A DNA stretch of 55,522 nucleotides from Oscillospiraceae bacterium (lineage in GTDB: Bacteria; Bacillota; Clostridia; Oscillospirales; Oscillospiraceae). A program made the position numbers and the translations under genes. Shown in pieces: positions 1 to 55,522 of this stretch; the stretch's first letter is position 1, and every line of letters begins with the position of its first letter. The notes beneath the pieces are model-generated. The model ran no database searches. It was given only the letters and a program-made list of their open reading frames with translations, and was not told the origin of the DNA. The stretch spans positions 1 to 55,522 of the forward strand of contig WQSX01000013.1 in assembly GCA_009787625.1 (NCBI GenBank). Direction: 5' to 3'.

Positions 1-354
1 AGGCTTGAAGTGTTTGTTATCACCGAGAGCGGCGATATAAGTCATACATGGCAGCAAAAGCCAAATGGCAAATGGTTCGGATGGGAGTCACGCAACTTTG
101 CCGAAAATGCAAAATCCATAGCCGTCGGCAAAAACAAAGACGGTAGGCTGGAGCTGTTTGCCGTGGATAAAAACGGTGCTTTATGGCACTGCCGGCAGGA
201 GAAGCCAAACTTCAACCCGTGGAGTAAATGGGTTTCGCTGGGTGGTGCAGACTTGCGGGATATTGCAGTCAGGAACAATGAAGACGGCAGACTTGAAGTG
301 TTCGCACTAAACGGAAAAGGTGAACTGTCCTGCATTTGGCAATTGCCGTACTAA
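1..354 (+). CDS. C-terminal end of a tectonin/PLL-like beta-propeller protein (5' truncated by window)
   Basis: The frame is open from base 1 and ends at TAA 352-354, so only the last ~117 residues are visible. They contain an imperfect repeat of about 45 residues: GRLEVFVI, then DGRLELFAVDKNGALWH, then DGRLEVFALNGKGELSC, each followed by a W-rich segment (WQQKPNGKWFGW, CRQEKPNFNPWSKW). This is the blade pattern of DUF346/PLL-like or tectonin propellers, which often bind carbohydrate or sit in secreted or surface proteins. The function of the whole protein cannot be told because its N-terminus lies outside the window. A strong hairpin terminator follows directly. The repeat family call is fairly secure; the biological role is not. 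Confidence 0.75.
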   Translation, partial: RLEVFVITESGDISHTWQQKPNGKWFGWESRNFAENAKSIAVGKNKDGRLELFAVDKNGALWHCRQEKPNFNPWSKWVSLGGADLRDIAVRNNEDGRLEVFALNGKGELSCIWQLPY

Positions 355-360
355 AAAACT

Positions 361-395
361 TATGGGGTAAGAAATGAACAATTTCCTACCCCATA
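361..395 (+). terminator. Hairpin terminator after the propeller gene
   Basis: TATGGGGTAAGAAAT (361-375) pairs with ATTTCCTACCCCATA (381-395), one mismatch, 5-base loop, followed by GCTTTTAG. It begins 6 bases after the stop codon. The arms are symmetrical enough to work in both directions, which would also end transcripts of the minus-strand ORF ending at 410. Confidence 0.7.
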
Positions 396-409
396 GCTTT
401 TAGCGTATT

Positions 410-625
410 TTAGTCGCATTGGGAACCGTCGTCACTGTCGCAATCATTTGGGTGTTCGCTGCCAATTACCATGCACATTACATGAACTCCTGAAGGGTAT
501 ATGACTTCGCTCAGGCGCATACTGCGTATGTCATTGTAGTTTGTGCAGAGCGGAAGCTCATTTTCTCTGCTAAGATAGTCCGTCATCGCAAGCATATATA
601 AGGCTTCAGGATACCTGAATACCAC
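410..625 (-). CDS. Unrecognised small ORF, possibly a gene remnant
   Basis: A 71-codon minus-strand frame starting at GTG 625 and open a little further upstream, to a stop near 655. The composition looks protein-like (FRYPEALYMLAMTDYLSREN, then LCTNYNDIRSMRLSEVIYPS, ending in an acidic DCDSDD tail). No ATG and no convincing ribosome binding site is seen upstream, so this may be the 3' piece of a decayed gene. I do not recognise the family. It lies between the propeller terminator and the promoter of the metal exporter gene. The bases from 626 to about 760 show nothing else I can support. Confidence 0.35.
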   Translation of the reverse strand: MVFRYPEALYMLAMTDYLSRENELPLCTNYNDIRSMRLSEVIYPSGVHVMCMVIGSEHPNDCDSDDGSQCD

Positions 626-763
626 GCTGAAAAAGCACCGTTGTGAGATTTTGGCTTATTATGCTTGACCTGTCACTTTGCTCACTTCCGATTGCTTGAC
701 GTACAAACTCCATAACTCTCAACTCCTATTTCTCCATCCTCTCCAAACTCTCCATTTTCGCCA

Positions 764-792
764 TTGCTTGAAGGAGAGCTTGGTGTTATAAT
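764..792 (+). promoter_or_regulatory. Sigma-A-type promoter for the CDF exporter gene
   Basis: TTGCTT (764-769), 17-base spacer, TATAAT (787-792). The -10 is a perfect consensus; the -35 is weak. It lies about 65 bases before the likely start codon. Confidence 0.5.
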
Positions 793-855
793 GATAAAGG
801 ATAAATTTTCGATATAAGAAACGCATTTATGCGTTCCGAGAGGGCAGATATCTCC

Positions 856-1800
856 ATGAAAACCTCTATAGACAAAAAAACAAAATACATAAAACTTGCG
901 GCGATGATTGCGCTTTTGGGCAATGTTATTTTAGCATCTATGAAAATTGCCGCGGGGATTTTTTCTCAGAGTAATGCTCTTGTCGGGGCGGGTATTGATT
1001 CATCAACAGATGTTCTTATCAGCATTATTACACTTGTTGTAGTTAAAATCCTGTCGAAACCCGCAGATGCAAATCACCCGTGGGGGCACAGAAAGGCGGA
1101 AACCATTGCAACAGCTTTTCTGTCGTTCATAATTTTCTTTGCAGGCGCACAGCTTATCATCAACTCACTCACAGACCTCATAGCCGGCATAGACACTCCG
1201 CTCCCGCCACCTATTGCTATTATCGTGCTTATAATTTCTGTAGCAGGAAAAATATTGCTCGCAGTCAGCCAGTATATATTGGGGAAGCGGGCAGATTCGG
1301 CTATGATAAAAGCCAATGCGAAAAATATGGCGAGTGATGTGCTTATTTCCCTCGGTGTTCTTGTTGGTTTTGCCATTGCACACTTGACAGGTTCAGGTTT
1401 AGCCGATTCAATAATGGCAATTTTAATCGGATTTTGGATAATAAGAACAGCCATCAGCATTTTTGCAGATGCAAACCTTGAACTTATGGACGGAAACAGT
1501 GACATGGAGTCATACCGCATTATTGTCGATTCAGTGAATGCAGTTGAGGGTGCCTCAACGCCGCATAGGGCGAGAATGAGACGAATTGGTGGGTTTTGGG
1601 ATATCAGTTTTGATATAAACGTAGACCCAAACTGCTCAGTCGCAGAGGCGCACGTAATTGTCTCAAATGTAGAAAAAGAGATAAAAAAGCGTCTGGAAAA
1701 TGTCATGGATATAATGATTCATGTTGAGCCGCACGGAGATAAAAGCGCAGAGGGCTTTGGTCTCTCTGAAAAGGAAATAAAAAACGGCAAGGCTGAGTGA
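856..1800 (+). CDS. Cation diffusion facilitator (CDF) family divalent metal exporter
   Basis: A membrane exporter of divalent metal ions (Zn2+, Fe2+ or Mn2+) driven by proton exchange. The N-terminal part has the CDF transmembrane bundle (LAAMIALLGNVILASMKIAAG, then SNALVGAGIDSSTDVLISII) with the HPWGHRKAETIA motif between TM2 and TM3. Further helices are seen around AIIVLIISVAGKILLAVSQY and MASDVLISLGVLVGFAIAHL, followed by LADSIMAILIGFWI and a C-terminal cytoplasmic ferredoxin-like domain. About 314 residues, normal for the family. An in-frame ATG at 829 exists, but the ATG at 856 has GAGAGGG about 11 bases upstream and the protein then starts MKTSIDKKTKY, so I prefer 856. The CDF metal signature aspartates lie in VGAGIDSSTD and NMASDVL. 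Metal specificity cannot be fixed from sequence alone. Confidence 0.9.
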   Translation: MKTSIDKKTKYIKLAAMIALLGNVILASMKIAAGIFSQSNALVGAGIDSSTDVLISIITLVVVKILSKPADANHPWGHRKAETIATAFLSFIIFFAGAQLIINSLTDLIAGIDTPLPPPIAIIVLIISVAGKILLAVSQYILGKRADSAMIKANAKNMASDVLISLGVLVGFAIAHLTGSGLADSIMAILIGFWIIRTAISIFADANLELMDGNSDMESYRIIVDSVNAVEGASTPHRARMRRIGGFWDISFDINVDPNCSVAEAHVIVSNVEKEIKKRLENVMDIMIHVEPHGDKSAEGFGLSEKEIKNGKAE

Positions 1801-1816
1801 TGATTCGTAGTTACAC

Positions 1817-2167
1817 TCAGCTACGCAGAATCTTTTCCATTGCCTTTCCCTTGGCGACCTCGTCAACCAGCTTATCTAGCCAGCGGGCTTTTTGCACGAG
1901 TGGGTCGTCTATATCTTCTACCCGAATACCGCAAATTACCCCTTTTATAAGTGATGCATTGGGGTTTATTTGTGGAGCTTCGTCGAAAAAAGTTTGGAAG
2001 TTGACAGCATTTTCAATTTGCGAGCGAAGCCCGGCTTCGTCGTATCCTGTCAGCCAAGTTATCACGTTATCAAGCTCTGCCTTTGTGCGCCCCTTGCGCT
2101 CTACTTTGTTAATATAATGCGGGTAAACATCTGCGAAAATCATTTTGTAAATGCGTTCGTTGCTCAT
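1817..2167 (-). CDS. DUF2200 family protein
   Basis: A 116-residue soluble protein starting [18 protein letters not shown], with the characteristic [20 protein letters not shown] segment and the conserved end [20 protein letters not shown]. This matches the DUF2200 family, which is widespread, about this length, and has no known function. GGGGGAGA precedes the ATG at good spacing. It is convergent with the CDF gene, with only 16 bases between the two stop codons. Nothing in the context suggests a role. Confidence 0.85.
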
Positions 2168-2266
2168 ATTATCGTCTCCCCCTCTGATTAATTTTCTGTC
2201 TAAACTGTAATTTTAAGTATACTACAAAATCTTTTACATTTAAATATATCTTTTAGGATTTTATCA

Positions 2267-2295
2267 TTGACCATTTCTCCTGTAGCATATATACT
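2267..2295 (+). promoter_or_regulatory. Sigma-A promoter for iorAB
   Basis: TTGACC (2267-2272), 17-base spacer, TATACT (2290-2295). This close consensus match lies about 50 bases before the iorA start codon and is the only strong candidate in the 181-base gap after the divergent DUF2200 gene. Confidence 0.7.
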
Positions 2296-2348
2296 GTACT
2301 GGCTTCTGCTTCTAAATGTAAAAAAAATCTACATGGAGGGTCACTATT

Positions 2349-4070
2349 TTGAAAGAATTGTTGTTAGGCAACTCCGCTGTCGCTCGTGGGGTTTGGGAAG
2401 CGGGCGGATGTCTTGCGTCCAGTTACCCCGGAACACCCAGCACCGAAATCACTGCAGCTATCGCAAAGTATGATGAGATATACACGGAGTGGGCGCCGAA
2501 TGAGAAGGTCGGCATGGAAGTGGCCTGGGGAGGCTGTCTCGCAGGAAAGAGAAGCTTCACAGGCATGAAACATGTCGGGCTGAATGTTGCGGCAGACACG
2601 CTGTTCACCATATCATACACAGGCGTAAACGCAGGACTTGTAATAGCAGTCGCAGATGAGCCGGGAATGCACTCTTCGCAAAATGAGCAGGATTCACGCC
2701 ACTATGCCAGAGCGGCAAAAGTGCCGATGCTTGAGCCTGCGGACTCAGCAGAATGTTTGGAATTTACAAAACTTGCTTATAAGCTTTCAGAAGAATACGA
2801 CACTCCGGTTATTGTTCGCTTATGCACACGTATCAGCCACTCACAGAGTGTGGTTGAGTTATCTGACCGCGTTGAGCAACCTGTTAAGGAATATGTCAAA
2901 GACCCTAAAAAATATGTTATGATGCCAACAAACGCCAGACCGCGCCATCCGATAGTGGAAGCGAGAACACTAAAGCTCAAAGAGTTTTCTGAAAAAACAG
3001 AGCTAAACCGCATAGAGATGGGCGGCACTGATATCGGAATAATCACATCAGGCACAGCATACCAATATGTAAAAGAAGTTTTCGGCGAAAACGCGAGCGT
3101 GTTAAAGCTTGGATTTGTACACCCGCTGCCCGAAAACCTCATTCTTGAATTTGCCAAAAAGGTAAAAAAACTTATAGTGGTTGAAGAGTTGGACCCATTC
3201 ATTGAGGAACATTGTAAAATTCTTGGGCTTCAGGTTACAGGCAAGGATGTATTCTCAATAATAGGCGAATTTTCGCCGAATTTAGTTGCAGAAAAACTGG
3301 GAGTTCCGTATAACAAGGGCAAAACGATTGAAGATGAAATACCAAACCGCCCGCCTGTAATGTGCGCAGGATGTTCACATAGAGGTCTGTTCTATGTACT
3401 CAGCAAGTTAAAAGCAATGGTACACGGCGACATCGGCTGTTACACACTCGGAGCGGCACCACCGCTCAACTCAATGGACACATGCGTCTGTATGGGTGCG
3501 GCAATATCAGGTCTGCACGGGTTTGTCCGAGCAGGTGGGAAAAACGCCGTCTGCGTTATAGGTGATTCGACCTTTGCTCACATGGGAATAAACGGTCTCA
3601 TAGATATCGGCTACAACCAATCTGACTCAACAGTTATCATAGCCGACAACTCAACAACAGGCATGACAGGTCATCAAGAAAATCCGACAACGGGGCACAA
3701 CATTAGAGGTGAAAAGGTCGGAAAAATGGATCTTGAAATGATGTGCAAAGCTTGCGGTATCGAAAGAGTTAAGATAATCGACCCAAATGACCTTGTAGAG
3801 AGCGAAAGAGTAATTAAAGAGGAGATGAACACTCCGGGAGCCTCTGTTATTATTGCGAGAAGGCCGTGTATGCTCTTAAAATCATCAATACCTGCACCGG
3901 CACTTAAAGTAATCGACGACAAGTGTACCGGTTGCACAATGTGCATGAAAATCGGCTGTCCGGCAATAAGCATGAGAGACAAGAAAGCATCTATAAACCA
4001 CACGCTCTGCGTAGGCTGCAGAGTGTGTACGCAACTTTGCAAATTCGATGCTTTTTCTGCAAGCGAATAG
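2349..4070 (+). CDS. iorA: Indolepyruvate ferredoxin oxidoreductase, alpha subunit
   Basis: Catalytic subunit of the thiamine-diphosphate enzyme that oxidatively decarboxylates aryl pyruvates (from Trp, Phe, Tyr) to acyl-CoA with reduction of ferredoxin. The start is TTG 2349, chosen because GGAGGG lies 8 bases upstream. The N-terminal pyruvate-binding domain begins KELLLGNSAVARGVWEAGG with SSYPGTPSTEI. The TPP-binding region is CAGCSHRGLFYVLSKLK with HGDIGCYTLGAAPPLNSMDT and IGDSTFAHMGINGLIDI. The C-terminus carries two [4Fe-4S] motifs, CTGCTMCMKIGCP and CVGCRVCTQLCKF. At 573 residues it is somewhat shorter than the ~600-640 often seen but complete in domains. It sits 15 bases upstream of iorB with its own promoter. 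The identification is firm; substrate range is from family knowledge. Confidence 0.95.
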   Translation: MKELLLGNSAVARGVWEAGGCLASSYPGTPSTEITAAIAKYDEIYTEWAPNEKVGMEVAWGGCLAGKRSFTGMKHVGLNVAADTLFTISYTGVNAGLVIAVADEPGMHSSQNEQDSRHYARAAKVPMLEPADSAECLEFTKLAYKLSEEYDTPVIVRLCTRISHSQSVVELSDRVEQPVKEYVKDPKKYVMMPTNARPRHPIVEARTLKLKEFSEKTELNRIEMGGTDIGIITSGTAYQYVKEVFGENASVLKLGFVHPLPENLILEFAKKVKKLIVVEELDPFIEEHCKILGLQVTGKDVFSIIGEFSPNLVAEKLGVPYNKGKTIEDEIPNRPPVMCAGCSHRGLFYVLSKLKAMVHGDIGCYTLGAAPPLNSMDTCVCMGAAISGLHGFVRAGGKNAVCVIGDSTFAHMGINGLIDIGYNQSDSTVIIADNSTTGMTGHQENPTTGHNIRGEKVGKMDLEMMCKACGIERVKIIDPNDLVESERVIKEEMNTPGASVIIARRPCMLLKSSIPAPALKVIDDKCTGCTMCMKIGCPAISMRDKKASINHTLCVGCRVCTQLCKFDAFSASE

Positions 4071-4085
4071 GGAGGTAGAAAGATT

Positions 4086-4658
4086 ATGGAAACTCGTAAT
4101 ATTGTTATAGTAGGAGTCGGAGGTCAAGGAAGTTTGCTCGCTTGTAATCTTATGGGACGTGCGCTTATGCTTGAAGGTTATGATGCTAAAGTATCTGAAG
4201 TTCACGGTATGAGTCAGCGCGGCGGTTCTGTTGTAACTTATGTGCGCTACGGCGATAAAGTTTATTCACCGATTGTAGACGACGGACAGGCGGAGCTTTT
4301 AGTTTCGTTTGAATTACTCGAAGCCGCAAGATGGTTTAACGTACTCGCACCCGGTGGCACTGTTGTAACAAATACACAGCAGATAAATCCGATCCCTGTT
4401 ATAATGGGTGCGGCAAAATATCCTGAAAATCTCATCGGCAAATTTGAAGGCAACGGTGCAAAGGTCGACGCGATAGACGCGCTTGCACTGGCTGAGCAGG
4501 CAGGTTCTTCAAAGACGGTAAATATCGTCATGATGGGCAGACTTTCAAAATATTTTCCATTTGCTAAAGAGACGTGGCTAACAGCACTGGAGCAGACAGT
4601 CCCGCCCAAGTTTTTAGAAATGAACAAAAAGGCATTCGAACTCGGCGTTTCGGCTTAG
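4086..4658 (+). CDS. iorB: Indolepyruvate ferredoxin oxidoreductase, beta subunit
   Basis: The gamma-type (2-oxoacid:acceptor oxidoreductase) partner of IorA, 190 residues. It starts METRNIVIVGVGGQGSLLACN, a GVGGQG glycine motif typical of this subunit, followed by the family hallmark EVHGMSQRGGSVVTYVRYG. GGGAGGTAGAAAGATT precedes the ATG, 15 bases after iorA, so the two are co-transcribed. The heterotetramer is cytosolic and passes electrons to ferredoxin. A hairpin element of the repeat family described below lies 25 bases downstream of the stop codon. Confidence 0.95.
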   Translation: METRNIVIVGVGGQGSLLACNLMGRALMLEGYDAKVSEVHGMSQRGGSVVTYVRYGDKVYSPIVDDGQAELLVSFELLEAARWFNVLAPGGTVVTNTQQINPIPVIMGAAKYPENLIGKFEGNGAKVDAIDALALAEQAGSSKTVNIVMMGRLSKYFPFAKETWLTALEQTVPPKFLEMNKKAFELGVSA

Positions 4659-4682
4659 TTGTTCACACTGTAGCTGAGCCTC

Positions 4683-4725
4683 GCAGATGATAGGCAACTT
4701 GTTCCGCAAACTGCCTATCACCTGC
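4683..4725 (+). repeat. Intergenic hairpin element, copy 1 (internally deleted)
   Basis: GCAGATGATAGGCA (4683-4696) pairs with TGCCTATCACCTGC (4712-4725). The middle reads ACTTGTTCCGCAAAC, which matches the outer and middle stem of copies 4 and 5 (GGCAATTTGTTCCG and CAAACTGCC) but lacks the whole inner hairpin with the conserved core. It follows the iorB stop by 25 bases and could serve as a terminator-like structure, though it has no clear U tract. Confidence 0.6.
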
Positions 4726-4799
4726 TACCTTTGTTCGATAGGCTACATCCGGAGACATAAATACTATAACGATCACAGAAAAAAGGATAAAATAAGCAG

Positions 4800-5474
4800 A
4801 TGACAAACTCAAAAGCATTTACACGCAAACTTTCAATTCTGGCACTACTCAGCGCTATAGCATTTATCTTAGCATCACTTATCAGAATCCCACTTGTTCC
4901 TGCGGTTGGATTTTTGGGATATGAGCCCAAAGACGTAGTTTTGGTTATTGCCGGATTCATTTTCGGTCCATTGGCTTCACTGAGCATGATAACCGTAATC
5001 GCCTTGCTTGAAGGTTTCACTACGAGCGCACTGGGTCCGATTGGTATACCAATGAATTTTATCGCATCCGTCTCATTTTGTTGCACGGCGGCGGCGATAT
5101 ACAAAAAATGGCGAACATTGGCGGGTGCCGCTGTTGGGCTTGCTGTGGGGGTGGTTGTCACCACGGTCGCTATGTTACTTTGGAATTATGCGCTCACTCC
5201 AGTACTGATGGGTTTCCCACGAGAACAGGTGGAAGCAATGCTGATTCCCGGATTTTTGCCGTTTAACCTGATAAAAGGCACACTAAATGCGGCACTTGTA
5301 ATGTTGCTGTATAAGCCCATAAGAAAGGCACTTGACAAAGCGCGTCTGCTACCAATTTCAGAAGATGCGGGAGAAAGTAACACGGGAAAAATAAGTCTCG
5401 GTACGCTTTTTGTGTCTGCTCTGATAATACTCACATTGGTTCTTGTTGTTTTATCCTGGCAGGGCATCATCTAA
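4800..5474 (+). CDS. ECF transporter S component (substrate-binding membrane subunit)
   Basis: An integral membrane protein of 224 residues with about six hydrophobic segments. The N-terminal KLSILALLSAIAFILAS, then GYEPKDVVLVIAGFIFGPLA and GFLPFNLIKGTLNAALVMLL, match the S components of energy-coupling factor vitamin transporters, nearest in pattern to the RibU (riboflavin) group. The C-terminal segment SLGTLFVSALIILTLVLVVL is an extra hydrophobic helix. AAAAGGA lies 12 bases before the ATG. No FMN riboswitch is visible upstream, so riboflavin specificity is only a guess. No EcfA or EcfT is adjacent, so it would share a module encoded elsewhere, possibly the one at 21.4-23.9 kb. It may be co-transcribed with the Ca2+ ATPase 21 bases downstream. 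Confidence 0.8.
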   Translation: MTNSKAFTRKLSILALLSAIAFILASLIRIPLVPAVGFLGYEPKDVVLVIAGFIFGPLASLSMITVIALLEGFTTSALGPIGIPMNFIASVSFCCTAAAIYKKWRTLAGAAVGLAVGVVVTTVAMLLWNYALTPVLMGFPREQVEAMLIPGFLPFNLIKGTLNAALVMLLYKPIRKALDKARLLPISEDAGESNTGKISLGTLFVSALIILTLVLVVLSWQGII

Positions 5475-5495
5475 CATAAAAGGAATGGTCAGTGA

Positions 5496-8135
5496 ATGGA
5501 AATCTATCAAAAGAATACTGAAAGTGTTTTTTCGGAGTTTGCTACATCGCCGGACGGATTATCTAGTCAGGAAGTGGCCAAACGCATAGAAAAGCACGGT
5601 TACAACGAATTGCGCCAAGCGGAGCGGACGCCGCTTTGGAAACTCTTTGTTGAGGCGTGGAAAGACCCGATGATGATTATTCTGGCGCTTGTTGTGGTTG
5701 TAAAACTGTTTATCGGAGAGTTTATAGAATCGCTTGTAATTATTGCAGTGCTAGTGACAAATTCCCTTATTTCTGTCATTCAGACAAGAAAAGCGGAAGG
5801 CTCACTTGAGGCACTGCGGCAGATTAGCGCACCTGTTGCCAAGGTAAAACGAGATGGCAAAGTGCTCGAAGTTCCTGCAAGGGAGCTGGTTCCCGGCGAT
5901 ATAGTTACGCTTGAGGCGGGAGACTTTGTTCCCGCAGACGGAAGAATTGTTGAGTGTAACAGCCTTAAAATTGACGAAGGGCTTCTCACGGGTGAATCTG
6001 TTCCTGTTGAGAAGTTAAAAGACACCCTCGAAGGCTCTCTTGCTCTGGGCGACAGAAGAAACATGGTCTACAGCGGGGCTGTTGCCGTTCACGGTAGGGG
6101 AGATTATATAGTTACAGGAACAGCCAAAGAGGCTGAAATAGGCAAAATAGCCACGTTGATTGAAACAGCAGACGACAGGCAGACTCCACTACAGAGAAAG
6201 CTTGAGCATTTCAGCAAAAAGCTCGGTCTTGTAATCATGGCAATCTGCGCCCTTATATTCGCCACGCAACTTATTCGTGCATTTACAGATGCAGGTGGCG
6301 GCGCAATAGAATGGGGCCCAGTTATTCTCAGTGCGTTTATGTTTGCAGTGGCGGTAGCTGTGGCGGCAATCCCTGAAGCACTCAGCTCCGTTGTCACAAT
6401 AGTCCTTGCCGTAGGTACAAAAACTATGGCGAAGAGAAACGCCATTATACGCAAACTTCCCGCTGTTGAGGCTCTTGGAAGTACAAGCGTCATTTGCACG
6501 GACAAGACAGGTACTCTCACACAGAACAAAATGACAGTAATGGAGCACTTTTTACCAAACGATGGCAAACTTGAAGATTCCTTGCTTTTAAAATCAATGG
6601 CTCTGTGTAACGATGCGAGATTAAACGAAGATGGCAGTCAAATAGGCGATCCGACAGAGACGGCACTTCTCGTCTACTGCGACAAAGTAGGTACTCCTCA
6701 CCAGTCGCTCAGAGCGGAACTTGCAAGAATCGCAGAACTACCGTTTGACTCAGAGCGTAAGCTTATGAGTACGTTAAATAATGTTACGGTTCCGGACGAG
6801 CCAGGTAAAAAGTACATGTTCACAAAAGGCGCACCCGATGTAATGTTCTCACGTTGCAGCTTTGTTATGGTAGATGGCAAAGAAGTTCCTTTGACAGCTG
6901 AACTTTTAAAATCATTTGAAGATGCAAACGATGCATTTGGCGGAAAGGCTCTCAGAGTGTTGGCGTATGGGGTCAAAAAAATGAGTGGAGAAACAATATC
7001 GCTTGATGATGAAAACGAACTGATACTCGTCGGTCTCACAGCTATGATAGACCCGCCGCGTGAGGAAGTCTATGCATCAATTGCACAGGCGAAAAGCGCT
7101 CATATAAGAACAGTCATGATAACAGGCGACCACAAAAACACAGCAACAGCCATAGCCAGGGACATAGGTATACTGCAAGAGGGCGACATAGCAGTCACAG
7201 GTATGGAACTTGATGCCATGACCGAAGATGAGCTAAGTGAGAAGTTGCCGCATATATCTGTATATGCGAGGGTTTCGCCTGAAAACAAGATAACAATTGT
7301 CAAGGCATGGCAAAAGCGAGGTCAAATCACCGCTATGACGGGGGACGGAGTCAATGATGCACCGTCATTAAAGCAAGCAGATATAGGTGTTGCAATGGGT
7401 AGTGGCACTGAGGTTTCAAAAGATGCTTCGGCAATGATTTTAACAGACGACAACTTTGTCACCATTGTAAGTGCAGTTTCCGTAGGGCGCACGATTTTCG
7501 ACAACATCAAAAAGGTTGTGGGCTACTTATTCTCAGGCAATTTGGCTGGTATAATTGCAATTTTATTCGCTTTTGCAGTGGGTTGGGATTCGCCACTCAC
7601 GGCACTGCAAATTCTCTTTATAAATCTTGTAAACGACTCAATTCCGGCTATTGCTCTTGGGCTTGAAAAAAGTGAGCCGTCAGTTATGGATCGCCCACCA
7701 CGAGATATGAACGAAGGTATATTCGGTGGTGGTCTCTTCGCAAGCGTGATGATTCGCGGAACTCTTATCGGCATCGCAACAATCCTTGCGCAGTTTATAG
7801 GGCTCCAACTGTTCCCCGCATTCCCGGCAGTTGGCGGGGCAATGGCTTTCACAACACTTATTTTAGCAAGAACACTGCAAACTTTCTCATCACGCTCAAA
7901 CAGTGAAACGCTTGTGAAGCTAGGTTTATTCAGCAATAAATACGTTCTGTTGGCTGTGGGCGTTTGCTTGGCGCTATACGTTCTCACCATTTTGCCCGGT
8001 GTACGCGAAGTGTTTTCAATTTCTGATTACTTCGGATTAAATGCATGGGGCATTGCGGCAGGGCTTGCTCTCGGTACGATTTTAATAATGGAAATAGTAA
8101 AATGGGTGCGGCATCGGGGGAGCAATAAGACATGA
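5496..8135 (+). CDS. P2-type cation-transporting ATPase (Ca2+-ATPase-like)
   Basis: A membrane pump of 879 residues that uses ATP to export cations, most likely Ca2+. Seen in order: N-terminal cation ATPase domain (residues ~1-70), two helices, actuator domain with LLTGESVPVEK (~165), the M4 motif VAAIPEALSSVVTIVLAVG, the phosphorylation site CTDKTGTLTQNKM (Asp near residue 335), the nucleotide-binding domain (FTKGAPDVM), MITGDHKNTA, and the hinge MTGDGVNDAPSLKQADIGVAMG (near 615), followed by six C-terminal helices including NLVNDSIPAIALGLE. Helix M4 has PEAL where SERCA has PEGL. Full length and intact. The ion call is from family knowledge. The stop codon overlaps the next ATG by four bases (ATGA). 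Confidence 0.93.
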   Translation: MEIYQKNTESVFSEFATSPDGLSSQEVAKRIEKHGYNELRQAERTPLWKLFVEAWKDPMMIILALVVVVKLFIGEFIESLVIIAVLVTNSLISVIQTRKAEGSLEALRQISAPVAKVKRDGKVLEVPARELVPGDIVTLEAGDFVPADGRIVECNSLKIDEGLLTGESVPVEKLKDTLEGSLALGDRRNMVYSGAVAVHGRGDYIVTGTAKEAEIGKIATLIETADDRQTPLQRKLEHFSKKLGLVIMAICALIFATQLIRAFTDAGGGAIEWGPVILSAFMFAVAVAVAAIPEALSSVVTIVLAVGTKTMAKRNAIIRKLPAVEALGSTSVICTDKTGTLTQNKMTVMEHFLPNDGKLEDSLLLKSMALCNDARLNEDGSQIGDPTETALLVYCDKVGTPHQSLRAELARIAELPFDSERKLMSTLNNVTVPDEPGKKYMFTKGAPDVMFSRCSFVMVDGKEVPLTAELLKSFEDANDAFGGKALRVLAYGVKKMSGETISLDDENELILVGLTAMIDPPREEVYASIAQAKSAHIRTVMITGDHKNTATAIARDIGILQEGDIAVTGMELDAMTEDELSEKLPHISVYARVSPENKITIVKAWQKRGQITAMTGDGVNDAPSLKQADIGVAMGSGTEVSKDASAMILTDDNFVTIVSAVSVGRTIFDNIKKVVGYLFSGNLAGIIAILFAFAVGWDSPLTALQILFINLVNDSIPAIALGLEKSEPSVMDRPPRDMNEGIFGGGLFASVMIRGTLIGIATILAQFIGLQLFPAFPAVGGAMAFTTLILARTLQTFSSRSNSETLVKLGLFSNKYVLLAVGVCLALYVLTILPGVREVFSISDYFGLNAWGIAAGLALGTILIMEIVKWVRHRGSNKT

Positions 8136-8614
8136 CAATCAGAAAAACAAAGCACAGCGATATTGAGAAAGTAATGCAGATATATGCATTTGCGCAGAAC
8201 TTCATGATTCAAACAGGAAATCCTGAACAGTGGTGGACAGTTCACCCGCCTGAAAAACTCATTAAGAGTGACATAGAGAGAGGGCTCAGTTACGTTTGTG
8301 TGAATGAGCAAGAGATTGTCGCTGTGTTTTACTTCAACATAGAAATTGACCCGACATATGGGAAAATAGACGGAAGCTGGCTTAACGACGATGAATACGG
8401 AATTGTCCACAGAATAGCAAGTAACCGCAGTGTCAAAGGTGCAGGTGAGCACTGCATGAACTGGTGCTTTAAGCAGTGCCGCAACCTCAGAATCGACACA
8501 CATGCCGACAATGTTCCAATGAAAAAACTTCTCGAAAAGCTCGGCTATACCTATTGCGGAATTATATGGATTGAAAACGGCGACGAGCGGTTGGCTTATC
8601 AGAAAGTGGAGTAA
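8132..8614 (+). CDS. GNAT family N-acetyltransferase
   Basis: 160 residues, start overlapping the ATPase stop (ATGA), so translationally coupled. The N-terminus MTIRKTKHSDIEKVMQIY is the usual GNAT beta1-alpha1 opening. The acetyl-CoA binding region is around VHRIASNRSVKGAGEHCMNW, followed by LRIDTHADNVPMKKLLEKLG and the C-terminal GYTYCGIIW strand. The acceptor substrate is unknown. Many Firmicute relatives of this length are unassigned. A full copy of the hairpin repeat starts 23 bases after the stop codon. Confidence 0.85.
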   Translation: MTIRKTKHSDIEKVMQIYAFAQNFMIQTGNPEQWWTVHPPEKLIKSDIERGLSYVCVNEQEIVAVFYFNIEIDPTYGKIDGSWLNDDEYGIVHRIASNRSVKGAGEHCMNWCFKQCRNLRIDTHADNVPMKKLLEKLGYTYCGIIWIENGDERLAYQKVE

Positions 8615-8637
8615 CAATAGTGCTGTTCGTAACTCCC

Positions 8638-8732
8638 GCAGATGCCGGGCAATTTGCTACGCTGCTTTACGAGCCATTGGGATCTACACAGCTGTTCTCG
8701 CAAAGCAGCGTAACAAACGGCCCAACACCTGC
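8638..8732 (+). repeat. Intergenic hairpin element, copy 2 (full length)
   Basis: Outer arms GCAGATGCCGGGC and GCCCAACACCTGC pair with a few mismatches. The inner arms GCTGCTTTACGAG and CTCGCAAAGCAGC pair, enclosing the conserved core at 8671-8699 (GAGCCATTGGGATCTACACA...). Flanks match other copies: AACTCCC on the left and CTGCTA on the right. It lies 23 bases after a GNAT gene. Confidence 0.75.
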
Positions 8733-8788
8733 TAGCATGGACGCAGTATCGTAATTCTAATATTTCAAAGGGGATAGGTCATTAACGC

Positions 8789-9532
8789 ATGATAAAACAA
8801 GTTGAAAAAAGTGAGCAAATACTTGAGCATTTAAGGCAGAATCTATACGTGAACCTCAATATTCTGCACTTCATAGAAAATCACGCAGATGTGAAAATTT
8901 TAATTTATAATAACGACATGCAAAACGGGGTAATTGCGTTTGAAGATGATGGTTGGTGTTTTGTCGCCACTGAGTGTAAGGAGTTTTTGAAGGCTTTTTT
9001 GGAAAATTATCCCACAGGAAACAAACTATTTTCAAGTGTACCAAAAAATTCAGCCGAAGTTATATTTTCACTCAGTGAGCCGCTTTGGAAAACTTCGTGT
9101 AAGGTATATGTGTTTCAAGGTGAAGAAGTTACGAAAAAAAGTGGTAACTTCAAAGTCGAGCAGGTTCTTCCAAGCGATGTAAACGAAATTAATGAATATT
9201 ACACATACCGTGGAGACTGGAGCTTAGAGGAGCTGAAAATGTGTATAGAAAACCTTGACTCATCATGCATTCGCATAGACGGAGAGCTTGCCGCATGGTG
9301 CCTTGTCCACGATAACGACGGCTCATTAGGCCCGCTGTATACAAAAGAAAAGTTTCGCAGAATGGGTCTTGCCGAGCTTGTTTCGTATGATTTGATGGAA
9401 AAATTGATAGCGAAAGGTCAAATCCCATGTGTGCAGATAGTAGATGACAATACGAATTCACTAAATCTCGCAGCTAAGATAAAAGGCATGGAATACTCGC
9501 ATGATTGTATATGGTTTGGATTTGTGGAGTAG
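8789..9532 (+). CDS. GNAT family N-acetyltransferase with extra N-terminal domain
   Basis: 247 residues. The C-terminal half has a clear GNAT fold: LAAWCLVHDNDGSLGPLYTK, then KFRRMGLAELVSYDLMEKLI (the acetyl-CoA pyrophosphate loop with RxxGxA) and CVQIVDDNTNSLNLAAKI. The first ~120 residues (DVKILIYNNDMQNGVIAFED and following) resemble the second, degenerate GNAT-like half found in FR47/GCN5-related two-domain proteins. AAAGGGGATAGG lies upstream of the ATG. The substrate is unknown. It is not obviously in an operon with the genes on either side. Confidence 0.8.
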   Translation: MIKQVEKSEQILEHLRQNLYVNLNILHFIENHADVKILIYNNDMQNGVIAFEDDGWCFVATECKEFLKAFLENYPTGNKLFSSVPKNSAEVIFSLSEPLWKTSCKVYVFQGEEVTKKSGNFKVEQVLPSDVNEINEYYTYRGDWSLEELKMCIENLDSSCIRIDGELAAWCLVHDNDGSLGPLYTKEKFRRMGLAELVSYDLMEKLIAKGQIPCVQIVDDNTNSLNLAAKIKGMEYSHDCIWFGFVE

Positions 9533-9541
9533 TGATAACGC

Positions 9542-9569
9542 TTTACAGTAAAGCATTATGTGCTATAAT
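9542..9569 (+). promoter_or_regulatory. Promoter with overlapping palindrome, upstream of the DUF554 gene
   Basis: TTTACA (9542-9547), 16-base spacer, TATAAT (9564-9569). The perfect 15-base palindrome GCTTTACAGTAAAGC (9540-9554) covers the -35 box, as expected for an operator, though it might be chance. The start codon is 44 bases further on. Confidence 0.55.
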
Positions 9570-9613
9570 GATATTTGGATATTCGCATTAATAGAGAGGA
9601 AACAGCGGTATAG

Positions 9614-10318
9614 ATGTTAGGCGTAATTGTAAATACTGTCGCAATAATTGCCGGAAGCCTTATTGGACTGCTTGTAAACAGGGGAATACCTAAGCGATTT
9701 TCTACAGCTATTATGACAGCAATTGGTTTGGTGATTATCTATGTTGGTGTATCAGGGGCTCTTGAAGCAGAAAATCTCATAATTATGATTTTGTCTCTGG
9801 TGCTTGGCATCATAACAGGAACAGGTCTTAGATTGGACGAGCGTCTCAACACGTTGGGGCAAAAACTTGAGAAACGCTTTGCTCCAAGTGGTGAGGGGAA
9901 AAAGAAAAGCACTTTTGCGCAGGGCTTTGTATCGGCGACATTGCTGTTTTGTGTTGGTGCTATGGCTATAGTCGGCTCAATCAATTCAGGTCTGCTCGAT
10001 GACCATTCTGTTATTTACGCAAAATCTACGATTGACTTTATATCCGCCATTGTACTTACGGTTAGTTTCGGAATTGGCGTTATGTTTTCAGCCTTTTCCG
10101 TGCTCATCTATCAAGGGCTTTTAGTATTACTCGCAGGTCTTTTGAGTCAAGTGCTTTACGACAGTGCACTGATAGCAGAGCTTACAGGTGCAGGCTCACT
10201 CATAATTGTCGCACTCGGCTTAAATATGATAGGTGTGTCAAAAATAAAAGTAGCCGACTTCCTGCCAACCATAGTGTTTGTTCCTGTTTTGTTCAGGCTT
10301 TATGAGCTTATATTCTAA
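9614..10318 (+). CDS. DUF554 family membrane protein (YdfK/YqgA-like)
   Basis: 234 residues, about seven hydrophobic segments. It starts MLGVIVNTVAIIAGSLIGLL, the standard DUF554 opening. It then shows GIITGTGLRLDERLNTLGQKLE, FAQGFVSATLLFCVGAMAIV (family motif GF..ATLLFCVGAMAI), GLLDDHSVIYAKSTIDFISA and the C-terminal FLPTIVFVPVLFRLY. It is full length. The family is a putative transporter of unknown substrate. RBS GAGAGGAAACAGCGG precedes the ATG. It is 19 bases from selA and probably in the same transcript, but this may reflect only genome position. Confidence 0.88.
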   Translation: MLGVIVNTVAIIAGSLIGLLVNRGIPKRFSTAIMTAIGLVIIYVGVSGALEAENLIIMILSLVLGIITGTGLRLDERLNTLGQKLEKRFAPSGEGKKKSTFAQGFVSATLLFCVGAMAIVGSINSGLLDDHSVIYAKSTIDFISAIVLTVSFGIGVMFSAFSVLIYQGLLVLLAGLLSQVLYDSALIAELTGAGSLIIVALGLNMIGVSKIKVADFLPTIVFVPVLFRLYELIF

Positions 10319-10337
10319 CAAGGACCGGTAATTTACA

Positions 10338-11714
10338 ATGCAAGAAAAAGAAAATCTGCTTAAGAAGATACCGCATGTCGATAAGCTCATAAAGCATGAG
10401 CTTATCGCTGACTCCGGCTTTTACCGTCATGAAATTACTGAGGCTGTTCGAGATGTGCTGACTGATATTCGTGAAACGCTGAAGTCCGGCAAGGCTGAAA
10501 GCGTTCCAAAAGACGAGGAGATTGCACTTAAAGCGACATACCTTGCGTCAATGCGGGCGCAAAAAAATCTAAGGCGTGTCGTCAACGGAACCGGAGTGAT
10601 ACTACACTCTAACTTGGGTAGGGCGTGTGTATCGCAGAAAGCGGCAAGCGCTGCGCATGATGCGGCTATGTTTTATTCAACTCTTGAATATGACACAAAA
10701 AAGGGGGAGCGGGGCAGTCGGACAGCACAGGTGGAGAAGCTTTTATGTGATATTACAAAAGCGAAAAGTGCTCTAGTGGTAAACAACAATGCAGCGGCGG
10801 TGCTCCTTGCTCTCACAGCGGTGGCAAGTGGCGGAAACATCATTGTTTCAAGAGGTGAACTCGTTGAAATCGGCGGTGCTTTTCGTGTGCCGGATATCAT
10901 TGAGCAATGCGGCTCGAAACTCATAGCTGTCGGAACGACCAATAAGACGAGACTTTCAGACTTTGAATCGGCAGTAAATGAGGATACAAAAGCTATTTTA
11001 AAGGTACATACGAGTAATTTTAAAGTTGTTGGATTCACTTCCGCAGTCTCCGTGAAAGAATTGGCGGGTTTAGGTAAATCAAAAGACATACCAATTATTG
11101 AGGATATCGGCAGTGGCGCGCTTGTAGATGTCAGGCGCTACGGCATTCAAGATGAGCCGCTTGCCGAGGAAAGCCTAAAAGACGGTGCAGACGTAGTTAC
11201 ATTTAGCGGCGACAAACTACTCGGCGGGCCTCAGTGTGGTATAATCCTTGGAAATAAGAAACTAATTGATGTTATGAAAAAACACCCGCTTTATCGTGCA
11301 CTACGATGTGATAAAATGACAATTGCCGCTCTCGAAGCTACTTTGCGGGTTTATCTTGACCCTCGTGCGGCGGAGCAGGAGATTCCTGTTTTAAAAATGC
11401 TTTCTGCTAAAGAAGGTGAACTCAAAGAGCGGGCGACCAAGTTATGCGCCGAAGTAGAAAATGACGGCGGAAAAGCGGGAGTCATAGAAACAAAAAGCGT
11501 AGCAGGCGGCGGAGCGGTTCCCGGACTAACACTCAAATCCTACGCAGTAATGCCAATGGGAGACCTGAGCGCAGACGCTTTGGAGAAGAAACTGAGAAGT
11601 TTAGAGGTACCAATAATCGGACGCATCGAGGACGATAAGTTTTTGCTTGATGTCCGAACAATGTTTGAAGATGATTTTGAGTATATAGCAGGAGAGATTG
11701 CTAAACATGACTAA
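10338..11714 (+). CDS. selA: L-seryl-tRNA(Sec) selenium transferase
   Basis: A pyridoxal-phosphate enzyme, decameric in bacteria, that converts seryl-tRNA(Sec) to selenocysteyl-tRNA(Sec) using selenophosphate. 458 residues, usual length. Seen: the N-terminal tRNA-binding domain (LLKKIPHVDKLIKHE), RRVVNGTGVILHSNLGRA, the GERGSRTAQVEKLLCDITKA segment, VVNNNAAAVLLAL, and the PLP lysine motif TFSGDKLLGGPQCGIILG. Together with selB it shows that this organism makes selenoproteins. It is separated from selB by a chimeric gene whose ATG overlaps the selA stop, which is unusual for a normally contiguous selAB pair. No selD or selC is seen in the window. Confidence 0.95.
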   Translation: MQEKENLLKKIPHVDKLIKHELIADSGFYRHEITEAVRDVLTDIRETLKSGKAESVPKDEEIALKATYLASMRAQKNLRRVVNGTGVILHSNLGRACVSQKAASAAHDAAMFYSTLEYDTKKGERGSRTAQVEKLLCDITKAKSALVVNNNAAAVLLALTAVASGGNIIVSRGELVEIGGAFRVPDIIEQCGSKLIAVGTTNKTRLSDFESAVNEDTKAILKVHTSNFKVVGFTSAVSVKELAGLGKSKDIPIIEDIGSGALVDVRRYGIQDEPLAEESLKDGADVVTFSGDKLLGGPQCGIILGNKKLIDVMKKHPLYRALRCDKMTIAALEATLRVYLDPRAAEQEIPVLKMLSAKEGELKERATKLCAEVENDGGKAGVIETKSVAGGGAVPGLTLKSYAVMPMGDLSADALEKKLRSLEVPIIGRIEDDKFLLDVRTMFEDDFEYIAGEIAKHD

Positions 11715-12849
11715 ATCGAATGACCATATCGTAATTTTTAAAACAGAAGATGATAAAATTTCTGTTGATGTACGTTTTGATGAAGATACAGTTTGGCTGA
11801 CTTTAGACCAAATGGCAGAGCTGTTTGAGCGAGATAAATCAACGATTTCTCGTCATATAAAGAATGTATTTGACGAAGGAGAGCTTGAGAGAGATTCAGT
11901 TGTTGCAAATTTTGCAACAACTGCTTCCGATGGAAAAACATACAAAGTTGACTATTATAACCTTGATGTAATAATCTCTGTTGGCTACCGGGTTAAATCC
12001 CTGCGCGGAATGCAATTTCGCAAGTGGGCAACCAAACGGTTAAACGAATATATTCTCAAAGGTTTTACCATGGACGATGAACGTTTAAAAACTGGTGGTG
12101 GGCGATATTTTAGGGAACTATTGCAACGTATCCGAGATATTCGTAGTAGTGAACGCAATCTGTATCAGCAAGTGACCGATATTTACGCTACTTCCGTTGA
12201 TTATGATCCAAAAGCTGCAACTACCAGAGATTTCTTTGCGAGCGTACAAAATAAGCTACACTACGCTGCTCACAAACACACAGCGGCAGAGCTGATTCAT
12301 GAAAGGGTAAATAGCAACAAACTCCATGTGGGCATGACAAATTTCAAAGGTGAATACGCTACCAAGAGCGATGTCGTTATTGATATAGCCGTAGCGATAA
12401 ATGATTTCGCAGAACTCGAACCACTGATTCCAGTGTTGGAACTCAATGGCTTTTTGCATCGTGGTTGGTATATTATTGGACGTTTAAAAGTGTTAAATGT
12501 TTATGAGGAATCAATCTCCGGTGGTGGCGATAGGGTTTGCACACACCATATACACATCGTTATCACCAATAGCAAAGAATGGAATGATCACATAATTTTT
12601 CGTGATTATATGAACAAAAATGCGTCAGTAGCAAAAAAATACGAAGCATTGAAGATGGAATTAGCAATGGCGAACACATACGACGAAGAGCGTGAAAAGT
12701 ATCGTGCCGGAAAACATGACTTTATTGAGCAGACACTCAAAGATGCTTTGGCGTGGTCACTGATACACGACATCCACGGATATGATTCTTTCATAAAAAT
12801 CGAGCCGCTTAACAAGGGTTGGTCTGCCGACAAAAAATATGAGATATAG
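11707..12849 (+). CDS. Chimeric RhuM / GrpB / APH-fragment protein inserted between selA and selB
   Basis: 380 residues from ATG 11707 (GGAGAG lies 9 bases upstream; an in-frame TTG at 11698 is less likely). Residues 1-~222 are a RhuM-type protein: a winged DNA-binding part ([20 protein letters not shown]), the signature [20 protein letters not shown] and [20 protein letters not shown]. At about residue 223 ([15 protein letters not shown]) it changes to the C-terminal two thirds of a GrpB/UPF0157 nucleotidyltransferase-fold protein: [45 protein letters not shown]. The last ~20 residues ([18 protein letters not shown]) look like the first strand of an aminoglycoside-phosphotransferase-like kinase, cut off by TAG. 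The GrpB N-terminus with its conserved GSTS segment is missing. It is probably the scar of a deletion; any function is doubtful. Confidence 0.75.
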
Positions 12850-12892
12850 CAATGTAAAAAGAAAGCGCTGGTAATATATTAAAGGAAAAACT

Positions 12893-14794
12893 ATGAAACA
12901 CGTAATAATTGGTACGGCGGGGCATGTAGACCATGGTAAGACTACATTGGTTAAAGCGCTCACCGGAATTGATACTGATAGACTCGCAGAAGAAAAGCGG
13001 CGTGGTGTGACCATTGAGCCGGGTTTTGCATATCTTGATTTTGAAGATGGCACAAGAGCCGGCATAATCGATGTGCCGGGGCATGAGCGGTTTATCCGAA
13101 ATATGCTTGCAGGTTCGGGTGGTATTGACCTGTCTATGCTTGTAATTGCGGCAGATGAGGGAGTTATGCCGCAGACAAAAGAGCACCTGGGCATACTCTC
13201 GCAACTAAATATAAGTGATGGGCTGGTAGTATTAACAAAAACAGACAAGGCAGAGCCTGACTGGATAGAACTGGTCAGAGAAGATGTTTCCGAGCTTGTA
13301 AAAGGTACATTTCTCGAAGACAGACCAATATTAGGCGTTTCAGCGCAGACAGGAGAGGGGCTTGAGGAACTAAAAAGCAAGCTGTTTCAGCTCCAAAGTA
13401 ATCTAAGCGAAAAAAATCATTCCTTACCATTTCGCTTACCGATTGACAGAGTGTTTTCTGTAGAGGGTTTTGGAATTGTAGTTACAGGCACACTTATTGA
13501 AGGCTCTGTAAAAGTAGGAGAGACAGCGGAAATACAGCCATCAGGCACAAAGGCAACAATCCGAAATCTACAAGTGCATGGCGATAATGTGGAAACCGCA
13601 TATGCAGGGCAGAGAACAGCAATTAGTCTTGCAGGGATAAAAAAGGGTAGCACAGCACGCGGCGATGTGGTGTCCGCAGAGGGTATGTTGGAAGTCACAA
13701 GTAGATTGGACGTGAAACTCAGCGTTTTACCGGACACAGAGCGCAAAATAAAAAACGGTGCAGAGGTTCACTTCTTTCACGGCGCACGATCAATGCTAGC
13801 AAAGGTGTTTTTGTATGAAAAACGAGAAATTGAAAAAGGCGAAAGCGCATTTGCAAGACTAAAACTAACAGAACCGCTACCATGCAAACGCGGCGATAGG
13901 TTTGTGGTTAGATTTTACTCTCCACTGGAAACTCTGGGCGGAGGAGTCATATTAGATGCAAGCCCAAGCGAGCGAGTACGACGAGATGATGGGGCTTTGA
14001 GCGCACTTCAAATAAGAGAAAAAGGAACACAAACCGAAGTTGCAGAGCTGGCGGCCTTTCAATTGGGCAGAGTATTTTCAGTAGCAGACTTGTGCAAGCG
14101 TGCAGATTTAGACAAAAAATCATGCAATGAAGCTAGTAAAGAGCTCCTAGAGAGCAAACACATTATAGAGCTATCAGAGGGAAAATATGCTTCATCAAAA
14201 ATAATAGAGCAAATCAGCGAAAAATGTGCTGATTTACTCAAAGATTATCATGCGGCATTCCCACTACGTGCAGGCATGAACATAGCAGAATTGCGCCAAA
14301 AACTGATGCCTGAAACAGAAACATCTGATGTTAGCTCAGTACTAAAGATTTTTGCCGACAGGGGACAATTAATAGTTTCAAGCAACACGGTGAAACTGTC
14401 GGAATTTAAACCAAACTACACACAGGCACAAGAAAAAATAAGAGAAAAACTTCTATCAGAGTTAGAGAATACAGGCTACGAAGCAAAATCACCCGAAGAA
14501 CTTGCCGCAATGTACTCGAAAAATGAAAAGCGAGATTTCGAGCAAGTGTTTGAAAGCATGGTATCAGGCGGTGAAATAGTAATGCTATCACCACAAGTGT
14601 ACTGGCTGCAAGGAGTTTATGAAAAAGGTGTAAATCAAATAACCAAGCACTTTGAAAACAATGAGACACTAACATTAGCGCAGTGCAGAGATTTACTGGG
14701 AACGTCACGCAAATATACTCTTGCCCTGCTGGAACATTTAGATGCAAAAAAGGTAACAAAAATGGTTGGAGATTCAAGAATTCTGTTAAAGTAA
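12893..14794 (+). CDS. selB: Selenocysteine-specific translation elongation factor
   Basis: A GTPase of 633 residues that delivers selenocysteyl-tRNA to UGA codons with a SECIS hairpin. Seen: the P loop [18 protein letters not shown]2 [16 protein letters not shown]3 [11 protein letters not shown] and the G4 element TKTD. Next come EF-Tu-like domains 2 and 3, then the C-terminal array of winged helices ([40 protein letters not shown]) that binds SECIS RNA. Length is normal. AAAGGAAAAACT precedes the ATG. The 3' end ([10 protein letters not shown], stop) is repeated in degenerate form at 15603-15651, on the other side of a toxin-antitoxin module, which suggests an insertion event here. Confidence 0.95.
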
Positions 14795-14845
14795 ACAAAA
14801 TTATGCGTCCACATTTGGATTATGCACACAGTTAATAAAAATCGT

Positions 14846-15166
14846 TTATCGTTGTGTAATTACCGAAAAATTTTCAAAGAGTTTTTCATCTTTTTCCAAA
14901 AAGGCAAACATGCGGTTTGCGATACCTGATGGGGTATTTCGGCCTGACTCCCACGCTTCAATGGTCTTAGCTGAAACCCCCATAGCCTCTGCAAAAACTC
15001 TTTGTGACATACAGTGCCGGGCGCGAATGGCCTTGATTTCCACAGATGTATACGTATGAAGTGGTGCAATCGAAATTCTATCGACTTTGATATTTGGCAA
15101 GTTTCCGCGTTCATATTCGACAGCTTCGGTTAAACCTTGTTTTATGGATTCAAATAAATTGTTCAT
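14846..15166 (-). CDS. Type II antitoxin, Xre/HigA-like HTH
   Basis: 106 residues: MNNLFESIKQGLTEAVEYE, then a helix-turn-helix VEIKAIRARHCMSQRVFAEA MGVSAKTIEAWESGRNTPSG typical of Xre/HigA (NadS-like) antitoxins. It should bind and block the RelE/HigB-type toxin encoded upstream and repress the shared promoter. Its ATG overlaps the toxin stop by four bases (15163-15166). The toxin-first gene order is that of higBA systems. The pair sits in the same 0.8 kb that separates selB from its duplicated 3' end. Confidence 0.85.
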   Translation of the reverse strand: MNNLFESIKQGLTEAVEYERGNLPNIKVDRISIAPLHTYTSVEIKAIRARHCMSQRVFAEAMGVSAKTIEAWESGRNTPSGIANRMFAFLEKDEKLFENFSVITQR

Positions 15167-15516
15167 TTTCCGCCTCTCCTTCTCAACTCATCTTCAAGTA
15201 GTTTAACGATTGCTTTCAGTTCATTTTTCTCATTTGATGTTAAGTCATCTTTTTTGCCTTTGCCATATGCAGTTAGAAGGTATACTTTTTCAAACACAAC
15301 AAAGTCAATGTAGATTACTCTGGCTCCGCCGCTTTTTCCACGATTTGGCAATTGTATACGCAGCTTTCTGATACCACCGGTTCCGGATGATATTACGCTT
15401 CCCTTGGTGGGGTCAACAATCAGTTCGCTTTCGATTTTTGCTATATCGCTTTCATTGAAACCAAGCTGTTTGCATTGTTTATCGAACTCCGTCAGCCTTA
15501 CAAACTCTCTTGTCAT
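15163..15516 (-). CDS. Type II toxin, RelE/HigB-like
   Basis: 117 residues: MTREFVRLTEFDKQCKQLGF at the start, the central KLRIQLPNRGKSGGARVIYI strand with the family RxxxxxxGKSGGxRxIY pattern, and KVYLLTAYGKGKKDDLTSNE at the end. This is the RelE/HigB mRNA-interferase fold, which cleaves ribosome-bound mRNA. It is the first gene of the module, transcribed from a consensus promoter at 15543-15572 that carries a palindromic operator. The start ATG at 15516 is preceded on the minus strand by GAGGTTTTGGAAT. The toxic activity is inferred from family. Confidence 0.87.
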   Translation of the reverse strand: MTREFVRLTEFDKQCKQLGFNESDIAKIESELIVDPTKGSVISSGTGGIRKLRIQLPNRGKSGGARVIYIDFVVFEKVYLLTAYGKGKKDDLTSNEKNELKAIVKLLEDELRRRGGK

Positions 15517-15542
15517 ATTCCAAAACCTCGTTTCATGCTTAC

Positions 15543-15572
15543 ATTATACCCTATTGAATAGGGTGGTGTCAA
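15543..15572 (-). promoter_or_regulatory. Consensus promoter with operator palindrome for the toxin-antitoxin pair
   Basis: On the minus strand TTGACA (15567-15572), 18-base spacer, TATAAT (15543-15548), both perfect. The spacer contains the palindrome ACCCTATTCAATAGGGT (15548-15564), which is well placed for autorepression by the antitoxin. Confidence 0.8.
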
Positions 15573-15602
15573 TTGTTGTGAGAAATATTGGAATGACAAT
15601 AA

Positions 15603-15651
15603 GATGAGCTGGTAAAAAATGCTGGGAGATTCAAGAATTCTCACAAAATAA
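15603..15651 (+). pseudogene. Remnant of the selB 3' end
   Basis: GGAGATTCAAGAATTCT occurs here and at the end of selB (14768-14784). The extended alignment runs from GATGAGCTGGTAAAAAATG to AAATAAAC against GATGCAAAAAAGGTAAC... to AAGTAAAC in selB. Translated, the copy reads MLGDSRILTK then stop, compared with [10 protein letters not shown] then stop in selB; a single-base change in length breaks the frame upstream. It overlaps the last 11 bases of the convergent hydrolase gene. It marks the old selB terminus before the toxin-antitoxin module arrived. Confidence 0.65.
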
Positions 15652-16417
15652 ACTGCAACAAAGCTTGCTCTATGGTTGTTTTGTCTCGCTCTGTGTAGTA
15701 GGCGTGTAGCGAATCTTGCAAGATTATTGGCTTAAAATCTGCGCCTGCTAGTTTTGATTGCATTACATCTAGACTTTTTACCGATGTGACCTCATCATCT
15801 ATGGAGAAGACACCCACAACGGGCGATGTAACTTGCGACAGAATCGCTCTTGTTTTGTGTTGCAGTTTTAAAAATTCAAAATCAGGCTTGTGAATGCGCC
15901 AAATCAAGTCAAAAGTTCTTGGCACACCGCTGAACTGAATGTAGGCACGATTAATTAGGCTGTTTTTACTTCCGAAAAATTTCTTTAAATGAACCACAAA
16001 GGCATGAGCGGAGATATATGTGACCTTGAGCGGGCAAGCGATTGCGAACACACCGCACACACACTGCGGAAACTTAATCGCCGCGTGCAGGGCGAGCAAA
16101 CAGCCCATTGAGTGACCAACAAGCCATATCTTTTTGTATGACAGGGAAAGCCGCTCTATTTCGTTATATACATGCTCTTGCCAGTTTTCGTGTGTAGCTT
16201 CTGAAAATTCTTTCACGGATACACCGTGGCCGGGGAGTAGTAGTGATGTATATGAAAAACCTTGCAGACAAACAATATCTGCAAGGTTATCAAACTGTCT
16301 TGGAGTGCCCATATATCCGTGTATGAAAACAATGATTTCGCCGTCAATCGAGCCCTGCTTAAATCGGGGCTCATGCGTCAACTTTTGTTCACCCGAACCA
16401 TCAGCACTCGGACCCAT
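15641..16417 (-). CDS. Alpha/beta hydrolase (carboxylesterase/lipase type)
   Basis: 258 residues. It has an oxyanion segment IVFIHGYMGTPRQF, the nucleophile elbow LVGHSMGCLLALHAA (Ser), the acid in VVGVFSIDDEVTSVKS (Asp) and the histidine in DSLHAYYTE, so the catalytic triad is complete. The HGYMGTP pattern is like thermostable carboxylesterase Est30 and monoacylglycerol-lipase relatives. No signal peptide is seen, so it acts in the cytosol. It starts five bases after the ald stop on the same strand, so the two are probably co-transcribed. The substrate is unknown. Confidence 0.85.
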   Translation of the reverse strand: MGPSADGSGEQKLTHEPRFKQGSIDGEIIVFIHGYMGTPRQFDNLADIVCLQGFSYTSLLLPGHGVSVKEFSEATHENWQEHVYNEIERLSLSYKKIWLVGHSMGCLLALHAAIKFPQCVCGVFAIACPLKVTYISAHAFVVHLKKFFGSKNSLINRAYIQFSGVPRTFDLIWRIHKPDFEFLKLQHKTRAILSQVTSPVVGVFSIDDEVTSVKSLDVMQSKLAGADFKPIILQDSLHAYYTERDKTTIEQALLQFIL

Positions 16418-16422
16418 AGGCT

Positions 16423-17541
16423 CTACACCGAAAAAACATCAAACGGGACGACTTTGCGATCTTGTGCTTTTGCCGCCGCCGGGCAAATCATGTCTCCCAA
16501 GTAGACTGAAAGCCCCTTACGCAGTGCGGGATTTTCCTGCATTGCTTTTATTGCACCCTTGTTTGCAATTTCCAGCGCATATGGTAAAGTTGCATTTGAA
16601 AGAGCGAAAGTAGAAGTGCGCGGGACAGCTCCGGGAATATTTGGAACTGAGTAGTGAACTACGCCATGCTTTACGAAGTATGGGTCTTTATGGCTTGTGG
16701 TGCGGTCGATAGTCTCGGCTATGCCACCCTGGTCGATTGAAATATCAACAATTACAGAGCCGGGGCGCATGGTTTTTACCATATCCTCTGTGACGAGCTT
16801 AGGTGCTTTTTCTCCAACGATGAGAACTGCACCGACAAGCATGTCAGCTTCTTTTACTGCTGTGGCAATTGCCTGCTTTGTGGAGTAGAGAGTTTCCACT
16901 CGGTTGCCAAACACATCTTGCAGATATGCCATGCGGTCAAGAGATAAATCTAAAATTGTGACGCGAGCGCCTAAGCCGACTGCGATTCTTGCGGCTCCTG
17001 TTCCTGAAATGCCTCCGCCTAAAATCACGACATGTCCGGGCTTCACGCCGGGCAGACCACCGAGCAGAATGCCGCTTCCATCGTTGCTCTTGTGCAAGAG
17101 ATTCGCACCAACCTGAACGGCAACTTTACCGGCTATCTCGCTCATGGGTGTGAGGAGCGGGAGAGAGCCGTCTTCAAGCTCAACGGTTTCGTATGCGATG
17201 GCGATGCACTTAGATTTAAGCAGAGCATCGGTCTGGGGTATATCCGGGGCAAGGTGCAAGAATGTGAACATGATTTGCCCCTCACGCATCAGGCTGTACT
17301 CAGGTTCAAGTGGCTCTTTAACCTTGTATATCATATCAGCTTGAGCATAGACATCTGCGGCACTGTCAAGGATTTTTGCGCCTGCTTTTATATACTCATC
17401 ATCAGGGAACCCACTTCCGAGTCCTGCGCCTTTTTCTACATAGACAGTGTGTCCTGCCGATACAAAGCTCACAACTCCTGCCGGGGTTGCCGCTATGCGG
17501 TTTTCTTGTGCCTTAATTTCTTTTGGGATACCAACGTTCAT
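16423..17541 (-). CDS. ald: Alanine dehydrogenase
   Basis: NAD-dependent L-alanine dehydrogenase (alanine + NAD+ + H2O to pyruvate + NH4+ + NADH), hexameric and cytosolic. 372 residues, the normal length. Seen: MNVGIPKEIKAQENRIAATP, the substrate lysine region MIYKVKEPLEPEYSLM, the catalytic histidine in FTFLHLAPD, and the NAD-binding glycine motif VVILGGGISGTGAARIAVGL. The end ALPYALEIANKGAIKAMQ is typical. A consensus promoter lies 70 bases upstream. The downstream hydrolase gene is probably in the same mRNA. Confidence 0.95.
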   Translation of the reverse strand: MNVGIPKEIKAQENRIAATPAGVVSFVSAGHTVYVEKGAGLGSGFPDDEYIKAGAKILDSAADVYAQADMIYKVKEPLEPEYSLMREGQIMFTFLHLAPDIPQTDALLKSKCIAIAYETVELEDGSLPLLTPMSEIAGKVAVQVGANLLHKSNDGSGILLGGLPGVKPGHVVILGGGISGTGAARIAVGLGARVTILDLSLDRMAYLQDVFGNRVETLYSTKQAIATAVKEADMLVGAVLIVGEKAPKLVTEDMVKTMRPGSVIVDISIDQGGIAETIDRTTSHKDPYFVKHGVVHYSVPNIPGAVPRTSTFALSNATLPYALEIANKGAIKAMQENPALRKGLSVYLGDMICPAAAKAQDRKVVPFDVFSV

Positions 17542-17612
17542 TCTGATACCAGCCTTTCTATAACTTAGGTATTATTTAATCGGTGAAGCAATAGTTTCTT
17601 TATGCGAGTGAA

Positions 17613-17641
17613 ATCATATACATAAAATAAGCATTTGTCAA
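17613..17641 (-). promoter_or_regulatory. Sigma-A promoter for ald
   Basis: On the minus strand TTGACA (17636-17641), 17-base spacer, TATGAT (17613-17618), about 70 bases upstream of the ald start codon. It separates ald from the one-carbon genes transcribed in the same direction further upstream. Confidence 0.72.
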
Positions 17642-17703
17642 GGAAAAACTACTTTCAAATCGTTTGGATTTGGTGCGTTTAATTATGCTTGCATTATTTT
17701 ACA

Positions 17704-17967
17704 TTAATGCCGTGGTGCATCATTTACGATTTTAGCGGCTTGATTCATAATTGTTACGAAATCGACCTTATGTTGCGGGTCAAATTCGCCAAGCTGGGCA
17801 TAGAGCGCACCCTCATCGGTGACCACATACTTTTGCTCAAGATTGTTGAGCATAATAGCTGCAACATCCATACGGCAGGTATCACAGTGGCATACGTTTG
17901 CATCCATAAACCATCGGTTTAGAAAGTGATTTACTTGATCTTCTGTAAAGTTTCTGAGTTGTTTCAT
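17704..17967 (-). CDS. ComFB-like late competence family protein
   Basis: 87 residues from ATG 17967, chosen because AGAGGTC lies upstream on the minus strand; a longer frame exists but runs into the corrinoid gene. The sequence MKQLRNFTEDQVNHFLNRWF, then the cysteine cluster CHCDTCRMDVAAIMLNNLEQ and KYVVTDEGALYAQL, fits the ComFB family (CxCxxCxxDVxAxALNxLxPxYVVT). The cysteines probably bind zinc. In other bacteria ComFB-like domains bind cyclic dinucleotides or influence signalling; in Clostridia the role is unclear. It follows the corrinoid protein gene by 43 bases, probably in the same operon. Confidence 0.75.
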   Translation of the reverse strand: MKQLRNFTEDQVNHFLNRWFMDANVCHCDTCRMDVAAIMLNNLEQKYVVTDEGALYAQLGEFDPQHKVDFVTIMNQAAKIVNDAPRH

Positions 17968-18010
17968 AAAATTTGACCTCTCTCTCAAATTAAAATCAAA
18001 ATTGATACTC

Positions 18011-18646
18011 CTACGATACCAGCTCAATTGCCTTTGATGCGGCGCTGCCTGCATCGGGGGTGTATGCGGTTGCTCCGATTTCATCGGCATAGTCTTGAGT
18101 GACAGGCGCACCTCCGACCATTGTAAAGACCTTATCTTTAAATTCACTCGCCTCAACAGCTTCAACTATGTCTTTAAGCGATCTCATAGTTGTGGTCAAT
18201 AGGGTGGAGGCGGCGACAATTTTGGTGTCGGGGTTTTCTGCAAGGGTGTCAAGAAACTTTTTTGGAGACACATCAACACCGAGGTCAATGACTTCAAACC
18301 CTGCGGATTCTAACATGAGGGCAACAAGATTTTTGCCAATATCGTGCAAATCACCTGCCACAGTGCCGATAATGACCTTCCCTTTTTTTCCGAGGCTATC
18401 TTTTGTGAGATGTGGTTTTAGTATCTCAATGCCTTTTTTCATGGTTTTTGCCGATACGAGCATTTCGGGAACAAACAATTCATTTTGCTGAAATTTCTGT
18501 CCAACGATTCCCATTGCAGAAACCATGCCATCATCTAAAATGGCACTTGGGTCTTCTCCGGATTCAATGGCTTCCTGCACAAGAGCTTCAATAAGTTTGA
18601 CCTTACCACCTTCAACAGCGGCGGCAATCTCGGCAATTTTTGACAT
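18011..18646 (-). CDS. Cobalamin-binding corrinoid protein (methyl carrier)
   Basis: 211 residues. The N-terminal ~85 residues form the methionine-synthase-type helical cap (MSKIAEIAAAVEGGKVKLIE, FVPEMLVSAKTMKKGIEIL). The C-terminal Rossmann domain holds the B12 motif GTVAGDLHDIGKNLVALMLE, in which the histidine of DxHxxG ligates cobalt, then FEVIDLGVDVSPKKFLDTL, STLLTTTM and VGGAPVT. It carries methyl groups between a methyltransferase and an acceptor enzyme. The partner gene next door (18726-19538) encodes a pterin-type methyltransferase, so methyl-THF is the likely donor. GGAGGACTATTTTAG precedes the ATG. No reductive activator (RamA-like) is seen nearby. Confidence 0.9.
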   Translation of the reverse strand: MSKIAEIAAAVEGGKVKLIEALVQEAIESGEDPSAILDDGMVSAMGIVGQKFQQNELFVPEMLVSAKTMKKGIEILKPHLTKDSLGKKGKVIIGTVAGDLHDIGKNLVALMLESAGFEVIDLGVDVSPKKFLDTLAENPDTKIVAASTLLTTTMRSLKDIVEAVEASEFKDKVFTMVGGAPVTQDYADEIGATAYTPDAGSAASKAIELVS

Positions 18647-18725
18647 CTAAAATAGTCCTCCAGAATTGAATTGCTTTTAGTATAACATAAACTACGTAAA
18701 ATGCAATTACTTTAGGGTGACTTTA

Positions 18726-19538
18726 TTACTTATCAGCAAACACGCCGCTCCGATATGCGCTTATGTATTCCAGGCAATAGTCGTCATTTCCTAAAAGTGC
18801 TTCTGTTGCATATATCATTCCGCGTAAGTCAGGCAGTAGCGGATCAAGTACGACACTGCTCATTCCTGCATTTATAGTAAGTACAACAAAGGCTTGGTTT
18901 ATGAGCCTGCGAACAGGCAAATTAAAGGAGACGTTTGAGATTGCGCCTGATATATGCACGTTCGGATGCGACTTTTTTATATGCCCCATGACTTCAAGTA
19001 TCAGGGAGACACCTGCGCCGTCTTCGGTGGTGCAGAGCATTTCTACGAGAGGGTCAATGTGTATGCGTCTCTCGTTTATTCCATACTGCTTAGCTGCCGC
19101 CATTATTTTTTCAAAAATTTCAATTCGCTCAGCGGCAGACTTGGGTATGCCGTAATCTCCGCAGAGCAGTGCCATAACATGCCACTTTTCGTTTTCCGGT
19201 TTTGCCAGGATAGGAAATGCTCGCTCTATTTTATCACCCTCCAGCGATACGGAGTTAAACAGTCCGGGCTTTTTGCAAAACTGCATGGCATCAATTATGA
19301 CCGAGACATCGGGTGAGTCGATGGATATTGGGCAATCGGTGACACTTTGAATTGAGTCAATCATCCACTTCAAAGTCTCAAGTTCACCTTTTTCGACCGA
19401 TGCACAGCAGTCAATAAAGTCCGAGCCGGCATCTGCCTGACGTTTTGCCAAATCTTTGATATAACTCTCATCTTTTGCGGCAATGGCTTTACCACAAGAG
19501 GGGATAGAGCCGTTTAACTTTTCTGCAATAATTATCAT
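18726..19538 (-). CDS. Methyltetrahydrofolate:corrinoid methyltransferase family protein
   Basis: 270 residues forming a pterin-binding TIM barrel: MIIIAEKLNGSIPSCGKAIA, RQADAGSDFIDCCAS, CPISIDSPDVSVIIDAMQFC, FNSVSLEGDKIERAFPIL, IHIDPLVEMLCT and HISGAISNVSFNLP. These are the segments shared by AcsE (MeTr) and the pterin-binding domain of MetH. It transfers the methyl group of methyl-THF to the cobalt of a corrinoid protein, here probably the one encoded downstream. AAGGAATGGTCATTAA precedes the ATG, and the folD stop ends one base before it, so the genes are coupled. The acetogenic (acsE) role is possible, but no carbonyl-branch genes are in the window. Confidence 0.85.
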   Translation of the reverse strand: MIIIAEKLNGSIPSCGKAIAAKDESYIKDLAKRQADAGSDFIDCCASVEKGELETLKWMIDSIQSVTDCPISIDSPDVSVIIDAMQFCKKPGLFNSVSLEGDKIERAFPILAKPENEKWHVMALLCGDYGIPKSAAERIEIFEKIMAAAKQYGINERRIHIDPLVEMLCTTEDGAGVSLILEVMGHIKKSHPNVHISGAISNVSFNLPVRRLINQAFVVLTINAGMSSVVLDPLLPDLRGMIYATEALLGNDDYCLEYISAYRSGVFADK

Positions 19539-20399
19539 TTAATGACCATTCCTTAAATTCTTTGCGGCAGTTACAACATTTGACACTAATACAGATGTTG
19601 TGACAGTGCCGACACCACCGGGAACCGGAGTGATGGCACCAACTATCGGCTCCGCTTCATCAAACTTCACATCGCCCACGAGTTTGCCTTTTTCATCGTT
19701 CCAATTGATACCAACATCTATAACAACTTGATTAGAACTCAAAAATTCTTTTGTGATGCTTTCAGCCCTGCCTGCGGCGATGATTAAAATATCTGCATCA
19801 CGAGCTATTGATGGTATGTCAACAGTGCGGGTATGGCAGACTGTGACGGTTGCGTTTTTTCCCATGAGCATTATCGCAACAGGCTTGCCGACAACGAGGC
19901 TTCTGCCGATTACTACAGCTTTTTTTCCGGTGCAGTCTATGCCGTAAAAATCTAATATTTCGATACACGCCTGAGCCGTACATGGTGCAAAGCCATTGCT
20001 GTTACCTGCAAAGACTCCGGCAAGAGAGCCGTCTGTTATGCCGTCAATGTCTTTTTCGGGGCTTAGTGCATTACGGAGCGTATCTTCACAGATATGCTTT
20101 GGCAGTGGGCGAAACATTAAAACACCATGGATTTCATTGTTGTCGTTTAGTTCATGGACGCACTTAAGTAATTCAGCCTGTGATACATCTTCAGGGAAAA
20201 CAACGCTTTTCACTGCGACACCAACGCTGTCGCATCTTTTTATTGCAGATTTCTCATAGGAAATATCATCAGCCCTCTCGCCAACTCTGAGTGTGGCAAG
20301 AGTAGGGGAGACACCCTTTTGCTTGAGATTTTCCACATCGGATTTCATCTTCTCACCAAGAGCACTGACGACATCTGCACCTTTTAATAATTTTGCCAT
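19539..20399 (-). CDS. folD: Methylenetetrahydrofolate dehydrogenase, FolD family, probably lacking cyclohydrolase activity
   Basis: 286 residues, normal FolD length. Seen: MFRPLPKHICEDTLRNALSP, EKDIDGITDGSLAGVF, the NAD(P) motif VVIGRSLVVGKPVAIMLM, VIDVGINW and PVPGGVGTVTTSVLVSN. The catalytic YxxxK motif of bifunctional FolD reads YEKSA here (Tyr48, Ala52 in place of Lys). Family knowledge says this lysine is needed for the cyclohydrolase step but less so for the dehydrogenase. A separate cyclohydrolase, FchA, is encoded upstream in the same direction, so this FolD is probably a dehydrogenase only. AAAGGAATGGATTTTT precedes the ATG. Confidence 0.93.
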   Translation of the reverse strand: MAKLLKGADVVSALGEKMKSDVENLKQKGVSPTLATLRVGERADDISYEKSAIKRCDSVGVAVKSVVFPEDVSQAELLKCVHELNDNNEIHGVLMFRPLPKHICEDTLRNALSPEKDIDGITDGSLAGVFAGNSNGFAPCTAQACIEILDFYGIDCTGKKAVVIGRSLVVGKPVAIMLMGKNATVTVCHTRTVDIPSIARDADILIIAAGRAESITKEFLSSNQVVIDVGINWNDEKGKLVGDVKFDEAEPIVGAITPVPGGVGTVTTSVLVSNVVTAAKNLRNGH

Positions 20400-20438
20400 A
20401 AAAATCCATTCCTTTCAGTAATCTTTAGGCACAAATAG

Positions 20439-20463
20439 TCCATGAAAAGGCATGGATTTTTTT
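20439..20463 (+). terminator. Terminator-like hairpin with T tract in the folD-fchA gap
   Basis: TCCATG (20439-20444) and CATGGA (20451-20456) form a short stem followed by seven T on the plus strand. Both flanking genes are on the minus strand, so as a terminator it would stop antisense transcripts. On the minus strand it gives an A tract before the stem. Confidence 0.35.
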
Positions 20464-20504
20464 GTGCATCATTTGCGGTTCCCCGCAGGGGGAGCAAATC
20501 GCAC
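20464..20504 (-). other. Stem-loop in the folD leader
   Basis: GTGC...ATTTGC..TTCCCC and GGGGGAGCAAATCGCAC form an interrupted stem between 20464 and 20504. It lies 65-105 bases upstream of the folD start in the 318-base gap between fchA and folD. It does not match a tetrahydrofolate riboswitch pattern that I know. The function is unknown. Confidence 0.4.
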
Positions 20505-20513
20505 ATTCCCCCG

Positions 20514-20537
20514 TTAGTTTGAACTTGTTCAAACTAA
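20514..20537. repeat. Perfect inverted repeat in the fchA-folD gap
   Basis: TTAGTTTGAA (20514-20523) and TTCAAACTAA (20528-20537) are perfect complements around CTTG. It may be an operator or part of a processed leader. It is followed by a copy of the larger hairpin repeat. Confidence 0.5.
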
Positions 20538-20563
20538 TCCTCCTGATTTTACTATAGCTTCCC

Positions 20564-20702
20564 GCAGAGGTCAGGCTATTTACGAAATTATTTGCTGTAG
20601 GGGCGACCGTCTCGCCCGCTCTTGCCGCTCTTGCCGCTCTTGCCGCTTGCGCCGCATAACCGCTGTTCTCGCAAATAATTTCGCAAACAGCCTGACCTCT
20701 GC
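20564..20702 (+). repeat. Intergenic hairpin element, copy 3 (altered core)
   Basis: The left arm GCAGAGGTCAGGC continues into ATTTACGAAATTATTTGC; the right arm GCAAATAATTTCGC continues into AAACAGCCTGACCTCTGC. The outer and inner stems pair well. The loop keeps CCGCTGTTCTCGC at its right end, but the left half is replaced by GTAGGGGCGACCGTCTCGCC plus a triple CGCTCTTGC repeat (about 20617-20646). It sits 15 bases beyond the fchA stop, but its core is in the opposite orientation to that gene. Confidence 0.65.
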
Positions 20703-20717
20703 TATCCTGTGCATGCC

Positions 20718-21341
20718 TTACGATTGACGTAGGGCGGTTGTTACATTTTTTAGAATATCATCTGCTATTGGACAGTATTTTGCTAAGATCGCGTCTGCTT
20801 CTGCTTCTACGCTTTTTGCGTAGTCGCGGTTTGTCATGTATTTTGTGTTGATGAATACGTTAAAGCTTGCGCCTTGGATTGCCGCTCTGTTGAAGGCGGC
20901 GCCGACTGCGGCGTCGCTTAGAGCTAGGCGACTGCCTTTTTGGGCAAACTCATCTAAAAGTTCGATTGCTCTTGCACTGAGGCGCATGATGTCTAGTGGG
21001 ACAGATGTTGCTAGTTTCAGGGCATCTTCCATGACAGCTTCTCTTGTAGGGTCGTCTTTGGGTATGCCATAGGCTTTTGAGAGTGGCTCAAATACTACCG
21101 CATCCTCATCGACTAAACGCAACAGTTCAGTTTGTAAGGCGTCTGCTTTTTCCATTAGAGCTTTGATGTCATCTTCCACATCGGCAAATTTTTTCTTGCC
21201 TAGAGTGAGATTACCAACCATTGAACCCAGAGCCATGCCCACAGCGCCAACCAGTGCAGATGCACCGCCACCGCCGGGAACAGCAGCTTTAGATGAAAGC
21301 TCACTGACAAATTCGGTCATAGGCTTGTCGATAAATTGCAT
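20718..21341 (-). CDS. fchA: Methenyltetrahydrofolate cyclohydrolase (FchA/FTCD cyclodeaminase family)
   Basis: Hydrolyses methenyl-THF to formyl-THF, or the reverse, in the one-carbon pathway between Fhs and FolD. 207 residues from ATG 21341 (an upstream in-frame ATG exists, but AAAGGAATGGTTTTTATC fits this start and matches the folD leader). Seen: MQFIDKPMTEFVSELSSKAA, PGGGGASALVGAVGMALGSM (the folate-binding glycine-rich loop), VGNLTLGKKKFADVED, LVDEDAVVFEPLSKAYGIPK and FNRAAIQGASFNVFINTKYM. It is cytosolic and all helical. The neighbouring FolD lacks the cyclohydrolase lysine, which makes this enzyme necessary. Confidence 0.92.
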   Translation of the reverse strand: MQFIDKPMTEFVSELSSKAAVPGGGGASALVGAVGMALGSMVGNLTLGKKKFADVEDDIKALMEKADALQTELLRLVDEDAVVFEPLSKAYGIPKDDPTREAVMEDALKLATSVPLDIMRLSARAIELLDEFAQKGSRLALSDAAVGAAFNRAAIQGASFNVFINTKYMTNRDYAKSVEAEADAILAKYCPIADDILKNVTTALRQS

Positions 21342-21386
21342 GATAAAAACCATTCCTTTCCTGTCATAAGTCATATCTAAAAATTA

Positions 21387-22217
21387 CTAAACAAATGGAT
21401 TTAAAAATCTTCCGTTGTTTACAAAGGCCATGACTATTGCCGCAATGATTAAAGCTCCGCTTACAATTATAACTATATAATCCATAGCCTTAAACGGGCG
21501 ATAGCGATACCATGTGCGTTTTTTGTTCTTTCCGAAACTCCTAAGCTCCATGGCATTTGAGATTCTGTCGATTCTGTCAATGCTGGTGACTATTAGCGGA
21601 AATAAAATTGTAACCATGCCCTTAATGCGTTTGCGTAACTTTACATTTTTTGAAATGTCTGTGCCGCGAGCCTGTTGCGCTTGGCTTATGTCTCTATACT
21701 CTCGTTGTATGGTGGGGATATAGCGCAGTGCAAGCGTTACCGAGTAGGCTACTTTGTAGTTGACTCCGACCGAGTTGAGAGATGCGGCAAATTCGCTTGG
21801 TTCAGTGGTTACGAAAAAAATCAAAGCAAGAGGCAGGATAGCCAGATATTTTATGGCGAGATTTGCTTGGTAAAACAGTTGCTCTTGCGTAAGATAATAT
21901 CTGCCAATTAAATGAACTATTTCTGTGCGGGTACCATAGATGCGCACACCTTCTTCGGGTGAAAACAAAAAGGTCAGTACGATATTCATAAACATTATAA
22001 TTCCTATAACAGTGATTATAAGCTTCATATCACGCACAGGTACTTTTGCAAGAACAAACATCATACAGGACAAAACCACGATGACAATAAGTAATCGTGT
22101 ATCAAAAGTAATCATTGCTGCAAGGCTTGCAAACAGCACCATAAGGAGCTTTGCTGAGCCGGTCAGGCGATGGACAACCGTATCTTTATCTACATAGCTG
22201 AGTCCTTTGCTACGCAT
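21387..22217 (-). CDS. ecfT: ECF transporter transmembrane component EcfT
   Basis: 276 residues from ATG 22217 (GGAAAGGACACG lies upstream; a longer start at 22238 is possible). The ATG overlaps the ecfA stop by 8 bases. Hydrophobic segments: LLMVLFASLAAMITF, LLIVIVVLSCMMFVL, LIITVIGIIMFMNIVL, AILPLALIFFVTTEP and a C-terminal helix. The cytoplasmic coupling helices carry the two Ala-Arg-Gly-type motifs; SQAQQARGTDISKNVKLRKR gives QARG, and ISNAMELRSFGKNKKRTWY is the second. This is the scaffold that couples ATPases to S components. It is part of a complete S-A-A'-T set. Confidence 0.9.
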   Translation of the reverse strand: MRSKGLSYVDKDTVVHRLTGSAKLLMVLFASLAAMITFDTRLLIVIVVLSCMMFVLAKVPVRDMKLIITVIGIIMFMNIVLTFLFSPEEGVRIYGTRTEIVHLIGRYYLTQEQLFYQANLAIKYLAILPLALIFFVTTEPSEFAASLNSVGVNYKVAYSVTLALRYIPTIQREYRDISQAQQARGTDISKNVKLRKRIKGMVTILFPLIVTSIDRIDRISNAMELRSFGKNKKRTWYRYRPFKAMDYIVIIVSGALIIAAIVMAFVNNGRFLNPFV

Positions 22218-23928
22218 TATTTCGTGTCCTTTCCTCAAAATCTACAAAGCATTTGGTAAATGCCGCAGGATCTGCGATATTGCATTTTTCAGCAAGATGA
22301 AAAAGACTTGTCTCTTTAAGGCTTGCCTTTTCCGATAGTTCCGGATTGCAAAGCAACTCAGATGACGACATATCCGCAAGGAGTTTTCCCTCAGAAAAAA
22401 CTAAAGCTCTCGGTGCGTATTCGAGCATCAAATGCATATCGTGGGTAATCAGCAATACTGTTATGCCACGCTTTTGCAGTGTTCTCAGAAATTCCATAAT
22501 TTCTGTATAATGACGGTAATCTTGACCTGCTGTGGGCTCGTCAAGGATGATTATATCAGGCTCTAAAATCAAAACGGAGGCTATTGTAACTCTCTTTTTC
22601 TGACCATAACTAAGCGCAGAAATAGGCCATTTACGAAACTGACGTAATCCGCAAATTTCCAAAGTAGCCTCAACTCGCTCATTAATTTCATTTTCCGAAA
22701 CACCACGATTAAAAAGCCCCAACCCCACTTCTTCAGATATAAATGGTTTGCAAATCATTTGGTTGGGGTTTTGCATAACATATCCTATATGCTCTGCGCG
22801 TGATGCTATGCTGTTTTCTGTGATGTCTTTTTTTCTAAGTGAAATGCTTCCCGACGATGGTGTTTCAAATCCGCAAATCAGTTTGGCAAGGGTGCTTTTC
22901 CCTGCACCGTTCGTGCCTACAATTGCGGTCATTTCGCCTTCATCTATTGTGAAGTTAACTCCGGATAATGCAGGTGTATCTCTTGCTTCATATGTAAACG
23001 ATAAATCCTGTATGCGAATCAATTCTGTTTCAGATGATTGCTTTGTTGTTTTTGCGGACTCATTGTACCATTGGTTTATAGAAGATTTGTCGCCTTCTTG
23101 GAGCCTTAAGGTGTCGATTTGTGAAGAGTGGTGTGCAGGTGTAATTTTCACGCCGGCATATTTCATAGCGGCTACATAGAGAGGTTCTCGCAGACCCGTG
23201 TCTCGTAGAAAGTCAGTTGATAGCAATTCATCTGTAGGGCTATCCGCAACAATCCGCCCATCTTGCATAACAATCACACGGTCAACAGCCCGAAAAAGCA
23301 CATCTTCTATTCTGTGCTCGATAATTACGACAGTTGTGTCAGTATCTTTTTTTATTTTGTCAATCAGCTCCACGGCTAATTTACCCGTAGCAGGATCGAG
23401 ACTTGCTAAAGGTTCGTCAAAAAGCAGTATTTGAACATCTTCTACCAAAACTCCGGACATACTGACCCTCTGCTTTTGTCCGCCGGATAAGTCGAAAGGG
23501 GACGCATCAAGGAATGCGTCCCCCATGCCTGTCAAATTTGCTGCGGATTTCACAAGCGGAAGCATTTCATCTTTAGGTACACAGTTGTTTTCGAGAGAAA
23601 ATGCAATATCTTCACCGGTAGTCAAACCGACAAACTGACCATCTGTGTCCTGTAAAACAGTTCCAACTATTTTTGATAATTCAAACACGTTTTGCTTGCT
23701 TGTTTCGACAGAATTAACTTCCACGTGTCCCGTTATACTACCTCTATAGTTAAAAGGAATGAGACCGTTGATACAGTTGGCTAAAGTGCTTTTTCCGCTA
23801 CCCGATGGTCCTGCTATTAAAATCTTCTCGCCGGGGTATATAGCCAAATTTATATCATATAATGATGGTTCCGCCTGTGCGTGATATTGAAATGTAAAAT
23901 CCTTAAACAGTATAATTGGTTTTTGCAT
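22210..23928 (-). CDS. Fused ECF transporter ATPase (EcfA-EcfA')
   Basis: 572 residues with two ABC ATPase domains in one chain. Domain 1 (about 1-240): Walker A GPSGSGKSTLANCINGLIPF, Q loop, signature LSGGQKQRVSM, Walker B ILLFDEPLASLDPATG and H loop VVIIEHRIEDV. Domain 2 (about 305-545): Walker A GTNGAGKSTLAKLICGFE, VMQNPNQMIC, signature ALSYGQKKRVTIASVLI (ALSYGQ in place of LSGGQ), Walker B IIILDEPTAGQDYRHY and TVLLITHDMH. Most ECF systems use two separate proteins; fused forms (YkoD-like) are known. It powers vitamin uptake with the adjacent T and S subunits. Confidence 0.92.
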   Translation of the reverse strand: MQKPIILFKDFTFQYHAQAEPSLYDINLAIYPGEKILIAGPSGSGKSTLANCINGLIPFNYRGSITGHVEVNSVETSKQNVFELSKIVGTVLQDTDGQFVGLTTGEDIAFSLENNCVPKDEMLPLVKSAANLTGMGDAFLDASPFDLSGGQKQRVSMSGVLVEDVQILLFDEPLASLDPATGKLAVELIDKIKKDTDTTVVIIEHRIEDVLFRAVDRVIVMQDGRIVADSPTDELLSTDFLRDTGLREPLYVAAMKYAGVKITPAHHSSQIDTLRLQEGDKSSINQWYNESAKTTKQSSETELIRIQDLSFTYEARDTPALSGVNFTIDEGEMTAIVGTNGAGKSTLAKLICGFETPSSGSISLRKKDITENSIASRAEHIGYVMQNPNQMICKPFISEEVGLGLFNRGVSENEINERVEATLEICGLRQFRKWPISALSYGQKKRVTIASVLILEPDIIILDEPTAGQDYRHYTEIMEFLRTLQKRGITVLLITHDMHLMLEYAPRALVFSEGKLLADMSSSELLCNPELSEKASLKETSLFHLAEKCNIADPAAFTKCFVDFEERTRNNA

Positions 23929-23937
23929 TTAAAGTTA

Positions 23938-24489
23938 CTAATCTTCTTTCGTAAGACTTCCCTTTGCAGGTCTGGCTTTGAAATATGCCAGTAATAGAAG
24001 AGTACCTACAACAGCGGTGGTAATTGCGTTACCTGTGAAAGCAAACAGCCCTTGTGTGAATACTCTGTTGACGGGTTCTGCATAGATGAGTATGTCGAGA
24101 GTAGGCGCAAGTCCGCCCCATGCGACGAGGTTCATGAGAACAGTACCGATTATAAATTGCAGGATCCCTCTTTTGCTGACAAAAGCTCCGTCGTCAATAT
24201 TAACACCTTTCATCACAAATCCGAATGCAAATCCTATTACGCCTGAGACAATTATCCAACTCCACCAGAGTCCCCAGCCGAATGCTAAATCTGTGAGGAT
24301 ATGCCCGACCAATCCGATTAATAAACCTGCAATTGGTCCAAATAGTACTGCAAAAAAGGCTAGTATTGCATACTGGAAGGTAAATGTTGTGTTTGCGAAT
24401 ACGGGGATTGAGGCAAACCTTGCCAACACGAAGAATAAAGCGGCACCAATACCAATGGCTACGATGGTTCTAACTCCAAATTTTTGCAT
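23938..24489 (-). CDS. ECF transporter S component, UPF0397/ECF-ribofla_trS type
   Basis: 183 residues, about five to six hydrophobic segments. MQKFGVRTIVAIGIGAALFF, LARFASIPVFANTTFTFQYA, FGPIAGLLIGLVGHILTDLA and WWSWIIVSGVIGFAFGFVMK are the UPF0397 hallmarks. It is the substrate-specific subunit of a group I ECF transporter, with its own A-A' and T genes downstream, ten bases apart. It lies between fhs and fchA, which hints that the substrate serves one-carbon metabolism (folate, or cobalamin for the corrinoid protein); this is inference only. GAGGAGTATTAATT precedes the ATG. No riboswitch is seen in the 119-base gap upstream. Confidence 0.88.
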   Translation of the reverse strand: MQKFGVRTIVAIGIGAALFFVLARFASIPVFANTTFTFQYAILAFFAVLFGPIAGLLIGLVGHILTDLAFGWGLWWSWIIVSGVIGFAFGFVMKGVNIDDGAFVSKRGILQFIIGTVLMNLVAWGGLAPTLDILIYAEPVNRVFTQGLFAFTGNAITTAVVGTLLLLAYFKARPAKGSLTKED

Positions 24490-24608
24490 AATTAATACTC
24501 CTCTGTAACATGTAAAATTTTAGCTACCGTGAAAGCCAATACTAAGTTATCACAACATGGTGTATATTGCAAGATTTTATTCAGAAAAAGTTCATAAATT
24601 TTATAAAA

Positions 24609-26369
24609 CTAAAACAATCCGGAAACGGCGCCTGTTTCTGTGTCTACATCTATGCGGCGATATGCGGGGTTCGAGCCGGTGCCGGGCATCATGCTTATTG
24701 TGCCTGCCATTGGGCAGAGGAACTTTGCGCCGCCGTAGACCAGTATGTCGCGGATTGGGAGCCTCCAACCTTTTGGTACGCCTTTTTTTGCAGGCTCGTG
24801 TGATAATGAGAGATGGGTTTTGACCATCATGGTGCAGTAATCTGCATAATGTGTGTCGCTTTCAAAACGCTCCGCCTTTTCGGTGGCGAGCGGGGACCAG
24901 TCAACTCCATCTGCGCCGTAAATCTCTGTGGCAATCAGCTCAACACGCTTGCGAAGAGGCATAGATAAGTCGTATAGGTACTTCAGTTCAGTTGGCTCAT
25001 TGCAAGCCTCAACGACAAGCTCTGCGAGCTCAACCGCACCATCACCACCGTATTGCCAGTGTTCACTGAGCGCACAACGCACACCTTGCTCTGCGCAGAG
25101 CTTTCTTATCAGCGCAACTTCTGCGTCTGAATCTGTGTGGAACTTGTTTATGCAAACAACAGGGGTAATACCTGATTTTTTGACATTATTCACGTGGAAG
25201 AAAAGGTTGTCACAGCCTTTTTCGAGAAGCTCAAGGTTTTCCTCTGTATATTCACTCGGCAGAGGTTTACCGGGAGCAACAGCAGGGCCGCCGCCGTGCA
25301 TTTTTAATGCGCGTATCGTAGCGACAACAACGGAGACATGAGGTTTTAGACCCGACAAGCGACACTTGACATTCCAGAATTTTTCAAAGCCTATGTCTGC
25401 GGCAAAACCTGACTCGGTTATGTGATAATCGAAAAGCTTAAGCGCGAGCCTGTCTCCTATAACGGACGACTGACCGATGGCGATGTTGGCAAACGGGCCT
25501 GCGTGGATAAGGCAGGGTTGATGCTCAACGGTGTAGCAGAGCGTTGGGTTAATGGTGTTTCGCATCCATGCGGTCATTGCACCGTCTACTTCTAAGTCAG
25601 CTGTTGTCACGGGTTCGCCTTTTTTGTTATAAGCGACGATTATTTTGCCGATACGCTCCCGCAAATCTTTGAGATCGGTGGCGACAGAGAGGATAGCCAT
25701 AAGCTCACTGCCTACTGCAATGCCGAATTTTGAATCCACTTCAAAGCCGTTTCTCTCACCCTCACCCATGCCGATGCGGATGTTTCTGAGCCCTTGTGCG
25801 CAGAAGTCAATAACCCAGCCAAGTTCGATGCGTTCAGGGTCGATGTCGAGGCGTTTTAACCCGATTTCCTCGAGACGTGCATCGTCATAGTTGCGCTCAT
25901 GTTGCATACGAGCGTTCAGCGCGACCATTGCAAGGTTATGAGCGTTCATGATGTCGTTTATGTCACCTGTCAGACCGAGCGAGAATTCTGTCATGGGTAT
26001 GAGCAGGGCATTGCCACCACCCGCCGCGGTACCTTTGACGTTCATTGTCGGTCCGCCGGAGGGTTGACGAAGGCAACCGCCGACGTTTTTTCCGATTTTG
26101 CCGAGACCTTGAATCAGTCCGAGAGATGTTGTGGACTTGCCCTCACCAAGTGGGGTGGGAGTTATGGCTGTAACTTCTATAAACTTGCCGTCGGGTTTAT
26201 CTTTGAGACGGTTCATTATCTTGATGAAATCGAGCTTCGGGGTCTTGCCGTAGGGGATTATCTCATCGGGCAATAACCCCATCGATTCACGAAAATGTTC
26301 AACGCCCGGCAGTGTCTTTTCTGCTTCTTCGGCGATTTGCCAATCTTTATATTCTCTAGGGTCGAGCAT
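24609..26369 (-). CDS. fhs: Formate-tetrahydrofolate ligase
   Basis: ATP-dependent formation of 10-formyl-THF from formate, the entry step of the Wood-Ljungdahl methyl branch. 586 residues, slightly longer than the ~556 usual, with a short N-terminal extension [20 protein letters not shown]. Seen: the P-loop-like [59 protein letters not shown], the [19 protein letters not shown] segment and the C-terminal [35 protein letters not shown] precedes the ATG. It is transcribed from a promoter at 26416-26444, divergent from the hydrogenase-like sensor kinase. It probably heads the minus-strand one-carbon block. Confidence 0.96.
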
Positions 26370-26415
26370 GTTTTATGTTCCTTTCATAATATGTGAAATT
26401 TATTACAACGGGACA

Positions 26416-26444
26416 ATTGTACCACGGTTTGCTTTGATTTACAA
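26416..26444 (-). promoter_or_regulatory. Promoter for fhs
   Basis: On the minus strand TTGTAA (26439-26444), 17-base spacer, TACAAT (26416-26421), 47 bases upstream of the fhs start. Confidence 0.6.
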
Positions 26445-26468
26445 TGGGGAGATTTTCGATGCAGAGAG

Positions 26469-26497
26469 TTGACATTATACCTCGCACAATATATAAT
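26469..26497 (+). promoter_or_regulatory. Consensus promoter for the hydrogenase-like sensor kinase
   Basis: TTGACA (26469-26474), 17-base spacer, TATAAT (26492-26497). Both boxes are perfect consensus. The two divergent -35 boxes are only 24 bases apart, so one regulator could control both this gene and fhs. Confidence 0.78.
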
Positions 26498-26553
26498 GAT
26501 GGCGCCCGAAATATGGTGAAAATGTATGCAAGGCAATGGGGAGGATTTTACAG

Positions 26554-29500
26554 ATGTCCTTGAAAATGGCGGACTACAATAACGGTTTGATATACACAGA
26601 TGAAGAAGGTTGTATTGATTGCAATAAGTGCATACATGAATGCCCTATACTCAGGTCAAATGTATCAGTAATTGATGATAACGGAAACTATAAAAAATGT
26701 GTTGATGAAAATGAGTGTACATTTTGTGGTAAATGCATGGACACGTGTATACACGGCGTAAGGCACTACAAGGATGATTTAAACGAATTTTTAGCTGATT
26801 TGAAGTGCGGTAAAACAGTTTCTGTTTTAGTAGCACCCTCTTTTTATTTGAACTATCCGGAGGATTATTCGAAAATTCTGGGTTATCTCAAAAGCCTTGG
26901 AGTTAAGACTTTTTATTCGGTAGGAATTGGAGCGGATATCACAACGTGGAGTTGTTTAAACTATCTGACAAACAATAATACACCAACTCATTTACCAACA
27001 ACTTACATATCACAGCCCTGCCCGTCAATCGTGAGGTACATCGAAAGGCATCTCCCTGAACTACTGCCCAACCTCATGCCTGTGCAAAGTCCGCTTATGT
27101 CCACAGCGATATACCTCAAGCGCTACGGAGGAATTACAGACGAACTGGCATTTTTAAGTCCATGTGTAGCAAAAAAGGACGAAATTCAGTCAAAAAGAGG
27201 CCTCGGTTTGATAAGCCACAACATCACTTTCGCAACTCTTATGCAGCATATAAAAGATCAAGGTGTGAACCTTGAAAGTTACCCATGTGTTGAAGATGAA
27301 AAAGGTGCCGGGCTGGGCATATTTTATCCTCAGCCGGGAGGGTTCAAGGAAAATATGGAGTATTATCTGGGCCGCAGTGTGGGAATACTCCAAATCGAAG
27401 GTGAGAGAAAAGCCTATTCATACCTAAAAACACTTGCCGAACGCACACAAAACATGGACGAGACAATGCCTGCACTGATTGATGTGCTCAACTGTGACTT
27501 GGGGTGTACATACGGCACTGCTACGGCATTCAGGCAGAACGGCGACTACTCTGCTGCACATCAATTCGTATTGACTCGAAAGAAAAAACTGGATAGTGAA
27601 AGAGAAGAAAGTGAACATTTCTTCGAAACACATTCAGACCGATTTTCTGCGCTTAATGAGCATTTTAAGGATTTGGTTCTTGAGGATTTTTTATGTGAAT
27701 ATGAGACCGAAACTTTCGTTAAACGAAGTGTCGCAAGCCAAGAAGAAATAGAAACCATTTTTAGAGAAAAACTCTTTAAACTGACAGAGGACGACAAGCA
27801 CATCGATTGCTCTGCATGTGGTTATAAAAGTTGCATCAATATGGCAGAGGCGATTGCCATTGGCATAAATCACCACGACAACTGTGTATATTTCATGAAA
27901 AACTCTCTGGCAGATTCTGAAGTCGCCATGCGTCAAAGATTAAAAGCAATGCTTGATGCATCGCCGATACTCTGCTGTATTTATGATGAAAACTATAGGG
28001 TTATAGAGGCAAATTCGGCGGCTGCGCATATGTTTGACCTCACAGACATAGACACCTACATAAACCGTTTTTTCGACCTCTGCCCGGAATATCAGCCTGA
28101 TGGGACTCCAAGTAGAGTTAAAGTTCCGCAGGTGCTTGACAAAGCTTTAGCTGAGGGTTCTATGCAATTTGAATGGATGCACCAGACTTTGGACGGAACT
28201 CCCATACCGTGCCATGTAAATCTTGAAAGAGTGAATTTGCTTGGAAAAAATGTGGTAATGACATATGTTCGTGATTTGAGAGAACAAAATGAGATGATTG
28301 CAAAACTCGAAACAGCTTACCAGGAAATGCAACGTGTTGTGGTCGCTGAGGAGAGTAACAAGGCAAAAAGTAGATTTCTGGCAAAGATGAGCCATGAAAT
28401 CCGCACGCCAATCACAGCGGTTCTCGGTATTTCTGAAATTGAACTCCAGAACCCCAGGATTCCTGACCATTTTGAAAAGTCATTTTCCAGAATTCATGAC
28501 GCATCGGCTGCATTGCTTCACATAATTAATGATATTTTGGATCTTTCAAAGATAGAGGCAGGAAAGACGGAACTGCTCTGCGAACAATATGAGGTGACAA
28601 CCTTGATTGCCGATTTGACGAGTACATACAACATAAATGTCGGGAACAAAAACATCAAATTTTATGTAAGTGTGGCTGAAAACTTGCCTGCATCACTTTT
28701 GGGTGATATTGTCCGCATTGAGCAGGTGGTAAATAATATACTATCAAATGCTTTTAAATATACCATCGCCGGTTCGGTAAGTTTCACTGCTGCGTGTGAG
28801 GAAGATGAAAAAGGTGACTACATTAAGTTGGTACTTACCGTAGCCGATACAGGGATTGGCATGACTGAAAAACAGTTAAATGAGCTTTTTAACGATTTCT
28901 CGCGATTTCACGATGAGGAGTATATGCATGTTGCCGGGGTGGGATTAGGTATGCCGATTGCCTACAATCTGGTGAAAATCATGGATGCCGATATAGATGT
29001 AAAGAGTGAACCGGGCATCGGGACAGTAGTGGTTGTCAGCATACCGCAAAAGATTGTATCTGAGAAAACTGTAGGTAAAGAGCGAGCTTTGCAATTGGAG
29101 AGATTTGAGTCAAATGCCCAAAGAGCCGCAAAAAGTGTAACATTTGTACCGGAATCAATGCCATACGGCAAGGTGCTCATCGTGGACGATGTGGAATCAA
29201 ACAGGTATGTGGCAAGAGGTCTGCTTGAATTTTACGACATAGATATTGACTCCTGTGAAAGTGGATATGAGGCTATAGAAAAGGTGAGCCACGGCAAGGT
29301 GTACGACATTATTTTCATGGACTATATGATGCCCGGAATGGATGGTGTTGAGGCACTAAAAAAACTTCGAGAACTCGGCTATATTGCACCGATAGTGGCA
29401 CTGACAGCCAACGCCATGATAGGGCAGGTAGAGGAACTCATGAAGCATGGTTTTGACGCATTTTTGTCAAAACCTATACTGGCGAAGCCTTTGAATGATG

Positions 29501-30123
29501 TACTCACCAAATTTATAAGAGATAAGTATCCGGAAGAGGCTAAAAAGACAATTGAGACAATGATTGAAAGTATCCCCGTAAAAAGAGATGAAATCGGCAT
29601 TGAAGAGTATCAACAAAGCCCGGAGCTCTTAGAAAAATTGCGGGTTGATTTTGCGCGAAGTCATAAAAACACATATAAGAGTGTCCTTAAAGCACTTGAC
29701 GAAAAAGACAATGAAACTGCGATGCGCTTGGCACACACCATCAAAGGCTCAGCCGGGCTGATACAAGAACCGGAGTTGTCGTCAGTAGCACGAGATGTAG
29801 AGCTTTCAATAAGAGAAGGAAAAGAACCAACGGAAGTTCAGCTAACTGCATTTATGACCGAACTTGAGTCTGTGCTCAAACGAATTACTCCCGGTACCGG
29901 CACGGCACCGGATACAAGGCAGGACATCGAAAAAGGGCTTGCGCTACTGGGTGAACTTATTCCTCTTATGGAGGACGGAAATGCCTCATGTCTGAAACTG
30001 GTTGATGATTTAAATAAAATCACCGAAACGGCAGTTTTAGTACGGCAAATAGAAACATTAAATTTTGACGAAGCTATAAAAACATCAAATACGCTCAAGG
30101 ATATTTGGGAAGAGTATCGATAG
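26554..30123 (+). CDS. [FeFe]-hydrogenase-domain hybrid histidine kinase (putative H2/redox sensor)
   Basis: 1189 residues from ATG 26554 (GGGGAGG 10 bases upstream decides over an ATG at 26536). Domains: two [4Fe-4S] clusters (C20, 23, 26, 30 and C55, 58, 61, 65); an [FeFe]-hydrogenase large-subunit domain (~90-345) with all four putative H-cluster ligand cysteines (SQPCPS C156, SPCVAKKDE C204, NCDLGC C314 and C318); a third Fe-S motif of RnfB type (C419, 422, 427, 444); PAS (~460-580); a short coiled coil; HisKA with MSHEIRTP (His614); HATPase with NILSNAFKY, ADTGIGM and GVGLGM; receiver (MDYMMPG, Asp923); Hpt (AHTIKGSAG, His1061). The proton-relay Cys of TSCCP is Pro here, and the Met of the MPC motif is Ser, which points to sensing rather than fast catalysis. 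No transmembrane segment. The output partner is not in the window. Confidence 0.9.
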   Translation: MSLKMADYNNGLIYTDEEGCIDCNKCIHECPILRSNVSVIDDNGNYKKCVDENECTFCGKCMDTCIHGVRHYKDDLNEFLADLKCGKTVSVLVAPSFYLNYPEDYSKILGYLKSLGVKTFYSVGIGADITTWSCLNYLTNNNTPTHLPTTYISQPCPSIVRYIERHLPELLPNLMPVQSPLMSTAIYLKRYGGITDELAFLSPCVAKKDEIQSKRGLGLISHNITFATLMQHIKDQGVNLESYPCVEDEKGAGLGIFYPQPGGFKENMEYYLGRSVGILQIEGERKAYSYLKTLAERTQNMDETMPALIDVLNCDLGCTYGTATAFRQNGDYSAAHQFVLTRKKKLDSEREESEHFFETHSDRFSALNEHFKDLVLEDFLCEYETETFVKRSVASQEEIETIFREKLFKLTEDDKHIDCSACGYKSCINMAEAIAIGINHHDNCVYFMKNSLADSEVAMRQRLKAMLDASPILCCIYDENYRVIEANSAAAHMFDLTDIDTYINRFFDLCPEYQPDGTPSRVKVPQVLDKALAEGSMQFEWMHQTLDGTPIPCHVNLERVNLLGKNVVMTYVRDLREQNEMIAKLETAYQEMQRVVVAEESNKAKSRFLAKMSHEIRTPITAVLGISEIELQNPRIPDHFEKSFSRIHDASAALLHIINDILDLSKIEAGKTELLCEQYEVTTLIADLTSTYNINVGNKNIKFYVSVAENLPASLLGDIVRIEQVVNNILSNAFKYTIAGSVSFTAACEEDEKGDYIKLVLTVADTGIGMTEKQLNELFNDFSRFHDEEYMHVAGVGLGMPIAYNLVKIMDADIDVKSEPGIGTVVVVSIPQKIVSEKTVGKERALQLERFESNAQRAAKSVTFVPESMPYGKVLIVDDVESNRYVARGLLEFYDIDIDSCESGYEAIEKVSHGKVYDIIFMDYMMPGMDGVEALKKLRELGYIAPIVALTANAMIGQVEELMKHGFDAFLSKPILAKPLNDVLTKFIRDKYPEEAKKTIETMIESIPVKRDEIGIEEYQQSPELLEKLRVDFARSHKNTYKSVLKALDEKDNETAMRLAHTIKGSAGLIQEPELSSVARDVELSIREGKEPTEVQLTAFMTELESVLKRITPGTGTAPDTRQDIEKGLALLGELIPLMEDGNASCLKLVDDLNKITETAVLVRQIETLNFDEAIKTSNTLKDIWEEYR

Positions 30124-30156
30124 CGTATTCGGATTTGCGTAAGCGCTTAACTCCCA

Positions 30157-30247
30157 CAGAGGCAGAGCAATTTGTTCCGCTTTTTGCGAGCCATCGGGAT
30201 CTACACCGCTGTTCTCGCAAAAAACGGAGCAAACTGCCCTGCCTCTG
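30157..30247 (+). repeat. Intergenic hairpin element, copy 4 (full length, best paired)
   Basis: CAGAGGCAGAGC (30157-30168) pairs with GCCCTGCCTCTG (30236-30247) with one mismatch. The middle stem TTGTTCCG pairs with CGGAGCAA; the inner stem CTTTTTGCGAG with CTCGCAAAAA. The core CCATCGGGATCTACACCGCT lies in the loop. It lies between the sensor kinase stop and the convergent glycosidase stop (24 bases away) and could terminate both. Confidence 0.78.
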
Positions 30248-30271
30248 CTAATATTGCGTAAAACTCATAAT

Positions 30272-31603
30272 CTATATTTTGGTGGATTTGAAGTAGCCGA
30301 GAAAATCCTTATTCTTATCCAGCATTTCTTGTGTCATTGTTTTGATTTCTTCCATTGACAGTACTGCGCTTGTCAGTGGGTCGAATAGGTTTGCTTGGAA
30401 AACCTTCCATGGATCGCCCTCTATTGCGGCATTGACTGCCATCTCTTCAATGCGGGCGGATAAATCTACCAAGATTGCGAGGTTGTCGGGCAAGTGACCT
30501 ACGTGAATTGGCTGTAATCCCTCTTTTGATGCTAGCACAGGTGTTTCAACACAGGCGTTTGGTTGCATATTTGTGATTATGCCGTGATTTAGGTGGTTGC
30601 CGTTGAATACAAATGGCGTACCGTCACCGAATAGGGCATTAAAGATGTTGGAAGCATATTCTTCGCCGCCGCTTAGGTCAACCTCATCTTCCTCTAAGAA
30701 CTCTTTAAAGCGTGATTCCCAGGATTCTTCTGCGGCAAGATATTCATTTAAAATATATGCGTGATGACCGGGGTTCCAACCTGTTCCGTGGGTGCAATAC
30801 TTTTCTATGAGGTCGGCACGTTTTCTAAACCATGGCAGATATTCAGAGTTGTGTCCGGAACTTTCCGTCGGATAGTAGCCCAGCTGTAAGTACATCTCAT
30901 TGCGTACTTGTTCTTCGTTTGACACTTCTTTGTCATTTTTTACTTTATCCAAGATGAGCGGGTATGCATCTTTGTTGTTCCACTTGAAGTCGAGGTAAAA
31001 TGCAGTGTGATTTATGCCTGCACAAGTGTAAGAAATTTCATCGTTTTTAGCGCCAATCCACCTTGCGAGCATGTGCGCTGTGCCTTGAACGCTGTGGCAG
31101 AGCCCCGTCACGTTGGAATGCCCCATGCGTTGTAAATATCCGCACAGCATTCCCATCGGGTTTGTGTAATTGAGAACTGTTGCATTTGGGCACAGTTTCT
31201 GTACGTCATTCATAATATCGAGCATTACAGGCGCGGTGCGTAAGAATCGCATAACTCCTGACGGCCCGCGAGTGTCGCCGACATTGATGTCTACGCCGTA
31301 TTTTTTAGGTATCTCGATATCATGCCGCCAGACATCTACACCACCTTGCAGTATGGTGATGAGAACTCCATCGGCTCCTTCGAGAGCTTTTTTTCTGTCT
31401 GTTGTCGGGTGTACGGTGGCGGAGTAGTTTCCTGCTTTGATAAGTTTTTCTATCGCTTTTGCGGCATAACCGAGACGACCCTCATGGATATCCATAAGGT
31501 GGATTTCACAATCCCGAAAAGACTCAAAGCTCAAAATATCTCTGGCAAGACCTCGTGTGAAGCCTAAAGAACCTGCGCCGATAAAGGTGAATTTCTTTTT
31601 CAA
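30272..31603 (-). CDS. Glycoside hydrolase family 4 enzyme, alpha-galactosidase type
   Basis: 443 residues. GH4 enzymes cleave glycosides by an NAD+ and Mn2+ dependent redox mechanism. Seen: the Rossmann start FTFIGAGSLGFTRGLARDIL, DIHEGRLGYA, the substrate region GVDINVGDTRGPSGVMRFLR, VLNYTNPMGMLCGYLQRMG, the metal/substrate motif TGLCHSVQGTAHMLARWIG (Cys-His), AGINHTAFYLDFKW and SSGHNSEYLPWFRKR. The pattern is closest to MelA-type alpha-galactosidases. Normal length, no signal peptide, so it acts on imported sugars. GGAGGAAACCAAGTTTG leads the start. It is transcribed away from the ABC sugar importer, from a promoter resembling that of the importer, so both are probably co-regulated. Confidence 0.88.
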   Translation of the reverse strand: MKKKFTFIGAGSLGFTRGLARDILSFESFRDCEIHLMDIHEGRLGYAAKAIEKLIKAGNYSATVHPTTDRKKALEGADGVLITILQGGVDVWRHDIEIPKKYGVDINVGDTRGPSGVMRFLRTAPVMLDIMNDVQKLCPNATVLNYTNPMGMLCGYLQRMGHSNVTGLCHSVQGTAHMLARWIGAKNDEISYTCAGINHTAFYLDFKWNNKDAYPLILDKVKNDKEVSNEEQVRNEMYLQLGYYPTESSGHNSEYLPWFRKRADLIEKYCTHGTGWNPGHHAYILNEYLAAEESWESRFKEFLEEDEVDLSGGEEYASNIFNALFGDGTPFVFNGNHLNHGIITNMQPNACVETPVLASKEGLQPIHVGHLPDNLAILVDLSARIEEMAVNAAIEGDPWKVFQANLFDPLTSAVLSMEEIKTMTQEMLDKNKDFLGYFKSTKI

Positions 31604-31670
31604 ACTTGGTTTCCTCCATCATAAAATAATGTTGATGTGATGCTACTATGCCGAGAGTGTGACTGAGTTG

Positions 31671-31719
31671 CTTAAGTTACTTAACTAAGTATATTAAAGG
31701 AAGTGCGAGTGAAAAGCAA
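31671..31719 (-). promoter_or_regulatory. Promoter and ROK-type operator for the GH4 gene
   Basis: On the minus strand TTGCTT (31714-31719), 17-base spacer, TAATAT (31691-31696). Immediately downstream is ACTTAGTTAAGTAACTT (plus strand AAGTTACTTAACTAAGT, 31674-31690), with a palindromic AGTTA-CT-TAACT centre. The same -35, the CTCACACTTCC-like spacer and an operator recur at 40230-40286. Confidence 0.65.
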
Positions 31720-31774
31720 CAAATTAATGAGGAGAAACTGCATATTTGTCTAAATACAACAAAGTTATATGAAT

Positions 31775-31813
31775 AAAAATATGCAAAATAAACAAAATAT
31801 TTTGCATATTTTT
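31775..31813. repeat. Perfect 15-base inverted repeat
   Basis: AAAAATATGCAAAAT (31775-31789) and ATTTTGCATATTTTT (31799-31813) are exact complements around a 9-base loop. It lies between the two divergent promoters. It ends in a T run on the plus strand, so it could be a terminator for stray transcripts or a regulator site. Confidence 0.6.
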
Positions 31814-31953
31814 CCGTCGAGCTGCACACCGTTATGTGAATAGAAAAGGCAATTACGTTTATATATATTGCACTAAGAGTGCACTGAAATAGTAGTGTTA
31901 GTAAATTCACTTTAGTAAATAAGTACAATAATTTCTGCTTTTAATAATTTATG

Positions 31954-31982
31954 TTGCTTTTTTGCATAGAAGTAGTTATAAT
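31954..31982 (+). promoter_or_regulatory. Promoter for the ABC sugar importer, with ROK-like half sites
   Basis: TTGCTT (31954-31959), 17-base spacer, TATAAT (31977-31982), followed by ATTAAGCGAAACTAAGTAATG, in which AACTAAGTAA matches the operators at the GH4 and 40.2 kb promoters. The distance to the start codon is about 310 bases. Confidence 0.6.
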
Positions 31983-32115
31983 ATTAATTAAGCGAAACTA
32001 AGTAATGTGGTGTTTTTGAAAATTTTGATGCTGAAAGAGAGTTAGTGGGTGTCTGTGCGCAAAGTTTTGGATGCTTTAGGGATGGTAAATTAAGACTACA
32101 TTAATATCTATCAAG

Positions 32116-32129
32116 TGTAAACGTTAAAA
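32116..32129. promoter_or_regulatory. Possible CcpA (cre-like) site
   Basis: TGTAAACGTTAAAA matches the cre pattern TGNAANCGNWNNCW except at the C near the end. It lies in the leader of the sugar importer operon, where carbon catabolite repression would make sense. A single near match in A-T rich DNA is weak evidence. Confidence 0.3.
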
Positions 32130-32196
32130 TCAGAGTCAACAAATATATATCTTGTGCGAAAGGAGAGTTAGTTAGAAGGCAAATCGAGTTGGACAA

Positions 32197-32224
32197 ATTT
32201 TGACGTTATAATGAAAGTCAAAAT
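32197..32224. repeat. Inverted repeat around a TATAAT in the importer leader
   Basis: ATTTTGAC (32197-32204) and GTCAAAAT (32217-32224) are exact complements flanking GTTATAATGAAA. The TATAAT inside could be a second -10 box, but no good -35 is at the right distance. Confidence 0.4.
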
Positions 32225-32304
32225 CTGCAAACGCAAAATTTAAATGCAATATTTTAACTGTTAATCAACAAATATCTTGAATAATTTTAGGAGGATTATT
32301 AACT

Positions 32305-33555
32305 GTGAAAAGAGTGATCTTGATTATCTGTGCGCTTCTCTTAACGACTGTGGTACTGGTTGCCTGCGGAAATGGTGATACATCGGCAGATGCTGATGGA
32401 CCAAGTGGGAACATAACTGTGTTCTTTTGGGATGGAAATCAGACCCCTGCAATGGAGAACATTATGGCACTATTAGACGACACAGCCCCAAATGTCAATG
32501 TGGAGTTGACACAAATACCTTGGGGGCAATACTGGCCGGCAATACAGATTGCGTTGGCATCATCAAATGAGCCTGATGTGTTCTGGTCACATCCGGTTAA
32601 CTCTGTTGAGTTCGTCCCTGCAGGGCTGATGGAACCATTGGATTACTTTATTGAGCGCGATGGAATTGACATGTCAATTTTCCCGCAAGGCGCAGTGGAT
32701 ATGTTTACTTTTGATGATGTTATCTATGCGATACCAAAAGACTTTGATACGGTTGCACTCTTCTACAACAGAGCTATATTTGAGGCTCAAGGTGTAGATA
32801 CTCCAACAGACAACTGGACAATGGACAATTTGAGAGATGTATCAATAGCGTTAACTGAGGGATCTACTTTTGGATTTATTGCCCAAGCTTGGCTACATGG
32901 GCAAGTCTATCCATGGATGCTTTCAAACGGAGGAACTATACTCAGTTCTGACGGCACCTTTTTTGATTTGTATAGTCCAGAAAATATTGAAGCCGTTCAG
33001 TGGTTGTATGATGCCATGTATGTGCATGGGTTCTCTCCTGACGGACCTTCGCAAATAGAGACTGATCCAGTTTCACAGTTTTTAGCTGGAAACATAGCTA
33101 TGATTTCAACCGGAGCATGGAATGTGGGTTGGTTCTACGAAACACTGGGATCTGATTTAGGTGTTGCGGCACTGCCGGTTTCAAGACAACCTGCAAGCAT
33201 CATAAGTACTGTTGCGATTTCAATGAACCCGAGGTCTGAGAATAAGGACGCGGCATGGGAAGTGATTAGGCTCTTCACGATGGAAGAATCTGCTCCTGCT
33301 CAGGCAATGTTTGCAATTCCTGCTATCGTTGGAACACAGCATTACTGGGTGAATAACTTCCCAGGGTTAAACCTACAAGTTTTCATCGATGCTGTAGATT
33401 TTGCAACACCGAACCAAATTCCGTCAGTAGCTGCTCCTGAGCAAACTGCCGTGTTTGATGATGCTTTGCAGAATATCTGGTTGCGGACGGAAGATATTGC
33501 CACGGCTTTAAGAAGGGTAACTGAGGAAACGGCAGCTATTGCGGCAGGCAATTAA
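32305..33555 (+). CDS. ABC transporter extracellular sugar-binding lipoprotein (family 1)
   Basis: 416 residues. Signal peptide KRVILIICALLLTTVVLVAC with the lipobox LVAC at Cys21, so it is membrane-anchored on the outer face. The mature part has NITVFFWDGNQTPAMENIMA, PDVFWSHPVN, FIERDGIDMSIFPQGAVDMF, AIPKDFDTVALFYNRAIFEA and WTMDNLRDVSIALT, all typical of solute-binding proteins for oligosaccharides. AGGAGGATTATTAACT precedes GTG/ATG at 32305. It is the first gene of the importer operon. A strong hairpin follows and probably lowers permease expression relative to the binding protein. The sugar is unknown; the locus suggests an alpha-galactoside or amino-sugar glycan. Confidence 0.92.
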   Translation: MKRVILIICALLLTTVVLVACGNGDTSADADGPSGNITVFFWDGNQTPAMENIMALLDDTAPNVNVELTQIPWGQYWPAIQIALASSNEPDVFWSHPVNSVEFVPAGLMEPLDYFIERDGIDMSIFPQGAVDMFTFDDVIYAIPKDFDTVALFYNRAIFEAQGVDTPTDNWTMDNLRDVSIALTEGSTFGFIAQAWLHGQVYPWMLSNGGTILSSDGTFFDLYSPENIEAVQWLYDAMYVHGFSPDGPSQIETDPVSQFLAGNIAMISTGAWNVGWFYETLGSDLGVAALPVSRQPASIISTVAISMNPRSENKDAAWEVIRLFTMEESAPAQAMFAIPAIVGTQHYWVNNFPGLNLQVFIDAVDFATPNQIPSVAAPEQTAVFDDALQNIWLRTEDIATALRRVTEETAAIAAGN

Positions 33556-33567
33556 CTGGTTTAATAT

Positions 33568-33602
33568 GATGCATTCCGATATTGTTCATATCGGAATGCA
33601 TC
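33568..33602 (+). terminator. Perfect hairpin between binding protein and permease genes
   Basis: GATGCATTCCGATAT (33568-33582) and ATATCGGAATGCATC (33588-33602) are exact complements with a 5-base loop, 12 bases after the stop codon. A TTGTTTTTATTTTA stretch follows a few bases later. It is probably a partial terminator or mRNA 3' stabiliser giving more binding protein than permease. Confidence 0.75.
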
Positions 33603-33689
33603 GCATGGTCATATTGTTTTTATTTTATGATTAGAAGCCTACAGGGAAAATAACAAGCAAGTTTTCTAGAGAAAAGGAGTGGTTATATA

Positions 33690-34634
33690 ATGTCTGAAGC
33701 TATTACAGCTGCAAAAGACGCTGTAGTTAAGAAACGTTTAAGTCCACATAAAAGAAATTCGTGGATGTGGGGCTATTTTTTTATAGCACCAATGTCTCTT
33801 GGTGTACTGTTGTTTGCTATAGGGCCGACAATTTTCGCATTTTACATGTCTCTTACTGATTGGGATGGACTAAGAGCACAACCGTCTTTTATTGGATTTG
33901 AAAACTTTATTAATCTGGCTAACGATCATGTTGTAATACAAGAGTTTAGGAACACGATAGTCTACTCTCTCAGTGTGGTACCCGCGACAATCGCCATAGC
34001 AATCGTTCTTGCAGTTTTTTTAAACTCTAAGATACCTGCGCGTACTTTCTTCCGGGTCATCTATTTTCTTCCTATTGTCACGATGCCTGTTGCCGTGGCT
34101 ACTGTATGGCGTTATCTTTTACACTCTGAGCTTGGTCTGGTTAATGTTATTCTCCGTCCTTTCGGACTTAACCCTCAATGGCTTGCCGATCCAAACTGGA
34201 TTATGCCAGCAGTCGTTATTGTCGCTATCTGGGGAGGGCTGGCATTCGCTATAATCATTTTATTGGCAGGGCTTCAGTCTATTTCAACCACGTACTATGA
34301 GGCCGCCGATATTGACGGAGCGACGGCTTGGAGTAAATTTTATTACATTACGTTGCCACTGCTTTCACCCTCTATCTTTTTCCTTTTTGTCACATCGTTT
34401 ATTGGCGCATTTAGAGTTTTTGATATAATATATATTATTTCCGGAGCAACACAAATAGCCCGAGGTCCAGTAGATTTTGCTGTCCGTTCAGTGGTTTACG
34501 GAATATTCGAACGGGGCTTCTTCTTTAACCAAATGGGCTATGCTGCAGCTCAAGCTGTTGTCCTGTTCTTCTTTATTCTTGTATTCACAGGGTTTCAGTT
34601 CTTTATGCAAAAGAAAGTTGTTTTTTACAACTAA
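33690..34634 (+). CDS. Sugar ABC transporter permease, MalF/UgpA type
   Basis: 314 residues, six transmembrane helices: WGYFFIAPMSLGVLLFAIGP, an AIAIVLAVFLN segment, FRVIYFLPIVTMPVAVATVW, PAVVIVAIWGGLAFAIIILL, LFVTSFIGAFRVF and AAAQAVVLFFFILVF. The EAA coupling loop is YYEAADIDGATAWSKFYYIT. AAAAGGAGTGGTTATATA precedes the ATG. It pairs with the MalG-type permease encoded next. No MsmK/MalK-type ATPase gene is nearby, so a shared ATPase encoded elsewhere would energise the system. Confidence 0.92.
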   Translation: MSEAITAAKDAVVKKRLSPHKRNSWMWGYFFIAPMSLGVLLFAIGPTIFAFYMSLTDWDGLRAQPSFIGFENFINLANDHVVIQEFRNTIVYSLSVVPATIAIAIVLAVFLNSKIPARTFFRVIYFLPIVTMPVAVATVWRYLLHSELGLVNVILRPFGLNPQWLADPNWIMPAVVIVAIWGGLAFAIIILLAGLQSISTTYYEAADIDGATAWSKFYYITLPLLSPSIFFLFVTSFIGAFRVFDIIYIISGATQIARGPVDFAVRSVVYGIFERGFFFNQMGYAAAQAVVLFFFILVFTGFQFFMQKKVVFYN

Positions 34635-34673
34635 AAGTCAAAAAACTAATAAAAAAATAATTATCAAGAATGA

Positions 34674-35558
34674 ATGGGGTGTGTAATCTTGGAGGCGAAA
34701 AAAGTAAAATTTAATGCCAACAGCACTTTTATAACGTTGTTGTTAGCACTCGGATCTGTTATCATGCTTGCGCCTTTTTTGTGGATGATTCTGACAGCGT
34801 TTCAAACATTTCAAGAGTCAATGGCTATTCCCATACAATGGATTCCGCGCGGTTTGTTTGTTGAGGACGGTGTTTTTTCGCTGAGCAGATCTTTGGAAAA
34901 TTTTCAAGAAGTACTGGGTCGGATGAACTTCCTCAGATTCTTTGCGAACACAATTACCGTAGCCGTCACGGTTACAGTCATGCAGTTACTGTTTTGCTCC
35001 ATGGCGGCTTATGGATTTGCACGAATTGAGTTTCCAGGGCGTAATGTAATTTTCATAGTCTTGCTTAGTATGATGATGATTCCAACTCAAATGACTTTAA
35101 TTCCATCATTTATACTACTGTCGAACTTTGGATGGATAAATACTCTGTATGCTCTTACGATTCCTCACTTTTTCAGCGTGTTCGGCACTTTTTTCCTGCG
35201 CCAGTACTTTTTAACGCTCCCTAAAGATCTGGAAGAAGCAGCCACCATAGACGGTGCTTCTAAATTCCGTATATACGCACAGATTTTTCTTCCTTTAAGT
35301 AAGGCAGCACTTTCGGCATTGGGCGTACTTACAGTTCTTTGGGCGTGGAATGAGTTTATGTGGCCGCTCGTTATGGCAAATCGTGAGTCTGTGCGAGTTC
35401 TTTCTGTCGGTATTGCCACATTGTTAGGACAACATGTAACGCGCAACAACTGGTTAATGGCAGCTTCATTACTCGCAACAACACCTATGATTATCATATT
35501 TATCCTATTCCAGAAGCAATTCGTTGAAGGTATTGCGATTACGGGAATAAAAGGTTAG
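34674..35558 (+). CDS. Sugar ABC transporter permease, MalG/UgpE type
   Basis: 294 residues, six transmembrane helices. Seen: FITLLLALGSVIMLAPFLWM, NTITVAVTVTVMQLLFCSMA, VIFIVLLSMMMIPTQMTLIP, the EAA loop LEEAATIDGASKFRIYAQIF LPLSKAAL, VLWAWNEFMWPLVM and the C-terminal FQKQFVEGIAITGIKG, which is characteristic of MalG-like permeases. The ATG at 34674 is a weak start; TTG 34689 with GGGGTGTG seven bases upstream would give a protein starting MEAKKVKFNAN and may be the true start. It is the third gene of the importer operon. Confidence 0.9.
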   Translation: MGCVILEAKKVKFNANSTFITLLLALGSVIMLAPFLWMILTAFQTFQESMAIPIQWIPRGLFVEDGVFSLSRSLENFQEVLGRMNFLRFFANTITVAVTVTVMQLLFCSMAAYGFARIEFPGRNVIFIVLLSMMMIPTQMTLIPSFILLSNFGWINTLYALTIPHFFSVFGTFFLRQYFLTLPKDLEEAATIDGASKFRIYAQIFLPLSKAALSALGVLTVLWAWNEFMWPLVMANRESVRVLSVGIATLLGQHVTRNNWLMAASLLATTPMIIIFILFQKQFVEGIAITGIKG

Positions 35559-35588
35559 ATAAAAAATTATAAGAAGGGGTATAGTTTA

Positions 35589-36962
35589 ATGGAACAAACA
35601 ATAGTTTTACTTGGAGCTGGCGGAGCGTCGTTTACGATAGCTCTGCTCAAGGATCTTATTTTGACAGAAACACTTTCGGGAAGCACATTGCGCCTTGTTG
35701 ATATTGATGAAGGAAGGCTAAAAGAGGCAAAAGAAATCGCCGAGAGCTACAATCGCGAAGCCGGAACGTCAATCAAGGTTGAAGCATATCTCGATAGGCG
35801 TGATGCTTTGGATGGTGCCGGATTTGTCATATGCGCTGTGAAGATTGGGGGATATGAACCACTGGAAGCTGAGCGAAAGATTGCTCAATCACACGGTTAC
35901 TACAGAGGGATAGGTGACAGGGTGAGTTGCTACTTCGGTGGAGTTGGGGCTTATCTTCAAATAAAATTCCTGGAAGATGTAGCGAATGATATGATGGAAC
36001 TTTGTCCTGACGCATGGCTTGTTCAAACAGCAAACCCAGTTTTTGACGGAACAAATTACTTGACACGCTATACAGATGTTAAAACAGTCGGAGTATGCCA
36101 TGGACACTTCCTGGCATACAATGTTGCAAAAATAATGGGCTTGGACAAAGACAAAATGTCTGCCGAGATTATTGGCTTTAATCACTACAATATGCTGACC
36201 GATTTTCGTTATGAAGGAAAAGATGCATATCCACTGCTTGACAAATGGATAGCAGAGGAAAGCGAAGCTTATTGGAAAAGTCCGGCATATCTTGAAAGTA
36301 CCAACAATTACGGTGCTGTTCCGGAAGAGTTGTCACCGGGAGCGATTGATTTCTATCGGATATATGGTCTATTGCCTATAGGTGATGCAGTGCGTTCCGC
36401 CACGCCTTGGTGGCACCACACAGATTTTGCAACTAAAGAAAAATGGTACGGCCCTAATGGTGGTTTTGACTCTGAAGTATGTTGGGCGGGCTATATCAAC
36501 GATAAAACCGTTTACCGTGATGCCATAAAAGACGTACTTAGTACGGGTAAACCCATAACAGAACTCTCGCCGTTAGAAAAAAGTGGTGAGCTGCACATAC
36601 CATTTATCAACTCAGTCGTCACCGACACATATGAGCGCTTTATACTTAATATTCCGAACAATGGCTGCATCCCGGGAATCCCTGATGATGTGATGGTGGA
36701 AATACCGGCTGTTTCGAGCGCACGCGGTGTGCAAGGAATAAAAATGGATCCGCTACCCCGCAGAATAATGGATAACGTAATTTATCCACGTATGCGTACT
36801 ATGAACAATCTTCATGAAGCGTATCGCAACGGAGATCGCAGTGTGCTTGTACTTGAACTTATGCACGACAATCGTACCAGATCGTACGAACAAGCTAAAA
36901 ATTTAATTGATGAATTGTTAGCGCAACCTTGGAATAAGGAAGCCGACGCGCATTACCGATGA
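35589..36962 (+). CDS. Glycoside hydrolase family 4 enzyme (second, LplD/AglA-like)
   Basis: 457 residues, cytosolic. Rossmann start TIVLLGAGGASFTIALLKDL, DIDEGRLKEAKEIAESYN, FVICAVKIGGYEPLEAERKI, WLVQTANPVFDGTNYLTRYT, the metal/catalytic motif VGVCHGHFLAYNVAKIMGL (Cys-His) and EIIGFNHYNMLTDFRYEGKD. It differs from the divergently encoded GH4 enzyme in the substrate region and is closer to the alpha-glucosidase/alpha-galacturonidase branch. It is in the importer operon, 30 bases after the permease gene, with AAGAAGGGGTATAGTTTA as ribosome site. Exact substrate unknown. It overlaps the next gene by four bases. Confidence 0.85.
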   Translation: MEQTIVLLGAGGASFTIALLKDLILTETLSGSTLRLVDIDEGRLKEAKEIAESYNREAGTSIKVEAYLDRRDALDGAGFVICAVKIGGYEPLEAERKIAQSHGYYRGIGDRVSCYFGGVGAYLQIKFLEDVANDMMELCPDAWLVQTANPVFDGTNYLTRYTDVKTVGVCHGHFLAYNVAKIMGLDKDKMSAEIIGFNHYNMLTDFRYEGKDAYPLLDKWIAEESEAYWKSPAYLESTNNYGAVPEELSPGAIDFYRIYGLLPIGDAVRSATPWWHHTDFATKEKWYGPNGGFDSEVCWAGYINDKTVYRDAIKDVLSTGKPITELSPLEKSGELHIPFINSVVTDTYERFILNIPNNGCIPGIPDDVMVEIPAVSSARGVQGIKMDPLPRRIMDNVIYPRMRTMNNLHEAYRNGDRSVLVLELMHDNRTRSYEQAKNLIDELLAQPWNKEADAHYR

Positions 36963-37546
36963 ACACACCCACACTTGAAACGGAAAGGCTGATATTGAGG
37001 AAGTTCAATCCTAGTGATACGGAAGCCTTACTAAACATTTACGGCGATGAGTATGTAAATACGTACTTGCCGTGGTATCCCTTAAAATCATTGAAAGAGG
37101 CTTCGGCATTCTTTGAAGAAAGGTACGCCGAAGCCTATAGACTGCCATTCGGATATAGATATGCGGTTTGTCTGCAATCCGACAATATTCCTGTAGGTTA
37201 TGTCCACGTTGGCAGTGGTGATAGCTACGATCTTGGTTATGGATTAAAACAAGAATGTTGGTATAAAGGGATAATTACGGAAGCCTGCAAAGCGATAGTT
37301 GAGCAGCTGAAAAAATCAGATATTCCACACATCACCGCAACACATGACGTAAAAAACCCAAGAAGCGGAAATGTGATGAAAAATATTGGAATGACTTACC
37401 GTTACTCGTTTGAAGAACAGTGGCAACCAAAAGATATTTTGGTTACATTCCGTATGTATCAGCTAAACTTTGACGGACACAACAGTCGGACATACATGGG
37501 GTATTGGGATAATTCCGACAATCGTTTTATAGAAGAAAGTGTATAG
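36959..37546 (+). CDS. GNAT family N-acetyltransferase, RimJ/RimL type
   Basis: 195 residues. The opening MNTPTLETERLILRKFNPSD is the standard RimJ/RimL start (TERLxLRxxxxxD). The acetyl-CoA segment is LGYGLKQECWYKGIITEACK (GY.L..e.wgkGi.tEA) and is followed by HITATHDVKNPRSGNVMKNI GM. The ATG overlaps the GH4 stop (ATGA), so it is coupled to the sugar operon and might modify an imported amino sugar, a protein or a small amine; this is inference. Confidence 0.85.
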   Translation: MNTPTLETERLILRKFNPSDTEALLNIYGDEYVNTYLPWYPLKSLKEASAFFEERYAEAYRLPFGYRYAVCLQSDNIPVGYVHVGSGDSYDLGYGLKQECWYKGIITEACKAIVEQLKKSDIPHITATHDVKNPRSGNVMKNIGMTYRYSFEEQWQPKDILVTFRMYQLNFDGHNSRTYMGYWDNSDNRFIEESV

Positions 37547-37627
37547 GCACAGAATGAACTTGGCATAATAATGAATTATATCTTTTTATGCTTGGTCAAC
37601 GAATAATAATAATGGAGGACATAAACG

Positions 37628-38578
37628 ATGAACATGATAGACACAATTGCAGGTTCAATGCTGGAAGACTTCTTCCCAAAAGGGTGGGACTTACAAAAAA
37701 TTGAAGACTGCTGTGCCACGCCGCCTGAGCGGGCACTAGACAGAATGCCGCACTGGCACAAAGATTTTGTAACAGAGGAGTGCGCCGACGTGGCTAGTTT
37801 CAATATGCAGATGGGCTATGAAATTGCCAAGCACATTAAACGCACCAGAGACGAAGGTAAAAAACTGGCGTTAATCCTTTCTGCCGGTCCTATGGGAATG
37901 TATAAATGGGCAGCATATTTTTTAAGAGATTGGAAGTGTAGTTGCGACCACGTGTGGGGATTTAACATGGATGAGTGGAGCGATAGTAACGGCAATACTT
38001 TACCAGGAGATGACCCAGGTGCTTTCACAAACGCAATGGAACTCGCTTTCTACGGACCTCTTGGTGAGTATACGGTACCGAAGGAACAACGTAACTTTGC
38101 AACATTAGAAAACTTACCCACATATCCGGATAAAATCAAAGCGATTAAAGATGACGGTGGGGAGTTAATTACAATATATGGCATAGGACGTTGCTTCCAT
38201 GTTGCATTCTGGGAACCTCATTTTGCGTTGGATTATGCCAGTGTGGAAGATTGGAAAAAAGACCCTTACCGTATAGCAGCACAATTGCATCCTATGACCA
38301 TCGAGCAAAACTCGCTTATCAGTTTCAGAAGCCGGGTAACGCTCATCCCCGCGCGTGCAAATACTGTTGGACCAGGACTCTTTTTGAACTCAGATTATTG
38401 TATTGGCGGTGTGGACGGTGTGGTCGGACGCGGTATGAATTGGCAAGGAATGACGTTTTTTGTTACACTGAAGTACGGGCCAGACATCTGGGTTCCGAGC
38501 AGTTGGATGCCTACGCTTCCCGGCAAGTTTTTTGTAGTGGAAGAGCTGAAAGGTCCATTGGTCCCCGAATGTAACTAG
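37628..38578 (+). CDS. Glucosamine-6-phosphate isomerase/6-phosphogluconolactonase-fold protein with altered NagB active site
   Basis: 316 residues. The NagB fold is shown by LALILSAGPMGMYKWAAYFL, the catalytic HVWGFNMDEWSDS (Asp115-Glu116, compare LDEY in NagB), IYGIGRCFHVAFWEP (His191 and Glu196 kept; Cys189 in place of the Asp of GxDGHIAFNEP) and IPARANTVGPGLFLNSD. NagB is ~240-260 residues; this one is longer, with an N-terminal extension of about 50 residues and inserts. It may act on a different amino- or keto-sugar phosphate. GGAGGACATAAACG precedes the ATG. It is encoded between the importer operon and an aldo/keto reductase gene. Confidence 0.8.
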   Translation: MNMIDTIAGSMLEDFFPKGWDLQKIEDCCATPPERALDRMPHWHKDFVTEECADVASFNMQMGYEIAKHIKRTRDEGKKLALILSAGPMGMYKWAAYFLRDWKCSCDHVWGFNMDEWSDSNGNTLPGDDPGAFTNAMELAFYGPLGEYTVPKEQRNFATLENLPTYPDKIKAIKDDGGELITIYGIGRCFHVAFWEPHFALDYASVEDWKKDPYRIAAQLHPMTIEQNSLISFRSRVTLIPARANTVGPGLFLNSDYCIGGVDGVVGRGMNWQGMTFFVTLKYGPDIWVPSSWMPTLPGKFFVVEELKGPLVPECN

Positions 38579-38632
38579 TGGTCTGTAACATCTTTTCGAA
38601 TTTTAATAGTAAATCAACAAGGGAGGAATAAC

Positions 38633-39595
38633 ATGAGTCGTTATGATAATATGCAATATCGTAGATGCGGTAACAGCGGAGTTTTGCTTCCAGGCATTTC
38701 TCTGGGACTCTGGCATAATTTTGGAACCGATGCACCTTATTCAAATTGCCGTGAAATGATTTTGGGATCATTTGATTTAGGAATCACTCATTTTGACATC
38801 GCTAACAACTATGGTCCGCTGCCCGGCTCAGCGGAGGAAACATTTGGACGAATATTGAAAAAAGACCTACTAGCACATCGTGATGAACTATTTATAGCTT
38901 CAAAAGCCGGATTTTATATGTGGGAAGGACCTTATGGCGAATGGGGCTCTAAAAAGCATATAATATCATCTCTGGATCAGAGCCTTAAACGGACCGGTCT
39001 TGAGTATGTAGATGTGTTCTACCACCACCGTCCAGATTCAGATACCCCTATTAGCGAGACCATTGATGCATTAGAACTGGCACTTCGTTCGGGGAAAGCC
39101 CTGTATGCCGGTATTTCAAACTATGATCCTCAACAGACAAAAGATATGGTAGAAGCCTGCAAGCAAAGGAACATCCCATTATTAATTCATCAGATGAACT
39201 ATAATATGTTCGACCGCTCAGCAGAGGATATAATCGATGTGCTTGATTCTTTTGGTATCGGTTCAATTGCTTACTGTCCGCTAGCCCAAGGTTTGCTGAC
39301 AAATAGGTACCTGGGTGGAATTCCTGATGGTTCACGCGCTGCAACAGAAGGAACTTTCCTAAAAAGAGACAGTGTAACCGACGAAAAAATCAATAAAGTC
39401 AAAGCACTGGGTGAGTTGGCCGCTGAAAGAGGTCAATCACTTGCGCAGATGGCGTTGGTGTGGGTGTTGCAACGTTCATCTTCAGCGATAATTGGTGCAA
39501 GCAGCTTCGCACAAATTGATGAAAATGTCAAATCGCTTGACAAAATGAGCTTTACAAAAGATGAACTAGCGGCAATTGATAAAATACTTGGCTAA
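38633..39595 (+). CDS. Aldo/keto reductase, YghZ/GPR-like
   Basis: 320 residues. The (beta/alpha)8 NADPH-dependent reductase fold is shown by LGLWHNFG, the Asp-Tyr pair in HFDIANNYGPLPGSAEETFG, Lys in ELFIASKAGF and His in YVDVFYHHRPD, completing the catalytic tetrad. SSSAIIGASSFAQIDENVKS is the cofactor end. The length and TDAPYSNCREMI loop resemble L-glyceraldehyde-3-phosphate reductase YghZ. GGAGGAATAACATG start. In this locus it may reduce a sugar aldehyde. A bidirectional terminator follows. Confidence 0.9.
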   Translation: MSRYDNMQYRRCGNSGVLLPGISLGLWHNFGTDAPYSNCREMILGSFDLGITHFDIANNYGPLPGSAEETFGRILKKDLLAHRDELFIASKAGFYMWEGPYGEWGSKKHIISSLDQSLKRTGLEYVDVFYHHRPDSDTPISETIDALELALRSGKALYAGISNYDPQQTKDMVEACKQRNIPLLIHQMNYNMFDRSAEDIIDVLDSFGIGSIAYCPLAQGLLTNRYLGGIPDGSRAATEGTFLKRDSVTDEKINKVKALGELAAERGQSLAQMALVWVLQRSSSAIIGASSFAQIDENVKSLDKMSFTKDELAAIDKILG

Positions 39596-39637
39596 GAAAG
39601 CTGTTTTACTTTTTGTTACTACTGCTTTATTAATGCA

Positions 39638-39682
39638 CAGAGAAACTGTGGGAAGTGACTATTGCCTCCCACAGTTTCTCTG
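39638..39682. terminator. Bidirectional terminator
   Basis: CAGAGAAACTGTGGGA (39638-39653) and TCCCACAGTTTCTCTG (39667-39682) are perfect 16-base arms between two convergent genes. The ACTGTGG/CCACAGT stem also occurs in the terminator at 46738-46777. Confidence 0.8.
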
Positions 39683-39689
39683 GATTACA

Positions 39690-40154
39690 CTACTTAGCAA
39701 TACTATATGAAAAAACATCAGGTTTCAGATTATGGTCGTCGTCACAGTTTTCTACAAACGTCCAGCCCAGTTTTCTGTAGTAATCACTTGCGGTCTCTGT
39801 TCTCAGATACAGTTTATCATACCCCAGTTGCTGCGTTATCTCAATTACAGCACTTACCAATTGTTCGCCAACTCCGCAGTTTCTATACGCACTATCGACA
39901 TAAAGTGCGGCAAGCCATGGTGTGTACTGCCTACAGTTTAAATCGTTAAAAACAAGAGATACGGTGCCTGCACATTTATCTTCAGCCAGCGCAATCAGGC
40001 GTATCGGCAACTCATGCTTGTTACATTCACTCACTTCTGACAGAATGCGTTCATATGATTGACCATGCTTTACACCATTGATGAATTCGTCGAAAATCCA
40101 TTTTGTGACGGTCTCGGCATATTCCATTTTATCGCACAGATACTCAATCTTCAT
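39690..40154 (-). CDS. GNAT family N-acetyltransferase
   Basis: 154 residues from ATG 40154 (GGGAG lies about 12 bases upstream; the protein then starts MKIEYLCDKMEYAETVTKWI, a common GNAT opening; a longer TTG start at 40202 is possible). Seen: PIRLIALAEDKCAGTVSLVF, WLAALYVDSAYRNCGVGEQL (the acetyl-CoA loop, RxxGxG) and YLRTETASDYYRKLGWTFVE. The substrate is unknown. It is transcribed from a promoter that closely resembles the GH4 promoter, so it may belong to the sugar regulon, or have captured a duplicated promoter segment. Confidence 0.85.
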   Translation of the reverse strand: MKIEYLCDKMEYAETVTKWIFDEFINGVKHGQSYERILSEVSECNKHELPIRLIALAEDKCAGTVSLVFNDLNCRQYTPWLAALYVDSAYRNCGVGEQLVSAVIEITQQLGYDKLYLRTETASDYYRKLGWTFVENCDDDHNLKPDVFSYSIAK

Positions 40155-40229
40155 TTTCAATGTTTTCTCCCAGTTTTTTCTGTATTCATTACCCATGTCC
40201 AACCCAGCTTGCGCAACTTGGATGCTCGA

Positions 40230-40286
40230 CTTAGTTACTTAATGTAGATTAGTAAAGATTTTAAAGGAAGTGTGAGGAAAAAGCAA
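40230..40286 (-). promoter_or_regulatory. Promoter and ROK-type operator, duplicate of the GH4 promoter segment
   Basis: On the minus strand TTGCTT (40281-40286), 17-base spacer ending CACTTCCTT, TAAAAT (40258-40263), then CATTAAGTAACTAAG (plus strand CTTAGTTACTTAATG, 40230-40244). The spacer and flanks align base for base with much of 31691-31730 (AAGGAAGTGYGAG, AAAAGCAA). Confidence 0.65.
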
Positions 40287-40378
40287 TAATTAAATGGGCG
40301 AGAGACATAAATTTGTGAAAACAGCACAATAAACAGCATGAATAATGTATAAAATAGATAAAAGTGGTTCTGGCTTAT

Positions 40379-40404
40379 TTTGAGCACTTTGCAATGTGCT
40401 CAAA
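40379..40404. repeat. Palindrome upstream of the ROK gene
   Basis: TTTGAGCAC (40379-40387) and GTGCTCAAA (40396-40404) are exact complements with an 8-base loop. It sits between the divergent promoters of the GNAT and ROK genes and may be an operator. Confidence 0.45.
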
Positions 40405-40427
40405 GACCGTCCTTTCCTGCGATTAGT

Positions 40428-40480
40428 TTGACAAAATCGGGAATTTATATTAATATAATAAGTAATGACTAACACTTATT
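40428..40480 (+). promoter_or_regulatory. Promoter and operator of the ROK regulator gene
   Basis: TTGACA (40428-40433), 17-base spacer, TAATAT (40451-40456). The inverted repeat AATAAGT (40457-40463) and ACTTATT (40474-40480) lies directly downstream and contains AAGTAATGACTAAC, like the other operators. This layout suggests autoregulation. Confidence 0.6.
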
Positions 40481-40513
40481 AATGGTAGATAAGTAATGAA
40501 ACGAGGGTGCAAT

Positions 40514-41677
40514 ATGTTAGATTCCGGTAAATCCCCTGAGAACATAGCTCAACATAATAAGCGGCTTATACTAGATGCTCTGCGTAAAAACGGAGATATG
40601 TCTCGCGCGGACTTATCGAGGCATCTTCACATGAGTTTTCCCGCTATATCTTCCAATGCTAAGGGTTTGCTTGAAGCGGACTATATTTTGGAAGTTGGCG
40701 CAGGGGACAACAGCATAGGGCGTAAGTCTACCATGCTCGCTTTTAATTCTAAACGAGGATTTATTATAGGGGTTGACTGGGGGCGTTTTCACATACGTAT
40801 GATGCTCGCTGATTTGCTTGGTAATGAAATTATAAGCACAGAGGCAGTGAATGATTCAGATAGTGCAAATGTAGGGCAGGAACGAATCACCCTGATTCAT
40901 GACAGAATAGCTGAAATTCTTGAAAAGTCGGGAAAAACAAAAGATGATATCCTATGCATAGTCATAGGCATTCCGGGGATTATTTATGATGGAGTCAGCT
41001 CTCTTGCTCCATTTACCGAAAAGTTTAGTGGTAAAGAATTTATTGATGTATTGCAAGAATCTTTCGAAGCTGATGTTATACTGGAAAACTGCGTGAATCT
41101 GGGAGCGATTGGTGAGCAGTGGAAGGGTGCGGGAGTAAATTATAAGGATATCACATATATTGCATATGGTGTTGGTATTGGTTCTGCGCATATACTTAAC
41201 GGTAATTTGTATAAAGGTGCAACAGGTGCTGCAGGAGAGATAGGCTTTATGCTAACGGATCCTGTTAACATTTCAAATAAATATGACGATACAGGCTCGC
41301 TTGAACTAATGCTATCAATCAGTAAAATAAATCACTACCTCAAGTCAGGTAGTTTTAATGAAGATATAATTAAACTCATACAGAACTATAAAGATGGAGA
41401 AGATCTTTATGCAAAACTAATGATTGACGAGATTGCGTTGAACTTTGGAATCATGCTCGCTAATGTTGTCTCGGTGTTAAATCCTGAGATAATAATCATA
41501 GCAGGCGGACTTGGGTATAATTTCGGAAAGCTTTTTATTGATCACTGGCAGGGAGTTGTGAAAAATCATTTTCCCTATGCGCCAAAGCTCGTGCTTTCTG
41601 AGTTAAACCACACTGAAACTATGCTCGGAGCTGTAATGACAGGGATTAATCATGTTCATGAATATGTGATAGGTTAG
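40514..41677 (+). CDS. ROK family transcriptional regulator
   Basis: 387 residues from ATG 40514 (GAGGG seven bases upstream; an ATG at 40496 lacks a ribosome site). N-terminal winged helix-turn-helix: NIAQHNKRLILDALRKNGDM SRADLSRHLHMSFPAISSNA. The ROK sugar-kinase-like domain has GFIIGVDWGRFHIRMMLADL, GIPGIIYDG, VILENCVNLGAIGEQWKGAG and YIAYGVGIGSAHILNGNLYK GATGAAGEIGFM. The usual zinc-binding CxCGxxGCxE loop is absent (MLTDPVNISNKYDDTGSLEL), so this is a regulator without the zinc site. It probably binds ACTTAGTTA-like operators in this locus and is relieved by a sugar or sugar phosphate. Confidence 0.9.
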   Translation: MLDSGKSPENIAQHNKRLILDALRKNGDMSRADLSRHLHMSFPAISSNAKGLLEADYILEVGAGDNSIGRKSTMLAFNSKRGFIIGVDWGRFHIRMMLADLLGNEIISTEAVNDSDSANVGQERITLIHDRIAEILEKSGKTKDDILCIVIGIPGIIYDGVSSLAPFTEKFSGKEFIDVLQESFEADVILENCVNLGAIGEQWKGAGVNYKDITYIAYGVGIGSAHILNGNLYKGATGAAGEIGFMLTDPVNISNKYDDTGSLELMLSISKINHYLKSGSFNEDIIKLIQNYKDGEDLYAKLMIDEIALNFGIMLANVVSVLNPEIIIIAGGLGYNFGKLFIDHWQGVVKNHFPYAPKLVLSELNHTETMLGAVMTGINHVHEYVIG

Positions 41678-41687
41678 GGGGAACTAG

Positions 41688-42650
41688 ATGGACTATTACG
41701 TTGGTGTAGATGGCGGCGGTACTAAGACTACGGTTTGTGTTGCTTCTGCCGATTCGTCGTTGCTCTTATCTGAACTGACGAGTAGTGCATCTTGGAGAGA
41801 GTACGGAACAAATCATGTTATAAGTAATATTAAAGCGGTTATTGATGCTTTCCCGTTGGGTAAGAATGCTCGCGTCGCCGGTGTTGTTATGGGCTTGCCC
41901 TGCTTTGGTGAGGGTGAGGCGGGCGATCGTGAACTAAGAGCTACTGTAGCGGAAATTTTTGGAGAAATTCCCGTTTACATCACAAATGATGTTGAGGTCG
42001 GCTGGGCGGGTTCGCTCGGGCTTATGCCGGGCGTCAACGTTGTTGCGGGTACGGGTTCGATTGCTTTTGGCAAAAATGAAGCGGGAGAGACGTGCAGGTG
42101 CGGTGGTTGGAGTGAGTTTTTCGGTGATGAGGGTTCATGTTATTGGGTTGGTAAAAAAGTAATGCAACTTTTTTCAAAGCAGGCAGACGGCAGAGTGCCA
42201 AAAGATGAGCTCTATGATGTTGTGATGAAAGAGTTTGGTTTAACCAGTGATATAGAGATAATTGAGCCTCTGCACAGCAATTATTTGGTCAGCAGAGATA
42301 AGGTTGCAGCTCTTCAATTTTTAGCAAAAGAGGCGGCACTGGCGGGGTCTTCGAGTGCCAAAGAGCTTTATAAGAAAGCGGCTGAGGAGCTTTGCGCTCA
42401 TGTCGCCGCTATTCGCAGTAGCTTAAATTTTGAAAATGAGCCGTTTTTGGTTTCATATTCAGGTGGGCTCTTTAAGACAGGAGAGCTTATTTTGCCGCAT
42501 TTTTTCGCAGGCATTGAAGCTATACACGGAAAGCCTGTAAGCCCGAAATTTGAGCCTATGTTTGGTGCGCTACTCATGGCTTTTGAGCGTGGGCATAAGC
42601 AGGGGTTGCCTATGTTGCAAAAGCGACTTGGTGATGATTTTTGTGCATGA
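41688..42650 (+). CDS. BadF/BadG-type ATPase, N-acetylhexosamine kinase-like
   Basis: 320 residues with the ASKHA fold: phosphate-1 YVGVDGGGTKTTVCVASA, ITNDVEVGWAGSL, adenosine/phosphate-2 VNVVAGTGSIAFG, and GGWSEFFGDEGSCYWVGKK followed by the C-terminal VSYSGGLFKTGELI. The pattern matches eukaryotic-type N-acetylglucosamine kinase and bacterial glucosamine kinase relatives. It would phosphorylate an imported amino sugar, as needed when import is by ABC transport rather than a PTS. GGGGGAACTAG precedes the ATG, 10 bases after the ROK gene. A full hairpin repeat begins 5 bases after the stop. Confidence 0.85.
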   Translation: MDYYVGVDGGGTKTTVCVASADSSLLLSELTSSASWREYGTNHVISNIKAVIDAFPLGKNARVAGVVMGLPCFGEGEAGDRELRATVAEIFGEIPVYITNDVEVGWAGSLGLMPGVNVVAGTGSIAFGKNEAGETCRCGGWSEFFGDEGSCYWVGKKVMQLFSKQADGRVPKDELYDVVMKEFGLTSDIEIIEPLHSNYLVSRDKVAALQFLAKEAALAGSSSAKELYKKAAEELCAHVAAIRSSLNFENEPFLVSYSGGLFKTGELILPHFFAGIEAIHGKPVSPKFEPMFGALLMAFERGHKQGLPMLQKRLGDDFCA

Positions 42651-42655
42651 ACCCC

Positions 42656-42749
42656 GCCTGGAGTGGGCAATTTGTTCCGCTTTTTTCGAGCCATCGGGAT
42701 CTACACCGCTGTTCTCGAAAAAAGACTCCACAAACAGCCCATTCCAGGC
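42656..42749 (+). repeat. Intergenic hairpin element, copy 5 (full length)
   Basis: GCCTGGAGTGGGC (42656-42668) pairs with GCCCATTCCAGGC (42737-42749). The middle parts AATTTGTTCCG and GACTCCACAAAC pair less well; the inner stem TTTTTTCGAG pairs with CTCGAAAAAA. The core CCATCGGGATCTACACCGCT is identical to copy 4. It starts 5 bases after the kinase stop. Confidence 0.75.
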
Positions 42750-42801
42750 TAACCTTGGAGTAGTTAACGTTTTTTCTGCATAATTTATGTTCGATGTTGA
42801 C

Positions 42802-42831
42802 TTGCTCAGGATGCTTAATATCTGCTAGAAT
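42802..42831 (+). promoter_or_regulatory. Promoter for the SIS-domain gene
   Basis: TTGCTC (42802-42807), 18-base spacer, TAGAAT (42826-42831). A TTGACT at 42797 overlaps the region. The start codon is 38 bases further on. Confidence 0.45.
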
Positions 42832-42869
42832 GAGTGCAGACAAATATATAACACTTTAGGAGGAATATC

Positions 42870-43898
42870 ATGGCTTTAACTTACAAGGAAATGCAGGACA
42901 CTTTTTCGGCACTTGGGAAAACTGTGGATTATTTGGAGAGTAAGTGGGGGGAGATTGAGGAGTTTTTTAAGGGTAGCACTCGCTTGATTTATGTTGGTTG
43001 CGGTTCCAGTTATTCTAATGCAAAGTCATTTGCAATGATAACCAATATGTACACTAATATTCCTGCTACGGCGCTTGCCGCAGGGGATATACTTTTACAT
43101 GCCGAGCGTTATAAAAAAATGATAGACGGTAGTTCACTTGTGTTTATTTCACGTTCGGGTAAAACGAGCGAACTTATTATGGCGGTTGATACCATGAAGA
43201 AGCTTGGTTGCAAGTTTAATGTTGCTTCTTTGGTTTGTGCTGATGGCACGCCGCTGGGTGAGAGAAGTGACTTAGAGCTTTCTACTCCGTGGGCGTTTGA
43301 TGAGAGTGTGTGCCAGACTCGCTGTGTTACCAATGCATATTTTATGGCGGCATACTTAGCTGCAAAGCTGACGGGTAATAAAAAAGTTCTCGAAGAGTTA
43401 GCCATTGTCATAAAAGAGGGCTCTGCCTACATGGACAAAGCTGAGGAACTTTCAAAAGAACTTGCAAAAGAGCCATGGACACATGCTGTTGTTTTGGCTG
43501 ATGCGGAGCTTGAGGGCATCGCAGAAGAGGGCGCACTTGTGTTCAAAGAGGTCTGTCAACTACCGTCGAGTTTTCACCATGTTCTTGATGTTCGACATGG
43601 GCCGATGGTGCTTATTAACAAAGAAACGCTAGTAATAGTGGCTTCTGCAACAGGCTGTGAGCTTGAAAACAACCTCATAAAAGACCTGAAAACAAAAGGT
43701 GCAAATGTTGTTGTTTATTCGGATAAACCCAGCGACCCAGATGGCGTAAAGGTATCATCATTCGGCAAAGAACTATCGCACATAACCCGCGGCATTCCGC
43801 TGATTATTCTGTGCCAAATGATTGCATATTATAAATCTAAAGAGACCGGCGCCGACCCCGACAAGCCTGATGGGCTTGATCCTTGGATTTCTTTGTAG
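42870..43898 (+). CDS. SIS-domain sugar isomerase, AgaS/GlmS-isomerase-like
   Basis: 342 residues with two SIS domains: LIYVGCGSSYSNAKSFAMIT, SSLVFISRSGKTSELIMAVD, then ALVFKEVCQLPSSFHHVLDV RHGPMVLINKETLVIV and NLIKDLKTKGANVVVYSD. The tandem SIS layout and RHGP motif match the isomerase half of GlmS and AgaS (galactosamine-6-phosphate deaminase/isomerase). With the GatZ-like gene downstream, AgaS (GalN-6-P to tagatose-6-P) is the best guess. GGAGGAATATC precedes the ATG. No glutaminase domain is present, so it is not glucosamine synthase. Confidence 0.85.
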   Translation: MALTYKEMQDTFSALGKTVDYLESKWGEIEEFFKGSTRLIYVGCGSSYSNAKSFAMITNMYTNIPATALAAGDILLHAERYKKMIDGSSLVFISRSGKTSELIMAVDTMKKLGCKFNVASLVCADGTPLGERSDLELSTPWAFDESVCQTRCVTNAYFMAAYLAAKLTGNKKVLEELAIVIKEGSAYMDKAEELSKELAKEPWTHAVVLADAELEGIAEEGALVFKEVCQLPSSFHHVLDVRHGPMVLINKETLVIVASATGCELENNLIKDLKTKGANVVVYSDKPSDPDGVKVSSFGKELSHITRGIPLIILCQMIAYYKSKETGADPDKPDGLDPWISL

Positions 43899-43914
43899 GT
43901 TCTAAAATTAGACC

Positions 43915-43944
43915 GTGACTTTGCCGATTAATCTATGCTATAAT
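43915..43944 (+). promoter_or_regulatory. Promoter for the AlbA_2 gene
   Basis: GTGACT (43915-43920), 18-base spacer, TATAAT (43939-43944), 34 bases before ATG 43978. Confidence 0.45.
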
Positions 43945-43977
43945 CAGCTTATTTACAAAAGCAGAGGAAAATGCCAT

Positions 43978-45375
43978 ATGATTAAGGATTTTGATGTCAT
44001 TCTCAGCAAGGGTGAGGGCTACTCGGTAGAGTTCAAAGAAACTGCAGATAAATCAATTCCGAATGAAGTCTGCGCATTTGCGAATGCGTCTGGTGGTCGC
44101 ATTTTTATCGGTGTGACCGATAAAGGTGATGTTGTCGGCACTGATGTGAGCAACGAAGCTCGCTCAAGATTACAGGACTCTATAAATAAAATAGAACCTC
44201 AATTAAATGTAGATTTAGCTATACACGGCAAAGTCATAGAAATTACTGTTCCGGAAGGGTCAAGCAAACCTTATTCATGTCCTAATGGATTTTATTTGCG
44301 CTCCGGGCCTAATTCTCAAAAATTAAACCGGAGCAACCTCATTGAATTTTTCAAACGAGAGGAACACATCCACTATGATCAGATTGTTCGGAAAGACTTA
44401 CCGTTGAGTGAAAAATTTAATGATAAGGCTTATAGTGCTTACATTAGAACTGCTAACATAAGCGAAGTTTTAGATAGAGATAATCTATTGATAAACATGG
44501 GATGTGCCGATTATTACGGCGATACACTGTGCTTCACTAATGCGGGTGCTTTATTTTTTCGCATCAATGACGAGGACGTGAAGTTTCGTCACGCAGGTAT
44601 TGTTTGTGGATTGTACAAAGGTATTGACAAAGCATATGTCATTGACGCAAAAGAGTTTAATGGCGATATAATCAGTAATATTGAAGAAGCGATAACATAT
44701 TTGAAACGGCATCTTAATCTCAGTTACAAAATTGAAACCACCAGACGAGAAAATATATTGGAGCTGCCTGAAAAGGCTCTACGTGAAGCAGTTATAAATG
44801 CCGCATGTCATCGTCTATATTATGAAAAAGGAGCGAGAATATCGGTCGAAATTTATGATGATAGAGTTGAAGTCACTAGCCCCGGAGGAGTGTGCAAAGG
44901 CATTACGGCAAAAAATTTTGGTAAAATAAGCATTGCAAGAAATTCTGTCGTTGCCAGTATGCTATGTCGTATTGGCTATATTGAACAAATGGGTACCGGC
45001 ATTGAGCGGATGAGGGGTGCCGCAAAAGAAGCCGATGTTGCCGCACCTGAGTTTGAGCTTGATGATTTTTTCAAAGTGACATTCAAACGAAGCAGACACA
45101 GCAATGTGCTATCGACTGTGACAAGCGATAGACAAGCGATAGGAAGCGATAGAAGAGCGATAGAAAATGTAGATAGAACATCTCTGATTATGAAGTATCT
45201 TGCTGAATATTCAAGTGGTACAAGTGCTGATTTTGCAGAGCTTCTCAACTTAAGTCCACAACGAGTGAGAGTCATTTTACTAGATCTTGCTCAACGAGGG
45301 CTTATTGAGAAACACAGTGATAAGCGTTATGCATATTATACAGCGAAGATAGAAGCGTTTAAAAAACTTACTTAG
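43978..45375 (+). CDS. AlbA_2 (Schlafen-type) DNA-binding and ATPase-like regulator
   Basis: 465 residues from ATG 43978 (AGAGGAAAATGCC upstream; a longer frame from 43915 has no support). N-terminal AlbA_2 domain: EGYSVEFKETADKSIPNEVC AFANASGGRIFIGVTDKGDV. Central HATPase_c_4-like domain: PEKALREAVINAACHRLYYE, ISVEIYDDRVEVTSPGG, IEQMGTGIERMRGAAK. C-terminal winged helix (FAELLNLSPQRVRVILLDLA). Between them is a repetitive linker (SDRQAIGSDRRAIENVDR). Such proteins are often called RecG-like in databases and act as regulators or in defence. It sits inside the sugar locus and may be an independent gene with its own promoter. Confidence 0.85.
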   Translation: MIKDFDVILSKGEGYSVEFKETADKSIPNEVCAFANASGGRIFIGVTDKGDVVGTDVSNEARSRLQDSINKIEPQLNVDLAIHGKVIEITVPEGSSKPYSCPNGFYLRSGPNSQKLNRSNLIEFFKREEHIHYDQIVRKDLPLSEKFNDKAYSAYIRTANISEVLDRDNLLINMGCADYYGDTLCFTNAGALFFRINDEDVKFRHAGIVCGLYKGIDKAYVIDAKEFNGDIISNIEEAITYLKRHLNLSYKIETTRRENILELPEKALREAVINAACHRLYYEKGARISVEIYDDRVEVTSPGGVCKGITAKNFGKISIARNSVVASMLCRIGYIEQMGTGIERMRGAAKEADVAAPEFELDDFFKVTFKRSRHSNVLSTVTSDRQAIGSDRRAIENVDRTSLIMKYLAEYSSGTSADFAELLNLSPQRVRVILLDLAQRGLIEKHSDKRYAYYTAKIEAFKKLT

Positions 45376-45421
45376 TCCATTAACTTATAGCAAAAGAATC
45401 TTTTACGAGGAGACTTACAAA

Positions 45422-46711
45422 ATGCACCCTATTCAATCAATAATTGAAAATTATAAATCAGGACAGCATATTGGTATATTTTCTAATTGCAGTGCCAATG
45501 AGTATGTTCTTCGGGCGGTGATGCGTCGGTGCAAGCGTGAGGGTGTGTCTGCTCTTATTGAGGCTACGGCGAATCAGGTCAATCAAGAGGGCGGTTATAC
45601 AGGGCAGACGCCGGAGGAATTTTATAACTGGTGTCACGAGCTTGCGAAAAACGAAGGTTTTGATCCGAAAAACCTCATTTTAGGCGGTGACCACTTAGGA
45701 CCGCTCACATGGTCGAAACTTCCCGAAGATGAGGCTATGGCAAATGCGGAAACTCTTATAAACGATTATGTGCTTGCGGGCTTTACGAAAATTCACATTG
45801 ACACGAGTATGCGGCTTGGTTCTGATGATAAGACAAAACCGTTGTCGAATGAAGTCATAGCGAAACGCGGCGCAAAGCTCTGTGCTGTAGCGGAAAAAGC
45901 ATTTACTGAGAGAAAAAATCAGCATAAAGATGCCGTCGCACCTATATACATAGTGGGCAGTGAGGTTCCGATACCCGGCGGAGCGCAAGAACATGAGGAG
46001 CTCAGTGTTACGGGGAAAGATGAGTGTATAGCTACTATAGCCGAGTTTTTAAGTGCATTTAAAGATGCAGGGCTGAGCGAAGTTTGGGAGCGGGTTGTGG
46101 CGGTTGTTGTGCAGCCGGGCGTTGAGTTTGGCGAAGATGATGTTGATGTCTATGACAGTGAAAAGGCTAAAGAGCTGTGCAGTGTACTGAGCAGTGATAA
46201 ATTAGTGTTTGAAGGGCACTCCACAGATTACCAGCCACGCCCGTCACTAAGGGAACTTGTGCGAGATGGGATTATCATTTTAAAAGTAGGCCCTGCACTT
46301 ACATTTGCTCTGCGGGAAGCTCTTTTTGCTCTCGAAAGCATCGAAAAAGTTTTGCTTGCCGGCAAGGGCAAAGAGTTGAGCAAGTTCTCGGAAGTGCTTG
46401 AAACAGTCATGCTCGAAAAACCAAATAACTGGAACTCACACTATCACGGCGATGAGCATAAGTTAAAGATTAACAGAGCATTCGGATTTTCCGACCGCGC
46501 AAGATACTATTTGCCGGAGCAAGCAGTAGCAGACTCAATTGAAACTCTTGTGTCGAATCTGAGCAGTCCAATACCCCTGCCGATACTGAGCCAGTTTTTA
46601 CCGCTACAGTATGCAAGGGTACGCGATGGAGAATTAAAAAATGCAGTAGATGATATAATCTTAGACAAAATAGGCGACTGCATTGATGACTATATCTATG
46701 CTGTAAAATAG
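45422..46711 (+). CDS. gatZ: Tagatose-bisphosphate aldolase non-catalytic subunit, GatZ/KbaZ family
   Basis: 429 residues, normal length. Seen: IGIFSNCSANEYVLRAVMRR, ALIEATANQVNQEGGYTGQT, LILGGDHLGPLTWSKLPEDE AM, GFTKIHIDTSMRLGSDDKTK, PIYIVGSEVPIPGGAQEHEE and KLVFEGHSTDYQPRPSLREL VRDGIIILKVGPALTF. In enteric bacteria GatZ/KbaZ stabilises the catalytic aldolase GatY/KbaY; some homologues were proposed as tagatose-6-phosphate kinases. No GatY-like gene is in the window, so the partner is elsewhere or the protein acts alone. GAGGAGACTTACAA precedes the ATG. A strong terminator follows. Confidence 0.9.
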   Translation: MHPIQSIIENYKSGQHIGIFSNCSANEYVLRAVMRRCKREGVSALIEATANQVNQEGGYTGQTPEEFYNWCHELAKNEGFDPKNLILGGDHLGPLTWSKLPEDEAMANAETLINDYVLAGFTKIHIDTSMRLGSDDKTKPLSNEVIAKRGAKLCAVAEKAFTERKNQHKDAVAPIYIVGSEVPIPGGAQEHEELSVTGKDECIATIAEFLSAFKDAGLSEVWERVVAVVVQPGVEFGEDDVDVYDSEKAKELCSVLSSDKLVFEGHSTDYQPRPSLRELVRDGIIILKVGPALTFALREALFALESIEKVLLAGKGKELSKFSEVLETVMLEKPNNWNSHYHGDEHKLKINRAFGFSDRARYYLPEQAVADSIETLVSNLSSPIPLPILSQFLPLQYARVRDGELKNAVDDIILDKIGDCIDDYIYAVK

Positions 46712-46737
46712 CGGCATAAAAAGGTATAACAAAAACT

Positions 46738-46777
46738 AAAACTGTGGCAGGGGAGATGTTCCTCCTGCCACAGTTTT
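46738..46777. terminator. Bidirectional terminator
   Basis: AAAACTGTGGCAGG (46738-46751) and CCTGCCACAGTTTT (46764-46777) are perfect 14-base arms, with a GGGA/TCCT extension and A/T tracts on both sides. It lies between convergent gatZ and the small coiled-coil gene. Confidence 0.85.
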
Positions 46778-46804
46778 ATGTACAGCGATTTTTATAATTT
46801 TATA

Positions 46805-47185
46805 CTAGTCGTTATTCTCGCTATTTCTTTCATCTGAGCTACTGCTCTCCCTTGGAGGCTCAGCTCTGGCGGTTCCGCTTTTTTTCAGCTCGTCGATTTG
46901 GGCTTCTTTGGCGGCTATGCATTCATAGGCTTCAGTTATTTCCTTGACTGCTTTTTCAAATTCAGGGGCAGGGTTTTCCTTGAACATCTTATAGTAGACG
47001 GTTCCTATTTCAACGCTGAGGCGCCTGATGGTTGCTTTGTCATTGACAATGCTTGCGCGGAGCTTGGTTTTCTTTGCGAGGATTCTCGCCTTTTGTTCGG
47101 TGGCTTTGTAGGCGTCAACAGAGGCATCTGCCAGGGATTCGAGCGTCACTTTCGCTCTCGTTTTGAAATCATCATAATTTGACAT
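46805..47185 (-). CDS. Small coiled-coil protein of unknown function
   Basis: 126 residues: MSNYDDFKTRAKVTLESLAD, then a long helical region KATEQKARILAKKTKLRASI and VKEITEAYECIAAKEAQIDE LKK, ending in a Ser/Glu/Asn-rich disordered tail (RESSSSDERNSEND-like). Short proteins of this type, often next to zinc-ribbon or lipoprotein genes in Clostridia, are uncharacterised. The start lies 3 bases from the lgt stop codon, so the two are in one operon. GGAGG lies inside the lgt end as ribosome site. Confidence 0.7.
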   Translation of the reverse strand: MSNYDDFKTRAKVTLESLADASVDAYKATEQKARILAKKTKLRASIVNDKATIRRLSVEIGTVYYKMFKENPAPEFEKAVKEITEAYECIAAKEAQIDELKKSGTARAEPPRESSSSDERNSENND

Positions 47186-47188
47186 GTT

Positions 47189-48196
47189 TTATTTTTCCTC
47201 CTGATTATCTTCATTTTCTGTTTCTGTATCTTTCTCTCCTGCACCATCAAGAGCGGCGGGGTCATCTGTGGAGTCGTCACTGCCGTCGATTTCGCCGAGA
47301 GATTCATCGTCATCAAGCTTTTTGTCGTTTTTATTAGATTTTTTGCTATTTTTAGATTTTTTAGCAGTTTCAGAAACTGCACCTTTTTTGGATATGCGGT
47401 TACCTATGAGTATGCCCAAAGCGATAAGGAATGACATTGCTGCAAGCACTTGTGAGGCGCGAAGGCCAAGCTCCGGATTGCCGACAAACAAGCTGTCTGC
47501 TCTGAGTCCCTCTATCCAAAAACGTCCGAAGCCATACCATGCAACATAGAAAAGGAAATATTGTCCGGGGTACTTGGTTTTTGACTTCTTAGAGAATATA
47601 TGCATGATAATGAGACCAACTATATTCCAAAGTGATTCGTAGAGGAATGTGGGGTGTACATAGAATGTGCCTGCGGGCGTGGTGAGACCCATTCTCCATG
47701 GTAAATCAGTTATAGTGCCAAACGCTTCGCGGTTTATAAAGTTGCCCCAACGTCCAACTGCTTGACCAATAAAGAGACCAAACCCTGCCGCGTCGAGAAG
47801 ATTGCCGAGCGGGATTTTTTTAATGCGGCTGTAGATGATGAAAACCAAACCGGAGGCAATTATGCCGCCGTATATGGCAAGCCCGCCATCGCGAAATCTC
47901 AAAATATTGCCCCATTGACCCGGACCGAAGTAACTGCTGAAGTTAAACAGCATAAAATAGAGACGGGCACCGATAAGACCCATCGGAATTGCTATGATTA
48001 TTATGTCGTATATGTTGTCGCGAGTGAGTCCGAATAATGCACTTCGGCGTAGCAGATAGAAACCTGCCAAGGCATAACCGAGAGTGATGAAAATAGCGTA
48101 GTAGTAGATATCAAAGCCGAATAATGTAAAGTAGCGGGGGAGGTCTAAGGAGAAACCATCTCCAAATAGCGGAAAAGTAATAACTGCGTTGCTCAA
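47189..48196 (-). CDS. lgt: Prolipoprotein diacylglyceryl transferase
   Basis: An integral membrane enzyme that moves diacylglycerol from phosphatidylglycerol to the lipobox cysteine of prolipoproteins. 335 residues. Seen: FDIYYYAIFITLGYALAGFY, IIAIPMGLIGARLYFMLFNF, the signature FIGQAVGRWGNFINREAFG, HPTFLYESLWNIVGL and YGFGRFWIEGLRADSL. The last ~65 residues after SKKGAVSETAKKSKNSKKS are Lys-rich then acidic (DDDESLGEIDGSDDS...), an unusual disordered tail beyond the ~265-residue catalytic part. The lipoprotein at 32.3 kb would be one of its substrates. Confidence 0.95.
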   Translation of the reverse strand: MSNAVITFPLFGDGFSLDLPRYFTLFGFDIYYYAIFITLGYALAGFYLLRRSALFGLTRDNIYDIIIIAIPMGLIGARLYFMLFNFSSYFGPGQWGNILRFRDGGLAIYGGIIASGLVFIIYSRIKKIPLGNLLDAAGFGLFIGQAVGRWGNFINREAFGTITDLPWRMGLTTPAGTFYVHPTFLYESLWNIVGLIIMHIFSKKSKTKYPGQYFLFYVAWYGFGRFWIEGLRADSLFVGNPELGLRASQVLAAMSFLIALGILIGNRISKKGAVSETAKKSKNSKKSNKNDKKLDDDESLGEIDGSDDSTDDPAALDGAGEKDTETENEDNQEEK

Positions 48197-48275
48197 GATA
48201 CCACCTCATTTTGATTAATTGAAAGTTGAAAATTGATTGGTATTCAATATGATAGTCGTGTATATTTCCCATTGA

Positions 48276-49544
48276 CTATAGGGGATTTATGATTGATATT
48301 GCCATGCGCTCTGATAGGATATTTTCGTTTATGAAATTCATTATGTCCTCGGAGCTTACCGCAGATAAAAGCTTTAAGACTTCAAATGGGTCAAATCCCC
48401 TAAAATGAGCCTCAACTGCGCTTGCCGCAATTGCTGAGAAGGAGTTGTATGCGCGGATGGTACCCCCTATGCTTGCTTTTTTTATCCGCTCAAGTAACTG
48501 AGCATTGGGGCCTTCATTTGAAATTCGAGAAATTTCCTTTTGAACTTCATCGAAAACAAACAGAGGGTCGCGAGCTTCTCCACCAAAGACAATATACGCT
48601 GTTTCCGCCGCAGAGTCAACAGAAAATCCAAAATCAGAGCCTACCCGCCCATCTGCGTAGAGCTTTAAATACAGCGGAGAAGAGTGCCCAATGAGTAAAT
48701 CGAGTGCCATGGAGCTCACTGTTTCAAGCCTTAACATATCATGGCCGCTGCCCATGGATTTTATTTTAAGCCCTGCATTAAATATGGGTAAATTAATATC
48801 CATAGATTTTTCAAATTTTGCCGCGAGCGGAAGCAGAGATTCATCTTCACCATAGTCGCGCTTTGGTAGTTCGCCCGGCTCAGTAGGTAATGTTTTTTGT
48901 GCGATATCAAGCACTTCGGCGGGATCAACATCACCCACGACGCAAAGGGCCATATTTGATGGGTTATAAAAAATGCGATGACAGTCGTAAAGCGTTTCTG
49001 CTGTAATTTTTTCAATGCTCTCTACAGTGCCTGCAACACTGTCTCGCAGAGGTTTGTGCTTATATAGCGATTTTAGCAAGCCATAATAAAGGTTATAATC
49101 AGGATCGTCCTCACCCATACGTATTTCTTGAGTTATGATGCCTTTTTCCTTTTCGACACTTTCGTCGGTGAAATAAGGGGTAGATACAAAATCTAGTAAA
49201 ATTTTAAGGTTTTCTCGGAATTTATCTCCGCATTCAAAATAATATGCGGTCATGTCATTTGAGGTGTATGCATTTGGCGATGCGCCATTTATCGACAAAA
49301 GGTCAAGTGCATTTCCATCTTTTGTGTCAAACAGTTTATGCTCCAAAAAATGTGCAACCCCTGCCGGAGTGTCTATCCATTTATTTGAAATCTTGAAACG
49401 CCTGTCAACACCACCATAATTGGTGGCGAAAAAAGCATACTTCTTATGAAACCCCGGCTTGGGTGCAACAAAAACCGTGAGTCCGTTAGGTAATGTCTCT
49501 GTATATAGCTTCTCTCCAAGCGAGGCATATTCTTTAAGAATCAT
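48276..49544 (-). CDS. M16 family zinc metallopeptidase (YmfH/AlbF-like, active subunit)
   Basis: 422 residues from ATG 49544 (GGAGG six bases upstream on the minus strand; the longer frame to 49577 runs into the preceding gene). The inverted zinc motif is AHFLEH (His65, Glu68, His69), and the downstream zinc Glu lies in EKGIITQEIRMGED. YNPSNMALCVVGDVDP is the second half of the N-domain, and the C-terminal M16 domain follows. It overlaps the upstream M16 gene by 11 bases, so the two proteins probably form a heterodimer in which this one cleaves. Possible roles are peptide processing or turnover; the substrate is unknown. Confidence 0.88.
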   Translation of the reverse strand: MILKEYASLGEKLYTETLPNGLTVFVAPKPGFHKKYAFFATNYGGVDRRFKISNKWIDTPAGVAHFLEHKLFDTKDGNALDLLSINGASPNAYTSNDMTAYYFECGDKFRENLKILLDFVSTPYFTDESVEKEKGIITQEIRMGEDDPDYNLYYGLLKSLYKHKPLRDSVAGTVESIEKITAETLYDCHRIFYNPSNMALCVVGDVDPAEVLDIAQKTLPTEPGELPKRDYGEDESLLPLAAKFEKSMDINLPIFNAGLKIKSMGSGHDMLRLETVSSMALDLLIGHSSPLYLKLYADGRVGSDFGFSVDSAAETAYIVFGGEARDPLFVFDEVQKEISRISNEGPNAQLLERIKKASIGGTIRAYNSFSAIAASAVEAHFRGFDPFEVLKLLSAVSSEDIMNFINENILSERMAISIINPL

Positions 49545-50877
49545 ACTCAGCCTCCATGTCATCATCGTTATCATCACTTTCGGAATCTTCGCCGTTTCCT
49601 GACAGAAAATAAACTGTGTCGAGTTTTATGTCGGATGCGGCTTCTATGATTCTTTCGGGTGTCACTTCAAGAATTTTATCTGTGAGCTCTACGGGGTCAT
49701 AACTAAAGCCGCATACCGCACTGTCAAAATAAAGTGCTTCCAGTCCGCCGAGCCTGTCAAGTGCAGAGTTCATAGAGGTGACAAGGGATTCTCTTGCCGC
49801 AGTGAGCTCTGTATCACTAATTTTGCCCTGCTTCACGTCATCAAGTAGGCTCAATATCTCGCTTTGTGCCTCATCACACTTAGAGAAATCAACACCCGAT
49901 GTGACAATCATGATTCCCTTCATTTTATCTAACATAGAACTCACATAGTAACAAAGCGACAGACGTTCTCTCACATTTTGAAAAAGTTTAGATGAGATTT
50001 CCCCGCCGTAGATAGAGTTTAGCATCATGAGTGCGGGTAAATCAGGGTTTTTCATAGTGTTGCCGAGACGAAATCCCATGGTGAGCTTGCCTTGTGAGAC
50101 ATCAAGGCTCTCATCAATCCTGCGTGGTGCTACTGACTTGGGGGCAAAAACTATTTCTGTCTTAGGAGTATCGGCTCTTTTTTCATTCGGTAGGTCTTTT
50201 AGTGCCGAGCGGAAAGCGGACTCAACGCGGCTTGGGTCTGCCGCTCCGCAGTAGAGTAGTTCGACTTTGGCTGTTTTGAGCAGGTGGCTGTGGTGGGCGG
50301 TGAGAGACTCGCTTGTAATCATAGAGGCTTCTTGCTCAGCCCCAAGCCGTCCGACACCATATGCTTCATTTGCACACATCTCCTGAAGTAATCTGTCGAG
50401 AGCATATCCGCGTTTGTCATTTATTGTTGCGCGAATATCGTCAATTAGATTGGATTTTTCGCTTTGCACATATTCATCTATGAGCTTGCCGTTTTCTGTT
50501 GCGGGAGATAATAATATCTCACATGCAATTTTTGTCGCATCTTCGAGCAAATTGTCGCCACCTGATAAATAACGGTCGTCGACAAAATCCACATAAAAGC
50601 CCACACAGTGCATTTCGCCTTTCTTGCGCACGATGGGCTCTACGCGAACGCCGTATAAATTGTCAAGTAATGCTGAGAGTTTTTCCATATTGGGGTAGTT
50701 TACACTGCCCCGCCTGAGAACTCTGGGCAAAAGAGCACTTGCAGATGCAGTCTTTTTATCCAGTGCGGTGATAAAATTGATTGTTATAGAGCTTGACTTA
50801 AATCTGTCTGCCCTGACACATGTAAGTGAGACTCCGGGCGCAAGCTGAGTCTTATGCACAGTGTGTTTAGAATTCAT
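49534..50877 (-). CDS. M16 family peptidase-like protein (YmfF/AlbE-like, probably inactive subunit)
   Basis: 447 residues from ATG 50877; TTG 50883 with AAGGA 13 bases upstream is an alternative. M16 fold: PGVSLTCVRADRFKSSSITI, ASALLPRVLRRGSVNYPNME, KLSALLDNLYGVRVEPIVRK and the C-domain KLTMGFRLGNTMKNPDLPAL MMLNSIYGG with LYFDSAVCG. At the place of HxxEH the sequence reads RVLRRGS, so no zinc site exists. The acidic C-terminal tail (NGEDSESDDNDDDMEAEYDS) is unusual. It is the first gene of the pair, translationally coupled to the active subunit. Confidence 0.87.
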   Translation of the reverse strand: MNSKHTVHKTQLAPGVSLTCVRADRFKSSSITINFITALDKKTASASALLPRVLRRGSVNYPNMEKLSALLDNLYGVRVEPIVRKKGEMHCVGFYVDFVDDRYLSGGDNLLEDATKIACEILLSPATENGKLIDEYVQSEKSNLIDDIRATINDKRGYALDRLLQEMCANEAYGVGRLGAEQEASMITSESLTAHHSHLLKTAKVELLYCGAADPSRVESAFRSALKDLPNEKRADTPKTEIVFAPKSVAPRRIDESLDVSQGKLTMGFRLGNTMKNPDLPALMMLNSIYGGEISSKLFQNVRERLSLCYYVSSMLDKMKGIMIVTSGVDFSKCDEAQSEILSLLDDVKQGKISDTELTAARESLVTSMNSALDRLGGLEALYFDSAVCGFSYDPVELTDKILEVTPERIIEAASDIKLDTVYFLSGNGEDSESDDNDDDMEAEYDS

Positions 50878-50958
50878 CGTCAAAATTCAGATACCATCCT
50901 TCATTTTTCCTTTTTTGTTATTGTACCACTATTTATGCGAATTGGAAACAATAAATTT

Positions 50959-50987
50959 TTGACACCACTTCGTTTTTATTGTATTAT
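50959..50987 (+). promoter_or_regulatory. Sigma-A promoter for metK
   Basis: TTGACA (50959-50964), 17-base spacer, TATTAT (50982-50987). The leader to ATG 51069 is about 75 bases and shows no SAM riboswitch. Confidence 0.72.
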
Positions 50988-51068
50988 ATACAAACGTGCA
51001 ATAAAGCACATTTTAACTTTAAATTATACTAAATTTAATTATTCTTGTTCAAAAAAGGAGATTATCAA

Positions 51069-52229
51069 ATGTCAAACAGAATTTTTACTTCGGAATCAGT
51101 AACAGAGGGGCATCCTGACAAAGTCTGTGATGCTGTGTCGGATGCGGTGCTTGACTCTATCTTGGCTGGTGACAGTAAAGCTCGTGTCGCTTGTGAGACT
51201 ATATGCACCACGGGTCTGGTTCTTGTAATGGGCGAAATCACCACAAACTGTTATGTCGATATACCAAATGTCGTGCGTAAGACTATTGAAGAAATCGGTT
51301 ATGTCGAGCCTGAGCTCGGATTCGACTGTAAGGGCAGTGCGGTTATGACCACAATTGACGAGCAAAGCCCTGATATTGCAATGGGTGTCAATAATGCATT
51401 TGACAATACTGAGGATGCGGGTGCGGGCGACCAAGGTATGATGTTTGGTTTTGCATGTGACGAGACACCTGAGCTTATGCCTGCGCCGATATCATTTTCA
51501 CACGCCCTTACAAAAAAACTCGCCGATGTCAGAAAAAGTGGTGAGCTGAAATTTGTCAGACCGGACGGTAAGAGCCAAGTAACTGTTGAATATGACGAGA
51601 ATAAAAATGTCGTGAGTGTGCCCGCAATCGTAGTTTCAACTCAGCACGACCCTGATATCTCAATTGAGAAACTCAGAGAAGCTATAGTCGAAACTGTAAT
51701 CAAACCCGTGATTCCGGCGAACCTTATCACAAAAGATACAAAGTTCTTTGTGAATCCAACCGGACGCTTTGTAATTGGCGGTCCCGTTGGCGACTCAGGA
51801 CTGACCGGGCGTAAGATCATTGTTGACACATATGGTGGTTATGCAAGTCACGGCGGTGGTGCTTTCTCAGGGAAAGACCCGTCAAAAGTTGACCGCAGTG
51901 CGGCATATATGGCACGCTATGTGACGAAAAACGTTGTAGCCGCAGGTCTTGCTCGTGCTTGCCAGCTAGAGCTTGCTTACGCAATCGGCGTGGCGGAGCC
52001 TGTTTCTGTACATGTTGACACCAGAGGCACAGGTGTTATCTCAGACCAAAAAATTGCAGATATTTTAATTGAAAACTTTGATTTCCGCCCATCAAAGATT
52101 ATACAAAAGCTTGACCTTCTCAGACCAATCTACAAAGCAACAGCCTCATACGGTCACTTCGGGCGTGAAACCGAAGGCTTCACTTGGGAAAAACTAGACA
52201 TGGTAGATAAGCTTAAAAGTTACCTATAA
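51069..52229 (+). CDS. metK: S-adenosylmethionine synthetase
   Basis: Makes SAM from methionine and ATP. 386 residues from ATG 51069, with AAGGAG 8 bases upstream (an in-frame TTG at 51045 is unlikely). Seen: [41 protein letters not shown], the ATP-binding [73 protein letters not shown] and the C-terminal [16 protein letters not shown]. Normal length and fully conserved. Cytosolic, tetrameric in family knowledge. Confidence 0.97.
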
Positions 52230-52237
52230 GTTCCAAG

Positions 52238-52257
52238 GGGGCGATGGCAATCGCCCC
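52238..52257. other. Short GC hairpin between metK and rlmB
   Basis: GGGGCGAT (52238-52245) and ATCGCCCC (52250-52257) pair perfectly around GGCA. No T tract follows. GGGGCGA/TCGCCC also occurs inside hairpin copy 3 (GGGGCGACCGTCTCGCCC), a motif often scattered in clostridial intergenic DNA. Confidence 0.45.
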
Positions 52258-52276
52258 GTAAACTAATGTTAGGGGC

Positions 52277-53044
52277 GTGAATCACATCGAAGAACGCGAC
52301 GATATTCGAGACGACAAGATTGAGGGGCGAAACACCATTATTGAAGCTCTTCGTGCAGGAATCAACATAGACAAGGTGTTCATTGCAAAAGAAAACACCG
52401 ACAAAACTCTTATGCACATCGCCTCATCAGCTCGTGAAGCGGGGGCTGTGGTTGTTATGGTTGACAAGCGCAAGCTTGATTCCATGAGTGTCACCCACTC
52501 GCACCAAGGCGTTATTGCAATGGTGGCAACCGCTGAGTATGTTTCGATCGATGATATTTTGGCACTTGCTGAAAGCAGGGGAGAAAAACCTCTGATAGTC
52601 CTCTGTGACGGAATTTCAGACCCGCATAATCTCGGAGCGATAATCAGATCATGCGAAGCTGTCGGTGCCCACGGAGTTATTATCCCAAAACGCAGAAGCG
52701 CGGGGCTCAGTGCCATTGTGGCTAAAACTTCGGGCGGTGCTGTATTCCATATGCCTGTGGCGCGTGTGACAAACCTCAGCGCAACAATTAAAGAGCTCAA
52801 ATCGAAAGGGGTGTGGGTTGTGGGAGCCGCTGCCGATGCTGAAAAGTCAGTGTGGGAGGCAGATTTCACAGATGCGACTGCTTTTGTCATAGGTTCTGAG
52901 GGAACCGGAATATCACGGCTTGTCGGTGAACTCTGTGACTATCACGCAAAAATTCCAATGGACGGGAAACTATCATCACTAAATGCCTCTGTTTCCACAG
53001 CAGTATTCCTTTTTGAAGCAAAAAGACAACGCTTTGGTAGGTGA
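52277..53044 (+). CDS. rlmB: 23S rRNA (guanosine-2'-O-)-methyltransferase, RlmB/TrmH family
   Basis: 255 residues. N-terminal substrate-binding domain: KIEGRNTIIEALRAGINIDK VFIAKE (the classic IxGRNxVxEAL start). The SPOUT knot domain shows VLCDGISDPHNLGAIIRSCE AVGAHGVIIPKRRSAGLSAI, VIGSEGTGISRLVGELCDYH and IPMDGKLSSLNASVSTAVFL, the three SpoU motifs. The start is GTG 52277 with AGGGGC immediately before it, an uncomfortably close ribosome site; no better start is seen. It uses SAM, which is made by MetK encoded upstream. The target nucleotide is from family knowledge. Confidence 0.93.
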   Translation: MNHIEERDDIRDDKIEGRNTIIEALRAGINIDKVFIAKENTDKTLMHIASSAREAGAVVVMVDKRKLDSMSVTHSHQGVIAMVATAEYVSIDDILALAESRGEKPLIVLCDGISDPHNLGAIIRSCEAVGAHGVIIPKRRSAGLSAIVAKTSGGAVFHMPVARVTNLSATIKELKSKGVWVVGAAADAEKSVWEADFTDATAFVIGSEGTGISRLVGELCDYHAKIPMDGKLSSLNASVSTAVFLFEAKRQRFGR

Positions 53045-53047
53045 GTT

Positions 53048-55372
53048 ATGAGCAGTGAGAGAGACAACTTAGATAATTTTTCTTTGCAGTCTATTTTGGC
53101 GGAAGTCAAAGGCTCTGCGTTTATTAACAGTGAAAAGCGAACTCCGCCGGACGAACTTGAGGAGAAAGCAAACAGAATACTGCGAGAAGCGGCGGCAATT
53201 ATTTCGGGAGAATCAACCGAGACGGTTTCTGCGCCAAATGCAGAAAACTACGAAGAGGCGGCACGGGCGTATCAAAATGTTAAAAACGTGCAAAAGCCAC
53301 GCATGGTTGAGCCGGATTTTTCTGATACCGAAGAAATTCCGATGGTTAGCACTCCATCTGACGATAAACCTCAGAGGCAAAATGTAGATATTCCGCTCAC
53401 TTCTTTTAGCGAAACGTTTGAGGGGGCGTCCGCGGCGAGTGAAATAGACGACGACACAAGTCCGTTTGTCGTACCTCTGCAAGACTTTACGAAGTCTCAG
53501 CAAGATGAAGGGCAGACAAAGAAATTTGTGGGTCCGACACTGTTTGACCAGTTTAGTGCGGAAAATAGTTCAGATAGATTCATAAGCGAGATAAATATTG
53601 AGGATCGAAGTGAAATAGCGTTTGAAGAAGAGCAGTCCGGCACCTCACGATGGGGCGGGCTTTTCGGCAAGCGCAAACAGCGTGAGGAGTCCCCGGCTGC
53701 TTATTTTAACGAGGAAGAGCAGGAAGCGGAAGAACCGAGACTCAAAGATGCGGCGCATACTTTTGCGAAAAAGTGCAACTCGGTTTCGTTGAGGTGGATT
53801 CCTGCACTTGTTTTAACGTTGCTGATGATTTCCATAACGTATGTCTATGAAGCGGGACTTATCGTTCCTTTTGGGATAGAGCGGAATTTAGCCTTTGCGG
53901 TGGGAGCGTTAACTATTGGTCTGCTAATTGTTATGATGCTCTGCGCAGATGTGATAGTCAGAGGTTTTGACTTTCTTATAAAAGGCACACCAAACGCTGA
54001 GACGCTGGTTTTGTTTTCGTGCGTCTTTTCGGTAATATCTTCAATGTTCACAATGATTAGTGATACGGCTATGTTCCTTCCGTTCAGCGCAGTGTCGGCG
54101 CTTTCACTCATTTTTGCAACCTATGGTGAGAAAGTGAGCCTACGTGCACTGACAGACACACTTAAAACAGCAACCGGCTCATCAGAGCCATATGGTGTGC
54201 TTGCAGAGCACAACCCCAATTTAGATAAGTCAGTGCTTAAAAAGGCATATAACAGAACAGATGGATTTTATAATAACCTGATGCAGCCTGACATTACAGA
54301 GATGGTCTACCGTTTTGTTGCGCCGATTTTGCTCGTTGTAGCCCCGCTTTTGACGATACTTATAGTTTTAACCCAAGGCGGAGCAGAGAATGCACTTCAC
54401 ATAATGTCTGCACTGCTTGCGGCGGCGGCACCGTTTTCTGTTCTGCTCACGTTTTCCATACCATTTATAACAGTTGCGAAGTCAGTTCGCAGATCAGGTG
54501 CCGCACTTGCAGGGTGGGGTGGGGCTGATGATATTTGCTACACTGATGGCGTCTGCGTGACAGATGATGATTTGTTTCCGCGAGGAACTTTGCGTCTGAG
54601 CGGAGTTAAGGTGTATGACGGAGCTCCCGCAGATATGGCGATACGCTATACGGCAAGCCTTGTCATCGCATCAAGTTCAGGTCTTACAGATCTTTTCACG
54701 GAAATACTCAAACAGCAGGGCATGAACACCGATAGAGTTGATGATTTTGAGCACCACGAGAGTGGGATTGCGGCGCTTATTAAAGGGCAAAAGGTGGCGA
54801 CGGGCAGTGCGGCATATATGAACCTCATAGGTGTCAGAGTTCCCGATGACACAAGCATGACTAACGCTGTCTACACCGCAGTAAATAACAAGTTGGTCGC
54901 TATGTTTGCCGTTGAATATAAACCTCTTAAATCTGTCCAAGATGCGCTTATAGCAATGTTAAAATGGCGTATTGACCTTTTCTTTACAATGAGAGATTTT
55001 AATGTGACCCCTACGATGGTAGGTCAAAAATTTAAAGTACCGTTTGAGAGTTTTGTATTTATAACGGCAAAAGATTCATACAGCATATCCGACCCTTTTT
55101 CCGATAAGCAGGGGAGAATGGCATCCGTTTTGGTCAGAGAAGGGCTTGGTCCCTTTGCCGAAGCGATAACGGGTGGGAGACTCTTAAAATCAGCATCACT
55201 TTTTGCTACAATTTTATCGGTGGCTTCTGCCGTGTTAGGCATGATCATAATGTTTCTGCTCAGCCTAAACGGCTCGTTCCAAGCGGGCAGTCCGGGTAAT
55301 CTGACTATATTTATGCTATGTATGCTGGTGACGGTGCTGGTAGTCTGCGGGTATGTCAGGCTTAAAAAGTAG
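53048..55372 (+). CDS. Membrane protein resembling a degenerate P1-type ATPase
   Basis: 774 residues. Residues 1-~245 are acidic, low-complexity and probably cytoplasmic. From ~250 come helices WIPALVLTLLMISITYVYEA, FAVGALTIGLLIVMMLCADV, PNAETLVLFSCVFSVISSMF and MFLPFSAVSALSLIFATYGE, then PDITEMVYRFVAPILLVVAP and MSALLAAAAPFSVLLTFSIP. After it, AALAGWGGADDICYTDGVCV sits where P1-ATPases have the phosphorylation loop, but DKTGT is replaced by DGVCV (Asp500). HHESGIAALIKGQKVATGSA resembles the nucleotide-binding domain. TGES and GDGxND are not found, and the actuator region is only ~45 residues. So it looks like a pump-derived pseudoenzyme. It starts 3 bases after rlmB. Confidence 0.7.
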   Translation: MSSERDNLDNFSLQSILAEVKGSAFINSEKRTPPDELEEKANRILREAAAIISGESTETVSAPNAENYEEAARAYQNVKNVQKPRMVEPDFSDTEEIPMVSTPSDDKPQRQNVDIPLTSFSETFEGASAASEIDDDTSPFVVPLQDFTKSQQDEGQTKKFVGPTLFDQFSAENSSDRFISEINIEDRSEIAFEEEQSGTSRWGGLFGKRKQREESPAAYFNEEEQEAEEPRLKDAAHTFAKKCNSVSLRWIPALVLTLLMISITYVYEAGLIVPFGIERNLAFAVGALTIGLLIVMMLCADVIVRGFDFLIKGTPNAETLVLFSCVFSVISSMFTMISDTAMFLPFSAVSALSLIFATYGEKVSLRALTDTLKTATGSSEPYGVLAEHNPNLDKSVLKKAYNRTDGFYNNLMQPDITEMVYRFVAPILLVVAPLLTILIVLTQGGAENALHIMSALLAAAAPFSVLLTFSIPFITVAKSVRRSGAALAGWGGADDICYTDGVCVTDDDLFPRGTLRLSGVKVYDGAPADMAIRYTASLVIASSSGLTDLFTEILKQQGMNTDRVDDFEHHESGIAALIKGQKVATGSAAYMNLIGVRVPDDTSMTNAVYTAVNNKLVAMFAVEYKPLKSVQDALIAMLKWRIDLFFTMRDFNVTPTMVGQKFKVPFESFVFITAKDSYSISDPFSDKQGRMASVLVREGLGPFAEAITGGRLLKSASLFATILSVASAVLGMIIMFLLSLNGSFQAGSPGNLTIFMLCMLVTVLVVCGYVRLKK

Positions 55373-55399
55373 AAAGTAGAAATATCATAACAAAAGTTC

Positions 55400-55428
55400 T
55401 TGTAATTTTTCGACTCTTAATATATAAT
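55400..55428 (+). promoter_or_regulatory. Promoter for the EF-G-like gene
   Basis: TTGTAA (55400-55405), 17-base spacer, TATAAT (55423-55428), 44 bases before ATG 55473. Confidence 0.65.
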
Positions 55429-55472
55429 TCTTAGACCGATTGAACTGAAAACGAAAGGGTAGGGTCAAACAT

Positions 55473-55522
55473 ATGCCGAACACCACAGATAAAATCCGCA
55501 ATATCGCTATTGTCGGCCATGG
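55473..55522 (+). CDS. Start of a translation-factor GTPase, EF-G-like (3' truncated by window)
   Basis: Only 16 codons are visible: MPNTTDKIRNIAIVGHG. The KIRNIAIVGHG sequence is the beginning of the P loop of EF-G/TetM-type GTPases (GHGGSGKT would follow). AAAGGGTAGGG precedes the ATG. Whether it is the main EF-G or one of its paralogues cannot be said. Confidence 0.65.
   Translation, partial: MPNTTDKIRNIAIVGH

Follow-up and report, generated by a model that had tools for sequence, protein, structure and literature searches.

Five hairpin-forming sequences lie close to stop codons in a 55,522-nt stretch of Oscillospiraceae DNA (the window), part of contig 13 of a 3.02-Mb draft genome in 94 contigs (G000). 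Their arms differ from copy to copy, and the question is whether they are mobile elements, terminators or processing signals, or structured RNAs, as a first-pass annotation of the sequence had variously proposed. The evidence assembled here favors placing the family among the mobile hairpins, as a distinctive relative of MITEs and REPs, over reading it as a new regulatory RNA. That annotation was right about structural constraint and in naming a mobile element as one option; it erred on the strand carrying G–U pairs, and its terminator idea is weak.

Hairpin copies in the window and in related genomes

All five hairpins are present where they had been reported (Table 1), and with the boundaries originally drawn every copy begins or ends 6–34 nt from a stop codon. 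A covariance model (R1) was built from 71 sequences (61 G000 copies and 10 from the sister species G005) and matches all five; copies 2, 4, and 5 belong to the training set, which leaves copies 1 and 3 as the independent tests. These latter three have the apical loop in common, as had been noted. Folds of all five are stronger than those of shuffled sequences (z −5.0 to −10.3; none of 200 shuffles equal, copy 3 being trimmed to 147 nt). The family had not been recognized, and a search of the whole window against Rfam 15 gave no match at the gathering score.

Table 1. Copies of the hairpin element in the window
Copy	Type	Position	Strand	R1 score	Apical loop	Remarks
1	Short derivative	4675–4735	minus	39.8 bits, E 2e-7		Outer and middle stems retained, inner hairpin and loop absent; fold z −5.4
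2	Complete, REP-like (sub1)	8630–8742	minus	106.4 bits (training-set member)	8671–8699, two base changes
3		20556–20712	minus	52.4 bits		Outer and inner arms retained; a GTAG-type repeat (TGTAGGGGCGACC..) and a short tandem repeat replace most of the loop
4	Complete, REP-like	30148–30258	minus	109.1 bits (training-set member)	30188–30216	Between two convergent genes
5	Complete, REP-like	42648–42759	minus	114.6 bits (training-set member)	42688–42716	6 nt past a stop codon

Copy 1 retains a TTCCG, as would be expected had short direct repeats recombined to delete the segment between them. Copy 4 is flanked asymmetrically by an 8-nt direct repeat, TTACGCAA, which may have arisen by chance. The repeat within copy 3 represents a different repeat, of GTAG type (TGTAGGGGCGACC..GGTCGCCCG), seen inside copies of the hairpin family at window positions 20596–20660 and at L047:10770–10912; similar repeats occur elsewhere as inverted pairs (L054, L048, L064, L065).

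The description of the family as repeated stands, and the count of five is an effect of the window. In 848,722 sampled bases of G000 (L031–L070 plus the window) there are 63 loop-bearing copies, the loop search having returned 64 sites of which one holds half a loop. Extrapolation from this sample, which is non-random (contigs already known, several of them chosen for DNA-search matches), puts the whole genome at about 220 copies. A whole-genome DNA search of G000 listed 157 first-look candidates, 40 of which were scored. Sixty-one of the 63 copies were aligned, two near stretch ends being left out, and 49 of the 61 are of the REP-like window type (sub1), without full-size ends; the window copies are included in this count.

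The hairpin is approximately 95 nt long, with a proposed GNA/GNA internal loop. Its folded strand reads approximately 5′-(N)TA-GCAGATGATGGGC-NGTTTGYGGAGTCTTTTTT-apical loop-complement-3′, and carries an (N)TAG tag in which, in G000, the TA before the stem G is mostly retained and the first base varies; in the sister species G018 the tag is mostly GTAG or GCAG. One 26-nt apical loop is identical in 54/61 G000 copies. Ten aligned G005 copies have a second loop (eight copies) or a third (two), and further loops on the same architecture occur in G018, G006, G007, G004, G008, and G009. A few G000 copies bear non-main loops: the main loop of G005 stands at the beginning of contig C36, and a related loop is found at L045:3358. 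By comparison, the outer-arm pairs of the 49 sub1 copies are all distinct, with a mean difference of 35.5% vs 0.8% in the loop, and the more distant flanks are close to random (72.9% difference at −34 to −21). An inner segment, CTACG or CTCCG, appears in both arms with one orientation. Nested insertion was considered as the source of these CGGAG/CGTAG direct repeats and discarded, given that sister species hold the perfectly paired state.

When 40 relatives were searched at the DNA level, two gave matches (G000 and G005). Scanning genome contigs for the loop pattern returned four stretches. Three of them belong to the MAG Oscillospiraceae bacterium Co191P3bin61 (judged to be G005), and the fourth, L088, shows no hairpin by eye. 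R1 matched 10 of the 19 genomes of the genus (match counts include both strands of the palindrome, with no more than 150 scored), or eight once G002 and G003 are dropped, whose single matches look like unrelated hairpins. Outside the genus, a search of 196 genomes from the order yielded no match at E 1e-5 under strict filters; the element has so far been found in one genus of Oscillospiraceae. We take the source of these MAGs to be the termite gut. A phage origin was rejected after one loop pattern found no match in viral contigs.

Two other sets of hairpins were seen in the G000 sample. L031:5128, L052:11139, L058:17326, L062:11768, and L069:10660 form a separate hairpin family, also repeated; its arms resemble AATGACCATTCCTTT, and its loops include either a stretch similar to CACAAAACGAC or the complement of one. 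Similar hairpins with a different loop (AACGGGGGCTACGACACGCCGG) lie at L042:10615–10724 and L041:9599–9702; they match R1 weakly (51.1 and 38.5 bits), and are perhaps a further branch of the family.

Insertion sites, element ends and IS66-type genes

A 2.2-kb DNA query found no ortholog within the genus, and gene junctions were compared between G000 and G005 using reciprocal best protein matches instead. All eight comparable junctions lack the element in the other species. They represent 6/63 G000 and 2/13 G005 copies, the other 68 of 76 having unmapped flanks, changed gene order or contig edges. In six of the eight cases the spacing between the genes at the empty junction is −8 to 18 nt. Alignment of the six G000 sites to G005 showed the hairpin to be absent together with its outer arms; four junctions are clean and two less clear (C1:99426 and C1:104913). 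The absence of arms from aligned empty sites led us to reject insertion of the core into existing palindromes, with target hairpins becoming the outer arms.

A full-size subfamily (sub2) is 132–133 bp long, encodes no gene and has inverted ends, GTAACTATTCACC/TGAACAGTTAC. Perfect 8-bp target duplications flank 6 of its 15 copies and two more duplications agree at seven of eight letters; for the remaining seven, either no duplication was seen or one end was unplaceable. Three right ends in this set (L211, L212, and L216) were read by eye. Copies in G018 are likewise short and non-coding with terminal inverted repeats, and 8 of 25 have flanking repeats of length at least 8 vs approximately 1.25 expected, one of these lying inside the element. 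Corresponding repeats are near chance in sub1 (3/49 vs approximately 1.3 expected). No end remnant was found on the 3′ side of the 49 sub1 copies, and on the 5′ side weak remnants (at least 8 of 13 letters) occur in four copies vs 0.8 in controls. The empty sister-species sites and the duplications at full-size copies thus bear out the annotation's suggestion of a mobile, non-autonomous element; the window-type copies may have moved by the same route as their full-size kin. Three contigs from two species (G000:C36, G005:C152, and G005:C185; L190, L166, and L169) begin inside near-identical copies with the G005-type loop, which suggests recent amplification of one variant.

The ends of the element are shared with a group of transposase loci. 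IS66-type genes (PF03050) occur in 7 of the 19 genomes, and a divergent clade among them accounts for eight matches in five genomes. From this clade six loci were taken, each with the gene 3′ end present and at least 47% identity, and in five of them (G005:C77, G001:C235, G000:C28, G005:C37, and G001:C6) the end motif GTWAC-N2-KTCAC lies 120–220 bp past the gene, where chance predicts 0.002 per locus (350 nt); the distances for G005:C37 and G001:C6 use contig coordinates. At the sixth, G016:C87, the strict motif was not found. L198 (G001:C235) is the only clade locus with the strict motif at both ends, and no target duplication was found there. Outside the six, G006:C88 (29% identity) has near-motif ends, GTAACTATTCAG and GTAACTGTTCAG, approximately 1.9 kb apart, rather than the strict motif, and the match at G001:C88 spans residues 108–195 only, with no gene end visible. 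The other PF03050 loci have no end within two mismatches (L194, L196, L200, and L203) or two-mismatch matches only (L193 and L201). The motif-bearing genes are PF03050/NF033517 homologs, and the divergent-clade member tested scores below the NCBI IS66 cut-off. The canonical GTAAGCG end is present at L193 in G003 and was not found on the hairpin element, the ends of which are GTAAC/GTTAC.

Genomic setting and strand-specific pairing of the stem

The 63 copies occupy 38 co-directional, 11 convergent, and two divergent gene gaps, while eight overlap a predicted frame and four lie at edges. Gene calls were made by a simple script, and the frame overlaps are perhaps misplaced starts; another rule places 3/61 between divergent genes. 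The loop centre is 37–174 nt past the stop codon in 37/38 co-directional cases, and relative to these neighbors 25 copies are sense and 13 antisense. The strand displayed in the first-pass annotation follows the G-rich direction in 44 copies vs 19 (p 0.002), as do 437 genes vs 222; the G-rich strand is usually leading in Firmicutes.

The outer stem was scored on the displayed strand as 12 pairs in 61 copies. Of these 732 cells, 676 are Watson-Crick, 43 A.C, two G.T, and 11 other. The excess of A.C over G.T has p 6e-11 if cells are independent, which those of related copies are not; when distinct position-types are counted once it is 14 vs 2. Since an A.C on one strand is a G.T on the other, it is the complementary strand whose pairing is under constraint. 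The wobble pairs, which had been attributed to the strand shown, are on the (N)TAG-tagged strand; this is the strand that folds, and in the window it is the minus strand. The A.C:G.T ratio is 22:1 where the displayed strand is sense to the neighboring genes (29 copies), 11:0 where it is antisense (16 copies), and 5:1 between convergent genes (11 copies). A bias that is equal whatever the gene direction looks intrinsic to the element and argues against action within neighboring mRNAs. Together with the mixed orientation of the copies, it leaves the terminator or processing-signal proposal weak. The folded strand may be read either in single-stranded DNA or in an independently transcribed RNA.

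Consensus folding energies point the same way, at −51.9 kcal/mol for the tagged strand (A2, 61 G000 and 10 G005 copies) vs −29.9 kcal/mol for the displayed strand (A1, the 61 G000 copies with longer flanks), on sets that are not identical. In G018, a 28-copy alignment gives 105 G.T vs five A.C on the tagged strand, and −50.5 vs −25.3 kcal/mol for the two strands. The claim of selection on structure agrees with an alignment of 87 distinct G000 rows, in which 22 pairs have changed on both sides vs 15.6 in shuffles, and 297 cells vs 68.5. Neither value was reached in any of 500 shuffles, which do not keep relatedness, and a control with slid partners gave at most 11 pairs and 71 cells. Over 13 outer pairs of this alignment, the tagged strand has 69 G.T vs eight A.C. 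The 87-row alignment, having been fitted to the model, is biased in its favor; no such fitting went into A1.

Interpretation and relation to known systems

Comparisons here are with excerpts of the cited papers. Among the literature compared, the nearest described system is QMITE2 of Coxiella burnetii, a 150–190-bp MITE containing a GTAG REP, in which full-size copies have TIRs and direct repeats of 7–9 bp (7–11 in the abstract), and small REP-like copies have neither (PMC5896051). The family described here similarly combines full-size copies bearing TIRs and repeats with small REP-like ones, lies mainly in intergenic DNA 3′ of genes, and forms a strong hairpin. It differs in sequence, host, size (132–133 bp), and copy number (about 220 vs approximately 50), and in having ends that match IS66-type loci. 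Species-specific loops and strand-biased compensation were not seen in the account of QMITE2, the main text of which has no occurrence of covariation or RAYT (PMC5896051). In common with GTAG REPs, the family has a tagged palindrome whose stem variants stay paired, G.T pairs in the stem, 3′ intergenic placement and lineage restriction (PMC3733652, PMC8266576). However, REPs are described as 20–40 bp (PMC3733652), whereas this hairpin is far longer, with a structured loop, and its three main carriers have no Y1 match. IS66 elements make 8-bp target duplications (PMC11946415), as here, and both sets of ends start GTAA or GTTA; in contrast to the GTAAGCG ends reported for IS66 (PMC11946415), those of the hairpin element follow GTWAC-N2-KTCAC, and it contains no gene. 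A search for the hairpin family in the literature, limited to one library and set of terms, did not find it.

A MITE/REP hybrid resembling QMITE2, under a strand-specific folding constraint, is a well supported description. In the fuller reading that we favor, with a probability of approximately 0.75, the family is a non-autonomous element whose full-size MITE form is moved in trans by a divergent IS66-type transposase, and which leaves REP-like derivatives with a strand-specific fold. Full-size copies are MITEs of approximately 133 bp that have GTWAC..TCAC-type terminal inverted repeats and make 8-bp target duplications on insertion, and the divergent IS66-type enzyme is the most likely mover, judging from the shared ends. 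The REP-like copies, which form the majority of the sample and include those in the window, would be older or truncated full-size ones, reduced to the long hairpin and (N)TAG tag with no recognizable ends. The stem has to remain paired on the folded strand while its outer sequence is free, and the apical loop is nearly fixed within G000 and differs in other species. Surviving insertions are mostly those just past stop codons, where genes otherwise abut. A species-specific partner would recognize the folded strand, whether this is RNA or single-stranded DNA. Several observations sit uneasily with this reading: sub1 copies lack 3′ end remnants and have duplications near chance, nearly half of the full-size copies (7/15) have no duplication or an unplaceable end, G016:C87 lacks the strict motif, the ends are not the canonical GTAAGCG, and L198 has no target duplication. 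Moreover, G018 holds many fresh copies, yet has neither a PF03050 nor a Y1 match.

An unlikely competitor is that the copies are REPs which a RAYT-type (Y1/HUH) transposase, reading the tagged, folded strand, moves in single-stranded DNA form, the IS66-like ends of full-size copies being secondary. The (N)TAG tag 5′ of the folded strand, the strand bias that ignores gene direction, and the lack of target duplications or ends in most sampled copies speak for such an enzyme, and of the two strands of a REP, TnpA-REP is described as reading the proper one alone (PMC8266576). Against this, the Y1 transposase family (PF01797) has no match in the main carriers G000, G005, and G018 (drafts, 90–96% complete), though it is present in 8/19 genomes of the genus, among them the minor carriers G006 and G004 (G004 below the cut-off). 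R1, which is less sensitive to the loops of other species, has no match at 12 Y1 loci of approximately 3 kb each, and on these two grounds RAYT was set aside as the mover. The tagged strand also falls on the C-rich strand in 44/63 copies, which is opposite to what a preference for the lagging-strand template would give, provided that the G-rich strand is leading.

The wobble excess with compensation, which in RNA would be of the G.U type, could instead mean that selection keeps the copies because the folded RNA acts, in 3′ end protection, as an sRNA or as a sponge, with the loop as binding site. Conservation of the loop beyond that of arms and flanks, placement just past stop codons and scarcity between divergent genes (2/63) fit this idea, which we regard as somewhat less likely still. 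Sense and antisense copies show an equal bias, which makes read-through mRNA an improbable agent; position conservation in 49 REP-like copies gave nothing promoter-like upstream of the folded strand (no position above 0.55 bits beyond 8 nt); and the eight comparisons contain no site common to both species. Template switching between the arms (quasi-palindrome correction) would produce compensatory changes with no selection on structure, and accords with the perfect or near-perfect palindromes in the arms of many copies and with the CTACG/CTCCG segment running in one direction on both arms, as an inversion within one of them would give. As an explanation for the whole pattern it is improbable: alone it would not favor the wobbles of one strand by 43 to 2, nor would it freeze the loop, and the occurrence of both kinds of transition among the stem mismatches speaks against simple deamination of one strand as a sufficient cause.

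The MITE/REP reading adds a large hybrid family to the Oscillospiraceae, one not met with in the literature searched. Counting A.C against G.T in stems offers a simple sequence test for the folded strand of a palindromic repeat, and also tells whether that strand depends on neighboring transcription. The strand bias and the species-specific fixed loops pose a testable question, namely what reads the folded strand where no RAYT is found. It is tempting, if speculative, to regard the hairpin as a strand-specific structural password, whose main loop in each species, common to subfamilies with differing outer arms, is read by a species-specific protein or RNA partner. Were this so, the partner would keep hundreds of scattered copies folded, with the loop fixed after insertion, and a transposon family would have turned into a network of dispersed recognition sites, made of RNA or single-stranded DNA and operating with no RAYT.

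Two further features of the window were noted. Positions 26536–30123 encode a 1195-aa protein that combines an iron-only hydrogenase large-subunit domain with PAS, histidine kinase, receiver, and Hpt domains. Two 69-nt sequences (31661–31729 and 40228–40296), 75% identical, lie 5′ of different genes and are possibly a shared regulatory site.
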